Below, piece after piece: positions 1 to 59,084 of a stretch of DNA of 59,084 bases. Both the position numbers and the translations under genes were made by a program. The first letter of the stretch is position 1. The number at the start of each line of letters is the position of its first letter. The notes beneath the pieces were generated by a model, which was not told where the DNA came from, did not search any database, and saw only the letters and a program-made list of their open reading frames with translations. The stretch comes from Prevotella sp. (GTDB lineage: Bacteria > Bacteroidota > Bacteroidia > Bacteroidales > Bacteroidaceae). The stretch spans positions 1 through 59,084 of the forward strand of contig JAFVGZ010000032.1 of assembly GCA_017478025.1 (NCBI GenBank), given 5' to 3'.

Positions 1-148
1 CCATGTCATATTAGAGTTTTGCTTGTTTTCTTTTTGCAACACTAAGATAAGTGAAAATTCTGACATGGCAAAATCCTGGGCAACTTTTTGTTGCTCAGGA
101 ACTTATAAATAAAGTTAAATTATAGTGTTGCGGAATTAAGGGTTAATG

Positions 149-180
149 TTTGGCGGTTTAGCGAAAATGTTGTACATTTG
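149..180 (+). promoter_or_regulatory. Bacteroidetes-type promoter of the kinase-like gene
   Basis: TTTG at 149-152 and TACATTTG at 173-180 are 20 bases apart, matching the Bacteroidetes -33/-7 pattern. The ATG at 208 follows about 20 bases after the expected start of transcription. Bases 1-148 show no gene. Confidence 0.7.
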
Positions 181-207
181 CACGCAATAAAGTAATAAAA
201 CACAGTT

Positions 208-1722
208 ATGATAAAGTTAGCTAATCTGATTATCGCTGTCATGTTTGCGGCAGCAGTCTCGGCACAGCCACAGTCTCAAAATAACTCAAGCACCAGCAAT
301 CTGCAACAAAAGGCAGAACAGGAGTTGGCTCAGGGTCATCGTGCTTCCGCGCGTTCCTATTATGTTATGGCATACGAGGACTATGCGAAGAAGGGCGACA
401 TAAAGTCGTCGGTGGATTGTGGTGTCAAGGCTACGGCTCTATACTACAAGGACAATGCCTATAAGGAGGCGTTTGAGTTGTTGCGCAATGTGGATCAGAG
501 CATCAGGTCTCAAAGAATCAGCGGAAGCGCAAAGGCTGCTCTGCACTATCAGACCTCTAAGGAGCGCATGAATATGTACCTGAGGATGAGGAAAAACGCC
601 AGCACTCAGGAGCAGCTCAATATCATGGCATCGCATGCGCAGGCTTCTAATGACGAGGCGGTGAAGAATGACTTGCTTTACAATAAGGCTATATACTACT
701 ACACCTATGGCCAGAACGAAAAGGGTAACGCGGTATTCAAGGAGATGGCAGCCAAGCTGACGGCGCAGAAGGAGTATGACAAGGTGGAGGAGGTGTATAA
801 GACACTTATCGCCAACGGTCGCCGCAGCAACAGTGCCAACATGGTGGCACAGTCGTATGGCAGTTATGTGGCTTGGAAAGACTCTGTCTATGCGCTGAAA
901 GCCGCCGATGCGCAGGCTGCGCTGAAGAAGCAGATAGCCGACAATGAGGCTGCTATATCAGAGAAAGACAGCTCGCTGACAGCACGCATGGCAATCATCG
1001 TGGGCCTCTGCATACTGGCCGGTGCGCTGGCAGTGGCACTCGTGGGCTGCATATTCGTGCTGCTGAGATATATCCTTCTCTCACGCAATCAGAAGAAAAC
1101 CATCAAGACCATCAGCGATAATAATGCCCAGAAGGCCAACTTCATCAGCAATATCTCAGCCCAGATGGCTCCGGCGCTCAGCAAGCTCGATGCCCGGCAG
1201 CCTGAGGTGAAGGCTATGGAGGACTTCTTGGCACACATACAGACGATGTCGGAACTGGAGAGCGACACGGAGAAGACGGTTGAACTGACGGATATTCACG
1301 TGCAACCATTCTGTGAGGGACTGATGGAGCAGATACGCAATAAAGTTAAGAGCGGCGTAACGCTGAATGTCAATGCACCCAAGATGACGGCTTCGTTTAA
1401 TGAAGAGTATCTCTCGCACATTCTGTCACACCTGCTGAGTAACGCTGCGGAATACACTCCCGAGAGCGGTACCATCTGGCTGGAGTACAAGAAGCGCGGC
1501 GCTCACTCGCATCAGTTCTTGGTGGCAAATACCGGTGTGAACATCCCCGAGGAGGAGCGTGAAGAGGTGTTCAAACCATTCCGCACCATCCAGGACCTCA
1601 CGAAGGGTGACGGCCTGGGCTTGCCTATTTGTAAGCAAATGGCGATACTGATGAACGGTAACCTTGATATAGACCCACAGTTTGCCAAGGGTACACGCTT
1701 TGTCCTCGACCTGCACAACTGA
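208..1722 (+). CDS. Degenerate membrane histidine-kinase-like protein (pseudokinase)
   Basis: A signal peptide (about 1-19, ending SAQ) is followed by a helical TPR-like periplasmic region (about 30-230), a short coiled coil, one membrane segment (about 260-290), a DHp-like helix and a HATPase_c domain (about 385-502). The DHp motif reads FISNISAQMAP: the position of the phosphoacceptor His is Ala318. The ATP-lid motifs DGLGLPICKQM and KGTRFVLDL are kept, but the D-box reads NTGVN, with Asn441 where Asp normally contacts adenine. The protein is therefore probably not an autokinase; it may sense and signal by binding, or modulate another kinase. It has its own promoter and no response regulator next to it. 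The architecture call is good; the loss of activity is inferred from residues. Confidence 0.8.
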   Translation: MIKLANLIIAVMFAAAVSAQPQSQNNSSTSNLQQKAEQELAQGHRASARSYYVMAYEDYAKKGDIKSSVDCGVKATALYYKDNAYKEAFELLRNVDQSIRSQRISGSAKAALHYQTSKERMNMYLRMRKNASTQEQLNIMASHAQASNDEAVKNDLLYNKAIYYYTYGQNEKGNAVFKEMAAKLTAQKEYDKVEEVYKTLIANGRRSNSANMVAQSYGSYVAWKDSVYALKAADAQAALKKQIADNEAAISEKDSSLTARMAIIVGLCILAGALAVALVGCIFVLLRYILLSRNQKKTIKTISDNNAQKANFISNISAQMAPALSKLDARQPEVKAMEDFLAHIQTMSELESDTEKTVELTDIHVQPFCEGLMEQIRNKVKSGVTLNVNAPKMTASFNEEYLSHILSHLLSNAAEYTPESGTIWLEYKKRGAHSHQFLVANTGVNIPEEEREEVFKPFRTIQDLTKGDGLGLPICKQMAILMNGNLDIDPQFAKGTRFVLDLHN

Positions 1723-1743
1723 GTCCTCCGACAGAAACGGAAA

Positions 1744-1931
1744 CCACGAATTACACGAATTACACGAAAAGGGGGGACGCAGACGGAAAGAAATTAGTGT
1801 GTAAGTTTTAGACAGAAATTATTATAATTAATATAATTAGCTCGCGCAGTTGGACTGTTGAGTTGTGAAAATTATACTAATTATAATAATTTCTGTCTTT
1901 TCTTCTTTCGTGTAATTCGTGTAATTCGTGG
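1744..1931. repeat. Nested intergenic palindrome (outer 26 bp, inner 20 bp arms)
   Basis: Outer arms at 1744-1769 and 1906-1931 are perfect inverted copies built on CCACGAATTACACGAATTAC. Inner arms at 1811-1830 and 1878-1897 (GACAAATTAT-like, starting GACAGAAATT) are also perfect inverted copies. The whole gap between the two convergent genes is thus one two-tier hairpin that could end transcription both ways. A related element lies at 40898-40999. A 61-codon ORF across it encodes the repeat itself and is not taken as a gene. Confidence 0.85.
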
Positions 1932-1932
1932 T

Positions 1933-4011
1933 TCAGAACCCTCCACCCAAGGGGGAAGTCGGAGGGGGGCTTATCACTTTCCGCTGACTTATTATTGTGC
2001 CATCGGCTGCAACGCCCTCAATGGTGACGAGATACTGCTTTGACACGTCGGAGGAATAGAAGGTGACGGAGGCGTGGCCGGTGTCGTCTGTGGTGACCTT
2101 CGGGTTCCAATAGAGCGTGGTGCGGCTGTCTGGACGGGTGTATTGCGACTTGTCAGCCTCGGGATACTGCGGCGACCAGAACTTGCGCTGGTAACGGTAG
2201 CCCAACTGCTGCACCTTTGCCATAGAGAGAACGTCCTTTGACGTAGCTTTGCGCAGATACTCCGAACCGTCTTTCAGGAATATGAACAGCACGCCCGGAA
2301 TGCGCCCACGCTGGTCTGCACGGACGCCGAAGAGAGTGTTCTGCGGGTCGTTGGGGGTGAAGTATTCTATTGATTTCACGTCTGACGGGACAATGTTAAG
2401 CACGTATTGGTCGTCTGTTTCATGATAGTTGTCAACGTAGCATTTGCCCACATCCCACGGGCGGAAACGCTCCTCGCCGTCTATAGACTCGGTATATATG
2501 CCCAGCGCATGCAGCAGCGCGCGCATGGACACCGCATTCTCTATGCGACTGTCACCCTCTTGCAGCGAACGCCGAGCCTCCATGCGGGCATAGTTCTGGT
2601 TTCTCTTTGCTTTGGATTCCTTTACAACCTCCGGCAATTCAATGGCGCCGATTCTGGAATACCTCTGCTGATCATGTGACTGAGCAGCGAATTCTCTCGC
2701 CTCTCTCAGCCCCATCACCCGTTTGGATGGCTGCGGCAGATGCGGCTGGGGGAATGTCTGCGGGTCAACGTCGAGTTCTACGAACGCCGTACTCCCGTTC
2801 TTGCGTGCCCCCTGCAGCACAAACGTGCTGTTCTCAGGATTATCCACAATGACAGAGAAACGGCTGCTGTCACCCAGTTCAAACTCAAACTGCTGCCCCA
2901 TACGTGTGTTGACAAATAGCAGTTTGGGGTTCTTCAGGTGCTTGCGCCACGTGCCGCGAATGCTGCCCGTTATGGTCTGACAGGTCTGAAAACCGTATTG
3001 TATGGCGGGATAATTGCCCGTCAGCATGTCTTGGAGCGTATGACCGGACTGCAATCCTGCCGGTGCTCTGTGCAGGTACGCCTTTATATCGGGCTGAATG
3101 GTGTCGGGCTTCACCACGTTATAGTCGGTGACAGAGACGGAACAGATGGCCCTGAGCGGGCTGCCGTCAGCATTTGTCATGCTGAAATCTACGGTCATGG
3201 GGCTCTTGGCCTCCGTCGTTGCGGTACTGCTGATGCTCACGATGGGCGACGAGGTATCCTTCAGTTGCAGGGATTGCTCGGCGATGACCGTCAGCGAGTC
3301 GGCCCTTACCAATGCTATGTTGACGCTGCCGCCGCCGAACTTGCTGACATCTATGCGGTTCACCTTGCCCTCCTGTGGGGTGAATGTCATGATCTGTCCG
3401 TTGCCATAGACCACCAAGAGACTGCCCCTCAGATTCCCTTGGGGTGAGGGAATATAGATATGATTGCCACGCTGATAGGCATTCAGGAGGATATCGGCAT
3501 TGCCGGAGAGGGTGGGGGCATCGCCTGTGCTGAGTGTCTGCTGGCTGTCAGACTTGATGACGGGGGCGCGGAGCGGGCCGTTGCCCAATATGAGCAGCGG
3601 CTTATAGAAGAAGTCATCTGCGCTGAAATTGCGCATCCATTGTGTGTAGGCCACCAGGGTATATAGCCCGCTGTACAGTTTACGGGACAGCAGGACGGCG
3701 TTGGCAAACACTCCGTCGGAGTCACATCTCACTATCATTCTATTCACAAGAGTGTCTGCGCTACGGTCATAGAGCTCAATGTTCATAAACCGCGAGCGGC
3801 TGATGGGCTTGTTCGTGGCTGCATCCACCAGGTGAGCCCTGAACCATATAGTGTCCCCAGCGGCATAGCACGCCTTGTCGGTGTGCACATAAATCCTCTC
3901 CTGCGGCACCTTGGCGCAGTATTCCGTCATGCGTGCAACAAGCTCCTCGCTCTGCGCCGACACAGAGCCAGCCCCGGCAAGCAAACATAATATAAATAGT
4001 ATAGGTCTCAT
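1933..4011 (-). CDS. Exported macroglobulin-like (MG2-type) protein
   Basis: The 692-residue protein opens with a signal peptide (about 1-19, ending SAQ). The N-terminal motif YVHTDKACYAAGDTIWF is typical of MG2-like beta domains in large Bacteroidetes envelope proteins, and the C-terminal segment (TTDDTGHASVTFYSSD) looks like another macroglobulin-type beta domain. It probably acts in the periplasm or at the outer membrane; the substrate is unknown. No thioester motif was seen. The last 12 or so residues (SPPPTSPLGGGF) are encoded by a C-rich interspersed repeat, so the original C-terminus was probably near VISQ/RKVI. Its promoter is at 4113-4143. Family assignment is by motif only. Confidence 0.65.
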   Translation of the reverse strand: MRPILFILCLLAGAGSVSAQSEELVARMTEYCAKVPQERIYVHTDKACYAAGDTIWFRAHLVDAATNKPISRSRFMNIELYDRSADTLVNRMIVRCDSDGVFANAVLLSRKLYSGLYTLVAYTQWMRNFSADDFFYKPLLILGNGPLRAPVIKSDSQQTLSTGDAPTLSGNADILLNAYQRGNHIYIPSPQGNLRGSLLVVYGNGQIMTFTPQEGKVNRIDVSKFGGGSVNIALVRADSLTVIAEQSLQLKDTSSPIVSISSTATTEAKSPMTVDFSMTNADGSPLRAICSVSVTDYNVVKPDTIQPDIKAYLHRAPAGLQSGHTLQDMLTGNYPAIQYGFQTCQTITGSIRGTWRKHLKNPKLLFVNTRMGQQFEFELGDSSRFSVIVDNPENSTFVLQGARKNGSTAFVELDVDPQTFPQPHLPQPSKRVMGLREAREFAAQSHDQQRYSRIGAIELPEVVKESKAKRNQNYARMEARRSLQEGDSRIENAVSMRALLHALGIYTESIDGEERFRPWDVGKCYVDNYHETDDQYVLNIVPSDVKSIEYFTPNDPQNTLFGVRADQRGRIPGVLFIFLKDGSEYLRKATSKDVLSMAKVQQLGYRYQRKFWSPQYPEADKSQYTRPDSRTTLYWNPKVTTDDTGHASVTFYSSDVSKQYLVTIEGVAADGTIISQRKVISPPPTSPLGGGF

Positions 4012-4112
4012 GTGGTAGAATTAACGAATTGTGAGGGATGTCTGCGATGGTATCGCAGAACCTTGAACGAAATTCTGCATTCTGTATTCTGCATTAAATC
4101 AAACTTCCCGTG

Positions 4113-4143
4113 CAAAGTTACGCAAAATAAATTAACCCCCAAA
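4113..4143 (-). promoter_or_regulatory. Promoter of the macroglobulin-like gene, overlapping a terminator
   Basis: On the minus strand TTTG (4140-4143) and TAACTTTG (4113-4120) are separated by 19 bases, a full match to the Bacteroidetes pattern. The -33 box lies inside the left arm of the 22-bp hairpin at 4124-4176. Confidence 0.75.
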
Positions 4144-4176
4144 AGTTTTTGAGGCTTTTGGGGGTTAATTTATTTT
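4124..4176 (-). terminator. Perfect 22-bp hairpin ending the BACON operon
   Basis: Arms at 4124-4145 and 4155-4176 are exact reverse complements (core CCCCCAAAAG / CTTTTGGGGG) with a 9-base loop. It lies 63 bases past the stop of the 1340-residue gene and just before the next promoter on the same strand. Confidence 0.85.
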
Positions 4177-4238
4177 CATGCTTCTAATCCTTCAGGAATC
4201 GAAGCCCTTTTGCCGATTGTTGTTTCGTGATTGCGGCA

Positions 4239-7200
4239 CTACCAGTCATATCCTGAGCCTGGGGCCCATGTTGTAGAGGAGCTGCTGCCGTCACTGTCCT
4301 TCAAGATTATGTGCTCACCGGCATTCTTCATATCGCAGGTTGCATATTGCAGGTCATAGATTACACCGTCCTGCATCTCGCCGGAGATAATCACAGCTCC
4401 GCCGTATGCGTCTGGGATGCATGCGCTGAACTTATTGCCGCTGCCTGTTACGAGTGCCGTCATCGGGTCTTCTGCCTCAACGGCTACTCCGCCTATGGTG
4501 GGATAGAACTGCATCATCACTTTACCGTCGGCCTGGGTGTCGAACTTCATCACAAATCCGTCCAGCCCATATTCCGTCATTCCTGCGCTTGCCTCCCCTT
4601 TGGGGTCTGATACTATGCTGAGTGGCGATATGGAGTAGGTGCCGGTGATAGCAGGCGGTGTGGAACCGTCATAGACATTCAGGCCTGCCGCCTTGAGGCT
4701 CTGCATCACTTCATCGCTCGGCCACTCCAGGTCTGTCGGTCCTACATAGCTGGCCTTATAGCTGATCTGGAGCTCTACGTAGTCGGAAGCATCTCCTACG
4801 GGAACGTAAGACGTGTGATAGCTGATAGGATCAATGCCGTCAGGATACAGCTCGTGTCCCAGTTCGTTGTCAATGGTGTAATACGCCTTTGTGTCTTGTT
4901 CTACGCTGTAGGCGTTGAACCAGAGACCGTCGCTGACACTCCACTTACCGCTCTTGTCAGTGCTGCCGTTGACCTCAAGCGGGAAGTCGCCGAGCTGAAC
5001 GACTGAAGTGGTGTAATTGGTGGAATGGGCCGTCGCTCCCCACATATGGAAGTCCACCCCTACCTCAGAGTTGGCTGTATATTGCAGGTTCTTCACCATG
5101 CCGGTGGCTTTCTCGATGTCAAAGGTCAGTGTTGCCAATATCTTTGTGGGCTGTATGCCGTTTGACTCCATATATCCCTTGCACTCATAGTGGTCTGTCG
5201 TATTGCCTTGTGTCAGCTTGAACTGGCTGTTGCCGGGGGTGAAGTAGAAGGTTGAGTTAAGGTCGATGTACTCTTCTTCTTCGTCGTCACCTGAAGATGA
5301 TGAAGAAGATTGACCGGTTGTTACGCCTTTAGACTTGCGCGTGGTCAAGAAATATATCATCTCGAACGGCGACTTGTCTCCGTCAGGTGTTATGGGCTGC
5401 AGGCCTGCGCCCGGGCTCTGTGTCACTGTGACGGGCAGCTTCTTCATCTCAGACTCACTGGGATTACTTACATTGCTTACCCAGCAATATACAGTTCCCT
5501 CGCGTTGTTCGGTCATTACACTGGCGGTGGCGGTAATCTTCACCGCGCCGTCAGCTTCTTTGTCAGCGCTGACCCACCCTGCGCACTCTTCATCCACATA
5601 CACTCCGTAGAATGGATAGTCACCAAAGTCAATCTTTACTTGTTTCGTGCCTCCTTCTGCATCAAAGTTGAGTGCAGACGGTGACACGGAAGCCTCGCCG
5701 CTTACCTGACTCACAATGATGTATTCTTTGTGTGTTATTCCTTCAAAGAACTTTCCTTCTACCCATACCGCGGCATCTCTGTCATCCACATCAGCGTTGG
5801 GCTGCACCTTGACCGTGACGGTATTGTCCTTGTTCATCGTCACTTCAAAGAATGATGCCCCGGGTGCTGGGTATGCTGTGAGGTCTGTCAGGTTCGTCTC
5901 CTCTATTCTGAATGACTGGACTCCTCCATTGATGCCGAACTTCAGCGTGTCCGGCTTCAGCACCAAGGTCGGCCTGCCCTGCATCACAACGATACTGTCC
6001 ACAGCAAGCGTGTCCTTCCCGCTGGTTGACATTCCATATAGTCGTATCACGCCCCTGCGGTTCATAGTATCCTTGGGCAGGTCATCCCAATACAGCGAAA
6101 GCTGGTTGAGATGCTGCAGCCACGACGGTTCGTCAAGCCAGTCAGCCTCTGATTTGACGACAACATTCTGCATGTTGGGGACAACGGTAACCTCCAATGG
6201 TGATATGTAGTCGCCGTGTGCGTCATATCCCCGTTTCTCGCCTACGAAGACGTTTCGTGCGGATATGTCGAAGCGTGCAGGCATAATGGTGAACTGTCTC
6301 TCTTGGTCAACCAGCAACTTCCTGCCGGTTGAGAGTACCACCATTGGGTATGCGGTCAGTTTCCTTTCCTCATCCTTGGCGGGGTCGATGTCGGTGAGCA
6401 CCATGTGGTATAGGCCTTTGTTGAAGTGGTTAAAACCGGCATCCATAATTTTCTCGCTGAACCATCCGTAATCCGCGTGTTCGCTGACAACCTTCTTTTC
6501 CTCGTCCAGCACAGCGAAACCTACGTTGACACCCGTTATCACATCTCTGCTGATAGGTGCAGAGAACTTTATTCGGTAGGGTCTGTGTTCCCCTTCATCG
6601 TCATATTTTACATTAATACCTGTGATGTTCGGCACAAGATAGCGCTTATCTATAGGTGCCGTGACTTCTTCTGAAGGTCCAATCTTCCATGGACCGAGGC
6701 TGAGTTCCAAGGCTCCCTTCACGTAGCCTGCAACACTGACTTCAGTATTATCGTTCAGTGACTTATAGTATGGCTGTGACTCCTGCAGCTCATAGTCCTG
6801 GAATAGCAGTCCCCACGGTGCTTTCAGATCAACTTTTGCGCCGAGGTCGGCACCAAAGTTGAATCCGAAGCTTGTCGTGTCCCTTTTCGCCTCATTGGGC
6901 TTCTGCTCGTCCTTATACTTCGTGAGGAATTTCAATACGCGTGTCGGTACCCATTTCTGAGCCTTCTCCAAAGGTAGTCTCAACTTCGTCTCAGCCTTGA
7001 AATATATACCCATACCGATGCTAGTCTCCAAGGGAAGGTCAGTGCTGAGTATCGGAGATTCGAAAGACGGTTCCGTTTCATTCTTAGTGATGTGAGTATT
7101 GTACCTGTAGTAGTACTCGGGTTCGGTGAATGTTATAGGGTTAAGCATCAACAGAGGATTCTTATGCTTTACGACTGTAAAGGCATGAGTGGTTGATTCC

Positions 7201-8261
7201 TTCGTGTTAGTCAGAGCAACCTTAAATCCCGATATAGAACCTTCCAAGTACAGTCCGGCACCGATATCAAATTTTAGTCCTTTTGCATTGTCTTTCTCTC
7301 CAGTAGTTTTCGTGTCGGTCTTTGGATTTTTTTCTGTTCCGCGCCCTGGAAATCCTATCTCCCATCGTCCGCCGAGAGTACCCGAGAGTGAAAGCTCAGT
7401 TGTTTCTTCCATTTTACATGTAGAGTGTATATCAGCTGTCAGGCCATATTCGGCATCTAAGAATATACATCCCCTGTACGTCAGCTCCGGGTCAAACGAT
7501 GCCGATACGGAGCCTGTCACGTCAAAGGATACGCTGACGGGTGAGCCGGATTTAGAAAGACTCCATGAATGTGTTAGCGGCAAAGTTCCAGTGAATGACG
7601 GTATGTCCCATGTTTCTTCCGGTACATCTATTGTCCATCCGTCAAGGATGCCGTTGGGTGACATGCCTTTCGCCGCACTCGTCTGGCTTGACGGAGCTAC
7701 AGCGGCCTTTATCACCAGCCGGTCATATATCTCCATAGGGCTTATCGGCTCCGTCACTATCAGGTATCCGTCATCGTTCAGCTCGCGGCCTACCACCCTG
7801 CCGCCGAAACCGTCAGGGAGAAGATCGCACGTCTGCTCAATGAGAAACTTGTCGCCTACGTTTGGTATGAGCGACAGCGGAGTATTGGGAGCCAGCACTA
7901 TCCACCATACGGAGTCACTGGCCACGATATAGTCAGTAATCGATTTGTCAGGGAAGAACACATCGTCCTTCACCTTGTCCTCCGGCGTAACAAAGGCTAC
8001 GGAGTCGATAGCAGAGATAGGAATGCGGAACACAGAGTCGAGAGCCCACACCTCCTGCACCACGTAGTCCTCCTGCTCCACGCCGAGTGTGTCGGTCTTT
8101 GAGTACGTGATCTGGTCAATGTCACCATAATAGAAGAAGTGGAACTGACCGTCATTGCGGAATATGTAGAGTGCATCCTGCGTCCTCATGGCCTGTGCGG
8201 GCTGCACAGTGCCGACGATTGCCAGCAGCAGGGCAAGTATATATAATGTGGTGTGTCTCAT
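4239..8261 (-). CDS. Very large secreted BACON-domain surface protein
   Basis: The 1340-residue protein has a signal peptide (about 1-24, ending AQA). An N-terminal beta domain (about 28-95) contains DALYIFRNDGQF, DTLGVEQEDYVVQE and ISAIDSVAFV; nearly the same segments occur in the 1111-residue paralogue upstream. Two BACON-like beta domains lie near 770-850 (LKFGINGGVQSF) and 855-950 (LNFDAEGGTKQVKI, ending VTVTQSPGAG). An acidic Ser/Asp/Glu linker follows near 985-1000, then C-terminal beta-rich sequence. BACON domains are usually carbohydrate- or mucin-linked adhesive modules. No lipobox is seen, so surface attachment is unclear. Its ATG overlaps the stop of the small upstream gene (ATGA), implying coupled translation. 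Confidence 0.75.
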   Translation of the reverse strand: MRHTTLYILALLLAIVGTVQPAQAMRTQDALYIFRNDGQFHFFYYGDIDQITYSKTDTLGVEQEDYVVQEVWALDSVFRIPISAIDSVAFVTPEDKVKDDVFFPDKSITDYIVASDSVWWIVLAPNTPLSLIPNVGDKFLIEQTCDLLPDGFGGRVVGRELNDDGYLIVTEPISPMEIYDRLVIKAAVAPSSQTSAAKGMSPNGILDGWTIDVPEETWDIPSFTGTLPLTHSWSLSKSGSPVSVSFDVTGSVSASFDPELTYRGCIFLDAEYGLTADIHSTCKMEETTELSLSGTLGGRWEIGFPGRGTEKNPKTDTKTTGEKDNAKGLKFDIGAGLYLEGSISGFKVALTNTKESTTHAFTVVKHKNPLLMLNPITFTEPEYYYRYNTHITKNETEPSFESPILSTDLPLETSIGMGIYFKAETKLRLPLEKAQKWVPTRVLKFLTKYKDEQKPNEAKRDTTSFGFNFGADLGAKVDLKAPWGLLFQDYELQESQPYYKSLNDNTEVSVAGYVKGALELSLGPWKIGPSEEVTAPIDKRYLVPNITGINVKYDDEGEHRPYRIKFSAPISRDVITGVNVGFAVLDEEKKVVSEHADYGWFSEKIMDAGFNHFNKGLYHMVLTDIDPAKDEERKLTAYPMVVLSTGRKLLVDQERQFTIMPARFDISARNVFVGEKRGYDAHGDYISPLEVTVVPNMQNVVVKSEADWLDEPSWLQHLNQLSLYWDDLPKDTMNRRGVIRLYGMSTSGKDTLAVDSIVVMQGRPTLVLKPDTLKFGINGGVQSFRIEETNLTDLTAYPAPGASFFEVTMNKDNTVTVKVQPNADVDDRDAAVWVEGKFFEGITHKEYIIVSQVSGEASVSPSALNFDAEGGTKQVKIDFGDYPFYGVYVDEECAGWVSADKEADGAVKITATASVMTEQREGTVYCWVSNVSNPSESEMKKLPVTVTQSPGAGLQPITPDGDKSPFEMIYFLTTRKSKGVTTGQSSSSSSGDDEEEEYIDLNSTFYFTPGNSQFKLTQGNTTDHYECKGYMESNGIQPTKILATLTFDIEKATGMVKNLQYTANSEVGVDFHMWGATAHSTNYTTSVVQLGDFPLEVNGSTDKSGKWSVSDGLWFNAYSVEQDTKAYYTIDNELGHELYPDGIDPISYHTSYVPVGDASDYVELQISYKASYVGPTDLEWPSDEVMQSLKAAGLNVYDGSTPPAITGTYSISPLSIVSDPKGEASAGMTEYGLDGFVMKFDTQADGKVMMQFYPTIGGVAVEAEDPMTALVTGSGNKFSACIPDAYGGAVIISGEMQDGVIYDLQYATCDMKNAGEHIILKDSDGSSSSTTWAPGSGYDW

Positions 8262-8749
8262 TGCTTCGTGATTTTATAGGTTAGTGTTCCGGTTTTTACA
8301 ACATAGACTCCTGTGGGCAGGGAAGAGAGGTTCAGCCTATAGGTGCCTGAGCGTTTCGCGTCAAACTTCTGCAGTTGACGTCCGTCGGTAGTGTAGATAC
8401 CTACGGTTTCACCGGCTTTCACCTGACTGATCACCAGCGTGCCGCCGACATAGTTCAGGCCGGTGTCCTCGCCTGAGTTGAGTTCGTCTATCCCCGACGG
8501 GTCGCTGTCCTTATAGTAGAAGCGCACAACGTCTGACAATGCAAACATAGCTGTTGCCGATGCATTTTCACATGTCACCTTCAGGGATGTACCTTCAAAT
8601 GTGACGTTAGGCTTGTCCTGGGCCAGAACGAACTGATGTGTCACATTGTCCTTGGTCAATACGATAAGTGCATTCTTGCCGTTGGTTTCGCTTGGCGCCA
8701 AGGCTAACGGAAGCACATACAGTAGAAATAGTAATAGTTTCTTCATCAT
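8258..8749 (-). CDS. Small secreted protein with beta domain and sorting-like tail
   Basis: The 163-residue protein begins MMKKLLLFLL, a signal peptide. A beta domain follows (LIVLTKDNVTHQFVL, then FALSDVVRFYYKD). The C-terminal 60 or so residues (GIYTTDGRQLQKF, LPTGVYVVKTG, TYKITKQ) resemble the type IX-secretion type A sorting domain fold, so this is nearly a stand-alone sorting-like domain. The stop overlaps the next start by ATGA. A near-match promoter box (TAACCTTTG) lies at 8764-8772. It is paralogous to the broken gene at 12205-12681. Its function is unknown; it may be a partner or anchor of the large protein it is coupled to. Confidence 0.7.
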   Translation of the reverse strand: MMKKLLLFLLYVLPLALAPSETNGKNALIVLTKDNVTHQFVLAQDKPNVTFEGTSLKVTCENASATAMFALSDVVRFYYKDSDPSGIDELNSGEDTGLNYVGGTLVISQVKAGETVGIYTTDGRQLQKFDAKRSGTYRLNLSSLPTGVYVVKTGTLTYKITKQ

Positions 8750-8820
8750 AGTAAGTTTTAGTTCAAAGGTTATCGTCTAATTTATAGCCTAATTCGTGGT
8801 AAGTCACGTTGTGATAAAGA

Positions 8821-8853
8821 GATGTTCCCGCCGGCAATGCCAGCGGGAATATC
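8821..8853 (-). terminator. Hairpin after the 1111-residue gene
   Basis: Arms at 8821-8835 and 8839-8853 (core TTCCCGC / GCGGGAA) pair over 15 positions with two G-U pairs and a 3-base loop, 20 bases past the stop at 8873. It separates the two small/large gene pairs. Confidence 0.65.
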
Positions 8854-8872
8854 GTTAATATCTGGGTTAAGT

Positions 8873-11800
8873 TTATGGCAACTCGCCCTCAGCAACGGCG
8901 TTTATCGTGAGGGTGGCACTGTTCTCATTGCTATTCACAAGTACGTAGTTTTCTGTAGGCTGTTCCTCTGTGTAGTTCACCTTCTTGTGAGTAAGACTCT
9001 TGAAGTTTACACCTCTCTTAGCATCGCCGTCAAAGACGAAGTTCGACGGTTGACCTGATACGTACGTGGTCAGGCTTCTCTGGAATGGCACATTCGTCAA
9101 GGCTATCTGTATGTCATCACCCTTGCCGTAGATGCCAGGCTGTGTGAAGTCTATGTACGTATCTTCGTATATGCGACGGAACTCCAGGTTCTCAACCTTA
9201 CAGCTGGCGAGAGTTCCAGATGCTGCAGTGAGGTCAAACGATACTACATTCTGATATGAGTCATAGCCGGACTTGTAGTTGTTCGTTGCCACTACGTGGA
9301 TAGTTTTGCCGTTTGGAGTAATGGTGGCATTGGCTGCTGAGAACGTCTCGCTATACTCTTTTACGCTGCTTGCGCCGGTCTTAGTGTTCTGCATCAAGGC
9401 CGATACATTCAACGTGAACGATGAAAGAGACTTCAGCGCTACCTCTCCAAACTGTACCGCAGCAGACTTCTGTATTATGGTAACAGGGAAAGCCTCGGTC
9501 TTAGTACCCGGTGCAGGAGCGTCACCATCGAATTTGGCCATATAGACGGTGACGGTACCCTTGCGCTCAGAACCTGTGACATTAGGACTGACATAGATAT
9601 CCAGTGAGTAGTCACTCCAGTTATCCACCTTTGTCACCCAGCCCTTTGCATCGTTTTGGATGGCGTAGCCCACACGGTTGTACTGGCTGCCGACGTATGC
9701 CTGTACGGTTTTCTTGCCACCCTCAGGTCCGAAGGTGAGCGTCGCTGGTGCTACATGAGGTACATTTGGATCTTCCTTCTTAGCATCCTGAACGATGGTG
9801 ATGGTCTTGGTGGTTATACCCTGAGTCTTGCTGTTCCAGGCGCTGATGGTCACTGTAGCAGTGCGTGCCTCACCAGTGTTGGCGATAGCAGTAAATGTGA
9901 TATTAGTGCCATTAATCTCGTAGCTAAGCCAGTCAGCACCGTTTAGATTGACGTTAATAGGCCTCATGGATGTGCGAACCTCCATGGATTCGGTACCGCC
10001 ATCTTCTGTGAAGCTTATTTTTGACTTGCTAAGTTCTATGCCACCATACTGATTTACAGTGAGAACCTTCTCCACAAAGTTGGTGCCGATGACCTGACGT
10101 ACCGCTATGGTTGTGGTACGGTATTTCTCTTCATCGTTGGCTTTTACCGTCACGTGGAGCTTCTTTGAGGTCGAGCCTACGGAGGAGTTGTCGTTTTGTA
10201 TTGTTGCCTCTACCCAGTCATTATAGGTCACAGCAGTCAGATCGCCCAAGATACTGTTCAGTATCTCTATGTCAAATTCGCCGCCATCCTCTTCTGCTGT
10301 TATTTCCGAGGGCTTCAGTTCAATGTCTTGCTTAACGATGGTAATCAGCTGTTCCTCTGAGTATACGGGTATGTCGCCTATCGCTATGGTCTTTACGATG
10401 GGGCGAACCATGTATTCACCAGGCGCCACATCCTCTATCTTCAGGTCTACGCTATTGAAATTGTTTAGGAAGTATATCGTAGGTTCTGTGGTATAGCGAT
10501 AGAGTTTCGTGTAGTCCTTGTCATTGTCATTCTCCTTTTGATAGAGTGCGAACCCGAGTGTCTGTGGTATGAACACGTCGCCAGAGGTGTTGTATGTTGC
10601 TGTAACGGTATTCAGCATTTCTCCCTTGATTTCGTATTTCGCATCAGAGATGTTTGCGAAGAGTTGTAGCGGATATTTCAGATACTCAAAAGAAAAGACT
10701 TTCTTCAGCTCTGTCCCTTTGCCCCAGAATTTGGCTTTTCCAGATAATTCTTGGTCAAAGCTCATCAGCGTGAGATCCAACTTACTGCTTTTCATCATTT
10801 CATACATGCCTTTGTTTGCTTTTATGAGACCGTCATCCTGATCTCCGTGTATGAACTCAAGGTTAAGTTCTCCGTTGATCTTCGGACCGACATAGAGTGA
10901 TGCTGATGCTTCCAGTTCCACGAACTTTCTCATCCAAGCCTCCGCTCCTACCTCAACAGGGAATTTCATACCAGTCTGCACCATGCCGTTCAGCTGTGCG
11001 CTGATGCTCCAATTGGCACTGGGTTCAAGCGTTAGTGGTATTACAGGGTAGGGAAGCATCCCCATTTTTATGTCAATGAAAGGATATTTGTCCTTCATCT
11101 CAAATGATTGCGTGAGAGATTTTACGGCAACTCCGGTGCTGAAGTTCAGTTTCAAATGTGCCTCGGCGCGCATGAAAGGTTCTGGCATAACGGTAGCATA
11201 GAGCACAGGGAAGTTGGCAGGGAACGGTATCTTTGAGAAACGGTCTATCAGAGCGCCGACACCAGGTAAAGCCCTCAAAGAGGGAGGATTATAAATCTCA
11301 CCGTCAAGGGCCACATTGAACCCTGCTGCTATCTGTTCTTTCAATTCAGTCTTGACATAGAATTTCTTTAGGCTGATATTGTATGCTGCCTTTAACAACA
11401 TGCCGAAGCCCATGCTGGCCTGAAATCCCAAGCTTACTTTGTTTGTAAGGTTAATCTTGCCTTCAAGACTCGTAGAGAAATTAAACAGTGTGAAGTCATC
11501 AATGTTTCCCTCTACCTTCAGCCCTTTGCTCATGCCGGCAGTGCGTGACCAGGAGTGTGCACCGAGCGGGGTGTTCTCATTCTTCACCTGCTCCACGGTG
11601 ATGAACTGCTCGAAGACATCGGTGTAATTATCCACATAGTCAGCATAGACCACAACGTTACTGCCTGAAGTCGTTATGAATGTAACCTTGCCCACGAACA
11701 TACCGTCATAGCCCTCCACATTAGGACAAGTCAGCACATCACCTGTCTTAGGCTGAAGTGCCTCGGGTATATTGCCGGAGAAGGTCAGCACGTGTCGGCT

Positions 11801-12208
11801 CAATATCTCATCATAGGAATAAGACTGGAAATAATCTATCAGTCCCTCATCCTGCATGAAACGCACACCCTTGGCAAACTTTATCTCCGGTTGCACGAAG
11901 CTGACCGAGTCAATAGCCGTGAGCATTATGCGATATGTAGAGTCGTTCGTTACTATCTCCTGACTCACGTAATGATCGTGCTCCACGCCCAGAGTGTCTG
12001 TGCGTGAGTAGTTAATCTGCTTCACCTCGTCGTAGAAGAAACCGTCGAAGTGTCCGTCATTCTGATAAATATAGAATGCATCGTTGCTCCCTCCTGCCTG
12101 TGCCGATGCACTGGTGGAGAAGGATGCTATAGCCATCGCAATCAGCAGCACAAGTGTGCGCAGCCAGTTCTGATGCGATGAAGTGTTGGAATAATGAAGT
12201 GGTCTCAT
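8873..12208 (-). CDS. Large secreted BACON-domain surface protein, paralogue of the 1340-residue protein
   Basis: The 1111-residue protein has an N-terminal signal segment (about 1-37, ending ASA). Its first domain carries DAFYIYQNDGHF, DTLGVEHDHYVSQE and LTAIDSVSFV, clearly homologous to the neighbour at 4239-8261, whereas the middle (about 130-600) has diverged. Three BACON-like beta repeats lie near 640-720 (EEDGGEFDI), 730-820 (TEDGGTESM) and 828-912 (GPEGGKKTV, ending VTIIQKS). It is probably an adhesive or glycan-interacting surface protein. The start overlaps the stop of the upstream small frame as ATGA, the same arrangement as in the neighbouring pair, which supports duplication of the whole pair. 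Confidence 0.75.
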   Translation of the reverse strand: MRPLHYSNTSSHQNWLRTLVLLIAMAIASFSTSASAQAGGSNDAFYIYQNDGHFDGFFYDEVKQINYSRTDTLGVEHDHYVSQEIVTNDSTYRIMLTAIDSVSFVQPEIKFAKGVRFMQDEGLIDYFQSYSYDEILSRHVLTFSGNIPEALQPKTGDVLTCPNVEGYDGMFVGKVTFITTSGSNVVVYADYVDNYTDVFEQFITVEQVKNENTPLGAHSWSRTAGMSKGLKVEGNIDDFTLFNFSTSLEGKINLTNKVSLGFQASMGFGMLLKAAYNISLKKFYVKTELKEQIAAGFNVALDGEIYNPPSLRALPGVGALIDRFSKIPFPANFPVLYATVMPEPFMRAEAHLKLNFSTGVAVKSLTQSFEMKDKYPFIDIKMGMLPYPVIPLTLEPSANWSISAQLNGMVQTGMKFPVEVGAEAWMRKFVELEASASLYVGPKINGELNLEFIHGDQDDGLIKANKGMYEMMKSSKLDLTLMSFDQELSGKAKFWGKGTELKKVFSFEYLKYPLQLFANISDAKYEIKGEMLNTVTATYNTSGDVFIPQTLGFALYQKENDNDKDYTKLYRYTTEPTIYFLNNFNSVDLKIEDVAPGEYMVRPIVKTIAIGDIPVYSEEQLITIVKQDIELKPSEITAEEDGGEFDIEILNSILGDLTAVTYNDWVEATIQNDNSSVGSTSKKLHVTVKANDEEKYRTTTIAVRQVIGTNFVEKVLTVNQYGGIELSKSKISFTEDGGTESMEVRTSMRPINVNLNGADWLSYEINGTNITFTAIANTGEARTATVTISAWNSKTQGITTKTITIVQDAKKEDPNVPHVAPATLTFGPEGGKKTVQAYVGSQYNRVGYAIQNDAKGWVTKVDNWSDYSLDIYVSPNVTGSERKGTVTVYMAKFDGDAPAPGTKTEAFPVTIIQKSAAVQFGEVALKSLSSFTLNVSALMQNTKTGASSVKEYSETFSAANATITPNGKTIHVVATNNYKSGYDSYQNVVSFDLTAASGTLASCKVENLEFRRIYEDTYIDFTQPGIYGKGDDIQIALTNVPFQRSLTTYVSGQPSNFVFDGDAKRGVNFKSLTHKKVNYTEEQPTENYVLVNSNENSATLTINAVAEGELP

Positions 12209-12681
12209 GGCTTAATCAGTTTAATGGTTTCACTTCCTGTTCTTATCATATATACGCCGCTGGGCTGCTCTTTTACCGAAACAGTCATGGCTCCCGTGCC
12301 GTCAGCTGTGTATTATGCCACTGTTGCTCCGTTGGCACCATAGACGCTAATCTTGGCCCCGGCCTTAAGTCCTCTGAACACTACGGCATCGCCTTCACGG
12401 TTCATCTCCACCTCTCGGTCACCGGGTTGGAGCGAGATACCGGTCTGCCCCAGACGGTCATACGTGTAGCGCAACACGTTGCTACGCTGATAGGAGATGT
12501 TGCCTTTCGTTGTCTGTATCACGAGCAAATCGCCCTGAAACGTGGTGATAGGATCGTCCACAAGGTCATAATATACCTTCTCTCCGGACTTCTGCCATAC
12601 TATCAACCGTGCACCGCCACTCTCGGCCCAGCCGACAAAGGGCAGTAGCAAAAATAGAAATAGTAATAGTTTCTTCATCAT
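12205..12681 (-). pseudogene. Small secreted protein interrupted by an in-frame TAA
   Basis: Starting at MMKKLLLFLF (12681), the frame encodes a signal peptide, a beta domain (LIVWQKSGEKVYYDL, SNVLRYTYD) and the start of a sorting-like domain (LKAGAKISVYGANGATVA). A TAA at 12313-12315 then stops it. In the same frame the sequence continues without interruption: YTADGTGAMTVSVKE, QPSGVYMIRTG, SETIKLIKP, then TGA overlapping the next ATG as ATGA. The continuation aligns with the paralogue at 8258-8749 to its last strand. One base change to a sense codon would restore the gene. The choice is between recent inactivation, a tolerated truncation, readthrough or a sequencing error. An upstream ATG at 12813 lies before the likely transcription start and was not used. 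Confidence 0.7.
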
Positions 12682-12720
12682 AGCTCGTTGTAATGTATAT
12701 AGGTTGTTGTTTAGGTAACT

Positions 12721-12756
12721 GTTATGGTTAGCGTTATGGTTAGCGTTATGGTTAAG
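12721..12756 (-). repeat. Three 12-bp tandem repeats in the operon leader
   Basis: GTTATGGTTAGC occurs at 12721-12732 and 12733-12744, and GTTATGGTTAAG at 12745-12756. They lie between the promoter box at 12795-12802 and the start at 12681, so they would be in the 5' untranslated leader. Confidence 0.8.
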
Positions 12757-12794
12757 ATGAAGGTGAACGTTGTTCTCAGGGCCATCATCAGCCG

Positions 12795-12802
12795 CAAAGT
12801 TA
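12795..12802 (-). promoter_or_regulatory. -7 box of the BACON operon
   Basis: TAACTTTG on the minus strand fits the TAnnTTTG consensus. No clear TTTG lies 19-20 bases upstream; the nearest is at 12828-12831, 25 bases away, at the edge of the tandem array. Confidence 0.5.
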
Positions 12803-12828
12803 AGAAAAAACATTAGAAATCTTTCGGC

Positions 12829-12904
12829 AAATTCTCAATTTCTTCCGACAAATTCTCAATTTCTATCGGAAGATTCTCAATTATTTACGACAAATTCTCA
12901 ATTT
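12829..12904. repeat. Tandem dyad array D (21-bp period, 4 units)
   Basis: Unit AAATTCTCAATTT (arms AAATT/AATTT) starts at 12829, 12850, 12871 (variant AGATTCTCAATTA) and 12892, with 8-base spacers, an exact 21-bp period. It sits in the 576-base gap between the minus-strand operon and the plus-strand AraC gene, immediately upstream of the operon promoter. The rest of the gap (12905-13207) shows no gene I can support. Confidence 0.85.
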
Positions 12905-13207
12905 TGTTCAAAAAAGCGCCATTTCATCGGAGTTGTTTGGGTAATTGCTCTTTTTGATGATTTTATGTAGCAAATGTAGTTCGCAGGGGCTGTTTGGAGC
13001 CATATCAGTCATGCTGAGCGACAATAAGTATCACCCTCCGGAACACTCTTCTTTGTATTGGAAGATGTTGATAAACCACTAAAATCACAGTAAAGCACAC
13101 CACACAAAAGATATGTATAGTGACAATTTCATCGTAGAGGGACCCTTCTTTTGCCGGTTCGTCACAGGTGCAATCTTTCGATGAATTCACAAATACTTCC
13201 TCTTTCG

Positions 13208-13239
13208 TTTGGCTGGATGAAGGAAAATGCCTACCTTTG
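13208..13239 (+). promoter_or_regulatory. Promoter of the AraC-family gene
   Basis: TTTG (13208-13211) and TACCTTTG (13232-13239) are 20 bases apart. This places transcription start near 13246 and argues for translation from the ATG at 13258 rather than an earlier one at 13168. Confidence 0.75.
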
Positions 13240-13257
13240 CGTATTGTAAGCGAACAA

Positions 13258-14481
13258 ATGATATTCTCAATATCCCATACATTGCAGTCTTTCTTGATTC
13301 TGCTACCTGTTACGGCATGCAGCCTTATTACGCTTTGGTTGCTCATCGTTCAGCTGCGGTATCGCCGTCGTGAGCTCTCGTGGCTTGTGGCGTGGAGTGT
13401 CATAGCTACGATTCTCTATGCCTGTCATGCGGTGTATTTCAGTAATCCAGAGACATCTCATCCCATCGTGGATACCATATACGTGGTGAGCAATCTCTCT
13501 GTTTATCCGCTATACCTGCTGTATCTCATAGCCCTCACGCGCAGAGGGTGTCCCCGTGCGCCCATTGTCACGGCGCTCCTTGCGCCTGCGGTCATAGGCG
13601 GATTCGTTGCAGGCACTCTCTATAGCATGATGGATGCAGGACAGCTGAGGCTCTTTACCGAATCCTTCCTGCGTGGCAACAGCATGGAATCTCTCAGCGG
13701 CCTGACCCTACTGCAGGCCTGGTGGCATATAGCTTGCCGCATAGTCTTTGCCATTCAGGTCTTCGGCGTGGTCTTCGCCGGGCAATATCTCATACGCCAT
13801 TACGAAGAAGAGATTGCTATGGACTATGCTGATCTGCAGGGCCGCACGCTGTCCTCCTTGCGGGGCATACTGTGGCTACTGCTCGCCACAGCGGTATTCT
13901 CGGTCGTTGTCAATATCATCGGGCGTCAATGGTTCACCAATTCGCCGTGGCTCCTGTTCTTTCCGTCCATCGCTTTCTCTATACTGCTTGCGCTGATAGG
14001 CCTGGAGGGCGTGATGTATGGAATGGTGCCCATAGCCATGAATCGCCCACCATTGGAGGATGTAGGGACACAACAGCTGGCACAGCGGGACAGAGGCGCG
14101 TTGGACAATGGTGTGCAGGGTGAGATGTCTGAGTCTATGATTGCAATGGCAGGGGGCGAGAGCATTGTGAGTTTTCTGCGGGAGCGGAAGTTCTTCCTGC
14201 GCCCTGATTTGCGTCTGGCTGACCTCACAGAGGCCATGCACACCAACCGCACCTATCTATGGCAGGCGTTGAGAGACGAAGGCACTACATTCTCAGAACT
14301 TGTCAATACTATGCGAATAGAATATGCAGTAGAGTTGATGGATAATCATCCTGATATGGCGATGTCGGATATTTGCGTTCGCTCAGGCTTTTCTAATTTA
14401 GACTCATTCTACCGTCGCTTTCGCAGTGTGATGCACTGTACTCCTCGTGAGTATATGAATAATGTAACAGAAAAGAAGTGA
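13258..14481 (+). CDS. Membrane-anchored AraC-family transcription regulator
   Basis: From the ATG at 13258 the product has 407 residues. The N-terminal 270 or so hold about seven hydrophobic segments (for example LILLPVTACSLITLWLLIV near the start). The C-terminal 100 form an AraC-type double helix-turn-helix, with LRLADLTEAMHTNRTYLW as the first motif and MSDICVRSGFSNLDSFYRRF as the second. This is a membrane sensor fused directly to a DNA-binding domain, common in Bacteroidetes; ligand and targets are unknown. An AlkZ-related gene begins five bases after its stop, so the two are probably cotranscribed. Confidence 0.85.
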   Translation: MIFSISHTLQSFLILLPVTACSLITLWLLIVQLRYRRRELSWLVAWSVIATILYACHAVYFSNPETSHPIVDTIYVVSNLSVYPLYLLYLIALTRRGCPRAPIVTALLAPAVIGGFVAGTLYSMMDAGQLRLFTESFLRGNSMESLSGLTLLQAWWHIACRIVFAIQVFGVVFAGQYLIRHYEEEIAMDYADLQGRTLSSLRGILWLLLATAVFSVVVNIIGRQWFTNSPWLLFFPSIAFSILLALIGLEGVMYGMVPIAMNRPPLEDVGTQQLAQRDRGALDNGVQGEMSESMIAMAGGESIVSFLRERKFFLRPDLRLADLTEAMHTNRTYLWQALRDEGTTFSELVNTMRIEYAVELMDNHPDMAMSDICVRSGFSNLDSFYRRFRSVMHCTPREYMNNVTEKK

Positions 14482-14485
14482 TAAT

Positions 14486-15142
14486 ATGCTTTACACTTGT
14501 CCGCAAGTAATAGAATACATCCACGAGGTAGGTTTCCTGCCTTTGCTCGATAGCGGCATAGCAGGCTACTCTGCCGAGGATTTGGTAGATGAAGACTGCC
14601 GCTATGTGGTGCTGCCCGATGGTGGGTGGGACTGGCCGCTGTGGAAATGGAAAGGCGAGATAGTGACTGATGGTGGCTGTATGTATGGCAAGTTCTTCAA
14701 TAAGAAGGCCGGCTTCGTCAGTCGCGAGTGGTGGCCGGACTTCTTTAATGTGCGCCGCTCCCTGCACCCCGCACCCGAGGAGGGTACTATAGAAGACTCT
14801 ATTCTCACCGTGCTGCGCGAGAGCGGTAGCCTCATAACACGTGAGCTGCGCGCTGCATGTGGTTTTACAGGACCAAAGATGCGCAGCCGTTTTGATGGCT
14901 ATGTCACGCGACTGCAGATGGGATGCCATATCGTTACCGAAGACTTTGTCTATCCTACAGACCGTCACGGGCGGCAGTATGGCTGGGGATGGTCTTTGCT
15001 CAACACTCCGGAGGAACTCTATGGGTGGGAGGTGTGCCAATGTGAGCGCACGCCAGAGGAGTCTTTGCAACGCATCATGGAGCACATGCACAAGCTACTG
15101 CCTCATGCCACGGAGAAGCAGATAAGGAAGATGATAGAATAA
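14486..15142 (+). CDS. AlkZ-related winged-helix protein
   Basis: The 218-residue soluble protein has no signal peptide. The segment GFLPLLDSGIAGYSAEDLV, followed by WDWPLWKWKGE and a winged-helix stretch (about 105-165, LITRELRAACGFTG), matches what is usually named AlkZ-related, after the YcaQ/AlkZ DNA glycosylase fold. It is much shorter than the full glycosylases (near 400 residues), so enzymatic activity is uncertain. It starts five bases after the AraC regulator and is probably in its operon. Identification rests on recognised motifs only. Confidence 0.55.
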   Translation: MLYTCPQVIEYIHEVGFLPLLDSGIAGYSAEDLVDEDCRYVVLPDGGWDWPLWKWKGEIVTDGGCMYGKFFNKKAGFVSREWWPDFFNVRRSLHPAPEEGTIEDSILTVLRESGSLITRELRAACGFTGPKMRSRFDGYVTRLQMGCHIVTEDFVYPTDRHGRQYGWGWSLLNTPEELYGWEVCQCERTPEESLQRIMEHMHKLLPHATEKQIRKMIE

Positions 15143-15251
15143 AGCACCCCTCCTGCTTCCCCCCTAGGGGGGAGGGACCTGAACTGCGAAGTGGGAATAA
15201 TTATAATAAACAAATAAACCCTCATCCATCCCCCCCTCATCCATTATAAAC

Positions 15252-16106
15252 ATGACTATACTGATTGTAATTCCTGTTCTTACGTTGTTGATGTTCTGCC
15301 TGGGACTGACACTAATCCTCGCAGACTTCAAGATGGTATTAGAACGTCCGCGCGCTATCATTGCCGGTCTGTGCGGACAGTTGTTCTTTCTGCCGGTGAT
15401 AGCATTCCTGTTAGGGTGGGCTTTCCATCTTGACGCGATATTCTATCTCGGCCTGATACTCATAGCATGCTGTCCTGGAGGCAGCTCTTCCAATGTGTTC
15501 TCCATGCTTGCCAAGGGCGATGTGGCGCTGAGCGTATCTCTCACTGCCTGCAGCAGCATACTTACATTGTTTACTATCCCGCTCGTGATGGGTGCAGCGG
15601 CAATGCTGTTGCCAGGTGTCGAAGGAGGTAGCATAGAGATGCCTGTAGGCAAACTGATAGCGCAGAACCTCGTACTGGCATTATTGCCTGTATTCATCGG
15701 GATGTTCATAAGGTATAAATGGGAGAATGCGGCGCGCAAGATGAGTCGTGTGCTCAACAAAATGGCGCTACCGTTGTTGGTACTCCTCGTGGTAATCTTC
15801 TACACTCAGAACAGCGATGCCATTCTCATCAACCTGCCTAAGCTCGGTCTTATCATTACTCTGCTTATTCTCCTCGCTATGGGAGGTGGCTGGTTGCTCT
15901 CACATGGAGCGCGCCTTAACGGTCGTGAGCAACGCACGCTCCTCATAGAGATAGGCATGCAGAACGCTGCGCAGGCGATAGCAATGGCCTCAAGCCCATT
16001 CGTATTCAACAATGAGACGATGGCTATCCCCGCCATTATCTATTCGCTGATGATGAATGTAGTCCTCATTACGTATGTGTTTATAGTAAAGAGAAGCGCC
16101 ACATAG
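15252..16106 (+). CDS. Bile acid:sodium symporter family transporter
   Basis: The 284-residue inner-membrane protein has about nine or ten hydrophobic segments. CCPGGSSSNVFSMLAKGDVALS is the BASS-family signature region between segments 3 and 4, and the later stretch EIGMQNAAQAIAMA fits the second conserved motif. Members move bile acids, pantoate or other organic acids with sodium; the substrate here is unknown. The 109 bases upstream are a C-rich repeat without a recognisable promoter. Confidence 0.85.
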   Translation: MTILIVIPVLTLLMFCLGLTLILADFKMVLERPRAIIAGLCGQLFFLPVIAFLLGWAFHLDAIFYLGLILIACCPGGSSSNVFSMLAKGDVALSVSLTACSSILTLFTIPLVMGAAAMLLPGVEGGSIEMPVGKLIAQNLVLALLPVFIGMFIRYKWENAARKMSRVLNKMALPLLVLLVVIFYTQNSDAILINLPKLGLIITLLILLAMGGGWLLSHGARLNGREQRTLLIEIGMQNAAQAIAMASSPFVFNNETMAIPAIIYSLMMNVVLITYVFIVKRSAT

Positions 16107-16127
16107 CCCCGCCCTCACCATCTTACA

Positions 16128-16228
16128 GTGCCCGACGGTTTCCCCGTCGGGAAATCGCAAGGCACAAAGACCCCCCAACGCGTAACCGCAATACACAAAG
16201 AAAGCCCGCCGGGGAAACCGTCGGGCAC
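16128..16228. repeat. REP-like inverted pair
   Basis: Arms at 16128-16146 and 16210-16228 are exact 19-bp inverted copies (GTGCCCGACGGTTTCCCCG), and the left arm also folds on itself (CCCGACGG / CCGTCGGG). It resembles the elements at 24250-24272, 33758-33825 and 42317-42369. The intervening 63 bases encode nothing recognised. Confidence 0.8.
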
Positions 16229-16253
16229 AGTAGATACTGACGACAGGCACAAT

Positions 16254-16285
16254 AAAAGACCGCTGGCTCTCACCAGCGGTCTTTT
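16254..16285 (-). terminator. Terminator after tRNA-Pro
   Basis: A perfect 13-bp stem (AAAAGACCGCTGG at 16254-16266, complement at 16273-16285) has a 6-base loop and U-rich ends on both strands. It would end the proA-murF-tRNA transcript on the minus strand and may also serve the symporter on the plus strand. Confidence 0.85.
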
Positions 16286-16293
16286 GCATTTCG

Positions 16294-16366
16294 TCGGGGT
16301 GACCAGACTCGAACTGGCGACCCCTACGTCCCGAACGTAGTGCGCTACCAACTGCGCTACACCCCG
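16294..16366 (-). tRNA. tRNA-Pro (anticodon CGG)
   Basis: The 73-base cloverleaf has an acceptor stem CGGGGTG/CACCCCG with discriminator A, a D arm GCGC, an anticodon stem CTACG/CGTAG around the loop TTCGGGA (anticodon CGG), and a T arm GCCAG/CTGGT with loop TTCGAGT. The C1-G72 pair is typical of bacterial tRNA-Pro. CCA is not encoded. It lies 39 bases downstream of murF on the same strand, at the end of the proline biosynthesis cluster. Confidence 0.95.
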
Positions 16367-16405
16367 AAATGCTCTTATTATGCGAATAAATAACTCGAAC
16401 CTATC

Positions 16406-17686
16406 CTATAATAACTCGGGCAATTCAAACAGCCTGATGCCGTTGGAGCCCTTTATGAGGATATATTTTCCTTCCGGTGTTCCCTCCTCCGCCAGTGCTG
16501 TCTTCACTGCGTTCACATCTGCAAACGTGCGGAAGGGATTGTCTGTCTTTTGAAACTCCGCACCCACAAGCCATACCGTCCACGGCTTCTGCGGGGCTTG
16601 ATGAGTCTTTATATAGTCCACCACCTTCTGGTGTTCTGCATTCGATACCTCGCCCAACTCTCTCATGTCGCCAAGGATGGTCATCGCCTGCGTGCCCTCG
16701 GGCAGTGATTTTGTCAGCACCGTAAAGTTCTCCAGCGCAGCCATCATCGATGTCGGATTGGCGTTGTATGTATCCACTATCAGCTTGTTTTTCTCCGTCA
16801 CAGTGAGTTGTGAGCGGTTATTGCTCGGCGTATAGTGGCTCAGAGCCTCGTTTATCTGCTCGTTGCTGACCCCGAAGTGGCGTCCCACCGTAGCGGCGGC
16901 CATCATGTTGGTCAGGTTATACGTGCCTATGAGCTGCGTCTGCACCTCGCCGCCTTCCCAGCGGAACTTCAGGAACGGTGAGCAGGATATCACTTCTCCC
17001 TCCAGATAAGGCGTCTGCCTGATGCCTCCGGCGATGCCCGTCAGGTGTTCATTACTGCTATCGATGAATATCTCACCGTCGTTCTGGCGCAGATAGTCAT
17101 ACAGTTCTCCCTTGGTCTTTATCACACCTTCAAAGGATCCGAAGCCCTCCAGATGTGCCTTGCCTACGTTTGTTATCAGACCGCAGTCAGGTTCCACTAT
17201 ATCCACAAGGGTCTTTATCTCCCCTGGGTGGTTAGCACCCATCTCTATCACGGCCATCTCATGCTCTTTGGTAAGCCTGAGAAGGGTCTTCGGCACTCCG
17301 ATGTGGTTGTTGAAGTTGCCCTGAGTATAGAGGATGTTGTATTTCCTCTGCAGAACTGCAGCAATCAGTTCCTTAGTCGTAGTCTTGCCATTGGTACCTG
17401 TGATACCTATTATCGTGGTGCCGAGAGCCTTGCGATGCTCATTGGCCAGTTGTTGCAGTGCCTTCAGCACATCGGGGACAAGGATGTATCTCTCGTCGTC
17501 AGAGACGCTATACTGCGGCTCATCAACCACAGCGTATGCACAACCCTTCTGCAATGCAGCCTCTGCGTACGCATTGCCGTTGAAGGTCTCGCCTTTCAGA
17601 GCGAAGAAGATGCTTCCTTCGGGGCAGTCACGACTGTCTGTAGTGATGACAGGGTGGGAGAGAAATAGAGAATATAGCTTTGTCAC
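16406..17686 (-). CDS. murF: UDP-N-acetylmuramoyl-tripeptide:D-Ala-D-Ala ligase
   Basis: MurF adds D-Ala-D-Ala to UDP-MurNAc-tripeptide, the last cytoplasmic step of the peptidoglycan precursor. The ATP loop GITGTNGKTTT (about 95-105), the MEMGANHPGEI-like motif (seen as VIEMGANHPGEI) and VDTYNANPTSM are all present. The frame is open to 17725, but that start lies inside proA. A GTG at 17684-17686, two bases past the proA stop and giving VTKLYSLFLSHP, fits the usual MurF N-terminus, so I chose it (426 residues). It is cotranscribed with proB/proA and followed by tRNA-Pro. The start is the uncertain part. Confidence 0.92.
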   Translation of the reverse strand: MTKLYSLFLSHPVITTDSRDCPEGSIFFALKGETFNGNAYAEAALQKGCAYAVVDEPQYSVSDDERYILVPDVLKALQQLANEHRKALGTTIIGITGTNGKTTTKELIAAVLQRKYNILYTQGNFNNHIGVPKTLLRLTKEHEMAVIEMGANHPGEIKTLVDIVEPDCGLITNVGKAHLEGFGSFEGVIKTKGELYDYLRQNDGEIFIDSSNEHLTGIAGGIRQTPYLEGEVISCSPFLKFRWEGGEVQTQLIGTYNLTNMMAAATVGRHFGVSNEQINEALSHYTPSNNRSQLTVTEKNKLIVDTYNANPTSMMAALENFTVLTKSLPEGTQAMTILGDMRELGEVSNAEHQKVVDYIKTHQAPQKPWTVWLVGAEFQKTDNPFRTFADVNAVKTALAEEGTPEGKYILIKGSNGIRLFELPELL

Positions 17687-17688
17687 TT

Positions 17689-18930
17689 TTATGCTCTGAT
17701 TTGTCCGTTGCCCTCTATGAGCCATTTGTATGTGGTCATCTCCTCCAGTGCCATTGGCCCGCGTGGGCCGAGCTTCTGGGTCGAAATGCCTATCTCAGCA
17801 CCCATGCCGAACTGTGCTCCGTCTGTGAAGCTGGTCGGCGCGTTGACATATACGCAGGCTGCGTCAACCTCTTTCTCAAACTTCTCTGCGTTCTCCTTGT
17901 TGTCTGTGATGATGCACTCAGAGTGTCCGGAGCCGAAGCGTGTGATGTGTTCTATGGCTTCATCCACGTCGTTTACGGTCTTTATGGCCATAGCATAGTC
18001 CATGAACTCCGTGCCGAAGGACTCTTCCGTGGCTTGCATCAGCAGATTGGCGGGATAGCTCTTGTTGAGATAACCATACGCTCCCTGGTCGGCATAAATC
18101 CTTACGTTCGACGGCAGGAGTATCATACCTATGGTCGGCAGGTCCTCCAGGCGGCTCTTATGGATGATGAGGCAGTCCAATGCGTTGCAGACGCTGACGC
18201 GGCGTGTCTTGGCATTGTTGATGATACGCATTGCCATATCAAGGTTTGCGTACTCATCCATGTATGCGTGTACCACACCTGCACCTGTCTCTATCACCGG
18301 TACCTTTGCGTTGTCGCGCACGAAGTCTATGAGTCTGCGGCCTCCGCGAGGTATGCAGACATCAATGTATCCCACAGCTCCGAGCATCTCTGCCGTTGCC
18401 TCGTGTGTAGCAGGAAGCAGCTGAACCACTCCGCTATCTACGCCGTTGTCGGTGAGTACCTTCTGTATCAATGCCACGATAGCTTTGTTTGACTCCTCCG
18501 CATCGTGTCCGCCCTTCAGTACGCAGGCGTTACCGCTCTTGAAACAGAGTGAGAATACGTCAAAAGCTACGTTAGGACGTGCCTCAAATACCATTCCGAT
18601 AACTCCGAACGGTACTGCTACCTTCCTCAGATGAAGTCCGTTAGGCAGAGTCTTGTCTGTCAGTGTGCGTCCCAAAGGCGATGGCAGACCTGCTACATGA
18701 CGCATGTCAGAGGCGATGTCCTCCAGGCGCTTAGCGGTCAGTTGCAGGCGGTCATACAGTGGGTTGGACGGATCCATCTTATCCAAATCCAAACGGTTGG
18801 CCGCCAAGATGTCACTCTCTGCCTGCTTGATGGCATCGGCCACAGCAAGCAATATCTCATCGCGGCGCTCATCGGGGATGAGTGCCAACAGCCGTGAGGC
18901 ATCTTTTGCTATTTGGAATTGTGGCAGCAT
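17689..18930 (-). CDS. proA: Gamma-glutamyl phosphate reductase
   Basis: ProA reduces gamma-glutamyl phosphate to glutamate semialdehyde with NADPH, the second step of proline synthesis. The 413-residue protein has the family motifs [19 protein letters not shown] (nucleotide-binding side) and [13 protein letters not shown] with the catalytic cysteine near 245; [18 protein letters not shown] closes the C-terminal region. Length is normal. It lies downstream of proB with a 132-base gap full of 21-base direct repeats, and abuts murF. Confidence 0.96.
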
Positions 18931-18937
18931 TCTTATT

Positions 18938-19018
18938 TACAATTTACCATGTACAATGTACAATTTGTTATCTGTAATGTACAATTTACCATGTACAATT
19001 TGTTATCTGTAATGTACA
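18938..19018. repeat. Tandem A/T-rich repeats between proB and proA
   Basis: Units TACAATTTACCATGTACAAT and TACAATTTGTTATCTGTAAT alternate over about four copies of roughly 14-21 bases. The gap otherwise holds a C-rich repeat (about 19034-19060). No promoter was seen, so proA is probably read from upstream. Confidence 0.7.
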
Positions 19019-19062
19019 ACTTGGTTCTTTCTCATCCCCTTGGGGTAGGGGCGGGGAGAGGT

Positions 19063-19830
19063 TTACTTCGGCATGAACTCCGTGTGTACGGTTTCTTCGG
19101 GGTTGCACAGCAGGTCTGTGAGGATGTTTTCCCTCTTGCCGTTGGCTATGATAACCTTGATGCCGGCCTCTGCAACGGTTCGTGCGGTGTGGTATTTTGA
19201 CTCCATTCCACCGCGTCCTGCGCTGCTTTTGCTTGATACGATATACTGTTCGAGATTGTCCTCGGGCAACACCTTTCTTATTAAGCGGCTATCCGGCTCC
19301 TTCGGGTCACCGGTAAATATGCCGTCAATGTTGCTCAGCAGTATGAGTGTCTCAGCTTGCATCATCTGTGCTATAAGCCCCGACAGCTCGTCGTTGTCGG
19401 TGAACATCAGCTCTGTCAAGCAAACGGTGTCGTTCTCGTTGACGATAGGTATCACCCCGTTGTCGAGCATCACCTTCATGCAGGCCTGCTGATTGCGGAA
19501 ATGCTCCGGTGTCTCAAAGTTGCTCTTCATCGTCAGCACCTGTCCTATGTGCAGGCCGTATTCGCGGAAGAGGTCGTAGTAGAGGTTTATGAGCCTCACC
19601 TGTCCCATGGCAGAGTACAGCTGTCGCTGCTCCACGGAGTCGAGGTCGTGCGTGGGCTTCAGCTCATGGCGCCCACAAGCCACCGCTCCCGATGAGACGA
19701 GGATGACTTCATAGTCGTGTTCTCTCATCCAAGCTATCTGATCCACCAGCGCCGACAGACGTGTGATGTCCGGCTTTCCCTTGCTTGTGGTAAGGACGTT
19801 AGAACCTACTTTTACTACTATTCTGTGCAT
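19063..19830 (-). CDS. proB: Glutamate 5-kinase, short form without PUA domain
   Basis: ProB phosphorylates glutamate to start proline synthesis. The amino-acid-kinase core is clear: IVVKVGSNVLT at the N-terminus, VILVSSGAVACGR near 45, IPIVNENDTVC, TDNDELSGLIAQMM and RGGMESKYHTA. At 255 residues it lacks the C-terminal PUA domain of the E. coli enzyme. The frame is open to 19914, but a TACCTTTG box at 19851-19858 would start transcription downstream of that, so the ATG at 19830 (MHRIVVKVG) is chosen. Confidence 0.93.
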   Translation of the reverse strand: MHRIVVKVGSNVLTTSKGKPDITRLSALVDQIAWMREHDYEVILVSSGAVACGRHELKPTHDLDSVEQRQLYSAMGQVRLINLYYDLFREYGLHIGQVLTMKSNFETPEHFRNQQACMKVMLDNGVIPIVNENDTVCLTELMFTDNDELSGLIAQMMQAETLILLSNIDGIFTGDPKEPDSRLIRKVLPEDNLEQYIVSSKSSAGRGGMESKYHTARTVAEAGIKVIIANGKRENILTDLLCNPEETVHTEFMPK

Positions 19831-19850
19831 CGTATCGCTGAATTTGGCGC

Positions 19851-19858
19851 CAAAGGTA
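19851..19858 (-). promoter_or_regulatory. -7 box upstream of proB
   Basis: TACCTTTG on the minus strand, 21 bases before the chosen ATG. The -33 region is weak (a TTG about 18 bases further up). This suggests proB-proA-murF-tRNA can be transcribed separately from argC-proC. Confidence 0.5.
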
Positions 19859-20040
19859 CAACTTTTTTTTGAAACACAAGGCATATTAAGCAGTTTTTTT
19901 CTATATTCACTCAAAAATATACCTACTGAAGGATAAAATCAGTCCCTGATGCTTGATTGTTGTAGCCTGCACAGTCTGCGTGCCTCTTGTTGTGATTGCT
20001 ATTTGAGAAGCTATGTTTACGCCCCTGCAAGAGCCCGCAT

Positions 20041-20511
20041 TTACATGGTTCCGTTGACCCAATCGTGGACATTGTGCTTGTTGTCGCGGCTGATGATAAT
20101 CTTTGGAGTCCTGCGGCCATGCTTCAGGATGAGGCGCTCCTTGCCGTTGATGTCCTGCTCAAAGCGCTCTACCTGTACCAGCGGCACGATGTATTTTCTG
20201 TTTACTCGCATGAAAGACCTCGGGTTGAGCACTTCTGCGATGGCTGTCAGCGTCATGTTGATGTCGAATGACGAGCCGTCATGCAGTACGAAGTATGTGC
20301 ATTTGTTCTCTGATACGATGTATCTCACATCCGACGTGGTGATGACCCGCTCCCCCTTGAACGTATTGACACAGAAACGCTCGCGGTAGTTGTCGCGAGT
20401 TACCATGAGCTGGTATTTCCGCAACTCCCGCTTAAGGCGTGCTATTTCCTGCTCCTGCTCCTTCAGTTTGTGCAGCGCCTCGTTGAGTTCTATAGCAATA
20501 GTGCGTGCCAA
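20041..20511 (-). CDS. LytTR-domain transcription regulator without receiver
   Basis: The 156-residue cytosolic protein has an N-terminal coiled coil (about 8-40, HKLKEQEQEIARLKRELRKY) followed by a LytTR DNA-binding domain (about 45-150: VRYIVSENKCTYFVL, FMRVNRKYIVPLVQVE). It has no phosphoacceptor domain, so it is not a classic response regulator. It sits between proC and proB, all on the same strand, and may control these genes or itself. The 210 bases between it and proB hold no gene I can support. Confidence 0.88.
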   Translation of the reverse strand: MARTIAIELNEALHKLKEQEQEIARLKRELRKYQLMVTRDNYRERFCVNTFKGERVITTSDVRYIVSENKCTYFVLHDGSSFDINMTLTAIAEVLNPRSFMRVNRKYIVPLVQVERFEQDINGKERLILKHGRRTPKIIISRDNKHNVHDWVNGTM

Positions 20512-20570
20512 TTTATAGTCCCCTCCAACTCCCCCAGGGTGGGGGGAGGGAATGAATTATGCATTATTAA

Positions 20571-21350
20571 TTACTTCAGTCCTGCTTTCAGTGAGCGGAT
20601 TACGGCAGAATTAAAGCCTGCATGATCCAGCTCGTTGAGTCCCTTGATTGTTACGCCGCCGGGTGTGGTGACTTTGTCTATGGCTGCTTCGGGGTGCCAG
20701 CCGGTCTCTTTCAGCAGTGACACCGCGCCCTGCATGGTCTGAAGGGCTATCTGCTTAGCCTGCTCAGGGTAGAATCCCATCTCGCATCCGCCTTCCATCT
20801 GTGCTCGGATATAGCGCATGACATACGCTATGCCGCAGCTTGCCATCATCATTCCGGGGCCTACGAGGTTCTCTGTCACTACGAGCGTGTCGCCGCAAAG
20901 GTCATAAAGAGCCTTCACCTTGTCCAGTGTCTCGTCGTGAGTAGCCTTGCCCTTGGCGATAAACGACATTGATGCGCTATACTCGGCAGCGATATTGGGT
21001 ATCACATAGCAGTACTCGCCGTCTTCTCCCAGCTGCTCTGCCAGCTTCTCTGTGGTGAAGTTGGCGGCATCAGAGACAACAATCTGTTTGCTGAGGTCCA
21101 GTGCGGGCTTTATTTCCTGGAGCACCGTAGGCATGAGCCACGGCTTTACCACCACTACTACGATGTCGGCATCCTTTACGGCTGCGGCATTGTCGGCAGT
21201 GGTAATGATGGATGGATACAGAGTCTTGAAACTCTGCAGCAATGTCTCGTTCTTGTCTGCTATGGTCAGGCTCTCCAGCTTTCCGCTCTTAGCCCATCCG
21301 TGTATCAATGCACCGCCCATGTTGCCGGCGCCTATTACGGTTACTTTCAT
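20571..21350 (-). CDS. proC: Pyrroline-5-carboxylate reductase
   Basis: ProC makes proline from pyrroline-5-carboxylate using NAD(P)H. The Rossmann motif VIGAGNMGGALIHGWAKSG opens the protein, and the C-terminal signature TTPGGVTIKGLNELDHAGF is the family's substrate and dimer region. Its 259 residues are normal. It lies 18 bases after argD on the same strand, so it is very likely cotranscribed with argC-argD. Confidence 0.96.
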   Translation of the reverse strand: MKVTVIGAGNMGGALIHGWAKSGKLESLTIADKNETLLQSFKTLYPSIITTADNAAAVKDADIVVVVVKPWLMPTVLQEIKPALDLSKQIVVSDAANFTTEKLAEQLGEDGEYCYVIPNIAAEYSASMSFIAKGKATHDETLDKVKALYDLCGDTLVVTENLVGPGMMMASCGIAYVMRYIRAQMEGGCEMGFYPEQAKQIALQTMQGAVSLLKETGWHPEAAIDKVTTPGGVTIKGLNELDHAGFNSAVIRSLKAGLK

Positions 21351-21368
21351 ATTGCTTGCTATATATTA

Positions 21369-22517
21369 TTATAGGTGGGAGATGATGGATGTGAGGCGTG
21401 TGATGAAGTCATCAACATTCTCCTTTGTCAGGCACAATGGTGGCAACAGACGCAGCAGGTTGGTGCCGGCACAGCCTGTGAAGCAATGCTGCTCATATAC
21501 GAGAGGCTTGCGCACATCGGCGTGTGGGAAGTCAAACTCCACGCCTATCATCAGTCCGCGTCCCCTGACATCCGTGATATGCTTGCCCTCAGGAGTTGCC
21601 TGCAGTGCCTTCAGCCGGTCCATGAGATAGTCGCCCACAACGCGGGCATTCTCTACCAGTCCCTCTTTCTCCATCACGTCGAGTACTGCGAGTGCTGCTG
21701 TGCAGGCCAGATGATTGCCGCCGAACGTGGTGCCCAGGCGTCCATAGACGGGTTCGAAGGCCGGTGAGATAAGCAGTCCGGCCATTGGGAAGCCGTTGCC
21801 GATGCCCTTAGCCACCGTGATGAGGTCGGGCTTGATGCCCAGCCACTGGTGAGCGAAGAACTTTCCTGAGCGTCCGTAGCCGCATTGTATCTCGTCGCAT
21901 ATCAGGAAAGCGCCGTTCTCCTTGCATGCCTTTGCCAGTCCCTGTGCAAACTCTTCCGTTGCCATCTGTATGCCGCCAACGCCCTGGATGCACTCCAGTA
22001 TCACGGCGCACACGTCGCCCTTCTTCAGTTCGGCCTCCCATGCGGGCAGGTCGTTCATAGGCAGGAATGTGGTATGCTTGTTATCGTTGATGGGTGCCAC
22101 AATCTTCGGATTGTTGGTCACCTCCACAGCCAGTGACGTACGGCCGTGAAAAGCCTTCTGTGCAGCGAGCACACGGGTGCGGCCATTGGCGAAAGAGGCC
22201 AGCTTCAGCGCATTCTCGTTTGCCTCTGCACCGCTGTTGATGAGGAAGAACTGATAGTCCTCATATCCGCAGGCCTTGCCTAGACGCTCAGCCAGCTCCA
22301 CCTGCAGCATGTTCTTTACTGAGTTGGAATAGAATCCCAGCTTGTTCATCTGCTCTGTCATCATCTCCACATAGTGAGGATGGCAGTGCCCGATGCTGAT
22401 AACGGCATGGCCGCCGTACAGGTCAAGATACTTCTGGCCTTTGTCGTCCCATACCTTACAGCCCTGTCCCTTTACGATGTTCACGTCGAAAAGGGGATAA
22501 ACGTCAAATAGTTTCAT
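21369..22517 (-). CDS. argD: Acyl-ornithine aminotransferase (acetyl- or succinylornithine)
   Basis: This class-III PLP aminotransferase of 382 residues makes N-acyl-ornithine from N-acyl-glutamate semialdehyde. GGHAVISIGHCHPHYVEMM, NSGAEANENALKLA, FLICDEIQCGYGRSG and the lysine motif LITVAKGIGNGFPMAG are present. In Bacteroides the pathway is known to use succinylated rather than acetylated intermediates, so the substrate may be N-succinylornithine; this cannot be decided from the sequence alone. It lies between argC and proC on the same strand. Confidence 0.92.
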   Translation of the reverse strand: MKLFDVYPLFDVNIVKGQGCKVWDDKGQKYLDLYGGHAVISIGHCHPHYVEMMTEQMNKLGFYSNSVKNMLQVELAERLGKACGYEDYQFFLINSGAEANENALKLASFANGRTRVLAAQKAFHGRTSLAVEVTNNPKIVAPINDNKHTTFLPMNDLPAWEAELKKGDVCAVILECIQGVGGIQMATEEFAQGLAKACKENGAFLICDEIQCGYGRSGKFFAHQWLGIKPDLITVAKGIGNGFPMAGLLISPAFEPVYGRLGTTFGGNHLACTAALAVLDVMEKEGLVENARVVGDYLMDRLKALQATPEGKHITDVRGRGLMIGVEFDFPHADVRKPLVYEQHCFTGCAGTNLLRLLPPLCLTKENVDDFITRLTSIISHL

Positions 22518-22673
22518 GATTTATAATGCGTGATTAAATTTCCTTTATTGTTCATCCATAACGCATAAGCATCTGCATCATGCATTGCCAATTATGCATT
22601 ATGAATTATGCATTATGCATTCTTTCTCCGCTTCGCTATGAAAGCGTCCCTTTGGGCCGAGCGATGCATTACA

Positions 22674-23768
22674 TCAGAACGCCGCAGCCTTCAGCCTCAG
22701 TCCGGCCTTCTCGTCTATGCCGAACATGATGTTCATGTTCTGCACGGCCTGTCCTACGGCTCCCTTCAGCAGGTTGTCTATCATGGATGTCACCACCACC
22801 TTGCGTCCGAAGACATCGACATGCACTATGCCCTTGTTGGTGTTCACCACCTGCTTCATGTCGGGTGCTTTGTCTGAGTAGTGTGTGAAGGCTGCATCCT
22901 TGTAATAATCCTTATACAGGGCCACTATGTCCTCAGCCTTCATCATCTTGTCGAGCGTTATCACCTCGGTGCAGAATATGCCGCGTGGGAAGTCGCCGCG
23001 ATATGGTATGAAGTCCACCGTGATAGCCTCCGCTCCGTTTTCTGCGGTGGCAAGGGTGTCGTATGGGGTGTTCAGCGTGTCGATGACGGTCGGTGTCCCC
23101 TGTGGTCGCAGCTCGTTCAGCGTCTGTGTTATCTCGTGCAGGTGCTGATGGGTGAAGAGCTTATAGACCGACATGTTGTTGTTGCGCCATGAGAAGTGTG
23201 TCGTAGCACCAGGCTTCTGACCTGCGCCGGTGGAGCCGGTGATGGCATTGACGGCGATGTCGTGGGTCAGCAGACCTGCCTTTGCCATCGGCAGTAGGCC
23301 GAGCTGTATGCATGTAGCGAAGCATCCTGGGTTGGCAAGATGCTGACAGCCTGCAATGATGTCGCGGTGTGTCTCCGGCAGACCATATACGAAGTCGTGC
23401 GCCGCCGCTGTTGGTGTGCCGCCGTTGTAGGGCTCTGTGCCCGCTATGCGGAAGTCCTGAGCCATATCGATAATCTTCACTCGCTCAGGGATGCGATGCT
23501 CCTTGAGGAATGCCTCACTCTTTCCGTGTCCGAAGCAGAAGAACACCACGTCAACCTCGTCGAAGGGCAGGGTGTCAGTAAACTCCAGTTCTGTGTCGCC
23601 TAGCAGTCCCTCATGCACGTCATACACCTTGTTGCCGGCGTTTGACTCACTGTTGACAAAGACTATCTCCACCTGTGGGTGGTTGATGAGCAGGCGTATC
23701 AGCTCGCCGCCCGTATATCCGGCAGCGCCGAGGATGCCCACTCTGACTTTTTTGATTTCTTTATCCAT
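22674..23768 (-). CDS. argC: N-acyl-gamma-glutamyl-phosphate reductase
   Basis: ArgC reduces N-acyl-glutamyl phosphate in arginine synthesis. The NADP-binding start VRVGILGAAGYTGGELIRLL and the catalytic cysteine in ANPGCFATCIQLG (near 148) are present, as is GSTGAGQKPGATTHFSWR. Its 364 residues are slightly longer than E. coli ArgC. It has its own promoter at 23801-23832; in related genomes argC usually follows argG directly, but here a plus-strand surface-protein gene lies between. The 156 bases before argD hold ATGCATT-rich simple repeats. Confidence 0.96.
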   Translation of the reverse strand: MDKEIKKVRVGILGAAGYTGGELIRLLINHPQVEIVFVNSESNAGNKVYDVHEGLLGDTELEFTDTLPFDEVDVVFFCFGHGKSEAFLKEHRIPERVKIIDMAQDFRIAGTEPYNGGTPTAAAHDFVYGLPETHRDIIAGCQHLANPGCFATCIQLGLLPMAKAGLLTHDIAVNAITGSTGAGQKPGATTHFSWRNNNMSVYKLFTHQHLHEITQTLNELRPQGTPTVIDTLNTPYDTLATAENGAEAITVDFIPYRGDFPRGIFCTEVITLDKMMKAEDIVALYKDYYKDAAFTHYSDKAPDMKQVVNTNKGIVHVDVFGRKVVVTSMIDNLLKGAVGQAVQNMNIMFGIDEKAGLRLKAAAF

Positions 23769-23800
23769 ATTCTTATAGCGTCAAGAATGATTTACAGGTG

Positions 23801-23832
23801 CAAAAGTACTGCTTTTTTCTTAGATACACAAA
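23801..23832 (-). promoter_or_regulatory. Promoter of argC-argD-proC
   Basis: TTTG (23829-23832) and TACTTTTG (23801-23808) on the minus strand are 20 bases apart, a full match to the Bacteroidetes pattern, about 33 bases before the argC start. Confidence 0.75.
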
Positions 23833-23957
23833 AAAATCGCAATTTACTTGTCTCTTGGTGCGGAAAAACGGCAATGGCGGCGCTGATAGCGTGGCCGGAC
23901 GACACCTCCAGAATTGCTCCGAGCGCGACACAGGCTGTCAGTGCCGTCCTTTGTGGG

Positions 23958-24119
23958 GACTGACAAAATGGCAGCCCAAAACTATCTGATAATCAACGCG
24001 TTGCAATAGTGGGTCTTTTAGGCGGTAAAAGACCTACTATTACCGGGTAAAAGACCTACTATTAGGCGGTAAAAGACCTACTATTAGAACGCAATAGTTA
24101 CTCTGACATTTTGTCAGTC
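23958..24119. repeat. Tandem dyad array A (22-bp period) inside 13-bp inverted ends
   Basis: Three direct copies of TAAAAGACCTACTATTA start at 24026, 24048 and 24070, preceded by one inverted copy at about 24004-24020. The 5-base spacers are GGCGG, CCGGG, GGCGG. The inverted first unit can pair with any later one. The segment is bounded by exact 13-bp inverted repeats GACTGACAAAATG (23958-23970) and CATTTTGTCAGTC (24107-24119). It lies in the 538-base gap between divergent promoters (argC and the LRR gene). A homologous array is at 38815-38900. Confidence 0.88.
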
Positions 24120-24196
24120 AATTACTGGCAGTTCGAAAGGGGTTAAAAAGCATTAAAACATTGATGATGGACTGCCGGTAATTCAACTGTTTTTAG

Positions 24197-24204
24197 TAAC
24201 TTTG
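24197..24204 (+). promoter_or_regulatory. -7 box of the leucine-rich surface protein gene
   Basis: TAACTTTG precedes the chosen ATG (24307) by about 100 bases; the leader holds a REP-like unit at 24250-24272. No good TTTG lies 19-20 bases upstream. Confidence 0.5.
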
Positions 24205-24249
24205 CAGCCAAAACGTCAACACCCTATAAATATAAAAAGGAAAACTACA

Positions 24250-24272
24250 GTGTCCTGCGGTTTACCCACAGG
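24250..24272. repeat. REP-like unit in the LRR gene leader
   Basis: GTGTCCTGCGGTTTACCCAC followed by AGGA matches the left arm of the element at 33758-33825 and would form a short hairpin in the mRNA leader. Confidence 0.65.
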
Positions 24273-24306
24273 AAATACCTCCCCCACCTATAAAACATTA
24301 CAGACC

Positions 24307-26862
24307 ATGAGAAGAAACCTTATCTCTATCTTGGCAACCCTGCTCAGCCTGAGCATAAACGCCGCAGGCGTAAATCTTAAGGACATTATCGGCAACTGGA
24401 AACACGTACCTGAGAAGGGCGTGGTGATGGCAGGAGAGATTGTGATGAATATCTCTGCCACATCGATTTCGCAGTCCCTGTACAGCAAGAAGAACAATTC
24501 GAAATCGGACATATTCTTTAGCAGTTATTACCTGTCTGACGCACCGGCCACTACATGGAACAGTGACTTGGTGGGCAAGATACAGTCGGGATCATACATT
24601 GTGAGAAATGTCAACGGCAAATTGAACCAAAGCGAGATATCATTCGATGGCGAGGGAATGCTCGTTTTGGTGCCACACGAGTCAAAGCACGGATTTACGA
24701 TGAAATTCCGTAGGATGTCTGACGAAGAGAGTAAGAGTATTAGGAATGTTGGGATAGATGATGAACTGGGGCTGCTGATGGGGCTCGCAAGGGTGGAACG
24801 AAGAGAAAAAGAAATCCCTCTGCTTGAAATTAAGGTTCCGGGTAGTCTGTTGTGGCAAGTGAAAACATTTGCAGAAAAAAACAAAGCAGAGGCTATGGAA
24901 ATAGTCCGAATAGGCGGCCCCATGAACGCTTTTGACCTTGCAGCAATAGTGAATTTAGACGAATTCTTTCCCAATGTCAATTCGCTTGACCTGTCTTTGG
25001 CATGGTTTGTCACTGACTCGCTGGCTTACGAAACTCTTGAACACACGAATTACAGCCATGAGCGATTCGGTAATATCAGGGGGCTACACATGGTGAAGAA
25101 TTTCAATGGTTCGGCCTTGAGTATTTTGCATGATGATTATAAAAATGCAACATACGATGCATGCTATGACAGATACGGGTGGATGGTAGAAGAGAAGAAG
25201 GATAAATTATACCGACATTTCTGCACTACCATAGATGATTGTATCAGCGAAATTGCCTTTTCTGGAGTGTCTTGGCTAAAGAACATCATTCTGCCTATGT
25301 CAACCAAGGAAATCCATTGGCAGGCATTCGCGTTTTGTCCACAGCTGCAGGAGGTCATTATACCACCAGAAGTGAAAAGTATAGCACCCCAGGCCTTTTC
25401 AGGAAATAAGTCACTCGCCGTGATAAGAGTGGCAGATGATTCGCCTCTGCTGAGGATGCTCGAGGAAGATCTGCATAGCAAGAATCCCAAAATACTCGGA
25501 AATTGTAATCCCAATTTGAGGATTGAGACCTACGTTAACAAGATGCCTGACGTAACCTTTACCATCAGAGGCAGAAAGAAAGCTGGCAAATATCCTATTA
25601 TGGTGTCGGACTATACCAACCATAAGAGGATAAGGATACTTGACGCGGCAGGGGAAGAGTTTTCGTTCAGCGTAACGGTGCCTCAGTACTCCATCATTGG
25701 TTTCAATAACCTTCGCAATGTCGTCATTGCCGAGGGTGCGGATGTATATATTGATTTGACAAACGATTCGCTTTCCGGTACGCCCCTTAATGGCAAGCTG
25801 CATAGATGCAACAAGACGTTGAATAAGATTGAGCCTGAACTGCGCCGTGCTATCACCATGCTTGACAGGTATGCAAACGTGGACAGCGTGTCGGCAATAA
25901 AGTCGCGCATAGACAGTCTGCAAAGTATGCTGCATAGCCATATCACCAGATACTATCTCAGCAATTCTAACAACTGCATCTCGGCATATATGGTGGCAAG
26001 ATTCTATGATTACCTGCCTGATAGGATGGTAAGGACGCTGTTTATGGCCGGCGGAACTGAGGTCTTGAGAGACCCTCTGTTGAGAAACCAATGGGAATGG
26101 ATGAGGGAGGCATCGCGTACTGTCCACATAGACTACAATGGCTACAGCGAAACGAGGTTTATGACATCGCTGACCAATGTGAAGGGCGGCGAACTGAAGA
26201 CGCTGCAGACAAAGGATGAATGGGAGGAAAGCACTCGGCTGAAGATAGACGGACCGCTCAATGCTGATGATATTCGCTGGCTGAGAGCGCTGTGCAGGAA
26301 TCACCGTCTGCGAGCATTGGACCTCAGTGACGCTTACATAGTGGACGAGAATGGCATGACCTCTACGTATATGCCTGACTCTTCTTTCGCTTTCAACCAT
26401 GGTCTGAAGTATGTAGCCCTGCCAAGGAGCATTAAGGTGATAGGCCGCAGATGCTTCTATGACTGCAACGGTTTGGAGGATGTCAAGATGTATGATGATG
26501 TACACACGATAGAATCAGAGGCCTTTGCCAACTCTGGCAGCCTTCATGACTTCACACTGCCTGCCAGCCTGGAGCGGATAGGACGTGAAGCCTTCTGGCA
26601 ATGCAGCGACATCCACAAAATGATTCTGCCTGAGAAGGTGAAGGAAATAGGCGCGAATGCCTTTGGCAGATGCCGCAATCTGACAAAACTCCACATTCCG
26701 GCTGCTACGGAAAAGATTAGCGATGGAATAACGTACAATTCGGTAAATGTGACAGTCACAATCGACGAGGCCAACAAGAACTACAAAACAGTATCGAATG
26801 TCATCATGGGTCTGACGAAAGAGGCATGTAATGCCATTGGACAAAGACATCCCTTCAAGTAG
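24307..26862 (+). CDS. Secreted BspA-like leucine-rich protein with a DUF4369-like centre
   Basis: Starting at 24307 the 851-residue product begins MRRNLISILATLLSLSINA, a signal peptide; the frame is open to 24202, but that start coincides with the promoter box. LRR_5 (BspA/TpLRR) repeats appear near 315-390 (WQAFAFCPQLQEVIIP, PQAFSGNKSLAVI) and again near 650-820 (CFYDCNGLEDVKM, AFANSGSLHDFTLP, AFWQCSDIHKMILP, AFGRCRNLTKLHIP). Between them (about 413-585) FTIRGRKKAGKYPIMV, VVIAEGADVYIDL and SGTPLNGKLHRCNKTL resemble the DUF4369 domain usually found before periplasmic thioredoxins. It lies on the opposite strand inside the arg cluster. Probably a surface adhesion or binding protein. Confidence 0.75.
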   Translation: MRRNLISILATLLSLSINAAGVNLKDIIGNWKHVPEKGVVMAGEIVMNISATSISQSLYSKKNNSKSDIFFSSYYLSDAPATTWNSDLVGKIQSGSYIVRNVNGKLNQSEISFDGEGMLVLVPHESKHGFTMKFRRMSDEESKSIRNVGIDDELGLLMGLARVERREKEIPLLEIKVPGSLLWQVKTFAEKNKAEAMEIVRIGGPMNAFDLAAIVNLDEFFPNVNSLDLSLAWFVTDSLAYETLEHTNYSHERFGNIRGLHMVKNFNGSALSILHDDYKNATYDACYDRYGWMVEEKKDKLYRHFCTTIDDCISEIAFSGVSWLKNIILPMSTKEIHWQAFAFCPQLQEVIIPPEVKSIAPQAFSGNKSLAVIRVADDSPLLRMLEEDLHSKNPKILGNCNPNLRIETYVNKMPDVTFTIRGRKKAGKYPIMVSDYTNHKRIRILDAAGEEFSFSVTVPQYSIIGFNNLRNVVIAEGADVYIDLTNDSLSGTPLNGKLHRCNKTLNKIEPELRRAITMLDRYANVDSVSAIKSRIDSLQSMLHSHITRYYLSNSNNCISAYMVARFYDYLPDRMVRTLFMAGGTEVLRDPLLRNQWEWMREASRTVHIDYNGYSETRFMTSLTNVKGGELKTLQTKDEWEESTRLKIDGPLNADDIRWLRALCRNHRLRALDLSDAYIVDENGMTSTYMPDSSFAFNHGLKYVALPRSIKVIGRRCFYDCNGLEDVKMYDDVHTIESEAFANSGSLHDFTLPASLERIGREAFWQCSDIHKMILPEKVKEIGANAFGRCRNLTKLHIPAATEKISDGITYNSVNVTVTIDEANKNYKTVSNVIMGLTKEACNAIGQRHPFK

Positions 26863-26920
26863 TGATGAGGCTGCGAAAGAAGGACTGATACGAAGTGTAT
26901 CCAGTCTAAACGAAAATAAA

Positions 26921-26963
26921 AACGGCACGTTTCAGCCAGTTGTCGAGGCCGGAACGTGCCGTT
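26921..26963 (-). terminator. Terminator of argG, shared with the convergent LRR gene
   Basis: An 11-bp perfect stem (AACGGCACGTT at 26921-26931, complement at 26953-26963) is followed on the minus strand by a T-rich run, 28 bases past the argG stop. Confidence 0.75.
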
Positions 26964-26990
26964 ATCATGTTGTAAAAATGTATTCTTGCT

Positions 26991-28190
26991 TTACTGTCTC
27001 TCGCCTGGATGAGCCAGATAGTATGCTCTCAGTGCGGTAGAAGATACCTTGATGAAGCCCTTGGCATCCTCTGATGACCATGCTTTTGCGGTCTCGCCGT
27101 ACTCACCTAGCTTGTTCTTTACAAGGTCGTTAGGCGAGTCAACGCCTACGGTCTGGAAGCAGAGGGGACGGAGTTCCAACTCTACGACACCCGTCACGTT
27201 GCGCTGTGAGCTGGTCAGCATAGCCTCGATGTCGGCCATGACAGGCTCCAGATACTGTGATTCATGCAGGAACATGCCGTACCAGTTGGCTACCTGGTCC
27301 TTCCAGTACTGCTGCCACTTTGACAGAGTATATTTCTCCAGGAACCTGTGTGCGCCGATGATAAGCATTGGAGCTGCTGCCTCAAAGCCTACGCGGCCCT
27401 TGATGCCGATGATGGTGTCGCCTACGTGGCAGTCACGGCCTATGCCGTATGCGGCGCCAATCTCCTCTACGGCCTGGATAGCCTTGATCTTATCGTCATA
27501 TTTTACGCCGTTGACGCTGCAAAGCTCACCCTTCTCAAAGCCCAGCTTCAGTGTCTCGGGACCTTCCTTAGTGGGGTGCTTCAGGTATGCAGACTCTGGC
27601 AGTCCCTGCTTAGAGTCCAATATCTCGCCGCCGCAGATGCTGGTGCCCCAGATGCCGACGTTGTATGAATACTTCAGTTTGGTGAAGTCAGCATAGAAAC
27701 CATGCTCGTTGAGGTAGTCAATCTCCTCCTGACGTGACAGGTTTCCGTCGCGGGTCAGCGTGATAATCTCTACGCCTGGCGCCATAACGAGGAATGTCAT
27801 GTCGAAACGTATCTGGTCGTTGCCTGCTCCGGTAGAGCCGTGGGCAATGGCATCAGCGCCTATCTCGTTGGCATAGCGTGCTATGGCGATGGCCTGGAAG
27901 ATGCGCTCTGAGCTGACAGAGATAGGGTAACAGTTGTTGCGCAACACGTTGCCATATACCATATACTTCAGTGACTTCTCGTAATACTCCTGCGTCACGT
28001 CGAGAGTCACGTACTTTACCGCGCCCAGTTTATAGGCGTTCTCCTCGTTTGTCTTCAGTTGCTCCGCAGAGAAACCACCGGTATTAGCGCAGGCGGCATA
28101 AACCTCATATCCGTCCTGTGACAGTTTCATCACTGTGTAAGAGGTATCAAGACCTCCACTGAATGCTACTACTACTTTTTTCTTAGCCAT
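26991..28190 (-). CDS. argG: Argininosuccinate synthase
   Basis: ArgG joins citrulline and aspartate with ATP. The PP-loop VVVAFSGGLDTSYTVMKL is at the N-terminus; YPISVSSERIFQAIAIARYA, AHGSTGAGNDQIRFD and GRDCHVGDTIIGIKGRVGFE follow. Its 399 residues are normal. It is third in an argR-GNAT-argG unit on the minus strand and ends at its own terminator, so it is no longer transcribed into argC. Confidence 0.97.
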   Translation of the reverse strand: MAKKKVVVAFSGGLDTSYTVMKLSQDGYEVYAACANTGGFSAEQLKTNEENAYKLGAVKYVTLDVTQEYYEKSLKYMVYGNVLRNNCYPISVSSERIFQAIAIARYANEIGADAIAHGSTGAGNDQIRFDMTFLVMAPGVEIITLTRDGNLSRQEEIDYLNEHGFYADFTKLKYSYNVGIWGTSICGGEILDSKQGLPESAYLKHPTKEGPETLKLGFEKGELCSVNGVKYDDKIKAIQAVEEIGAAYGIGRDCHVGDTIIGIKGRVGFEAAAPMLIIGAHRFLEKYTLSKWQQYWKDQVANWYGMFLHESQYLEPVMADIEAMLTSSQRNVTGVVELELRPLCFQTVGVDSPNDLVKNKLGEYGETAKAWSSEDAKGFIKVSSTALRAYYLAHPGERQ

Positions 28191-28292
28191 ATTGTTGTTG
28201 TTTTTTTAGTGTTCAACTCTTAATCCCTCATCCCTCATCCCTCACCCTTCATCTCTCTTCCCCCTCCTCTTGTGGAGGGCTGGGGTGGGGCT

Positions 28293-28907
28293 TTATATTA
28301 TTCCCCTATCTTCAAGCGTCTTCTTCACATCCTCCTGCACCTCTGCCGGGGTCGGTTCGCCTGTGTGCTGGGCTGGATCATACAGCATTCCGGTGCAGAT
28401 ACAGAACTTTCTGTTCTTCGCCATGAGAATCTCGTGGTTGATGCATCCGCGGCATCCACGCCAGAAGGCATCATCGTCGGTCAGCTGGTTAAAGCTTACC
28501 GGCACGTATCCCAATGCGGTATTCATCTTCATCACCGCATCGCCGGAGGTCAGCGAGAATATCTTTGCGTTAGGCCAGCGCAGGCGAGCCAGGGTAAACG
28601 TATAGTCCTTGATGCGCTTTGCTATGCCCAGTCCCTGAAAGTCCGGGTGCACGATGAGACCTGATGTTGTGACATACTGCTTGTTGCCCCAGGTCTCAAT
28701 ATAGCTGAACCCTGCAAAGCGGTCCTCCTCATTAAGTGCTATGACGGCCTTGCCCTCCTTCATCTTTGTTGCCACATACTCATGTGTGCGCTCTGCTATA
28801 CCTGTGCCGCGCTTCTTGGCTGCGATGCGGATAGTGTCGAGTATCTCGTCAACATACTTCTCGTGGCTCGCATCGGCCACCAGGATCCTTATGGAATCTT
28901 TGTTCAT
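28293..28907 (-). CDS. GNAT acyltransferase of the arginine cluster (probable N-acylglutamate synthase)
   Basis: The 204-residue cytosolic protein has the GNAT acyl-CoA motif VHPDFQGLGIAKRIKDY (about 88-104), then a Cys-rich C-terminal part (WRGCRGCINHEIL, KFCICTG). It lies between argR and argG. From memory, the equivalent Bacteroides gene was assigned by mutant fitness data as an N-succinylglutamate synthase that replaces ArgA; no argA or argJ is seen here, which fits. The activity is inference from context. Confidence 0.75.
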   Translation of the reverse strand: MNKDSIRILVADASHEKYVDEILDTIRIAAKKRGTGIAERTHEYVATKMKEGKAVIALNEEDRFAGFSYIETWGNKQYVTTSGLIVHPDFQGLGIAKRIKDYTFTLARLRWPNAKIFSLTSGDAVMKMNTALGYVPVSFNQLTDDDAFWRGCRGCINHEILMAKNRKFCICTGMLYDPAQHTGEPTPAEVQEDVKKTLEDRGII

Positions 28908-29082
28908 TTACCTATTATGTATATATTACGAGGTGAAAACTAATTATGAATTAAGTGTTATGAATTAAGAATTACCTTAATGCCCCTCATCCATCGCGGT
29001 TTACGTCCCTCCCTCATATAAGGGAGAAGCTGGTGGAGGGGGCTAATTCTTCACTCTTCACTCTTCTCTCTTCACTTAAAAA

Positions 29083-29562
29083 CTAAATCTCCGGTATCAC
29101 CGACGTCAGTTGGTCTATGATGTCTATATGCAGTGCTCCCTCCCTTATGACGAGGAATATCGTATCATCTCCCGCGATGGTGCCGAGCACATCTTTCAGC
29201 GCTGCGGAGTCGATGTTGCTCGCTATGCTGCTGGCAAATCCCGGTCGCGTGCGTATCACCGCCATGTTGCCTGAGAAATTGATACTCTTAAACCCCTGTG
29301 TGGGTGGCAGGTCAAGAGCCGGCTCAGGCCGATGCTGACGCTTGTATGAGGTCTCTTCGGGGATGGCATAGTGGCATCTCCCTTTGCCATCGCTGACCTT
29401 TGCCACCCTCAGGCGCTTCATGTCGCGCGACAGAGTTGACTGTGTCACAATGATACCTTGCTGTTTCAGCAGCTGTAACACATCGTCCTGAGAGGTCAGT
29501 TCATTCTTTGAGAGTAGCAGCCGCAGGGCCGCCAGCCTGTCATTTACTTTAACTTCTTGCAT
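29083..29562 (-). CDS. argR: Arginine repressor
   Basis: ArgR binds DNA when loaded with arginine. The winged-helix part ([32 protein letters not shown]) and the C-terminal arginine-binding hexamer motif [16 protein letters not shown] are clear. The frame is open to 29598, but the promoter box at 29609-29616 puts the transcript start almost on that [13 protein letters not shown] at 29562 gives 159 residues, the usual size. Dyad sites overlap its promoter, suggesting autoregulation. Confidence 0.94.
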
Positions 29563-29584
29563 AGTTCTGTCTGTGTTTACTATG

Positions 29585-29691
29585 TGCATATAATGCAAAA
29601 GCGGACTGCAAAATTATAAATAATTATGCAATCCGCCAAATAATTTATGCGAAAAGTTGCATTTTATGTGCATAAATGCAGTTTTTATGCA
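29585..29691. promoter_or_regulatory. argR promoter with candidate ARG-box dyads
   Basis: The promoter is TTTG (29637-29640), 20 bases, TAATTTTG (29609-29616) on the minus strand. Dyads with TGCA-type ends occur at 29585-29597 (TGCATATAATGCA), 29607-29630 (covering the -7 box), 29658-29680 and 29677-29691. They resemble the E. coli ARG-box layout with TGCAT in place of TGAAT. The ArgR role is inference. Confidence 0.6.
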
Positions 29692-29720
29692 TTTTTCTGA
29701 TGGATATTCATCGATATGGT

Positions 29721-31454
29721 TCAGTATCGGTAAGTAAATCCGAAAGTAACGGCCCGGCTGTCGTAGTAAGATCCTAACTGAAGGAATGACATCTTGGGAG
29801 AGCCTGCTATATCGTGAAAGTCGGCACTGACGGTACAGTGACGCCCCAGATCTTTGCTGACTTTTACGGATGCATACAGGTGTGGACGCACCTCAACCAA
29901 CAGTTGCCTGCGGCTATTGTATAAGAGTTTTGAGCTGATACGCAGGCCCCCTTTGAGCTGCAGCGATGGTATCAGACGGATGTTGAAGATGTTTATGTTC
30001 CTGTTGTAGGTTGGATAGAAGAGGATCCCATGGTAAAAGTCGGCACCTGCCGTCAGTCTGAACGGGCCTTTGCGCCACGTCACCGATGCCCTGATGCCGG
30101 TATAGCGCTCATCTGCAATCGCGTTGCCCGTTGTCCATGAGTGCACCACGCCGCCGCTCGCCACAAGGTCGGCCTGCTGGTAGGTGTAGCGTGTCTCTAT
30201 GGTATATAACATATTGACAGGAGTATTTGTCAGATACATAGCTCGCTTCAATATCTCGTCATAGCCGGCGTAGTAGTTGTAGATGAGCGGTGTGACATAG
30301 TCGCGGCTGAACAGACCTTGCACAAAGTGCCTCCCCGTCTTGTAACCCGCGCTGGCCAAGTAGCCGTGCTCTATGTCGTTGTGTTTCCAGTGTGGTGTCT
30401 CGCCATCGTAATAAGTGCGATGCCATAAGTTGATAATCCTGAAGCGGTCGCCAAGTGCCAGTACCCATGGGCCTTTCTTGTAGTCAAGCTGCAGATAGAT
30501 GTCGTTGTACATTATCTGCTGGCGGTCTGAGTTTACTGTCCATGAGTTGAGATAGTCAATCTCCCATCCGGCAAGAATGTTCAGCGCATTATTCAGGCAA
30601 GGGATGCTTGTCTCGGTGAAGTGATAGACGAAACAATCCTGCATCTTCACCCCTTCGATATGGGTGTTCGCATATTCTGCCCCGAGTTCTGAAAGCAGTG
30701 TTGCTCCGTTGTCGTTAAGTGTGCGGGTGTAACTTGCCACACCGTTCCAGCCGCGCACAAACTCTGGTATTTCCATCATGTTGCTTTCCAAATCCTCAAG
30801 AATCTTGTCCTTGCTGTCCTGAAAGCCTTGCGTCATCTTTATCCTCAGGTTGTCGTTCTTGCTGATGTCCCAATCTATGTTAACGTGCACGTTCTCCACA
30901 GCCCGTCGGGATGAGAACCATTCATAGTCGGTCAGTGAACCTTTGGAGTGCTGTAGGTTGGTCAGTGCATAGCCCCTGAGGGTGATATTCCCCGTCTTGG
31001 TGACAACGTCGGCATAAATCTTGCCGTTGCCCAGAGTGCCGCCGTTCAGCAGCGCCTTGCCGGATGTAGAGCCAGACTCCTGCTCCTTGAAATAGATATC
31101 GATAGTGCCTAAACGGCCTGCACCGCTCGTTGATGTCGATGTGGACAGGTAGATCTCTATCGTATTAATCTCGTTGGCCTTGAATGCATCAAGTATTGTC
31201 TCGTCATCCATCGGCACCACGACATTGTCTATGCGTATCTCAAAGTCGGAGTTGAGCCGTTTACCATTGTCTGACACCAGTTCCGGACAAGTCAGGAGTA
31301 CATCCATCAGCGTCATCTCCTTGTCTGGCTTCAGTGCATCGACGTTTATGACATACCGGTCGCCGCTGTGCTCAATGATTTCCAGCTCTTCTGTAGCAAG
31401 GACATTGACACAGAAGAGCACCGAGCAGAGTATCCAGATTGTTAGTCTTTTCAT
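29721..31454 (-). CDS. Small TonB-receptor-like outer-membrane beta-barrel
   Basis: From the ATG at 31454 (MKRLTIWILCSVLFC, signal peptide) the product has 577 residues. Residues 30-120 look like a plug domain (MTLMDVLLTCPELV, FEIRIDNVVVPMDDETIL, EINTIEIYLS). The rest alternates aromatic and polar residues as an outer-membrane barrel, and ends FGFTYRY with a C-terminal aromatic. It is shorter than usual TonB-dependent receptors and has no carboxypeptidase-like N-domain; no TonB box was recognised. Ligand unknown. The -7 box at 31479-31486 supports the start chosen over the ATG at 31550. Confidence 0.65.
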   Translation of the reverse strand: MKRLTIWILCSVLFCVNVLATEELEIIEHSGDRYVINVDALKPDKEMTLMDVLLTCPELVSDNGKRLNSDFEIRIDNVVVPMDDETILDAFKANEINTIEIYLSTSTSTSGAGRLGTIDIYFKEQESGSTSGKALLNGGTLGNGKIYADVVTKTGNITLRGYALTNLQHSKGSLTDYEWFSSRRAVENVHVNIDWDISKNDNLRIKMTQGFQDSKDKILEDLESNMMEIPEFVRGWNGVASYTRTLNDNGATLLSELGAEYANTHIEGVKMQDCFVYHFTETSIPCLNNALNILAGWEIDYLNSWTVNSDRQQIMYNDIYLQLDYKKGPWVLALGDRFRIINLWHRTYYDGETPHWKHNDIEHGYLASAGYKTGRHFVQGLFSRDYVTPLIYNYYAGYDEILKRAMYLTNTPVNMLYTIETRYTYQQADLVASGGVVHSWTTGNAIADERYTGIRASVTWRKGPFRLTAGADFYHGILFYPTYNRNINIFNIRLIPSLQLKGGLRISSKLLYNSRRQLLVEVRPHLYASVKVSKDLGRHCTVSADFHDIAGSPKMSFLQLGSYYDSRAVTFGFTYRY

Positions 31455-31478
31455 CTTTACATTTAGCCTTTCGGGGTA

Positions 31479-31486
31479 CAAAGGTA
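31479..31486 (-). promoter_or_regulatory. -7 box of the barrel-protein gene
   Basis: TACCTTTG on the minus strand, 24 bases upstream of the ATG at 31454. No TTTG is found at 19-20 bases further upstream. Confidence 0.5.
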
Positions 31487-31634
31487 ATAAAAAAATGTAA
31501 TAAGGACACAGATGTGAGCCTTTTTTATGACTAAAATTAAACAAAGTCAACGTGAATTAAAAATAAGTTTAACCTCAGTCAACCATCTTTATAAATAAGA
31601 CTCAAAGTAGTCAACTAAAATCGTTAAACCACAC

Positions 31635-31738
31635 ACTGGCTGTTGTTTCTCAATGGGAAACACTTTGTTTCCACTTACGAAACAAACTGTTTCCACCCAC
31701 GAAACAAACTGTTTCGCAAAGGGAAACAAGTGAGAAAC
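31635..31738. repeat. Tandem dyad array E (22-bp period, about 5 units)
   Basis: Unit GAAACAAACTGTTTC (arms GAAACA/TGTTTC) starts at 31679 and 31701; related units start at 31635 (degenerate), 31657 (GAAACACTTTGTTTC) and 31723. Spacers are 7 bases, giving an exact 22-bp period. It fills part of the 375-base gap upstream of the barrel gene; the rest of that gap holds the terminator at 31743-31777 and the promoter region. Confidence 0.87.
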
Positions 31739-31742
31739 AAAA

Positions 31743-31777
31743 AATGTCGCTGCAGTTTGATTGGCTGTAGCGACATT
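31743..31777 (-). terminator. Terminator of the lytR-like gene
   Basis: A 13-bp stem (AATGTCGCTGCAG at 31743-31755 against 31765-31777) has one G-U pair and a 9-base loop, followed by T-rich sequence on the minus strand. Confidence 0.75.
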
Positions 31778-31829
31778 GTGATAGTATAGAGTATGTATGT
31801 GGACAGGACCTGTTCCTCGAAGTAAACGC

Positions 31830-32579
31830 CTACTTGCCGAGGAATTTTGTGTCGAGATATTTCTGAAAAGTCTCTCTGTAGTTGTCGCCGATGGGCAGTG
31901 ATGTCTCTGAATCCATGATGACGCGGTTCTTGTTTACCTCCCTAATGTCTTCAAGATTGATGATATACGAGCGGTGAATGCGCATGAAATTGGCGGGCAG
32001 ATGCTCCTCCATCTTCTTCATCGACAGTAGGGTGATGATGGGTTTCGGCTCACTGCGCAGGTGCACCTTCAGGTATTCGCTCATTGCCTCAATGTAGCGA
32101 ATGTCGCTGATAGAGACCTTGATGATGTGGTAATCGGTCTTGAGGAAGATGGTGTCGGCGTCCTTTGGGCCTTTAGGGTCTTTGAGGTCATTAAGCTCTT
32201 TAAGTTCCTTAGGGTCATTAAGGCCATTAAGCCTTTCCTTCAACCTGTTGGCGGCGCGCATGAAGTCCTGCATTCCGAAGGGTTTGAGCAGATAATCCAC
32301 AGCGTTGACCTTGAAACCCTCTACGGCATATTCTGCGTATGCGGTGGTAAAGACTATGAGCGGCGATACCGTCAGCGATTTCACAAAGTCCATACCATTG
32401 AGGTCGGGCATGTTGATGTCGCAGAAGATGGCATCCACGGTGTCATTCTCCAGAAACTGGCGTGCCTCTACGGCACTCTGACATTGCTGCACCAGCTCCA
32501 GGAAGGGTACTTTGCCGATATAGGCTGCTATTTGCTGAAGAGCCAGAGGCTCATCGTCTATTGCCATGCATCGAATCAT
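31830..32579 (-). CDS. LytR/AlgR-family response regulator
   Basis: The 249-residue protein has a receiver domain (1-120) with the phosphoacceptor in FCDINMPDLNG (about 55), then a LytTR DNA-binding domain (about 150-245: DIRYIEAMSEYLKVHL, FMRIHRSYIINLEDI). The linker (about 128-150) is a run of Leu-Asn/Lys-Asp-Pro motifs (LNDPKELKELNDLKDPKGPK) encoded by short DNA repeats. Its start overlaps the stop of the sensor kinase as ATGA, so the two form one signalling pair, downstream of the carbohydrate-binding gene. Confidence 0.92.
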   Translation of the reverse strand: MIRCMAIDDEPLALQQIAAYIGKVPFLELVQQCQSAVEARQFLENDTVDAIFCDINMPDLNGMDFVKSLTVSPLIVFTTAYAEYAVEGFKVNAVDYLLKPFGMQDFMRAANRLKERLNGLNDPKELKELNDLKDPKGPKDADTIFLKTDYHIIKVSISDIRYIEAMSEYLKVHLRSEPKPIITLLSMKKMEEHLPANFMRIHRSYIINLEDIREVNKNRVIMDSETSLPIGDNYRETFQKYLDTKFLGK

Positions 32580-33730
32580 AGTGGTATCGTTAGTTCTACG
32601 TTATAGGTGTCGGAGTTGTCCTGTATGTTGAGTGTGAAGTCGCTGCCGTACAGCAGTTGCAGCCTTTGCTTCACGTTGTTGAGGCCTATGCCGCCCTTTT
32701 CATCGTTGGACTTGTCGGCCTTTGAGTTATAGCAGCTGAAGTGCAACTGCTGTCCTTGCATCACGTCCAGCTTGATATTGATGAACGAGTCACGCTGATA
32801 GCTGATGCCGTGCTTGAAGGCATTCTCTATGAAGCTGATGAGCATCAGCGGCGGCACTGTTCTGTCGGGCATCTCGCTGGGCAGGTCGAGGCTTATCTTC
32901 ACCTTGTCGGTATAGCGCAGACGCATAAGGGTGACGTAGGTGCGTATGAACTCACACTCGCGGCTGAGGGGAACGCCGTACTTGTCGCCCTCATAGAGTA
33001 TGAAGCGCATCATCTTCGACAGCTCCACAATGGTGCTCTTAGCCTTCTCGGGATCTATATCCACAAGGGCGTGGATATTGTTCAGCGTGTTCATGAAGAA
33101 GTGCGGATTGATCTGATACTTCAGATACTCCAGCTGATGCTCCAGGTTCTTCCTCTCCAATGATATCATCCTGTGCTCGTCATAGCGATGCTTGTAGTAG
33201 CTCTTGATGCCCAGATTAGCGCCAAACATCAGCATGAGCATGATTACCGCGATGATGTCGTGCTCGCCCATGATGGCTGGAGGAGGTCCCTGATGCGGTC
33301 TTCCCCGGAAATGATGGTGCTGAGGCTCGTGGCGCTCCATCTGTGATCCTTGCATCTCTGGCCCCATTCGTTGCTCCATTGGCTGAGGATCATGGCGATG
33401 GATGTCACGCGGCCTGTTGCTGCATTGATATATGGAGAATAGCAATACGAAACACATCGTAGTGCAGATGTAGAGTATTCGCTTGTGCTCATAGATAATC
33501 AGCGGTGCCAAAAGGAAATTATGCACCACGAAGAGCAAGAGGAATACCCCGAACTTGGGCCATATCATCCATAGCTCATGCCACTGGAATGACAGGCTGT
33601 CGCCACTCAGGAAACGCACATAAAGACTCAGTATTGGAGCCACGAAAAGCATGGCCCACAATACCAAGTATATGATATTCTCCTGTAATGACTGATGTTT
33701 CATCCATTTAAGAAACGGAATTCCCTGCAT
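32576..33730 (-). CDS. LytS-type sensor histidine kinase with His/Met/Pro-rich insert
   Basis: The 384-residue inner-membrane kinase has about four membrane segments, then a PF06580-type kinase domain: YLKYQINPHFFMNTLNNIHA carries the phosphoacceptor His (about 213), and GGIGLNNVKQRLQLLYG is the ATP lid. Between the second and third membrane segments (about 107-160) lies a stretch rich in His, Met, Gln, Pro and Arg (MGPEMQGSQMERHEPQHHHF). It could face the periplasm and bind a metal or polyanion; this is speculative. It is coupled by ATGA to its regulator. Confidence 0.9.
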   Translation of the reverse strand: MQGIPFLKWMKHQSLQENIIYLVLWAMLFVAPILSLYVRFLSGDSLSFQWHELWMIWPKFGVFLLLFVVHNFLLAPLIIYEHKRILYICTTMCFVLLFSIYQCSNRPRDIHRHDPQPMEQRMGPEMQGSQMERHEPQHHHFRGRPHQGPPPAIMGEHDIIAVIMLMLMFGANLGIKSYYKHRYDEHRMISLERKNLEHQLEYLKYQINPHFFMNTLNNIHALVDIDPEKAKSTIVELSKMMRFILYEGDKYGVPLSRECEFIRTYVTLMRLRYTDKVKISLDLPSEMPDRTVPPLMLISFIENAFKHGISYQRDSFINIKLDVMQGQQLHFSCYNSKADKSNDEKGGIGLNNVKQRLQLLYGSDFTLNIQDNSDTYNVELTIPL

Positions 33731-33757
33731 TTTATTATTTAAGTTATGGGATTAAGT

Positions 33758-33825
33758 GTGTCCTGCGGTTTGCCCGCAGGACTGTGTTGAGCTTCCTGTT
33801 ACCCTGCGGGCAAACCGCAGGGCAC
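33758..33825. repeat. REP-like inverted pair
   Basis: CCTGCGGTTTGCCCGCAGG (33762-33780) and its exact reverse complement (33803-33821) each also fold alone. It lies between the carbohydrate-binding gene and the lytS-like gene on one transcript, where it could stabilise or attenuate mRNA. Confidence 0.82.
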
Positions 33826-33837
33826 TTTACTTGAGTC

Positions 33838-35847
33838 TTACCATCTGCCGCCTCCACCGCCGGGGCCGAAGCCGCCGCCGCTGTTGCCTGACGAGTAGTT
33901 GCTGAGCGTTACGCTGCTGCCGCCACTGACGGTGCCGCCTATGTTCAGCACGCCGTTGCACATGTCTGTGCCGCCGCTGACGGTTACACCGGATGTGATT
34001 GTGGGTGTAGATGAGGTATATACGATAAGCTTCTGTGAGTTACCGCTCGTTGACGGGGTCTTGAATGCTGCTGCCAATGTGCCGCCGTTATACAGAGCCA
34101 GCCTGCTGTTCTTCGTCCATGATGTGGTACTCTTGCATGTGCCATTGGTGATGCTTGACCCACTCTCAAGGTCACCGATGGCTATTACCGTGCCGCCAGA
34201 GATGTATAGCTTCTTGCCTTCCTCCGTATTGGCGTCAAGAGACTTCTCCACGTTGCCGCTACCGATGGCATATACCAGGCCGCCCTTGATATAGAAGTTG
34301 CCGTTCGTGTCCATCGCGTCGTTGCCGGTTGAGTAGCAGTAGATGTAACCACCGTTGATGGTCATGTCGCCGGCATAGCTCAGGCTCTTGGTGTCATCGT
34401 TGTATGAGGCGTTGATGCCGTCGTCAGAGGCGCTGACGTATGTCTGTCCGCCGTTGAAGGTGATGCAGGTCTTTGACTCTATACCCTCACCGCCGGCACC
34501 TGTCGTGGTGACATTGATGATGCCGTCGTTAACGGTTATGGCTCCATCAACCTTGATACCCTTTGGCGATGACTTGTAGTCGGAGTCGTATTTGTCAAGC
34601 TGTTGTGATGAAGTCACTACTGACAGCGTCCCCGTAGAACTTGCCACTACGGCGTTGCCGCTGGTCTTGATGATTGTAGTACCGCCATCAATGGTCAGCG
34701 TTCCGTCTGCGTTGATGCCCTTGCCGCCAGCTCCTGTGCTGGTCAGTGTCAGTGTGCCGCCGCTGATAGTCATGTTGCCGTCGGCACCCAGGCAGGCTGA
34801 TGCCTTCGTCTTCAGCTTGTCAGAATCCCATGTACCGCCGCCGCTAGTGCTTACGGTTATGGCTCCGTCGGTGATAATCATATCGCCCTCACTCTTGATA
34901 CCCTTGCAGGAAGCACCCGTGATGGACGCGTTGATGGTGCCACCTATTATATATATGTTGCCCGTATCCTCATCCTCATGGCCGCCATCGGCAGCATCGG
35001 TAGCAGCGATAGGAGTGCCTTCGTCATTGTCTATGTCGCACTGTATGCCGTCATCGCCCACACCGCTGATGTTCAGCGTGCCGCTCTCCATGAGGAAATA
35101 CTCATTGCATGACACACCATCCTTCGTGGCGGCGGGGATATTCACCGTGCAGTTCTTCATCTCCATATAGTCGCCGCTCTTGATGCCGTGGGCCTTGCTG
35201 CCGTATGCATACACATTGAGCACGCCCTTGCCCTTCAGCTCCAGGTGGCCCTGACAGTAGAGACAGGCCTTGGCGCTGCTGGCAGTGCCGTCCTGCAATG
35301 TGTTCTCTGTATCCTTCTTCACGCTCAGGTCTATGCGCTTGCCGTTGGTGATGTTTATAGGAGCACCGTTGGGATTGGTCAGTGCAAGGCCATTCAGCGT
35401 CACTGTGCACTTGGCACTGCCGCCAAGAGTCAGCGAGCCGTCAGTCGAAGCACCCTTGAGGTTGTAGGTTATCTCCTCCATTGTACCGTCATTTATGAGG
35501 TCATTCGTGACGGCATCGCTTTGTGTTATCGTCACATGTGCACCGCTGACGCTGACATCTACATACTGAGCTATGTTGCCCGCCACATAGACCAGAGCAC
35601 CAGTGCCGATATATGTGACATTCACCTCATTATCACTTACTGCGGTGTCATCGGTAAACATCGATGTAATGTCGCTGATGGCAAACGTCTTACCCATCAC
35701 GCTCATCATCGATCCGTTGGCAAAAGTCATCTTGCCCGTTTGCTCAGCAGGAAACTGATACGTGGTGCCACCGCTGGTTACGTTCAGTGTCTGCGCCGAT
35801 GCTGCCATAGTCAGCATGGCCATTATACTGCAAAATATCTTCTTCAT
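33838..35847 (-). CDS. Secreted Cthe_2159/DUF4353-like carbohydrate-binding protein
   Basis: The 669-residue protein begins MKKIFCSIMAMLTMAASAQ, a signal peptide. An N-terminal beta domain (about 20-70, GGTTYQFPAEQTGKMTF, FAISDITSMF) is of the type seen in the small partner proteins. The rest is a repetitive beta-helix: GISGVGDD-type turns such as LNISGVGDDGIQCDIDND, IYIIGGTINASITGASCKG, MTISGGTLTLTSTGAGGKG. This is the pattern of the Cthe_2159 family, which binds cellulose and pectins. The C-terminus is Gly-rich (GGGFGPGGGGGRW). Its start overlaps the small gene upstream as ATGA. No catalytic site is evident. Confidence 0.85.
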   Translation of the reverse strand: MKKIFCSIMAMLTMAASAQTLNVTSGGTTYQFPAEQTGKMTFANGSMMSVMGKTFAISDITSMFTDDTAVSDNEVNVTYIGTGALVYVAGNIAQYVDVSVSGAHVTITQSDAVTNDLINDGTMEEITYNLKGASTDGSLTLGGSAKCTVTLNGLALTNPNGAPINITNGKRIDLSVKKDTENTLQDGTASSAKACLYCQGHLELKGKGVLNVYAYGSKAHGIKSGDYMEMKNCTVNIPAATKDGVSCNEYFLMESGTLNISGVGDDGIQCDIDNDEGTPIAATDAADGGHEDEDTGNIYIIGGTINASITGASCKGIKSEGDMIITDGAITVSTSGGGTWDSDKLKTKASACLGADGNMTISGGTLTLTSTGAGGKGINADGTLTIDGGTTIIKTSGNAVVASSTGTLSVVTSSQQLDKYDSDYKSSPKGIKVDGAITVNDGIINVTTTGAGGEGIESKTCITFNGGQTYVSASDDGINASYNDDTKSLSYAGDMTINGGYIYCYSTGNDAMDTNGNFYIKGGLVYAIGSGNVEKSLDANTEEGKKLYISGGTVIAIGDLESGSSITNGTCKSTTSWTKNSRLALYNGGTLAAAFKTPSTSGNSQKLIVYTSSTPTITSGVTVSGGTDMCNGVLNIGGTVSGGSSVTLSNYSSGNSGGGFGPGGGGGRW

Positions 35848-36278
35848 CTTACGTTCACTTTTATTGTTCTCTTATTGTTCTTTACAATGTATGTACCCTT
35901 GGACAGCGCAGAACCATGAGGTATCACGCGTCCCTGAAGGTCATAGATCACTGTATTGCTATCGGTAATGATACTGTTGACATCTAAAACAGCGGTTTCA
36001 TCGGCATTTACCGTACTGATTGCCGTCGTGTTACCGTCGTTAGAGAACTCCATGCTTGCCAGCGTTGCGAGTGGTAGGGTGGCTAAAGTCTCACTGCCGC
36101 TGGAGGCGATGAGGTTGTCGTTGGCGAATGAGATGGTCAGGTCCGTAGCCGTCACCGCCTGTGTAGTACCGTCATTCATGGTAAACACCATGTACTGATA
36201 GTCTGCGGCTCGCATCGACAGACTGCTGAGGATGCAGAGCAGTGTTAGGAAAATTGATTTCTTCATGTTATACTTCAT
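35844..36278 (-). CDS. Small secreted protein with sorting-like tail, coupled to the carbohydrate-binding gene
   Basis: The 144-residue protein has a signal peptide (MKKSIFLTLLCILSSLSMRA after a possible four-residue extension), a beta domain (YQYMVFTMNDGTTQAV, ATLPLATLASMEF) and a C-terminal strand pattern VIYDLQGRVIPHGSALSKG then TYIVKNNKRTIKVNVR, typical of type IX-like sorting tails. It is the third example here of a small protein whose stop overlaps the start of a large secreted protein by ATGA. Promoter box at 36305-36312. Function unknown. Confidence 0.72.
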   Translation of the reverse strand: MKYNMKKSIFLTLLCILSSLSMRAADYQYMVFTMNDGTTQAVTATDLTISFANDNLIASSGSETLATLPLATLASMEFSNDGNTTAISTVNADETAVLDVNSIITDSNTVIYDLQGRVIPHGSALSKGTYIVKNNKRTIKVNVR

Positions 36279-36304
36279 TTGTGTTATATATCTTTTTTCA
36301 TCCG

Positions 36305-36312
36305 CAAAGGTA
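36305..36312 (-). promoter_or_regulatory. -7 box of the small protein / carbohydrate-binding operon
   Basis: TACCTTTG on the minus strand, 27 bases before the ATG at 36278. The -33 region falls in the terminator hairpin of the PL11 gene and has TTCA rather than TTTG. Confidence 0.55.
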
Positions 36313-36322
36313 CAAAATAAAG

Positions 36323-36353
36323 CCTGTCCACTGAATTATTTTCAGTGAACAGG
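36323..36353 (-). terminator. Terminator of the PL11 gene
   Basis: A 13-bp stem (CCTGTCCACTGAA at 36323-36335 with 36341-36353) has one mismatch and a 5-base loop, followed by CTTTATTTTG on the minus strand. Confidence 0.75.
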
Positions 36354-36432
36354 CAAATTCTTTCAACGAATAGCGAGTGACTTTTTGTAGTCATTACTTC
36401 CTTATATTAAAGAAAGAACGAAAATGAAGACT

Positions 36433-38589
36433 TTACTTAAACAGGTCCGGCAGGTAGTATCCTAAGTGCGGGGGTTGGTTGTAGGATACGTTTTGCCATA
36501 CTACGCCCATTCTGTATATGTGGTCGTGCATCAGTGTGGGCACGCGATACTGCGTAGGGATATTGGTGGTGAAGATATTGAGATGTGATCTGTCAGAGGC
36601 ATCATAGAGTATTATCTCCTCACGCCAGTCACCGAAGAGGTCTGCCTGCAGGCATGGTGTGGCCTTGGTGCCGTTGCATGATGCTGAGTTGCCATAGTCG
36701 CTGAACGTGAATATGTCATCGGTTCCGCTGCCGTTCCATTTTGCTACGTAGTATCGCTGCGGCCTTTGCTGTCCCTGCATGCGCTGTCTTGCCTCTGCAA
36801 AGCGTGCTCGGATAGAGTCGGGCACTTCGCCACGGTTCCTCATCCGTTGTCCCATGCCGCGCTGTCCGCGTTGTCCGAAGCCTCCGAAATCACCGCCTCC
36901 GAAGCCCTCGCCACCGTTGCCGCCGTCCTGTCCGAAGCCCTGCATGCCGCTGCCGCCGCCGTCATTGCCGCCGTTCCAGCCGCCGTTTCTGTTGCCTCGG
37001 TTGTTGCGCTGGCGCGGAGAGTTCTTACCCTCGCCGCCGGGCTTAGAGCCGCGCGAACCGTTGCCGATGAGCTCGTCCTGCAGGTCACCGTCCCAATAGA
37101 TGCGGAAATTCTGCGGTGTCCACCCTTCTGTCTCGGCTATCATGGTGCCGTCAACATTATAAACCTTCTTCTCCGCAGAGCACCAGAACTCATAGCCTCT
37201 GTGATCTGGGTCTATGTCGGCAGCCAGTCCGCGTCCGGTATCGCCTATGTCCTCCTTGCGGAACAGTATCTCGCCCGTCCGTGCATCACGGTAATTAGAG
37301 CCGTAAGGCCTGGTTTCCAGCACCATATAGTATTCCAATCCCGGGCGGTCAGGGTCCAGGTCTGCCAGATGCTGTGCGTCTCCGTGTCCCAGGTCTGTGG
37401 TGTAAAGCAGCGTGCCGTCATTGTTTATGGCAGCCGAACCGTATGTTATCTCGTCGCATCCATCGCCATCCACATCGCCAACAGCTATGCTGTGGGCACC
37501 TTGTCCGTATGCTGACGTGTGGGGCTCCGTGCCCTTATAGAGCCAGTGGGTCTTCAGTTCCTTGCCGTCAAAATCCACTGCCCAAAGGTAAGACATCGTG
37601 TAGTATCCCCTGCACATCACGGCAGACGGGTTCTTGTCCTTGCCGTCCAGGAATGCCACGCATGCCAGATACCTCTCTCCGCGATTGCCGTGGTGGTTGT
37701 CACCCCATTCGATGCGTGCATACTCAGGTGCGCCTCCCACGCCCAGACCTCTGTTGGGCTGATAGAAGATAGTGTGGATGGCATGTCCGTCCTTGCCCGA
37801 GAAAACCGTCAGATACTCAGGACCTTCCAGCACGTGACCGTCCTCGCCGCGATAGTCGGCCTCATTGTCGGCAATGCGTATCTCCTTGTCAGTGGCTGCC
37901 AATGTGACATAGTCGCCCTTACCGTCCTTTGAGCCCGGGGCAGTCTTGCACACCATCTCTGCCTTTCCGTCGCCGTCCAGGTCATATACCATAAACTGCG
38001 TATAGTGGGCACCGGCGCGGATGTTCTTGCCCAAATCCACGCGCCACACTAAGATGCCGCCCATCTTGTAGCAGTCTATATATACGTTGCCCGTATATCC
38101 GTCGTGCGAATTGTCTCTTGAATTGCTCGGGTCCCACTTCAGGAATATCTCGTAGTCCCCGTCACCGTCTATATCGCCCACTGAGCAGTCGTTTGGCGTA
38201 TAGGAATAGGAGCGTCCGTCAGGCGTCACATCGTCGGTAGGGCGCAGCAGCGGCATTGAGATGTAAGGCTTATCCCACGGTGCCACCTCATCGCTCGTTT
38301 CGGCTATGCTGCCGTTTACCACCGTCTGCACCGAGTAGTGGCTCTGCGGAGTCCCCAGGGTGTCGGTGAAATTTGTCACTGTGCTCAGCCCCTCGGCTAT
38401 CATGTCGCCGTCGCGCATGAGGTTGAAGGTGGTTGATGGCGCATCGGTTGACAGCAGTCTCCAGCTGATGAAGTTGCCCTTTCCGGCAGGCAGCGCCACG
38501 ACGCCGCGCGACAGTCTCTCTACATACGTCTGTGCGCCCAGGCTCAGAGCCATCGTGAGCGCGCATAGCATAGTCAGTGTACGTTTCAT
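36433..38589 (-). CDS. Rhamnogalacturonan lyase (PL11) with a glycine-rich insertion
   Basis: The 718-residue secreted enzyme (signal peptide ending SLGAQ) cleaves rhamnogalacturonan I by beta-elimination, judging by family. The start TYVERLSRGVVALPAGKG and the Ca-binding repeats VGDIDGDGDYEIFLKWD, VYDLDGDGKAEMVCKT and VGDVDGDGCDEITYG fit the PL11 beta-propeller; RVPTLMHDHIYRMGVVWQN is near the C-terminus. Residues 509-611 are an unusual insert rich in Gly, Arg, Gln and Asn (for example NGGWNGGNDGGGSGMQGFG) between propeller strands. It lies upstream of the carbohydrate-binding operon with its own terminator. Confidence 0.9.
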   Translation of the reverse strand: MKRTLTMLCALTMALSLGAQTYVERLSRGVVALPAGKGNFISWRLLSTDAPSTTFNLMRDGDMIAEGLSTVTNFTDTLGTPQSHYSVQTVVNGSIAETSDEVAPWDKPYISMPLLRPTDDVTPDGRSYSYTPNDCSVGDIDGDGDYEIFLKWDPSNSRDNSHDGYTGNVYIDCYKMGGILVWRVDLGKNIRAGAHYTQFMVYDLDGDGKAEMVCKTAPGSKDGKGDYVTLAATDKEIRIADNEADYRGEDGHVLEGPEYLTVFSGKDGHAIHTIFYQPNRGLGVGGAPEYARIEWGDNHHGNRGERYLACVAFLDGKDKNPSAVMCRGYYTMSYLWAVDFDGKELKTHWLYKGTEPHTSAYGQGAHSIAVGDVDGDGCDEITYGSAAINNDGTLLYTTDLGHGDAQHLADLDPDRPGLEYYMVLETRPYGSNYRDARTGEILFRKEDIGDTGRGLAADIDPDHRGYEFWCSAEKKVYNVDGTMIAETEGWTPQNFRIYWDGDLQDELIGNGSRGSKPGGEGKNSPRQRNNRGNRNGGWNGGNDGGGSGMQGFGQDGGNGGEGFGGGDFGGFGQRGQRGMGQRMRNRGEVPDSIRARFAEARQRMQGQQRPQRYYVAKWNGSGTDDIFTFSDYGNSASCNGTKATPCLQADLFGDWREEIILYDASDRSHLNIFTTNIPTQYRVPTLMHDHIYRMGVVWQNVSYNQPPHLGYYLPDLFK

Positions 38590-38632
38590 CTTCTTATCGT
38601 TTTTTCTATTAGTTAGTATTCATTCACACATC

Positions 38633-38668
38633 CTCACGCGCGTGTGTATATAATATAATGTACGCGCG
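38633..38668. other. Alternating purine-pyrimidine stretch upstream of PL11
   Basis: CACGCGCGTGTGTATATAAT followed by ATAATGTACGCGCGC forms an imperfect palindrome of alternating purines and pyrimidines, 44-79 bases upstream of the PL11 start. It may include the promoter, but no TAnnTTTG box was recognised. Confidence 0.5.
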
Positions 38669-38814
38669 CAATGACTTAGGCTTCTACATAAGCATTACAT
38701 GCTTATGACGCAAAGAAGGGCAAAAGGTTTAGTTTGGGCCTGAAAAAAATGTGTCTGACACCACTTTTCGGAGTGTTGAAAAATGGGTCTCAGAACAGAC
38801 TGATAATCAGAGCG

Positions 38815-38900
38815 TTGCAATAGTAGGTCTTTTACCTCCTAAAAGACCTACTATTACCGGGTAAAAGACCTACTATTAGGAGGTAAAAGACCTACTATTA
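38815..38900. repeat. Tandem dyad array B (22-bp period), homologous to array A
   Basis: An inverted unit (about 38818-38834) is followed by TAAAAGACCTACTATTA at 38840, 38862 and 38884 with spacers CCTCC, CCGGG, GGAGG. The flank GATAATCAGAGCGTTGCAAT matches array A (GATAATCAACGCGTTGCAAT). First and last spacers are complementary. It lies in the 660-base gap between divergent genes (PL11 and FadL). The same gap holds a hairpin at 38971-39024 (CTGAACCCATCCGTTT against AAACGGATGATGAGTTCAG) and the FadL promoter box; no gene was seen. Confidence 0.88.
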
Positions 38901-39153
38901 CTTTGAGATAGTTATACCCCCACTTTTTGAGTGTTTATCCGCATGGTTTTCGGGGCGCATTTATGTAGTTCTGAACCCATCCGTTTCAGCATGTTTTTAC
39001 GGCTCAAACGGATGATGAGTTCAGATTGCTTTGTCTGAGAATTGCAGTTGCCGGTTGAATTTGCGGAACTTTAATATAATCCGAAATTGTTAATTTAACT
39101 TAATGTCGTACAGAAATATAGAACAATACAATACGTATATATCACAATTATAC

Positions 39154-39161
39154 TACCTTTG
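39154..39161 (+). promoter_or_regulatory. -7 box of the FadL-type gene
   Basis: TACCTTTG, followed by a leader of about 80 bases. No TTTG is seen at the usual -33 distance. Confidence 0.5.
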
Positions 39162-39249
39162 CATCTGATTCTATGTGATAGATATAAAGGTTTATTAAGA
39201 AATAAGTAAAACAAATAATCATAAAGCAAAGTAAAGACACAGTAAAATT

Positions 39250-40866
39250 ATGAGGAGAAGAGTAACACTCGTACTGATTCTCATGTCAGCCATTCACACG
39301 GCGGTGTTAGCAGGCGGCATGTTGACAAATACTAATCAGAGCATTGATTTCCTTCGCAATCCGGCGCGTGACGCAGCCATAGGGATTGACGGCGTGTATA
39401 GCAACCCCGCAGGTGTGGCATTCCTGCCCGAAGGACTTCATCTGTCGGCCAACTGGCAAGTAGCCTGGCAGACACGTACAATAGATACTACCAACCCCAC
39501 GTTTGCGCTGGGGGCTCGCAATAACGGACTGACAAAGAAGACATACGAGGGCATCTCACATGCACCATTCGTTCCTTCGGTACTCGGTTCTTACAATTTT
39601 GGAAAGTGGTCATTGCAGTTCGGAGTTTCCGTTACCGGTGGCGGCGGTAAGTGTGAATTCTCCAACGGCCTGGGTTCCTTTGAGGGCGCTGTGGGCTCTA
39701 TAGCATCACAACTGATCAGCACCTCGGCTTCACTCAACAGCCAATTCAGCCCTTTGGGAGTCAGCATACCTGTAGTGACAGGTTATGACTGTGACGGATA
39801 CATGCAGGGAAACCAGTACTATTTCGGTTTTACCGTAGGTACGGCATACAAGATTACTGACAATCTCTCCGTCTATGGTGGTCTGCGTTTCCTCTATGGA
39901 ACAGCCTCATACAAGGCTCGTATAGACAATATCAAGGTGAAGTGTCAGAATGCCGACTACAGCCTGCAGGGATATTTCGACCAGGTGAGCGGCGGTATGG
40001 TTCAGGCTTCGGAGAGCGTAACCGCCGGTAAGGCCCAGATAATAGGCGCCTATAGCAATGCTATCAGCAGCGCTAACCCGCAGATGCCGGCAGAGCAGGT
40101 GCAGAGCCTTGCGATGCAGATGGCTGCGGGAAACGAAACCTATCAGCAGCTTGACGCAGCCCAGCAGCGCATAGAGGGTGCGGCAGCAACATTAACACAG
40201 AGGGCTGAGGCCCTGACAGCATACTATAACGGTGTGAACCTGCAGTCAGACCAGACGGGCTTTGGACTGGCACCGATATTGGGAGCCGACTTCAGGTACG
40301 GACAGTTCAACTTCGCGGTAAAATATGAGTTCCGTACCAGGATGTCGATGGAGAACAAATCGACAGTGAAGCAGGCCATGCAGATAGAGGCAGTGAACCA
40401 GTTCATAGACGGCACAAGCATCCGCGAAGACCAACCGTCGCTGTTAGCCTTCGGCGTACAGTGGACACCGGTAAAGGATGTGCGCATCATGGGAGGATAC
40501 CACCATTTCTATGACACACACGCAAAGAAGTACGGCGACCGTCAGAAGCAGCTGTCAGGCGGCACCAACGAGTACCTCGGCGGCGTAGAGTGGGACCCGA
40601 TAGAGAAACTCACTGTCAGCACCGGTATCCAGGTGACGCGCTATGGCAACACCGATGAGTTCATGCGCGACCTCTCCTATGTGGTCAACTCATGGAGTGT
40701 AGGTGTCGGAGCAAAGTATAAACTCAATGAGAAAGTGGCACTTCAAGCTGCCTATTTCCGCACCAACTACAGCGACTATACCACTGCAATGAGCAGTGAC
40801 GGAATACAAAACACATTCACTCGAAGCAACAACGTCTTTGGCGTAGGATGTGAACTGAACTTCTAA
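39250..40866 (+). CDS. FadL/OmpP1-type outer-membrane transporter
   Basis: The 538-residue protein has a signal peptide (about 1-21, ending AVLAG). The mature N-terminus GGMLTNTNQSIDFLRNPARD, followed by GVYSNPAGVAFL, is the FadL hatch signature with the conserved NPAG. The rest is beta-barrel with a helical Gln/Ala-rich insert near 270-340, and ends FGVGCELNF with the terminal Phe of outer-membrane proteins. The family takes up fatty acids and other hydrophobic molecules; the ligand here is unknown. It appears monocistronic. Confidence 0.85.
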   Translation: MRRRVTLVLILMSAIHTAVLAGGMLTNTNQSIDFLRNPARDAAIGIDGVYSNPAGVAFLPEGLHLSANWQVAWQTRTIDTTNPTFALGARNNGLTKKTYEGISHAPFVPSVLGSYNFGKWSLQFGVSVTGGGGKCEFSNGLGSFEGAVGSIASQLISTSASLNSQFSPLGVSIPVVTGYDCDGYMQGNQYYFGFTVGTAYKITDNLSVYGGLRFLYGTASYKARIDNIKVKCQNADYSLQGYFDQVSGGMVQASESVTAGKAQIIGAYSNAISSANPQMPAEQVQSLAMQMAAGNETYQQLDAAQQRIEGAAATLTQRAEALTAYYNGVNLQSDQTGFGLAPILGADFRYGQFNFAVKYEFRTRMSMENKSTVKQAMQIEAVNQFIDGTSIREDQPSLLAFGVQWTPVKDVRIMGGYHHFYDTHAKKYGDRQKQLSGGTNEYLGGVEWDPIEKLTVSTGIQVTRYGNTDEFMRDLSYVVNSWSVGVGAKYKLNEKVALQAAYFRTNYSDYTTAMSSDGIQNTFTRSNNVFGVGCELNF

Positions 40867-40897
40867 GGAGGTAACAACACAGACAAGTATTACGAAA

Positions 40898-40999
40898 TAC
40901 CACGGATTACACGAATTGCAGGAACACTTGTTCAAATGGGTTGTGTGATCCGTTTGAACAAGGGTTCGTGATCTTTGTCAATTCGTGTAATCCGTGGTA
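40898..40999. repeat. Nested intergenic palindrome after the FadL gene
   Basis: Outer arms at 40898-40918 and 40979-40999 are perfect 21-bp inverted copies (TACCACGGATTACACGAATT plus G). Inner arms CTTGTTCAAA (40927-40936) and TTTGAACAAG (40953-40962) also pair. The outer arms match the family at 1744-1931. It separates convergent genes and may act as a two-way terminator. Confidence 0.85.
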
Positions 41000-41085
41000 A
41001 TATAGATATCTCTGTCGTTCAGTGGGTAATCCCACGCTTTATATAGGCTCTTTCCCCACTTTATTCAGAAAGAGCCGCACATTAC

Positions 41086-42276
41086 TTAACATTTCTCTGC
41101 CTGACAATAGTTTCTGCATGGGTTAGCATACATTGTCAGCAAACGCTCGCGAAGGAAGGCGGTGTCTGGATTGGGGACACTGACCAGGGCGAGTCTGGAG
41201 TTGACGTAGCTCTCAAAAGCTTTCTTGTCAGAGGCAGTGTAATGGCTGCTGTTGTCGGTACCGTCAAGCTCGTCCATAGCTATCCAGTTGCAGGGATACA
41301 GGCGATAGCGTAAGTGTATCTCGCGATCGATGTGTTCCGCTACAAGTCGGAATATCTCTTTCTTTGGCAACGAGGGGTCCAGAGTGTCGAGCCACTCGTC
41401 TATACACGGCGCAATCTCATAATGTACGTGGCCTTTCTTGCCCAATATGCCAACCTTCATGTTTTGCAGGTCATCCTGCTTGGACTTCTTCCAACCCGCT
41501 ACATCACGTTTGTACTGGAACTCTTCAGCCTTCAGATAATCGCATGGGTCATGCTCGTAGGAGATGGCCAACGGTGCTATGTGCAGGTGTTTCAGCGCTG
41601 CAATGGCGCGCTCGCCCTCAGATATGTCGGCAGAACGGCTTTCGTAACCCATAGCAAACATTTTCAGAACGGAGTCCTGTGTGCGGTCATCGCTGTCTTT
41701 GGCACGGCCTTCACGCTGGGCTATCCACACGTTTTCGTTCTTCTCATTGACGGCATAGTGGATGTATTGGCTCATCAAAAGCGATGAGCGCATCATCTCA
41801 TGAGCGGTCAGGCCGCGACGAACGGTGAACGCCTTATTGAGGCGCACCAGCTTTTTAATCCACGGATAGATGAGAAGGTTGTCGCCGATGCCAATCTCGC
41901 AGGTGTGGTCAAAGTCGTTATTATAGAGCAGAAGGTCAAGATAGGCTGAGTCAAGCACTATGTCGCGATGGTTGGAGACAAAGAGATGACAGCGTGTCTT
42001 GTCCATATCGCTGGGGAAACCGAAGGTGAGTCCGTTGGTGCATCGCCATACAGAAAGCTGCACAATGGGCTTCATAAAGCGTATCTGGAAGTCCTGGGCA
42101 GTCTTCACACCCTTGAAGCGACGCCGCAGCAGGCCGTGGAGCATACGCTTAGGCAGCACAGGAACAAAGCCTCGCATGACGAGGTTGAACTGGCGGTCAG
42201 CGAGAAGTTCCTCAAAGACTACCGGTATCTCGTCTTCATTATAAGGTCGTATTTCGTCAAACTCGTTAAGATCCAT
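41086..42276 (-). CDS. PlsC-like glycerophosphate acyltransferase family protein
   Basis: From MDLNEFDEIRPYNEDEIP (42276) the product has 396 residues; the frame is open further up to 42372, but that part is translated repeat. FVSNHRDIVLDSAYLDLLL resembles the acyltransferase HX4D block, WIAQREGRAKDSDDRTQDSV the glycine-containing block, and IAPLAISYEHDPCDYLK the later one. Such proteins usually acylate lysophosphatidic acid or a related lipid at the inner membrane; the exact acceptor is unknown. Spacing in the first block is one residue longer than the classical motif. Confidence 0.75.
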   Translation of the reverse strand: MDLNEFDEIRPYNEDEIPVVFEELLADRQFNLVMRGFVPVLPKRMLHGLLRRRFKGVKTAQDFQIRFMKPIVQLSVWRCTNGLTFGFPSDMDKTRCHLFVSNHRDIVLDSAYLDLLLYNNDFDHTCEIGIGDNLLIYPWIKKLVRLNKAFTVRRGLTAHEMMRSSLLMSQYIHYAVNEKNENVWIAQREGRAKDSDDRTQDSVLKMFAMGYESRSADISEGERAIAALKHLHIAPLAISYEHDPCDYLKAEEFQYKRDVAGWKKSKQDDLQNMKVGILGKKGHVHYEIAPCIDEWLDTLDPSLPKKEIFRLVAEHIDREIHLRYRLYPCNWIAMDELDGTDNSSHYTASDKKAFESYVNSRLALVSVPNPDTAFLRERLLTMYANPCRNYCQAEKC

Positions 42277-42316
42277 GCTATAATTGGTTGAGGGTTGATG
42301 GTTGATGGTAGAGGAA

Positions 42317-42369
42317 CCCTGCGGAGCGCTCGGCACTTGTGACGCTTTGCTCAGCAAAGAACCGCAGGG
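42317..42369. repeat. REP-like hairpin remnant
   Basis: CCCTGCGG at 42317-42324 pairs with CCGCAGGG at 42362-42369, with GCGGAGCGCTC/GCTCAGCAAAG between. It ends in GGCAC like the elements at 16128-16228 and 33758-33825. Confidence 0.55.
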
Positions 42370-42418
42370 CACTGTGGCTGGGCGGGATGAGAGGCAACTT
42401 TTCTGCTTACTTGAAACA

Positions 42419-42462
42419 AAAAAGGTTGAGGAGCATGGGGCGGTACGCTCTTCAACCTTTTT
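42419..42462 (-). terminator. Terminator of trpB
   Basis: A 16-bp stem (AAAAAGGTTGAGGAGC at 42419-42434 with 42447-42462) has one G-U pair, and T-rich sequence follows on the minus strand. Confidence 0.8.
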
Positions 42463-42476
42463 ATCTTATTTCGCAG

Positions 42477-43844
42477 TTATGCTTTTAATTCGGGCAACTT
42501 AGCGAGGGCGGCTGCAATCTCCTCATCTGTTGGGATGTAGTCGTTCATAGTGCCCTCATTGAAGTTCTTGTATGCATAGAGATCGAAGTATCCGGTGCCT
42601 GAGAGGTTGAAGACGATGGTCTTTTCCTCGCCGGTCTCCTTGCACTTCAGGGCCTCGTCAATGGCACAGCGGATGGCATGTGATGACTCCGGAGCAGGCA
42701 GTATGCCCTCTGCGCGTGCAAACTGTACTGCAGCGCTGAATACCTCAGTCTGCTCATAGGCGCGTGCCTCCATCAGACCCTCGTCGTAAAGTTCTGACAG
42801 AATAGGGCTCATGCCGTGGAAACGCAGACCGCCTGCATGGTTAGCACTCGGGATGAACTGGCTACCGAGAGTGTACATCTTGGCCAGAGGGCAGATCATA
42901 CCTGTGTCGCAGAAGTCGTAAGCGTACTTACCACGGGTGAATGATGGGCAGGAAGCTGGCTCTACACCGATGATTCTATAGTTGGCCTCACCACGCAGCA
43001 TCTCGCCCATGAAAGGAGATACGAAGCCGCCGAGGTTGGAACCGCCGCCGGTACAGCCGATGAGGATGTCGGGCTTGATGCCATACTTCTTCAGCGCAAT
43101 CTGTGTCTCAAGGCCAATGACAGTCTGATGCAGCAGTACCTGATTGAGCACTGAGCCCAGAACGTAGCGATATCCCTCTGTTGATGTGGCTACCTCAACG
43201 GCCTCAGAGATGGCGCAGCCGAGAGAACCGGTAGTGCCGGGGTGCTCAGCAAGTATCTTGCGACCGATGTTTGTCGTCTCGCTTGGTGAAGGAATGATGC
43301 TCGCACCGTAGGTGTTGATGACCTCGCGACGGAATGGCTTCTGCTCGTATGAGCACTTTACCATATAGACCTTACAGTCAATGCCGAAGTATTGGCATGC
43401 CATAGAGAGTGCAGTGCCCCACTGACCGGCGCCGGTCTCGGTGGTAACGCCCTTCAGCCCCTGTGCCTTGGCATAGTAAGCCTGAGCGATGGCTGAGTTG
43501 AGCTTGTGAGAACCGGAGGTGTTGTTGCCTTCAAACTTGTAGAATATCTTCGCCGGAGTATCGAGTGCTTTCTCCAGGAACTCTGCATGAACCAGAGGGC
43601 TGGGACGGAACATGCGATAGAAATTGAGCACCTCTTCGGGGATGTCAACCCATTTCGTATCGTTGTCAAGTTCCTGCTTTATGAGTTCGGTGCAGAAGAT
43701 AGGCTGCATCTCTTCAAGTGTAAGAGGCTGTCCCGTTCCGGGGTTGAGCAATGGAGCGGGCTTAATCTTCATGTCACCGCGTACGTTATACCACTGTGTA
43801 GGCACCTCGTTCTCGGCGAGGTAGATTTTGTAAGGGATTTTCAT
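42477..43844 (-). CDS. trpB: Tryptophan synthase beta-like enzyme, TrpB2 type
   Basis: The 455-residue PLP enzyme has the lysine motif NNTSGSHKLNSAIAQAYYA, TGAGQWGTALSMA, and the phosphate loop IGCTGGGSNLGGFVSPF. The N-terminal extension and length mark the TrpB2 subgroup, which often occurs without a TrpA partner; no trp genes are adjacent. It would condense indole (or, in some members, phosphoserine-linked substrates) with serine. Transcribed alone between ddl and the acyltransferase gene, ending at a strong terminator. Confidence 0.9.
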   Translation of the reverse strand: MKIPYKIYLAENEVPTQWYNVRGDMKIKPAPLLNPGTGQPLTLEEMQPIFCTELIKQELDNDTKWVDIPEEVLNFYRMFRPSPLVHAEFLEKALDTPAKIFYKFEGNNTSGSHKLNSAIAQAYYAKAQGLKGVTTETGAGQWGTALSMACQYFGIDCKVYMVKCSYEQKPFRREVINTYGASIIPSPSETTNIGRKILAEHPGTTGSLGCAISEAVEVATSTEGYRYVLGSVLNQVLLHQTVIGLETQIALKKYGIKPDILIGCTGGGSNLGGFVSPFMGEMLRGEANYRIIGVEPASCPSFTRGKYAYDFCDTGMICPLAKMYTLGSQFIPSANHAGGLRFHGMSPILSELYDEGLMEARAYEQTEVFSAAVQFARAEGILPAPESSHAIRCAIDEALKCKETGEEKTIVFNLSGTGYFDLYAYKNFNEGTMNDYIPTDEEIAAALAKLPELKA

Positions 43845-43948
43845 AAGTTATTCTTTTGCGTTTTGTGAGTTGTGAGTTGTTTATATTTAGATATGCATCC
43901 TCCTGTTGTGAGAGGTGTAAGGATGCTTTGCGAGAGGCAAGGGTGATG

Positions 43949-44944
43949 TCACTTGCCAATCTGGTTCTCTACAATGTCTGCCAGCACGTCTCCCATGGTC
44001 AGTCCCGCAGCTTTTACCTGCTGTGGGATGAAGGATGTGGCTGTCATACCAGGTGTGGTGTTTATCTCAAGGATGTTAATCTTGTCAGCTCCATCGGCAG
44101 TCTTGCTGATGATATAATCAACACGTATGATGCCGTTGGCGTGCAGGATGTCATAGATAGCGCTGGTAATCTTCTCAAGACGTGCGGCTACATCAGCAGA
44201 AAGACGTGCCGGGGTGATTTCTTCTACCTGACCGTTGTACTTGGCATCATAGTCAAAGAATTCATTCTTAGTTACCACTTCGGTGGCAGGAAAGACCACA
44301 TACTTCTCTTTAGTCTTGTATATGCCCTGTGTTACCTCTGTGCCGTCGAGGAAAGCCTCTATCATTACCGTGCTGCTCTCACCGAAGGCGAGGGCAAGTG
44401 CCTTAGGCATATCATCAAAACTCTTTACCTTGCTCACACCGAAACTGCTGCCGTCAGCGGCAGGTTTTACGAAGCAGGGGTAGCCGACGGTCTGGCGTAT
44501 GCTCTCGTCGGTAATGCTGCTTTCGTCCCCTTTACGCACCAGAATGCTGTCTGCAACGCTGATGCCGAAGGAGCGGAGGTAGTTGTTCAGGGCAAATTTG
44601 TCGAAGGTCAGAGCCTCTACAAGCACGCTGCTGGTGGAGTAGGGCAGGCCGATAAGGTCGAAATAGCCTTGCAACTGTCCCGTCTCACCCGGTGTGCCGT
44701 GGATTGTGATATAGGCGTAATCAAATGTTTTCTTCTCACCATTGTCGGTGAAAGAGAAGTCATTCTTGTCAATGTCGGCGGTATTACCGTCTGGCAGATT
44801 AACATGCCAGTCGCCCTTTTTCAGATCTACTACATAGCAGTCGTACTGCTCCTTGTTGAAGAAAGAGTAGATGCCGGCGCCAGAGCGTAGTGAGACGTCA
44901 TGCTCAGAGGAGTCTCCTCCGCAGATTATTGCTATTCTTTTCAT
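43949..44944 (-). CDS. ddl: D-alanine--D-alanine ligase
   Basis: Ddl makes the D-Ala-D-Ala that MurF (16.4 kb) attaches. From MKRIAIICGGDSSEHDVSLR (44944) the product has 331 residues; the longer frame to 45121 overlaps rluD and was rejected. IHGTPGETGQLQGYFDLIGL, YPCFVKPAADGSSFGVSKV, and the C-terminal INILEINTTPGMTATSFIPQ are ATP-grasp and product-site motifs. It lies 17 bases after rluD in a PASTA-rluD-ddl operon typical of Bacteroidetes. Confidence 0.95.
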   Translation of the reverse strand: MKRIAIICGGDSSEHDVSLRSGAGIYSFFNKEQYDCYVVDLKKGDWHVNLPDGNTADIDKNDFSFTDNGEKKTFDYAYITIHGTPGETGQLQGYFDLIGLPYSTSSVLVEALTFDKFALNNYLRSFGISVADSILVRKGDESSITDESIRQTVGYPCFVKPAADGSSFGVSKVKSFDDMPKALALAFGESSTVMIEAFLDGTEVTQGIYKTKEKYVVFPATEVVTKNEFFDYDAKYNGQVEEITPARLSADVAARLEKITSAIYDILHANGIIRVDYIISKTADGADKINILEINTTPGMTATSFIPQQVKAAGLTMGDVLADIVENQIGK

Positions 44945-44961
44945 TTTTGTTTTGTTGTTTT

Positions 44962-46056
44962 TTACTCTGTCGTGTTGCGTGTGGTACCGCTGACATAGCC
45001 TTCCCACTTCTCTATCAGCTGCTTGAAGTCCTCCGGCCACTCGCTGGTGAAGTCCATCTGCTGCCCTGTTGTGGGGTGTACGAAGCCTAATGTCTTGGCG
45101 TGCAAGGCCTGCCGGGGGCATGTCTTGAAGCAGTTGCTGATGAATGCTTTGTACTTTGAACTGCGTTCGCCTCGCAGTATCTCCGTGCCGCCGTAGGTCT
45201 CATCACCGAAGAGAGGGTGCCCGATGTGCTTCATGTGAGCACGTATCTGGTGGGTGCGCCCTGTCTCAAGGATGCATTCTACGAGTGTGACATACCCGAA
45301 TTTCTCTATCACGCGCCAGTGGGTGACGGCCTCTTTGCCTATGCCAGAGTCTGGCGGCATGACTGTCATGCGCAGTCTGTCCTTGGGGTCGCGGGTGATA
45401 TTGCCTTCAATGCGCCCTTCGTCTTCGGCAAAGTGTCCCCAGACGAGGCAATGATAGGAGCGGTGTGTGTCGTGAACGAAGAACTGTCGTCCGAGGTTTG
45501 TCTTTGCCTCTGGTGTCTTAGCCACCACGAGCAGACCGCTGGTGTCTTTGTCTATGCGGTGTACCAGACCTACCTCTGGCGAGTTCGGATCGAACGTCGG
45601 CACATCTTTCATGTGCCACGCCACGGCATTGATGAGGGTTCCGTGGAAGTTTCCTGCTCCGGGATGCACCACCATACCTGCCGGCTTGTTTACTACCATC
45701 AGCACATCGTCCTCATATACTATATTAAGAGGAATGTCTTCTGGGTATATTGTGCTGTCATGCTTGGGCATGCTGAGCATCAGGGTAATGACATCTCCGG
45801 GTCTGACTTTATAGTTGCTCTTCACTGGGCGGTCGTTTACGCGGATGCATCCAGCATCAGCAGCCGTCTGTATGCGGTTTCGTGAGGAGTGTACCATGCG
45901 TTCGAAGAGGTATTTATCAATGCGCACCGGCACCTGACCGGCATCCACAATACAGCGAAAGTGCTCGTATTCCGGCGCCGTTTCATCGAGAGTCTCGTCG
46001 CTTTCAGGCAAGAACTGCTCCTCTTCGTTTATGTATAACTGCTCACTGTTCATCAT
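44962..46056 (-). CDS. rluD: 23S rRNA pseudouridine synthase, RluD-like
   Basis: The 364-residue enzyme has an S4 RNA-binding domain (about 45-105, RIDKYLFERMVHSSRNRIQ) and a RluA-family catalytic domain with the active Asp in GLVHRIDKDTSGLLVVAKT (about 165) and LVECILETGRTHQIRAHMKH. It modifies uridines in 23S rRNA. It starts three bases after the PASTA gene stop and precedes ddl. Confidence 0.92.
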   Translation of the reverse strand: MMNSEQLYINEEEQFLPESDETLDETAPEYEHFRCIVDAGQVPVRIDKYLFERMVHSSRNRIQTAADAGCIRVNDRPVKSNYKVRPGDVITLMLSMPKHDSTIYPEDIPLNIVYEDDVLMVVNKPAGMVVHPGAGNFHGTLINAVAWHMKDVPTFDPNSPEVGLVHRIDKDTSGLLVVAKTPEAKTNLGRQFFVHDTHRSYHCLVWGHFAEDEGRIEGNITRDPKDRLRMTVMPPDSGIGKEAVTHWRVIEKFGYVTLVECILETGRTHQIRAHMKHIGHPLFGDETYGGTEILRGERSSKYKAFISNCFKTCPRQALHAKTLGFVHPTTGQQMDFTSEWPEDFKQLIEKWEGYVSGTTRNTTE

Positions 46057-46059
46057 ATA

Positions 46060-46812
46060 TTACTCCACGACCTCAAAGTCATCACCATTCTGAGGAGCGC
46101 TGCTGCCGGTTGACGTATGTCCTTCGCTTTCGCTAGCCTCAACCTTTTTGTCGTTCTCTGTGCCGCTTTCGCTTCCTTCAAAGTCATCACCATAGAGTGA
46201 CACATCTTCATATTCATCGTGTGGCAGGTCTGTCACATAGATGGAATCAGAGGCGTCACGCTGTCCATTGCCCACTTGTATCGTCAGTGTTGCCTCTATT
46301 GGCAACCTCTGACCAGATACTACACTGCGCCCATTGAGGAGAACGCCATAGACCCAGTCCTTCTCGCCGGGGATGTATTGCGGCTCTCCAATCTTGAAAC
46401 CCTTTGCCCTCAGCTTGGCTATAGCCTCGCGATAGGAGCTATTGTCAATGATATCAGGCAGTGTCACCGTTGGAGTGTTAATGGCATTGATGGTGAGATA
46501 GATGGTGCGCCCGCTCTTGACAAACGTACCTGCTGCCGGTATCTGCTCTAAGACTGTGCCCGGAGCAACGGTCTTGATGTATCCGGTGTCAGATACTACG
46601 ATAACCAAATCCAGCTCTTCGGCAACGTTTATCGCATTCTCAATAGGTATGTTGCGCAGATTTGGCACAGCGATGCTCTCTCCGTGGTGCGTGTAGTAGT
46701 TCAGCCCAATTTGTGCTGCTACTACGAGCATCACCACGAAGATACACATGGCGAAGATATTTCCCCACAGGTATCTGCCTGTCAACTTCTTGAAGAACTC
46801 AGTCGGTGTCAA
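46060..46812 (-). CDS. Membrane PASTA-domain protein
   Basis: The 250-residue protein has one N-terminal membrane segment (about 17-38), then two or three PASTA domains (about 48-195: AVPNLRNIPIENAINVAEEL, VTLPDIIDNSSYREAIAKLR) and a disordered acidic tail (GDDFEGSESGTENDKK). There is no kinase domain. PASTA domains bind peptidoglycan fragments or act in cell-wall assembly; the place before rluD and ddl fits an envelope role. Confidence 0.9.
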   Translation of the reverse strand: MTPTEFFKKLTGRYLWGNIFAMCIFVVMLVVAAQIGLNYYTHHGESIAVPNLRNIPIENAINVAEELDLVIVVSDTGYIKTVAPGTVLEQIPAAGTFVKSGRTIYLTINAINTPTVTLPDIIDNSSYREAIAKLRAKGFKIGEPQYIPGEKDWVYGVLLNGRSVVSGQRLPIEATLTIQVGNGQRDASDSIYVTDLPHDEYEDVSLYGDDFEGSESGTENDKKVEASESEGHTSTGSSAPQNGDDFEVVE

Positions 46813-46846
46813 GTGAATGAATGTTTGAAGAGCGTGTGAAAGTGAC

Positions 46847-47842
46847 TTATCTGATGTCTATAACAGGGATGTTGTCTTTGTCGTTGTAGTAGAGGTTCTC
46901 GCCTGCCATACCCCATATGAAGGTGTAATAATATGTTCCGGCAGCGGCATGCATAGACCATTCAGGCGACATGATAGCCTGTTCATTGTGCAACCACACG
47001 TTGCGGCTCTCCTGTGGCTCTCCCATTACGTGGTCAATGGTCTGTCCGTCTGGCAGGTTGAAGTAATAGTAAGCCTCTATACGACGGCCGTGAGTGTGAG
47101 GCGGCATGGTGTTCCATACGGCTCCGGGATTGAGCTGGGTGAGTCCGAGCTGCAACTGGCAAGGGCCTTCCTCAAGCACATCGTTGACAATCAGCTTATA
47201 TACGGTGCGGCTATTAGCCTCTTCTACTGTGCCGACAGGACCCCATACGGCAGCTTTCAGCGAACCTTTACGGCCATCGAGGGTTATCCACTGAGTCTTA
47301 TAGTGCTGGTGAGCGGTAGCAGAATTGAGGTAGAACTTGGCTGGCTTTGAGGCATCCTTGCTCCTGAACTCAACTACTTTATTCACGTCTTTGTCCTTGC
47401 CGATGTGTCCACGACCCACGTAGAGAGCCTCTTTGGGAGACAGGGCATACTCCTTGCCATCTACTATTACGAAGCCATCTCCCTGTCCGCAGTTCACGAT
47501 ACCTATCTCACGGTTGTAGAGGAAGTACTTCTCTTTGATTGTCTTATCAACATCCAGCCCCAGTTCCCAGAAGTTCTCCAGCTTCAGAGTCTTGGTGACA
47601 GGCATTGCGCCACCAAAGATAAAGCGGTCATAGTGGGAGTAAGTGAGCAGGATAGAGTCTGCCTCCATCACCTTTTCCATTACGAAACGGCTGCGCAGGG
47701 TCTTCGTGTCATAGGTCTTCACGTCCTGCGGATGACATGCTGTCTGGAATTTTACATGCTGACAGCCAACGAAGCGGTCAGCTTCTTGGGCGTTGGCAGT
47801 GAGTGCCAGAGCCACTAATGCGAGGGAAAGTATTCTTTTCAT
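46847..47842 (-). CDS. kduI: 5-dehydro-4-deoxy-D-glucuronate isomerase with a signal peptide
   Basis: KduI interconverts 4-deoxy-5-ketouronate (DKI) and DKII, a step after pectin lyase action. [32 protein letters not shown] and the metal site [15 protein letters not shown] (about 248-262) with a later His in [12 protein letters not shown] fit the family; all ligands appear present. The odd point is the N-terminus [19 protein letters not shown], a clear signal peptide on what is usually a cytosolic enzyme of about 280 residues. It starts 15 bases after the EIIC gene, so both are one operon. Confidence 0.88.
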
Positions 47843-47857
47843 TGTTGTATGGTTTTA

Positions 47858-49234
47858 TTATTTCTTGTTAATTCTCATTCTGTTCCATGCGACGAGGGCT
47901 ATCGTCAAGAGTGTCAGCAGGGCTGCACCAATGTAGCTTATATACTTGATACAAGCGTATATGAGCGTTGACAGGGGACTTGATGCAAAGTCGAGCGCAC
48001 CTGCCTGGAAGCCTGCTGGCACCTGAACGGTCTTGTCGTCAGGATGTACCTGGGCTACAGTGTGAGCCGCACTGGTGAAGTCGCCCGCCATCCAAGTTAC
48101 GAAATACAGGCCTATTGCCATTACTACCAATCCTACAATGAACGAGCGCAGCACGTTGCCGTTGGTGTATGGCAACACCATTACGAATACATAGAACATA
48201 CCTGCGAGCGATGCCAGAGGCAGGAATTGGTTGCCGGGCAGCACCACTGCCAGTATCAGTGTAACTGGAATGAGCAGCAATGACACTACGAGAGTCGTAG
48301 GATGGCCGATAACAAGAGCAGGTGACATGCCGATATAGAGCTCTTTGTCCTCACCAAACTTCTTGGCGATGAGTTCCTTCGTAGCCTCTGCGATAGGTTT
48401 CAGACCTTCGATGAAGAGGCTGGTAATGCGTGGAATAAGCTCCATCACCGCTCCCATCTTGATGCCTATCTGCAGGGTTGTGGGTATACGGTCAACCACT
48501 TCTGCCCAGTCCTTACATGCCAGACAGCCGATGATGATGCCTATGAGCACTCCGAGGAAGAGCGGTTCGCCAAAGAGACCGAACTTCTTCTTCATGCCCT
48601 CGGAGTCAATGTTCACCTTGTTGATACCGGGAACATAGTCCAATACCTTATTTATTATAACAGCAAACGGCATGAATCCCTGGCAGAAGGGCTGTGGTAT
48701 GGATATGCCGTCCATGCCGGGATAGAAGCTCTGGAAGCGTTTTGCCGTGATGTCTGCCAGCACCAATGTTATGATGTAGCAGATGATGGCGGCGAAGAAA
48801 CCCCATACTATGCTGCCGGTCATAAAGTAGATTACTGCTCCGATGAATGCGAAGTGCCAGTAGTTCCACAGGTCAATGTTCACCGTGCGGGTGCAACCTA
48901 AAAGCAGAAGCAGCAGGTTTACGCCCAGACACACGGGGATGATGAATGATCCGACAAGGGTATTATAGGCTACCGACGCTGCGGCAGGCCAGCCCATGTC
49001 AAACACCTGTAGCTTGAGGTCATAGATTTCAACCACTTTAGAGAGTGCCGGTGACATGGTGTCCACAAGGAGTGCCGTGATGATACTCAGGCCTACGAAA
49101 CCTACACCCACGTATAAACCGCTCTTCAGAGCCTTTGAGAAGTTGATACCGATGCATACACCGAGGATGGTGAAGATGATAGGCATCATGACAGCGGCGC
49201 CAAGGCCGATGATGTAAGAGAATACTGCTTCCAT
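47858..49234 (-). CDS. Orphan PTS galactitol-type EIIC transporter
   Basis: The 458-residue inner-membrane protein has at least ten hydrophobic segments. YIIGLGAAVMMPIIFTILG at the N-terminus, FDMGWPAAASVAYNTLVGS, and GMSPALVIGHPTTLVVSLLL are EIIC-Gat motifs. No EIIA, EIIB, HPr or EI gene is in the window, and Bacteroidetes generally lack a working PTS, so it probably acts as a plain transporter. Its operon neighbours (exported KduI, DUF4861) suggest a uronate or pectin-derived substrate. This role is inference. Confidence 0.8.
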   Translation of the reverse strand: MEAVFSYIIGLGAAVMMPIIFTILGVCIGINFSKALKSGLYVGVGFVGLSIITALLVDTMSPALSKVVEIYDLKLQVFDMGWPAAASVAYNTLVGSFIIPVCLGVNLLLLLLGCTRTVNIDLWNYWHFAFIGAVIYFMTGSIVWGFFAAIICYIITLVLADITAKRFQSFYPGMDGISIPQPFCQGFMPFAVIINKVLDYVPGINKVNIDSEGMKKKFGLFGEPLFLGVLIGIIIGCLACKDWAEVVDRIPTTLQIGIKMGAVMELIPRITSLFIEGLKPIAEATKELIAKKFGEDKELYIGMSPALVIGHPTTLVVSLLLIPVTLILAVVLPGNQFLPLASLAGMFYVFVMVLPYTNGNVLRSFIVGLVVMAIGLYFVTWMAGDFTSAAHTVAQVHPDDKTVQVPAGFQAGALDFASSPLSTLIYACIKYISYIGAALLTLLTIALVAWNRMRINKK

Positions 49235-49267
49235 TATTGTTTGTTTAGTTCGTTTGTTTTACTATGT

Positions 49268-49362
49268 TTTTTGGGGTAAACCGTTTGTTTTGATATGCTT
49301 TTTGGGGTAAACCGTTTGTTTTGTTTACTTGTTTTGTTCTGTTTTTGGGGTAAACTGTTTAT
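49268..49362. repeat. 31-bp tandem repeat between the DUF4861 and EIIC genes
   Basis: TTTTTGGGGTAAACCGTTTG plus TTTT occurs at 49268-49291 and 49299-49322 (31-bp period), and a third partial copy (GGGGTAAACTGTTTATT) follows at 49342-49362. The last copy runs up to the stop of the DUF4861 gene. It lies within the presumed transcript. Confidence 0.8.
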
Positions 49363-50618
49363 TCCCTATACTTAATTACCTCAGTCTTTATTACCACAAT
49401 GTTTGCGGGCGACTGTAGTTCCTTTTTCCACTCCTTCAGGTATTCAAACCATTCGTCTTGGCCCTTGAAGCCGAAGGTCTCGATGTGGCATGTGGAGGTA
49501 AACCAGTAGCGCATGAAGTCTGTCGTTGTGCCTACCAGCTCCACATAAGCCTGATCAGGCAGGTGCTCCTTGCCGTTGGTGAAGTGTGAATCACCTTTGT
49601 AATACTCTTTCGGGATGTATATTCCCAGTCCCACCGTAATGGTATCATAGACCTTCGGATTGTTGCCGGCACATGCTCTGCCCCAGCATCCGCGCAGACC
49701 AGCTTTGTCCGTATATTCCTGCGAGCCCTCTACGATATCCACTATTCCCGTTGACAGCGGCACATCGGCAACGGGGCGGGAGAACTGTACCTGTGTCTCC
49801 ACATCGCGATGTCCCATGTACAGTATATATCTTGTCCTGATATCAACGGGTTTGCATCCCTCATACGGGCGCCACCCCTTGTTTGTTATGTCAAGTACGG
49901 TGCGCACGGGTCCCTGGCACACCACTGTCTGGGTGTGGTTGCGTGAGTTCTGGAACATCACATTCTTTGTGCCGTCCCATCCGTGCAGAGTTCCGCAACC
50001 GTATGTGGAGCCCGTGTAAAGCACGTCCTCGCCATATCCTTTGTCGCGCTGCTCCTGTGTGGTGTAGAACCCGGTCTCGGCAATATCGGCCTTCAGAAGG
50101 CGGTGTCCGTAATAGTCTATGGACTGGCGGTGGTCAGCATAAACGCGGAATCCCACCATATCGTTCTCCATTACAGCACCATGAGGATAGATGTAATTAT
50201 ATGGATTTGTCTCTGCCGGCCATGTGACGGAGCATACTTGCTGGTGCTTCTGCACCTTTGCGCTTTTGTCGCGGTCGCGCAATCCTACATAACCGTACGT
50301 AACGGGCTCATACTTGCGTGGCTCACCCTCGGTGGAAAGTGTTACAGTGAACGTCTGCTTCTCTTTCTTTTGCATGTCAGTGACAAATGACAGTTCGTCA
50401 AACAGACCGTCATCATCCATGTCATCCAGCTGGCAGGGCACCTCCTTTCCGTTCAGGGTCACCAAGGCGCTCGCTACGGTGCCATCTACGCTCACTACTA
50501 CCGGCACTGCGCGCCGTGCTGTTTTGGCGGTGTTAGTTACGTTAACGGTAAGTGTCGTCTCTGCTGCCAAAGCTGTGACAGCAGTCAGGGAGGCAAGTAT
50601 GGTAAGTAGTTTTCTCAT
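49359..50618 (-). CDS. Secreted DUF4861-family protein
   Basis: The 419-residue protein has a signal peptide (about 1-19, ending ALAAE), a beta-rich N-terminus (VPVVVSVDGTVASALVTLNG, LDDMDDDGLFDELSFV) and the middle motif PHGAVMENDMVGFRVYADHR with YYGHRLLKADIAETGFYTT. These match DUF4861 proteins found in polysaccharide utilisation loci for pectin and other uronic-acid glycans; their activity is not established as far as I know. It opens the cassette DUF4861-EIIC-kduI. Only 34 bases separate it from folK upstream, and no promoter was recognised. Confidence 0.8.
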   Translation of the reverse strand: MRKLLTILASLTAVTALAAETTLTVNVTNTAKTARRAVPVVVSVDGTVASALVTLNGKEVPCQLDDMDDDGLFDELSFVTDMQKKEKQTFTVTLSTEGEPRKYEPVTYGYVGLRDRDKSAKVQKHQQVCSVTWPAETNPYNYIYPHGAVMENDMVGFRVYADHRQSIDYYGHRLLKADIAETGFYTTQEQRDKGYGEDVLYTGSTYGCGTLHGWDGTKNVMFQNSRNHTQTVVCQGPVRTVLDITNKGWRPYEGCKPVDIRTRYILYMGHRDVETQVQFSRPVADVPLSTGIVDIVEGSQEYTDKAGLRGCWGRACAGNNPKVYDTITVGLGIYIPKEYYKGDSHFTNGKEHLPDQAYVELVGTTTDFMRYWFTSTCHIETFGFKGQDEWFEYLKEWKKELQSPANIVVIKTEVIKYRE

Positions 50619-50652
50619 CCTCTTATTATGTTTGGTCGTTAGTCTGTTCGTG

Positions 50653-51093
50653 TCAGTATTTGTCAGTCAACTGTCTCAGGGGTGTCATTACGAAGTCTCT
50701 TTGCCGCATCAGTGGGTGTGGTATCTTCAGGTTGGGTTCATCAATGGTCATGTCATCATATAACAGTATATCGATGTCTATGATGCGGTCTTGATAATAT
50801 GCTTTGCCGTTACGGTGCGATGTCTTCTCCGTTCGCCCCATATTGCGTTCTATCTGTTGCGTGGCTGTGAGCAAATCATGCGGTTTCATCGCTGTTTCTA
50901 CGCATATCACAGCATTGGCGAAGGTATTGTCAGACTGAAATCCCCATGGCTCTGTGCGATATATGTCTGACTGTTGTCTTACGGTTCCGATACGCTCTGC
51001 CACCAGTTGGCATGCAATACGGATGTTTTCCTCTGTGTTACCCAGGTTGGAGCCCAGGCCCAGATAGACGGTGTGTGGCGTGTGGTTAGTCAT
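50653..51093 (-). CDS. folK: HPPK, folate biosynthesis pyrophosphokinase
   Basis: FolK transfers pyrophosphate to 6-hydroxymethyl-dihydropterin. YLGLGSNLGNTEENIRIACQ at the N-terminus, TEPWGFQSDNTFANAVI, and YYQDRIIDIDILLYDD with IPHPLMRQRDFVMTPL are the family motifs. Its 146 residues are normal. The start overlaps the end of queA by eight bases, so it is translated from the same message. Confidence 0.95.
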   Translation of the reverse strand: MTNHTPHTVYLGLGSNLGNTEENIRIACQLVAERIGTVRQQSDIYRTEPWGFQSDNTFANAVICVETAMKPHDLLTATQQIERNMGRTEKTSHRNGKAYYQDRIIDIDILLYDDMTIDEPNLKIPHPLMRQRDFVMTPLRQLTDKY

Positions 51094-52282
51094 TCAGTAT
51101 GAGCATCACGTCGCCGAAGCATCCCACTTTGAAGCCCGCCTTCAGCGCTTGCTTATAAGCTTCCATCACCTTCTCATATCCTCCGAAGGTGCATGTCAGC
51201 ATCAGCATGGTGGATTGAGGGTGGTATAGGTTCACGAGCAGGCTGTCGGCTGAGTTGAAATCGTATGGGGGGAATATGAATTTGTTTGTCCATCCCTCAT
51301 ATTCCTTTATATATCCGTCTGTGCCCACGCAGGTTTCCAGACCTTTCATCACTGAGGCTCCGACGGCACACACATGGTGTCCTTCGCGCTTGGTGTTGTT
51401 AAAGATATCACAGAGCTCCTTGCTTATAGTCATCTGCTCAGAGTCCATCTTGTGCTTTGACAGGTCTTCCACCTCTATTGGGTTGAAGTTTCCGAGGCTG
51501 CAGTGCACGGTGGCGAATCCGCTCTTTATGCCTGCTATCTCAAGTCGCTTCATCATCTGGCGTGTGAAGTGCAGTCCTGTGGATGGTGCTGTCACTGCGC
51601 CCTCCACTTCGGCGAAGACTGTCTGGAAGTCCTCAAAGTCATCTTCTGTCACGGGACGGTCGTTCTTTCCGTCCTTTCCGCGATGGTCTATGATGTATCG
51701 GGGCAGCGGCGCCTGACCCAAACTGAAGAGTTCTCGCTTGAACTCCTCGTGCGGACAGTCGTAAAGGAAACGCAGTGTGCGACCTCGCGATGTGGTATTA
51801 TCCACCACTTCAGCCACCAGCGTACCCTCCTCGTTGAAGAACAGTTTGTTGCCTATGCGTATCTTTCGTGCCGGTTCTACCAGCACATCCCACAGTCGCA
51901 TCTCCTGATTCAGCTCGCGAAGCAGGAATACCTCAATACGAGCATCGGTCTTCTCCTTTGTAGCATACATGCGAGCGGGGAATACCTTAGTGTTGTTGAA
52001 GATGAAAGCGTCATCCTCCTTGAAGTAGTCAAAGATGTCCAGCAGTGTCAGTGGCTGCTTATTGCCGTCGGCATCCTTCAGCGTACGTCCGCGAGAGTCG
52101 GTCTTGTATAAGCTAATCTTTCCTGACTTCTTATGCAGCACCAACATGCGGCACTGGTCCGGACGCTTAACTGTGAAGATAGTTTCTTCTCCTTTCTCGT
52201 TGGTCACCGTGTGCTCCTCGCCGTGTGGGTAGAGCGCTACTTGTGAGTTACTGAGTGGATAGTTAAACTGTGATAATTTCAT
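51086..52282 (-). CDS. queA: tRNA S-adenosylmethionine ribosyltransferase-isomerase
   Basis: QueA makes epoxyqueuosine from preQ1-tRNA with SAM. From MKLSQFNYPLSNSQVALYP (52282) the product has 398 residues; the ATG at 52318 adds 12 residues and is less likely. AFIFNNTKVFPARMYATKE, GAVTAPSTGLHFTRQMMKRL and LYHPQSTMLMLTCTFGGYE are typical. It lies between truB and folK on one strand. Confidence 0.95.
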   Translation of the reverse strand: MKLSQFNYPLSNSQVALYPHGEEHTVTNEKGEETIFTVKRPDQCRMLVLHKKSGKISLYKTDSRGRTLKDADGNKQPLTLLDIFDYFKEDDAFIFNNTKVFPARMYATKEKTDARIEVFLLRELNQEMRLWDVLVEPARKIRIGNKLFFNEEGTLVAEVVDNTTSRGRTLRFLYDCPHEEFKRELFSLGQAPLPRYIIDHRGKDGKNDRPVTEDDFEDFQTVFAEVEGAVTAPSTGLHFTRQMMKRLEIAGIKSGFATVHCSLGNFNPIEVEDLSKHKMDSEQMTISKELCDIFNNTKREGHHVCAVGASVMKGLETCVGTDGYIKEYEGWTNKFIFPPYDFNSADSLLVNLYHPQSTMLMLTCTFGGYEKVMEAYKQALKAGFKVGCFGDVMLILND

Positions 52283-52304
52283 TATGGTTATGTTTATTTT
52301 CGGT

Positions 52305-52994
52305 TTATTGTTTGTCAAGCCATTCCTGGAAGTTGTCCAGTGTCACGCAGTCCTCAATCCTCACATTGCCTGCACGTGTGCGGCACAGCTGTGTGAGGTA
52401 TGCACCGCTGCCAAGTGCACGCCCTATGTCGCGTGCCAGAGAACGTATGTACGTTCCTTTGCCGCAGACGACGCGTATCTGGGCCTGTTTCTTCTCGTCA
52501 TCATACCACAAAAGCTCCATTTCATCGATGCGAACGGGCTTTGGTTGCAGGGTTACAGACTGGTCTTGGCGCCTCAGTTCGTATGCTCGTTTGCCATCCA
52601 CATGCACTGCACTGTAGGTTGGTGGCACCTGCATGATGTCTCCCTGAAACTGCTTCAGCACATCGCGCACGCTCTGCTCCGTGATATGGTCGGCGGGATA
52701 GGTCTGGTTCACCTCGTGTTCCATATCGTAACTTGCCGTTGTGGCGCCGAACTGTAGCGTGGCCGTATATTCCTTCGTGTGCTGCTGCAGTTCCTGTATC
52801 TGCTTCGTGCACTTGCCCGTGCAGAGTATCAGCACCCCCGTGGCAAGCGGGTCCAGCGTTCCCGCGTGTCCTGTCTTGACTCGCTTCACGCCCTCACGCC
52901 GCGAGATACGCTTGCGTACAAAGGCCAAAGCCCCAAAGCTTGTCATGCCATAGGGCTTGTTGATGCCTATTATTTCGCCTTCCTTGAAATTCAT
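52305..52994 (-). CDS. truB: tRNA pseudouridine-55 synthase
   Basis: TruB makes the universal T-loop pseudouridine. INKPYGMTSFGALAFVRKRI, the catalytic Asp in GHAGTLDPLATGVLILCTGK (about 45), and CGKGTYIRSLARDIGRALG are present. Its 229 residues lack the C-terminal PUA extension of E. coli TruB (314 residues), as is common in Bacteroidetes. It ends 22 bases before queA. Confidence 0.95.
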   Translation of the reverse strand: MNFKEGEIIGINKPYGMTSFGALAFVRKRISRREGVKRVKTGHAGTLDPLATGVLILCTGKCTKQIQELQQHTKEYTATLQFGATTASYDMEHEVNQTYPADHITEQSVRDVLKQFQGDIMQVPPTYSAVHVDGKRAYELRRQDQSVTLQPKPVRIDEMELLWYDDEKKQAQIRVVCGKGTYIRSLARDIGRALGSGAYLTQLCRTRAGNVRIEDCVTLDNFQEWLDKQ

Positions 52995-53071
52995 ATTTAT
53001 GCACCTTTTCTCACCAAGGCAGAGTCAATGCAAGCATCACTCTGCTCTTTTGGCTTATCGAAAACGTTCAT

Positions 53072-53947
53072 TTAATCAACCATTACCAGTGAATGCCCAG
53101 TGATCAGCATGACGATAATGATGCCTCCTACGATGATGCGGTATATACCAAAGGCCTTGAAGCCGTATTTTGACAGGAAATCCACAAACCATTTCATTGC
53201 CAGCAGGGCCACGACAAATGCCACGACGCACCCCAACAGCAGCATGGTGATGTTGTGCGGAGTGGCCCATGAAGTGTCATCTTTCAGCAGGTCGAGCAGG
53301 TCAAGCAGCGTGGCGCCTGCCATAGTGGGCACTGCCAGAAAGAAAGAGAACTCAGCGGCGCGCCTGCGTGTCAGCCCCTGTGTCATGCCTCCGACGATGG
53401 TAGCCATAGAGCGCGACACACCCGGTATTACGGATATGCATTGGTACAGACCTATGTTGAATGCTTTCTTCTCATTGAGTTTGGTCAGTTCTGAGCCTTT
53501 GTTGAACAGTTTGTCGCAGTAAAGCATGAAGACACCGCCTACGACCAGCATGATGGCAACCACTTCGACGCTGTCAAGCAGCCAGTCGAGCAGTCCGGAT
53601 TTCTTTGCCAACAGTCCTATCACAACAGCCGGAATGACGCCTATTATCAGTAGCCAGTAGAAATAGAAACGGTGCTTCAGTTTCTGGAAGGCGTTGCTGC
53701 CGGCGGGAGCGGGACTGTTATCAAACTGGAAGAAGCGCTTCCAATACAGGCATACAACTGACAGAATGGCTCCAAACTGAATGATAAATGTGAATGCATG
53801 GACAAAGGCCTTGTCTGACTCGCTGAGTGCGTCGGGAGTGAGTCCCAACAGGTTTTGGGCTATAATCATGTGTCCCGTAGAGGATACGGGAAGAAACTCT
53901 GTCAGCCCCTCAACGATCGCAATGATTATCGTTTCTATCCAATCCAT
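53072..53947 (-). CDS. uppP: Undecaprenyl-diphosphate phosphatase (BacA/UppP)
   Basis: UppP recycles the lipid carrier for cell-wall synthesis. The 291-residue membrane protein carries the two family motifs EGLTEFLPVSSTGHMIIAQN near the N-terminus and VIPGVSRSMATIVGGMTQGL in the middle, with about seven or eight membrane segments. It lies six bases after the DUF3098 gene. Confidence 0.95.
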   Translation of the reverse strand: MDWIETIIIAIVEGLTEFLPVSSTGHMIIAQNLLGLTPDALSESDKAFVHAFTFIIQFGAILSVVCLYWKRFFQFDNSPAPAGSNAFQKLKHRFYFYWLLIIGVIPAVVIGLLAKKSGLLDWLLDSVEVVAIMLVVGGVFMLYCDKLFNKGSELTKLNEKKAFNIGLYQCISVIPGVSRSMATIVGGMTQGLTRRRAAEFSFFLAVPTMAGATLLDLLDLLKDDTSWATPHNITMLLLGCVVAFVVALLAMKWFVDFLSKYGFKAFGIYRIIVGGIIIVMLITGHSLVMVD

Positions 53948-53953
53948 TCCGTA

Positions 53954-54181
53954 TTATTTCTTATCCTCCTTTGGACGGTACATGATGGCGGCGATAATAG
54001 ACACAAAGCCCACGAGGCATATCATCGGTGCCACGCTGATGCGTGAGGCAGAGAATATCTCTGGCGCGAAACTTTTCTCAGTACTTGATGCACCTGTCAT
54101 CATGACAAAGCCGATGATGACGAGCACCATGCTCAGGCCTATCAGGATAAAGTTAATCTTCTTAAATGCGAAATTATTCAT
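53954..54181 (-). CDS. DUF3098 small membrane protein
   Basis: The 75-residue protein has two membrane segments (INFILIGLSMVLVIIGFVMM and VAPMICLVGFVSIIAAIMY) with a short loop containing GASSTEKSF, the pattern of DUF3098. This family regularly sits between ftsX and uppP in Bacteroidetes, as here. Function unknown; an envelope role is inferred from neighbours. Confidence 0.88.
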   Translation of the reverse strand: MNNFAFKKINFILIGLSMVLVIIGFVMMTGASSTEKSFAPEIFSASRISVAPMICLVGFVSIIAAIMYRPKEDKK

Positions 54182-54230
54182 CGTTTGTCCTTTTAATCTT
54201 AATTATGCATTTTGCATTATGCATTTTTAA

Positions 54231-55103
54231 TTAAATCTTATAAAGTCTTCTTGTCGGCATGTTGAGGTAGTGGTTTACGGAGAAGTAAACACATGCTGTG
54301 GAAATCAGCAGTCCGAAGAGCAGCACTGCTCCTCCTGTGATAGCCAGCACCTCCCATGTCACGACAGCCTGTGTCTCGCTCTCGTATGTGAAGAGCGCAT
54401 AGACACATCCTGCCAGCACCGCATCAGCAATGATTCCAGCCAACAGTCCCTCTGCTACTGCCATCCCTATGAACGGCCGGCGTATGAAACTCCATGAGGC
54501 ACCGACAAGTTTCATCGTGTTGATGGAGAACCTGCGTGAGAAGATGCCGAGACGCACCGTGTTGTTGATGAGCGAGAATGATACCACCATGAGCAACACC
54601 GCCAGCACCACCATCACCAGCGCCACCTTCCTTAGGTTGCGGTTGACGCTCTCCATTAGGTCCTTCTGATAGCTCACCTCGGCCACGTGCTCGTAGGAGC
54701 TGATCTGCTTTCCTATCCACTTCAGCGAGTCGCTATTGGCACAACTGGCGCAGAGGTGTATCTCTGCCGACGGCACAAAGGGATTGACACCTAAGAACTC
54801 TGACGGGTCGGCCCCCAGAGCCTTCGTCTGCTCCTTCAGTGCCTGCTCGCGAGAGATGTACTCCAGGTGTACGACATAAGGCTTCGTCTGAAGCTTTCTG
54901 CACACTACGGCTGCCTCGCGGTCGGTGGTGATGTCATCAAACATCACTGTTATCGTGAGGTTTTCCTTAACATAGTTCGACAAATTCTGTGCTGACAGAC
55001 CTATCAGCACTACCAAACCTAGCAGAATGAGCACAAGTGACGTACTGATACACAACGTCACCACCTGCAGCCCTCTGCCATTTCCTTTTCTTTTGCGTTT
55101 CAA
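54231..55103 (-). CDS. ftsX: Cell division protein FtsX
   Basis: FtsX with FtsE links division to peptidoglycan hydrolase activation. The 290-residue protein has a short cytosolic Lys/Arg-rich start, a membrane segment (about 14-36), an extracytoplasmic domain (about 40-165: ITVMFDDITTDREAAVVCRK) and three further membrane segments with FSINTMKLVGASWSFIRRPF between the second and third. No ftsE is adjacent in this window. First gene of the ftsX-DUF3098-uppP-truB-queA-folK run. Confidence 0.93.
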   Translation of the reverse strand: MKRKRKGNGRGLQVVTLCISTSLVLILLGLVVLIGLSAQNLSNYVKENLTITVMFDDITTDREAAVVCRKLQTKPYVVHLEYISREQALKEQTKALGADPSEFLGVNPFVPSAEIHLCASCANSDSLKWIGKQISSYEHVAEVSYQKDLMESVNRNLRKVALVMVVLAVLLMVVSFSLINNTVRLGIFSRRFSINTMKLVGASWSFIRRPFIGMAVAEGLLAGIIADAVLAGCVYALFTYESETQAVVTWEVLAITGGAVLLFGLLISTACVYFSVNHYLNMPTRRLYKI

Positions 55104-55127
55104 TTTTCTATACTACAAATTTTGCCA

Positions 55128-55135
55128 CAAAATTA
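55128..55135 (-). promoter_or_regulatory. -7 box of the ftsX operon
   Basis: TAATTTTG on the minus strand, 25 bases before the start; CTTG, one base off TTTG, lies 20 bases further upstream (55156-55159). Confidence 0.6.
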
Positions 55136-55208
55136 CAATTAAGTTTTGAGATATGCAAGAAAAAATGATAATTAAGGTTCAAGAAAGGTGATTTCAGAGA
55201 CATGACTG

Positions 55209-55238
55209 TTTGTTAAACCGGCAAAAGTAGTACCTTTG
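55209..55238 (+). promoter_or_regulatory. Promoter of the M6 protease gene
   Basis: TTTG (55209-55212) and TACCTTTG (55231-55238) are 18 bases apart. It is divergent from the ftsX promoter. Confidence 0.7.
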
Positions 55239-55278
55239 CAATCGCTAAAAGTGTGTTATCATTATAATCCATCGTATC

Positions 55279-57009
55279 ATGAGATATCTCTATACATTGT
55301 TTTTCTTCTTTTCGGTCAGCATTGCATCGTATGCAGCTAAGGCCTGTGGACCATCTATTTCGGCAACTCTTGCCGACGGTCGTTCTGTTACGTTGAGCCT
55401 TTGGGGTGATGAACATATCAGTTTCTTTGTAGCAGAGGGCGGTGAATTGGTGCTGCGCAATAAAGACGGCATATATTATGTTGCCTCTGATGCACAGAGG
55501 GATAGCCTCCAGGCAGTACTGACAGAGTTGAACCACCGCAGCATGGAGACGCTCCGCAACGGGGCATCCAAGGGCGTGCTCGGCAGTTCGCCGCGCCTTG
55601 ATTACGGCGGCGCTACACCCCACGAGGGAGACGTACGCATACCAGTTATTATGGTAGAGTTCACGGATAGCGTGTTCCGCTTTACTCGAAATGATGTGGA
55701 TAAACTCCTCAACAGCTCTGAGTATCAGACGTCAGACCGTTTCCGCGGATATGGTTCTGCGGCACAATACTTCAAAGACTGCAGCCGTGGCAAGTTCTCG
55801 CCAAAGTTTGATGTATATGGTCCATACAAGCTGAATCACACCAGTAAGTACTACGGTGGCGGCCCTTCTTCTCAGGAGAGGATAAAACAGGTAGTCAGGG
55901 ATGCTCTGGCTCAGGCGACGGGCGACATTGACTTCTCGCTCTATGATTCAGACAAGAATGCCGTCATTGATGGTGTCTGCGTATTTTATGCAGGATGGAA
56001 CAGTAACCAGACACTGAATGATGATGACCTGTGGCCCCAAAGCGGCAATGATAATCTCGGCACTTACGGCGGTCTCTCGCTGACGCGTTGGCTTGCCTGT
56101 GGTGAGATACTGGGTAATAAATATTTCTATTCGGCTAATGATAAATATGCACTGACCGGTATCGGAGTATTTGTACATGAGTTCTCACACATGCTCGGCA
56201 TGCCTGATTTCTATCCTATCTCTGTATCCAAGACCGCATATAGTCAGCTTGACAATCAGTCAATGGAGGATTGGGACGTGATGGACAATGGCGAAAATAC
56301 GCAGGCAGGACTCTACCCCATACCCTATTCGGCCTGGGAACGTGAGTACATGGGGTGGAACGGTAACATGAAAGTGCTCTCTGAGCCTTCTGACGTCACT
56401 CTCGTACCCCTGATGTCTGGTGGTGAGGGACTGAAGATTATCAATGACAACGATGCCTCAGGCAATGAATTCTATGTGCTGGAGGCACTGCCGTCAGGTA
56501 TCGAGAGCGGGTGGTATCGGTATCTTAAGGGCAGCGGAATGCTCATCACTCACATCAATTATAAGGAGAGTACATTCGAGGGAATCAACTACCCCAACAA
56601 TGTTATAGGAAAGCCAGGCATAACAATTATCCCCGCTGATGGTTATCTGCCATCGTCATATCGCATTAAGAGTAATATCACGGAGAGCTATGGCGACTAC
56701 CTTACGCAAAGTGATTACTACAAACAGTTGGCAGGAGACCCGTATCCCGGTACCGGCAAAGTGACATCATTCAATAACTATAAAGCCTACACGGGCACCG
56801 TCGACAAGCCCATAACCGAGATTACCCGCAATAGAAGCGACTATTCCGTGTCGTTCAAGTTCATGGGTGGTACAGTAGGCATCAATGATGCGGCTGCCGA
56901 CACCGCTCCTTCTGCCGACAAGACCTACAAGACCCTTGTCAACGGACGCCTCATGATAATAAAAGGAAACGAGGCTTACACCCCAGCAGGAGTGAGATGC
57001 ACCCGCTAA
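55279..57009 (+). CDS. Secreted M6-family metalloprotease
   Basis: The 576-residue protein has a signal peptide (about 1-19, ending SYAA), a propeptide-like part (about 25-110) and an M6 (immune-inhibitor-A-like) catalytic domain: VRIPVIMVEFTDSVF near 118, and the zinc site FVHEFSHMLGMPDFYP (HExxHxxGxxD, about 300). SMEDWDVMDNGENT follows. The C-terminus (LVNGRLMIIKGNEAYTPAGV) resembles short type IX-like sorting tails. It probably degrades host or dietary protein outside the cell. Confidence 0.9.
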   Translation: MRYLYTLFFFFSVSIASYAAKACGPSISATLADGRSVTLSLWGDEHISFFVAEGGELVLRNKDGIYYVASDAQRDSLQAVLTELNHRSMETLRNGASKGVLGSSPRLDYGGATPHEGDVRIPVIMVEFTDSVFRFTRNDVDKLLNSSEYQTSDRFRGYGSAAQYFKDCSRGKFSPKFDVYGPYKLNHTSKYYGGGPSSQERIKQVVRDALAQATGDIDFSLYDSDKNAVIDGVCVFYAGWNSNQTLNDDDLWPQSGNDNLGTYGGLSLTRWLACGEILGNKYFYSANDKYALTGIGVFVHEFSHMLGMPDFYPISVSKTAYSQLDNQSMEDWDVMDNGENTQAGLYPIPYSAWEREYMGWNGNMKVLSEPSDVTLVPLMSGGEGLKIINDNDASGNEFYVLEALPSGIESGWYRYLKGSGMLITHINYKESTFEGINYPNNVIGKPGITIIPADGYLPSSYRIKSNITESYGDYLTQSDYYKQLAGDPYPGTGKVTSFNNYKAYTGTVDKPITEITRNRSDYSVSFKFMGGTVGINDAAADTAPSADKTYKTLVNGRLMIIKGNEAYTPAGVRCTR

Positions 57010-57078
57010 TGTCCTCTGTCTCCTTCTATATCCCTTCATCTCCAAAGAAAGCAGAGCTTTCGAAAACTACATAACAGA

Positions 57079-57300
57079 ATGGCAACAATAGTATTACAAG
57101 TACCCGATGAGACCCTCGTCTCAAAAGTTAAGCAGGCCTGCAAGATGCTGATGGGCGTGGCCTCAGTGAAAGTGCAGAAGCCCAAAGAGACAGACATCAC
57201 CAAGACGGCGGGCTATAAGGCCGCTATGGATGATGTAAAGAATGGACGTGTTTATCATGCGAAAAGCGTCGATGATATGTTCAATCAAATACTTGGATGA
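57079..57300 (+). CDS. Probable antitoxin of a YafQ-type pair
   Basis: The 73-residue protein begins MATIVLQVPDETLVSKVKQA, a ribbon-helix-like N-terminus, and has a flexible C-terminus (NGRVYHAKSVDDMFNQIL), the usual plan for an antitoxin that binds DNA with one end and toxin with the other. The family is not one I can name with certainty. The stop overlaps the toxin start. No promoter box was recognised in the 69 bases after the M6 gene. Confidence 0.7.
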   Translation: MATIVLQVPDETLVSKVKQACKMLMGVASVKVQKPKETDITKTAGYKAAMDDVKNGRVYHAKSVDDMFNQILG

Positions 57301-57578
57301 TGTACAGCATAGATTATACTCATCAGTTTAAAAAAGACCTGAGAAGGTGTGCCAAGCGGGGACTGGATATTGAGGCTATAAAAACTGCAATCAACATCCT
57401 TTCAAATACGGGCACGCTTCCTGCTCAATACCGTCCACACCCGTTGAAAGGCGACCACAAAGGGCAATGGGAATGCCACATTCAGCCTGACTGGCTGATG
57501 ACGTGGGAACAAAATGACAACCAGTTGACCCTGCTTTTCCTTGAGACGGGAACTCACGTTGATCTGTTTGGATGGTAA
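57297..57578 (+). CDS. YafQ/RelE-family mRNA interferase toxin
   Basis: The 92-93 residue protein (start at 57297 or 57300) matches YafQ: YTHQFKKDLRRCAKRGLDIE, then LPAQYRPHPLKGDHKGQWEC, HIQPDWLMTWE and LLFLETGTHVDLF. The conserved histidines and the final HxDLF block, which in E. coli YafQ form the ribonuclease site, are present, so it may be active. Type II toxin-antitoxin module with the overlapping antitoxin upstream. Confidence 0.88.
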   Translation: MMYSIDYTHQFKKDLRRCAKRGLDIEAIKTAINILSNTGTLPAQYRPHPLKGDHKGQWECHIQPDWLMTWEQNDNQLTLLFLETGTHVDLFGW

Positions 57579-57632
57579 TTGCTAATATGGAATGTGAGAA
57601 TAAAGTATTACCCAATTTAATGATTTAATAAC

Positions 57633-58079
57633 ATGAAATCAATGGAAGAATCAATGAATTTTAATGATGTCCCATTCGGATGGGCACTATGCTGTCTCAA
57701 TGAATGTACCAAGAAGGCTGACTGCCTGCGCTACCAGATGTGCTGCAAGGTGCCCGATGGCGTAACAAGAAGTGTCTGCGTCCTCCCCAATGTGCTAAAG
57801 CTGAGTGACTGTCCGCATTTCCATCCTATGAAGGTGGAGCGTGTGGCATTGGGCTTTCGTAACATCTTTGCAGAGGTAAAGGAAAAACATCATGCCCGCA
57901 TGCGGGCTGAAATCTCTCGCTACTTAGGCGGTGGCGGCACATTCTATCGCTACAGAAACGGAGAGACACCGCTGTTGCCGGAACAGCAGGAGTGGATTAA
58001 GCAACTGTTCGCACGCTACGGATACACGGAAGAAGTAGTGTTTGATGAATACAAGGACATGTATCGCTTTGACGAATAG
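57633..58079 (+). CDS. Small Cys-rich cytosolic protein, DUF6078-like
   Basis: The 148-residue protein has no signal peptide. Its first half carries six cysteines (ALCCLNECTKKADCLRYQMC), which could bind a metal, and the second half is KEKHHARMRAEISRYLGGGG then LLPEQQEWIKQLFARYGY, possibly a DNA-contacting helical pair. It resembles the DUF6078 proteins of Prevotella and Bacteroides; this is from memory and tentative. Function unknown. It may be cotranscribed with the toxin-antitoxin pair 54 bases upstream. Confidence 0.6.
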   Translation: MKSMEESMNFNDVPFGWALCCLNECTKKADCLRYQMCCKVPDGVTRSVCVLPNVLKLSDCPHFHPMKVERVALGFRNIFAEVKEKHHARMRAEISRYLGGGGTFYRYRNGETPLLPEQQEWIKQLFARYGYTEEVVFDEYKDMYRFDE

Positions 58080-58107
58080 TGCTTTTACCAACTTCCCGCC
58101 AACCTTT

Positions 58108-58249
58108 GGTAAACCGATTACCAACGGCCTGGTAAACCGATTACCAAGGGCCTGGTAAACCGATTACCAAGGGCTGGTAAACCGATTACCAAGGCTTGGT
58201 AACCCAATTACCAAGGCTTGGTAACTCAATTACCACAGCTTGGTAACTC
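58108..58249. repeat. Tandem dyad array C (22-23 bp period, about 6.5 units)
   Basis: GGTAAACCGATTACC starts at 58108, 58131, 58154 and 58176; variants GGTAACCCAATTACC (58198) and GGTAACTCAATTACC (58220) and a partial unit (58242) follow. Arms GGTAA/TTACC form the dyad; spacers of 7-8 bases drift from AACGGCCT to ACAGCTT. The array lies in the 554-base gap between convergent genes. The rest of the gap (58324-58633) has no supported gene, apart from a possible remnant near 58339-58420. Confidence 0.88.
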
Positions 58250-58270
58250 CCCACCCGCTATGGTTTAATC

Positions 58271-58323
58271 AAAAAAACGCGGCACAAGTCTGCTTGAAAC
58301 AGGCCTATGCCGCGTGTTTTTTT
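58271..58323. terminator. Bidirectional terminator
   Basis: ACGCGGCA (58277-58284) pairs with TGCCGCGT (58308-58315), flanked by a run of A on the left and T on the right, so it can work on both strands. It follows array C. Confidence 0.75.
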
Positions 58324-58633
58324 CGTATATGGATGACCTTACCTCACCATCACCATCTTGCCGCCGATGTGCGGTTTGGGAATACACAGAAAAAGAAATC
58401 GTGGACATTTTTGTTCTTTTACGTTTCCGAGGTATCGCTAAACACCCAACACACTTAACAAATATAAGCCCACGCCGTCTGGCGTAAGTATCCGTGCTTT
58501 TACTCTTGTGTATTTCTTAAACTTTAGCGAATTTCGATAAGCAAAATTCAAGCGGACGCATCAATTTCTATATGTCTGTTTGTCTATTATCTTATACCAT
58601 AGACATTACGGTTTTATGAGATTACCGGTTCAG

Positions 58634-59084
58634 TTATGATAATATCGTTGTCACTTCATCAACGGTTAAGCCTGTTCCCTGGGCAATCTGCTCAATGCTC
58701 AGCCCCATGGCTTTTAGGCGAAGAACAGTCTCAGTCTTTTCCTTCTGCTGGCCTTCAGCCAAGCCTTCCGCACGTCCTTCCGCTCTGCCTTCCGCACGTC
58801 CTTCCGCACGTCCTTCCGCACGTCCTTCCGCTCTGCCTTCATCTTTTGCTGTGTCAAGCACATCGTTTTGCACCATGATATTGTCGATGTGACGGTCGTA
58901 AGCGTGACGCTCTGCATCAGACATCTTCAGGTATTGCAACTTCTCGCGGGCTTCACGTAGGCCGGGAGTAGTGGTGTTCTCGTTGATGTAGCCGTCTTTC
59001 AGGTATGACATCCATTCCTCCAATGGAGTCTTGGCAACCTGATTGAACTCGTTCACGCGAATGATGAAATACTCGGGGAATATA
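58634..59084 (-). CDS. Rpn-family nuclease/transposase-like protein, N-terminus outside the window
   Basis: The frame runs off the right edge; the visible part starts IFPEYFIIRVNEFNQVAKTP, then LEEWMSYLKDGYI, the familiar C-terminal half of the PD-(D/E)XK nuclease family transposase / Rpn group. The catalytic core would lie outside the window. Next comes a run of about six EGRA units encoded by 12-bp DNA repeats (about 58766-58840), then LRLKAMGLSIEQIAQGTGLT, a small helix-turn-helix-like end. These genes are common mobile-like accessory genes in Bacteroidales. An internal GTG at 59054-59056 is not the true start. Confidence 0.85.
   Translation of the reverse strand, partial: IFPEYFIIRVNEFNQVAKTPLEEWMSYLKDGYINENTTTPGLREAREKLQYLKMSDAERHAYDRHIDNIMVQNDVLDTAKDEGRAEGRAEGRAEGRAEGRAEGRAEGLAEGQQKEKTETVLRLKAMGLSIEQIAQGTGLTVDEVTTILS

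Follow-up and report, generated by a model that had tools for sequence, protein, structure and literature searches.

REP/BIME elements, which occur together with RAYT transposases, consist of dispersed intergenic dyads that are paired or clustered, and plasmid iterons are short protein sites placed about 22 bp apart, corresponding to a two-turn spacing. According to the sections consulted of the report on PINSR, this is a 188-bp intergenic repeat of Prevotella intermedia that encodes no protein and has no known function; it is present in 177 and 184 copies in two strains, was detected in four species by PCR, is said to lack terminal inverted repeats, and has a site that is named downstream of tnaA (Naito 2015, PMC4755523). 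Neither half-sites nor an 11-bp step is described in those sections (PMC4755523). BrickBuilt, as portrayed in the parts consulted of its description, is a MITE of Porphyromonas gingivalis composed of a leader, an array, and a tail, with a period of 23, 1 to 22.8 repeats, and IS5-like ends, whose repeat number differs between strains, as shown for one locus (Klein 2015, PMC4596501).

The stretch of DNA analyzed here (the window) comprises 59,084 nucleotides of a Prevotella sp. genome (assembly GCA_017478025.1, contig JAFVGZ010000032.1). An array of dyads is found in each of the five intergenic gaps named in the original prediction, at or a few bases from the expected place. The arrays and the recognizable parts of their elements are the following.

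24004..24097, + strand: array A, nine half-sites with an 11-bp step, alternately inverted
38818..38900, + strand: array B, eight A-family half-sites, with degenerate outer ends
58107..58246, + strand: array C, half-sites TGGTAA/TTACCA, first two steps of 23 bp, then 22
31645..31727, + strand: array E, eight GTTTCN/NGAAAC half-sites with an 11-bp step
12820..12904, + strand: array D, AAATT-3-AATTT dyads separated by 8-bp spacers, period 21
23960..24117, + strand: element of array A, 158 bp from end to end, with paired end motifs
23960..23974, + strand: left terminal repeat of A, CTGACAAAATGGCAG, nearly a dyad by itself
24103..24117, + strand: right terminal repeat of A, CTGACATTTTGTCAG
23986..23995, + strand: cap dyad CTGATAATCA adjoining array A
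38800..38810, + strand: cap dyad CTGATAATCAG of element B
31643..31652, + strand: left outer inverted repeat of E, TTGTTTCTCA
31731..31740, + strand: right outer inverted repeat of E, TGAGAAACAA

Other species of the genus, too, have arrays bordered by a cap similar to that of A. The claim that exactly five gaps exceed 300 bases hinges on gene calls; a sixth gap (57010-57632) would be added if the 93-amino acid ORF at 57297-57578 is a non-gene.

Arrays A, B, C, and E follow a common rule, in which alternately inverted 6-base half-sites are set out as 6+5+6+5 = 22, usually with eight or nine half-sites per array. Since the spacer in these arrays is a dyad centre as well, half-sites of alternating orientation follow one another every 11 bp. 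A and B belong to one sequence family, as had been predicted; between families the geometry is common and a likeness of sequence is missing. D stands outside the 11-bp rule (5+3+5+8 = 21). The predicted range of periods of 21-23 bp holds within the window, where the period is 22 in A, B, and E, 23, 23 and then 22 in C, and 21 in D (three steps). No report of the 11-bp rule was found in the one open-licence library searched. Because a helical turn takes 10.5 bp, a step of 11 bp is not exact and over nine sites drifts away from one face of the helix, and the idea that all dyads lie on one DNA face is therefore only approximately correct.

The abundance of such arrays was determined in a sample of 1.256 Mb, window included, of the 2.93-Mb genome (84.7% complete), with intergenic regions set by our own greedy ORF calls in place of a gene finder. 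Chains, defined as at least three successive dyads, were counted separately for steps from 8 to 18 bp. There are 48 chains with a step of 11 bp, 47 of them intergenic, versus 0-15 at each other step, and 20 shuffles that preserved the dinucleotides of the intergenic blocks contained 0-1 step-11 chains as compared to the 47 real ones. In 144 kb of intergenic DNA, 94 pairs of exact-dyad centres are separated by 11.0 bp, 75 by 22.0 bp, and 60 by 33.0 bp; one shuffle yielded zero pairs at any of these distances. With Tandem Repeats Finder, period 22 accounted for 63 of 260 intergenic arrays in the 1.256 Mb and period 21 for 22, every other period of at least 13 having no more than 20 arrays; in a shuffled copy, period 22 was assigned to one row and period 21 to two. 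The arrays are thus genuine, far more frequent than chance would allow, and extend beyond the window. What did not carry over is the statement that every gap above 300 bases holds an array; an array of 21-23 bp is found in 66 of 151 gaps of at least 300 bp, and the statement is therefore true locally only. This count was made with ORFs of at least 100 amino acids, and with these, gaps of 150-300 bp contain such arrays in 19 of 145 cases and still shorter gaps in 23 of 456. If ORFs must have at least 130 amino acids, the count for the long gaps becomes 68 of 171. The number of half-sites is eight or nine in 22 of 31 A arrays, 11 of 14 C arrays, and both E arrays.

In the genome of the window, BLAST returned 66 rows for A, 32 for C, seven for E (four places), and two for D (one other genomic place), rows of both strands and pieces of single arrays being counted. 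At 13 distinct loci, the end motifs of A, with terminal repeats of 15 bp each, start exactly 143 bp from one another, defining elements of 158 bp. One further pair is 121 apart, that is, one 22-bp unit shorter, and one is 201 apart; the listing comprises 16 end pairs, of which C28 and C29, having identical flanks, were counted once. The A core is also found inside a second type of ends, CCGAAAAATAGGACA, with 12 matches in 1.256 Mb and two pairs, both of 203 bp. The elements around C measure 206 and 244 bp, have other ends, and likewise possess terminal inverted repeats. Between neighboring A units, 69 of 69 spacers measure 5 bp, with a GC content of 82% and a mutual likeness of 40-45%, as would be expected from the predicted selection on spacing with changing sequence. 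A separate 22-bp family with AGTAACTT cores includes 21 arrays by motif, five of which are inside ORF calls.

Within the genus, the pattern AAAAS-N5-STTTT-N7-AAAAS-N5-STTTT (A-tract pattern) was searched for in 200 genomes, with the reversed pattern as control. It occurs in 47 of them, with up to 468 matches per genome and 1771 in sum, and is absent from 153; the control gave 159 matches in 28 of the 200. The control equals or exceeds the pattern in G180 (26 and 26), G122 (6 and 7), and G135 (0 and 23), and it is high in G006 (60 and 30). Beyond the genus, a single A-tract match is found in three of 147 genomes of the order, and the reversed pattern likewise in three. Loop sequences vary by genome, and the genome of the window has a single match because its arms differ. 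In all five relatives sampled, 22 is the commonest period between 15 and 30 (G016, 5/9; G010, 2/5; G078, 5/11; G004, 7/11; G084, 64/84). The stretches of G016 and G004 have zero matches to the A-tract pattern and two short 11-bp chains each; those of G010 hold masked N, and chains containing N were dropped from the chain counts.

Another genome of the genus is G084, in which 48 end-paired copies of an element with core are contained in 600 kb (16 kb of these masked). Of 49 copies, 47 are 189 bp long, one is 188 bp, and one is 123 bp, the last having three units fewer and lacking the core motif; a row of length 20 was discarded as a false pair. The constant length of the 189-bp copies, despite a mean difference of 19%, is again in line with selection on spacing, as is the finding that, with 72 spacing choices tried on the 600 kb, 105 of the 109 matches obey the 5/7 rule. 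Four left ends with core have no recognized right end within 5 kb, and copies with lost ends therefore escape the length count. Eight or nine half-sites are found in 16 of 18 arrays; the consensus has nine, like A, and 11 of the 14 letters at its ends match as an inverted repeat, an agreement that the authors of the PINSR report may have left uncounted; the terminal inverted repeats of A and C are clearer. By our own ORF calls, 43 of the 48 copies are intergenic. Even spacing of the copies along G084 was not found (interval CV 0.84 and 0.56).

When named genomes were scanned, the A unit turned up in Prevotellaceae bacterium UBA2718; this sister species gives many alignments at 85-90% identity. 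The comparison started from 36 loci, 35 of UBA2718 and one (L216) of another record. Five without synteny in the compared stretches, 15 without an anchor pair, and three with short matches only (L225, L228, L250) were dropped, leaving 13, of which five are anchored in both species, five in UBA2718 only, and three (L219, L243, L246) are spanned by long or local matches. The array is present in both species at eight of the 13 sites and in UBA2718 only at five. At all eight shared sites, window A among them, the number of units is equal; in the gap of window B, the UBA2718 element has recognizable ends and the opposite orientation, for which reason this locus (L239) was kept out of the seven pairs that were aligned. 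These pairs show zero gap openings in 574 array columns versus 17 in 1463 flank columns (p 0.005), although they were chosen from arrays already having the geometry, which biases the count toward zero gaps. Array identity exceeds flank identity in six of the seven; the exception, L227 (0.70 in the array, 0.87 in the flanks), has flipped inner units with the 11-bp rule intact. Clean empty sites were not obtained, as L215, L220, L223, and L224, which have the array in UBA2718 only, align too loosely for exact joints.

From these comparisons of sequences, A, B, C, and E are somewhat more probably than otherwise selected assembly sites for a predicted, cooperatively binding protein, carried in PINSR- or MITE-like non-coding elements. 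A protein that reads half-sites on the duplex is suggested by the fixed length and free sequence of the spacers, by the eight to nine sites per array, and by the dyad mismatches that are kept. The half-sites would be the contacts of this putative DNA-binding protein, whose dimers could occupy the dyads in either register and form a row along the array; spacing would then matter, and spacer sequence would not. The protein-array complex would serve maintenance or movement of the element itself, with effects on neighboring genes being secondary, and a transposase, a recombinase, or an architectural protein of the host would be candidates for the protein. No cognate protein was found.

As the chief alternative, the arrays might act as hairpins of RNA or single-stranded DNA, be it as terminators, as stabilizers, or as REP-like substrates of Y1/RAYT enzymes, which we regard as rather improbable. 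Their folds do beat those of shuffled sequences (z of -4.6 for A, -6.7 for B, -6.3 for C, and -5.1 for E; -2.0 for D), and the loop dyads of C are perfect in 65 of 71 cases. Yet among 120 loop dyads of A, 83% retain a mismatch at one position of the arm; in G084, the innermost pair is mismatched in 60% of 65 loop dyads, and the top 25 covarying pairs of this genome are mostly neighboring loop letters changing as blocks, which do not make up a helix. The predicted chains of hairpins were not borne out either, as the main fold is a single long hairpin for A, B, and E and a pair of hairpins for C. The genome, at 84.7% completeness, gave no match to Y1_Tnp, the domain of RAYT genes, and at gathering score Rfam has no match on the arrays, the sole match in the window being a tRNA.

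To the same small degree we would credit the view that the arrays are inert debris of an old MITE burst, with a geometry that was inherited and is not under selection. A and C are indeed short, non-coding, dispersed, and bounded by terminal inverted repeats, as is typical of MITEs; 47 of the 48 chains are intergenic, and five of the 13 comparable sites differ between the sister species. Against mere decay speaks the distribution of the differences. Among 12 copies of A, namely, those of 14 loci that passed the filter (L001-L015 minus the duplicate L013), 102 of 158 columns are invariant versus 49 expected under uniform decay, and in G084 the numbers are 74 of 189 versus 0.2 expected at a uniform rate, 46 of the invariant columns being among the 139 that were unused in finding the copies; in 30 other columns of G084, the majority letter is present in no more than 65%. 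Moreover, the lengths of end-paired copies differ by whole 22-bp units, except for the 188-bp copy of G084 and the 201-bp pair, and the geometry is common to families devoid of sequence likeness. A target-site duplication was recognized neither by eye in the 13 listed A rows (12 distinct) nor by an offset scan of 47 copies of G084. No A end pair at an IS-like distance, as an autonomous partner would have, was among the matches listed; in G084, three long end pairs are present. An origin from plasmids or phages was also considered and rejected, A and C being unmatched in the plasmid set and A in the phage set up to an E of 1.

It is quite unlikely that the arrays are operators, that is, phased dyads controlling neighboring promoters. 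A two-turn spacing fits cooperative dimers, and by ORF calls three of the five window arrays are in divergent gaps. A link to divergent promoters is not supported in the larger sample, where the ratio of co-directional to convergent to divergent gaps is 19:5:4 for A arrays (one of 29 without context) and 8:3:4 for C arrays, versus 164:63:66 for all gaps of at least 150 bp. The element of G084 is even depleted in divergent gaps (3/43 versus 35/157, p 0.03) and is commoner in convergent ones (16/43 versus 30/157, p 0.02), as for elements tolerated away from promoters; the difference in array presence at five of 13 sites between the sister species also argues against an operator function. Replication slippage from different seeds, finally, is the least likely source of the 22-bp arrays; while the proposed copying mechanism fits the AGTAACTT family, in which 13-bp spacers are alike within arrays (identity 0.69) and not between them (0.32; eight arrays past the filter), it does not fit A (0.45 within, 0.40 between) and leaves alternating orientation and stable site number unexplained.

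Beyond the preferred reading of protein assembly sites, it is conceivable, if on balance doubtful, that a geometry-recognized system exists as a whole, with nine-site arrays in dozens to hundreds per genome, each of them selected, and a predicted protein with an 11-bp step. If so, protein and half-site letters would change together between species, and the arrays would represent fast-evolving chromosome-organizing or selfish DNA. The fixed spacing, free spacers, and invariant half-sites would offer a bench handle on the missing binding protein, and the spacing rule can find such elements where sequence searches fail.

With regard to the described systems, the arrays of the window differ from REP/BIME elements by the lack of a Y1_Tnp match in their genome and by short dyads that alternate in a regular run, and from iterons by alternate inversion, by occurrence at dozens of chromosomal places, and by the absence of a plasmid match for A or C. 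With BrickBuilt, as far as the parts consulted reach, they share the order Bacteroidales, the intergenic position, and a tandem array of short period flanked by leader and tail; unlike BrickBuilt, they have period 22, an equal number of units at 8/8 shared sites, and ends other than those of Table 2 of that paper (PMC4596501). It is very probable that the G084 element is PINSR, since its length is 189 versus 188 bp and one copy is located about 230 bp downstream of tnaA (a gene named tryptophanase TnaA by NCBIfam); the density is similar as well, the comparison with the sections consulted being one of length, density, and site (PMC4755523). Window A, in turn, differs from PINSR as portrayed there in its length of 158 bp, its terminal repeats, and its sequence. 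PINSR, described from four oral Prevotella species, seems to form a branch of a broader class for which spacing is the best mark of recognition, and the arrays of the window are its relatives in build, not in sequence.

The AT-rich repeats of the window (ATTTACA, ATTATGC), which have period 7 and its multiples, are a class apart from the arrays of inverted half-sites, and the tally of intergenic period-21 arrays in the window's genome was partly swelled by them. The ORF that hosts the 12-bp repeat listed with them here gave no Pfam match.

18935-19019, AT-rich period-7 repeat
22569-22621, AT-rich period-7 repeat
54199-54233, AT-rich period-7 repeat
49251-49373, direct repeat TTGTTTTGATATGCTTTTTGGGGTAAAC, 31/43 bp, between ORFs 47858-49234 and 49359-50618
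58740-58840, 12-bp repeat CCTTCCGCACGT, inside ORF 58634-59056

In the sister species UBA2718, the arrays L223, L243, and L218 are adjoined by a longer palindromic repeat, GGAGGCGACGTG...CACGTCGC. Its array L227 is orthologous to G000:C30:72396-72478 of the window's genome; the inner units are oppositely oriented between the two species, while the spacing is unchanged despite this reversal.

In the elements L158-L167 and L254-L273 of G084, a genome of the same genus, two loop sequences are seen at two positions (columns 77-79 and 99-101), in either order. Both rarely co-occur in one element, a sequence pattern that looks as though the loops were exchanged as modules.
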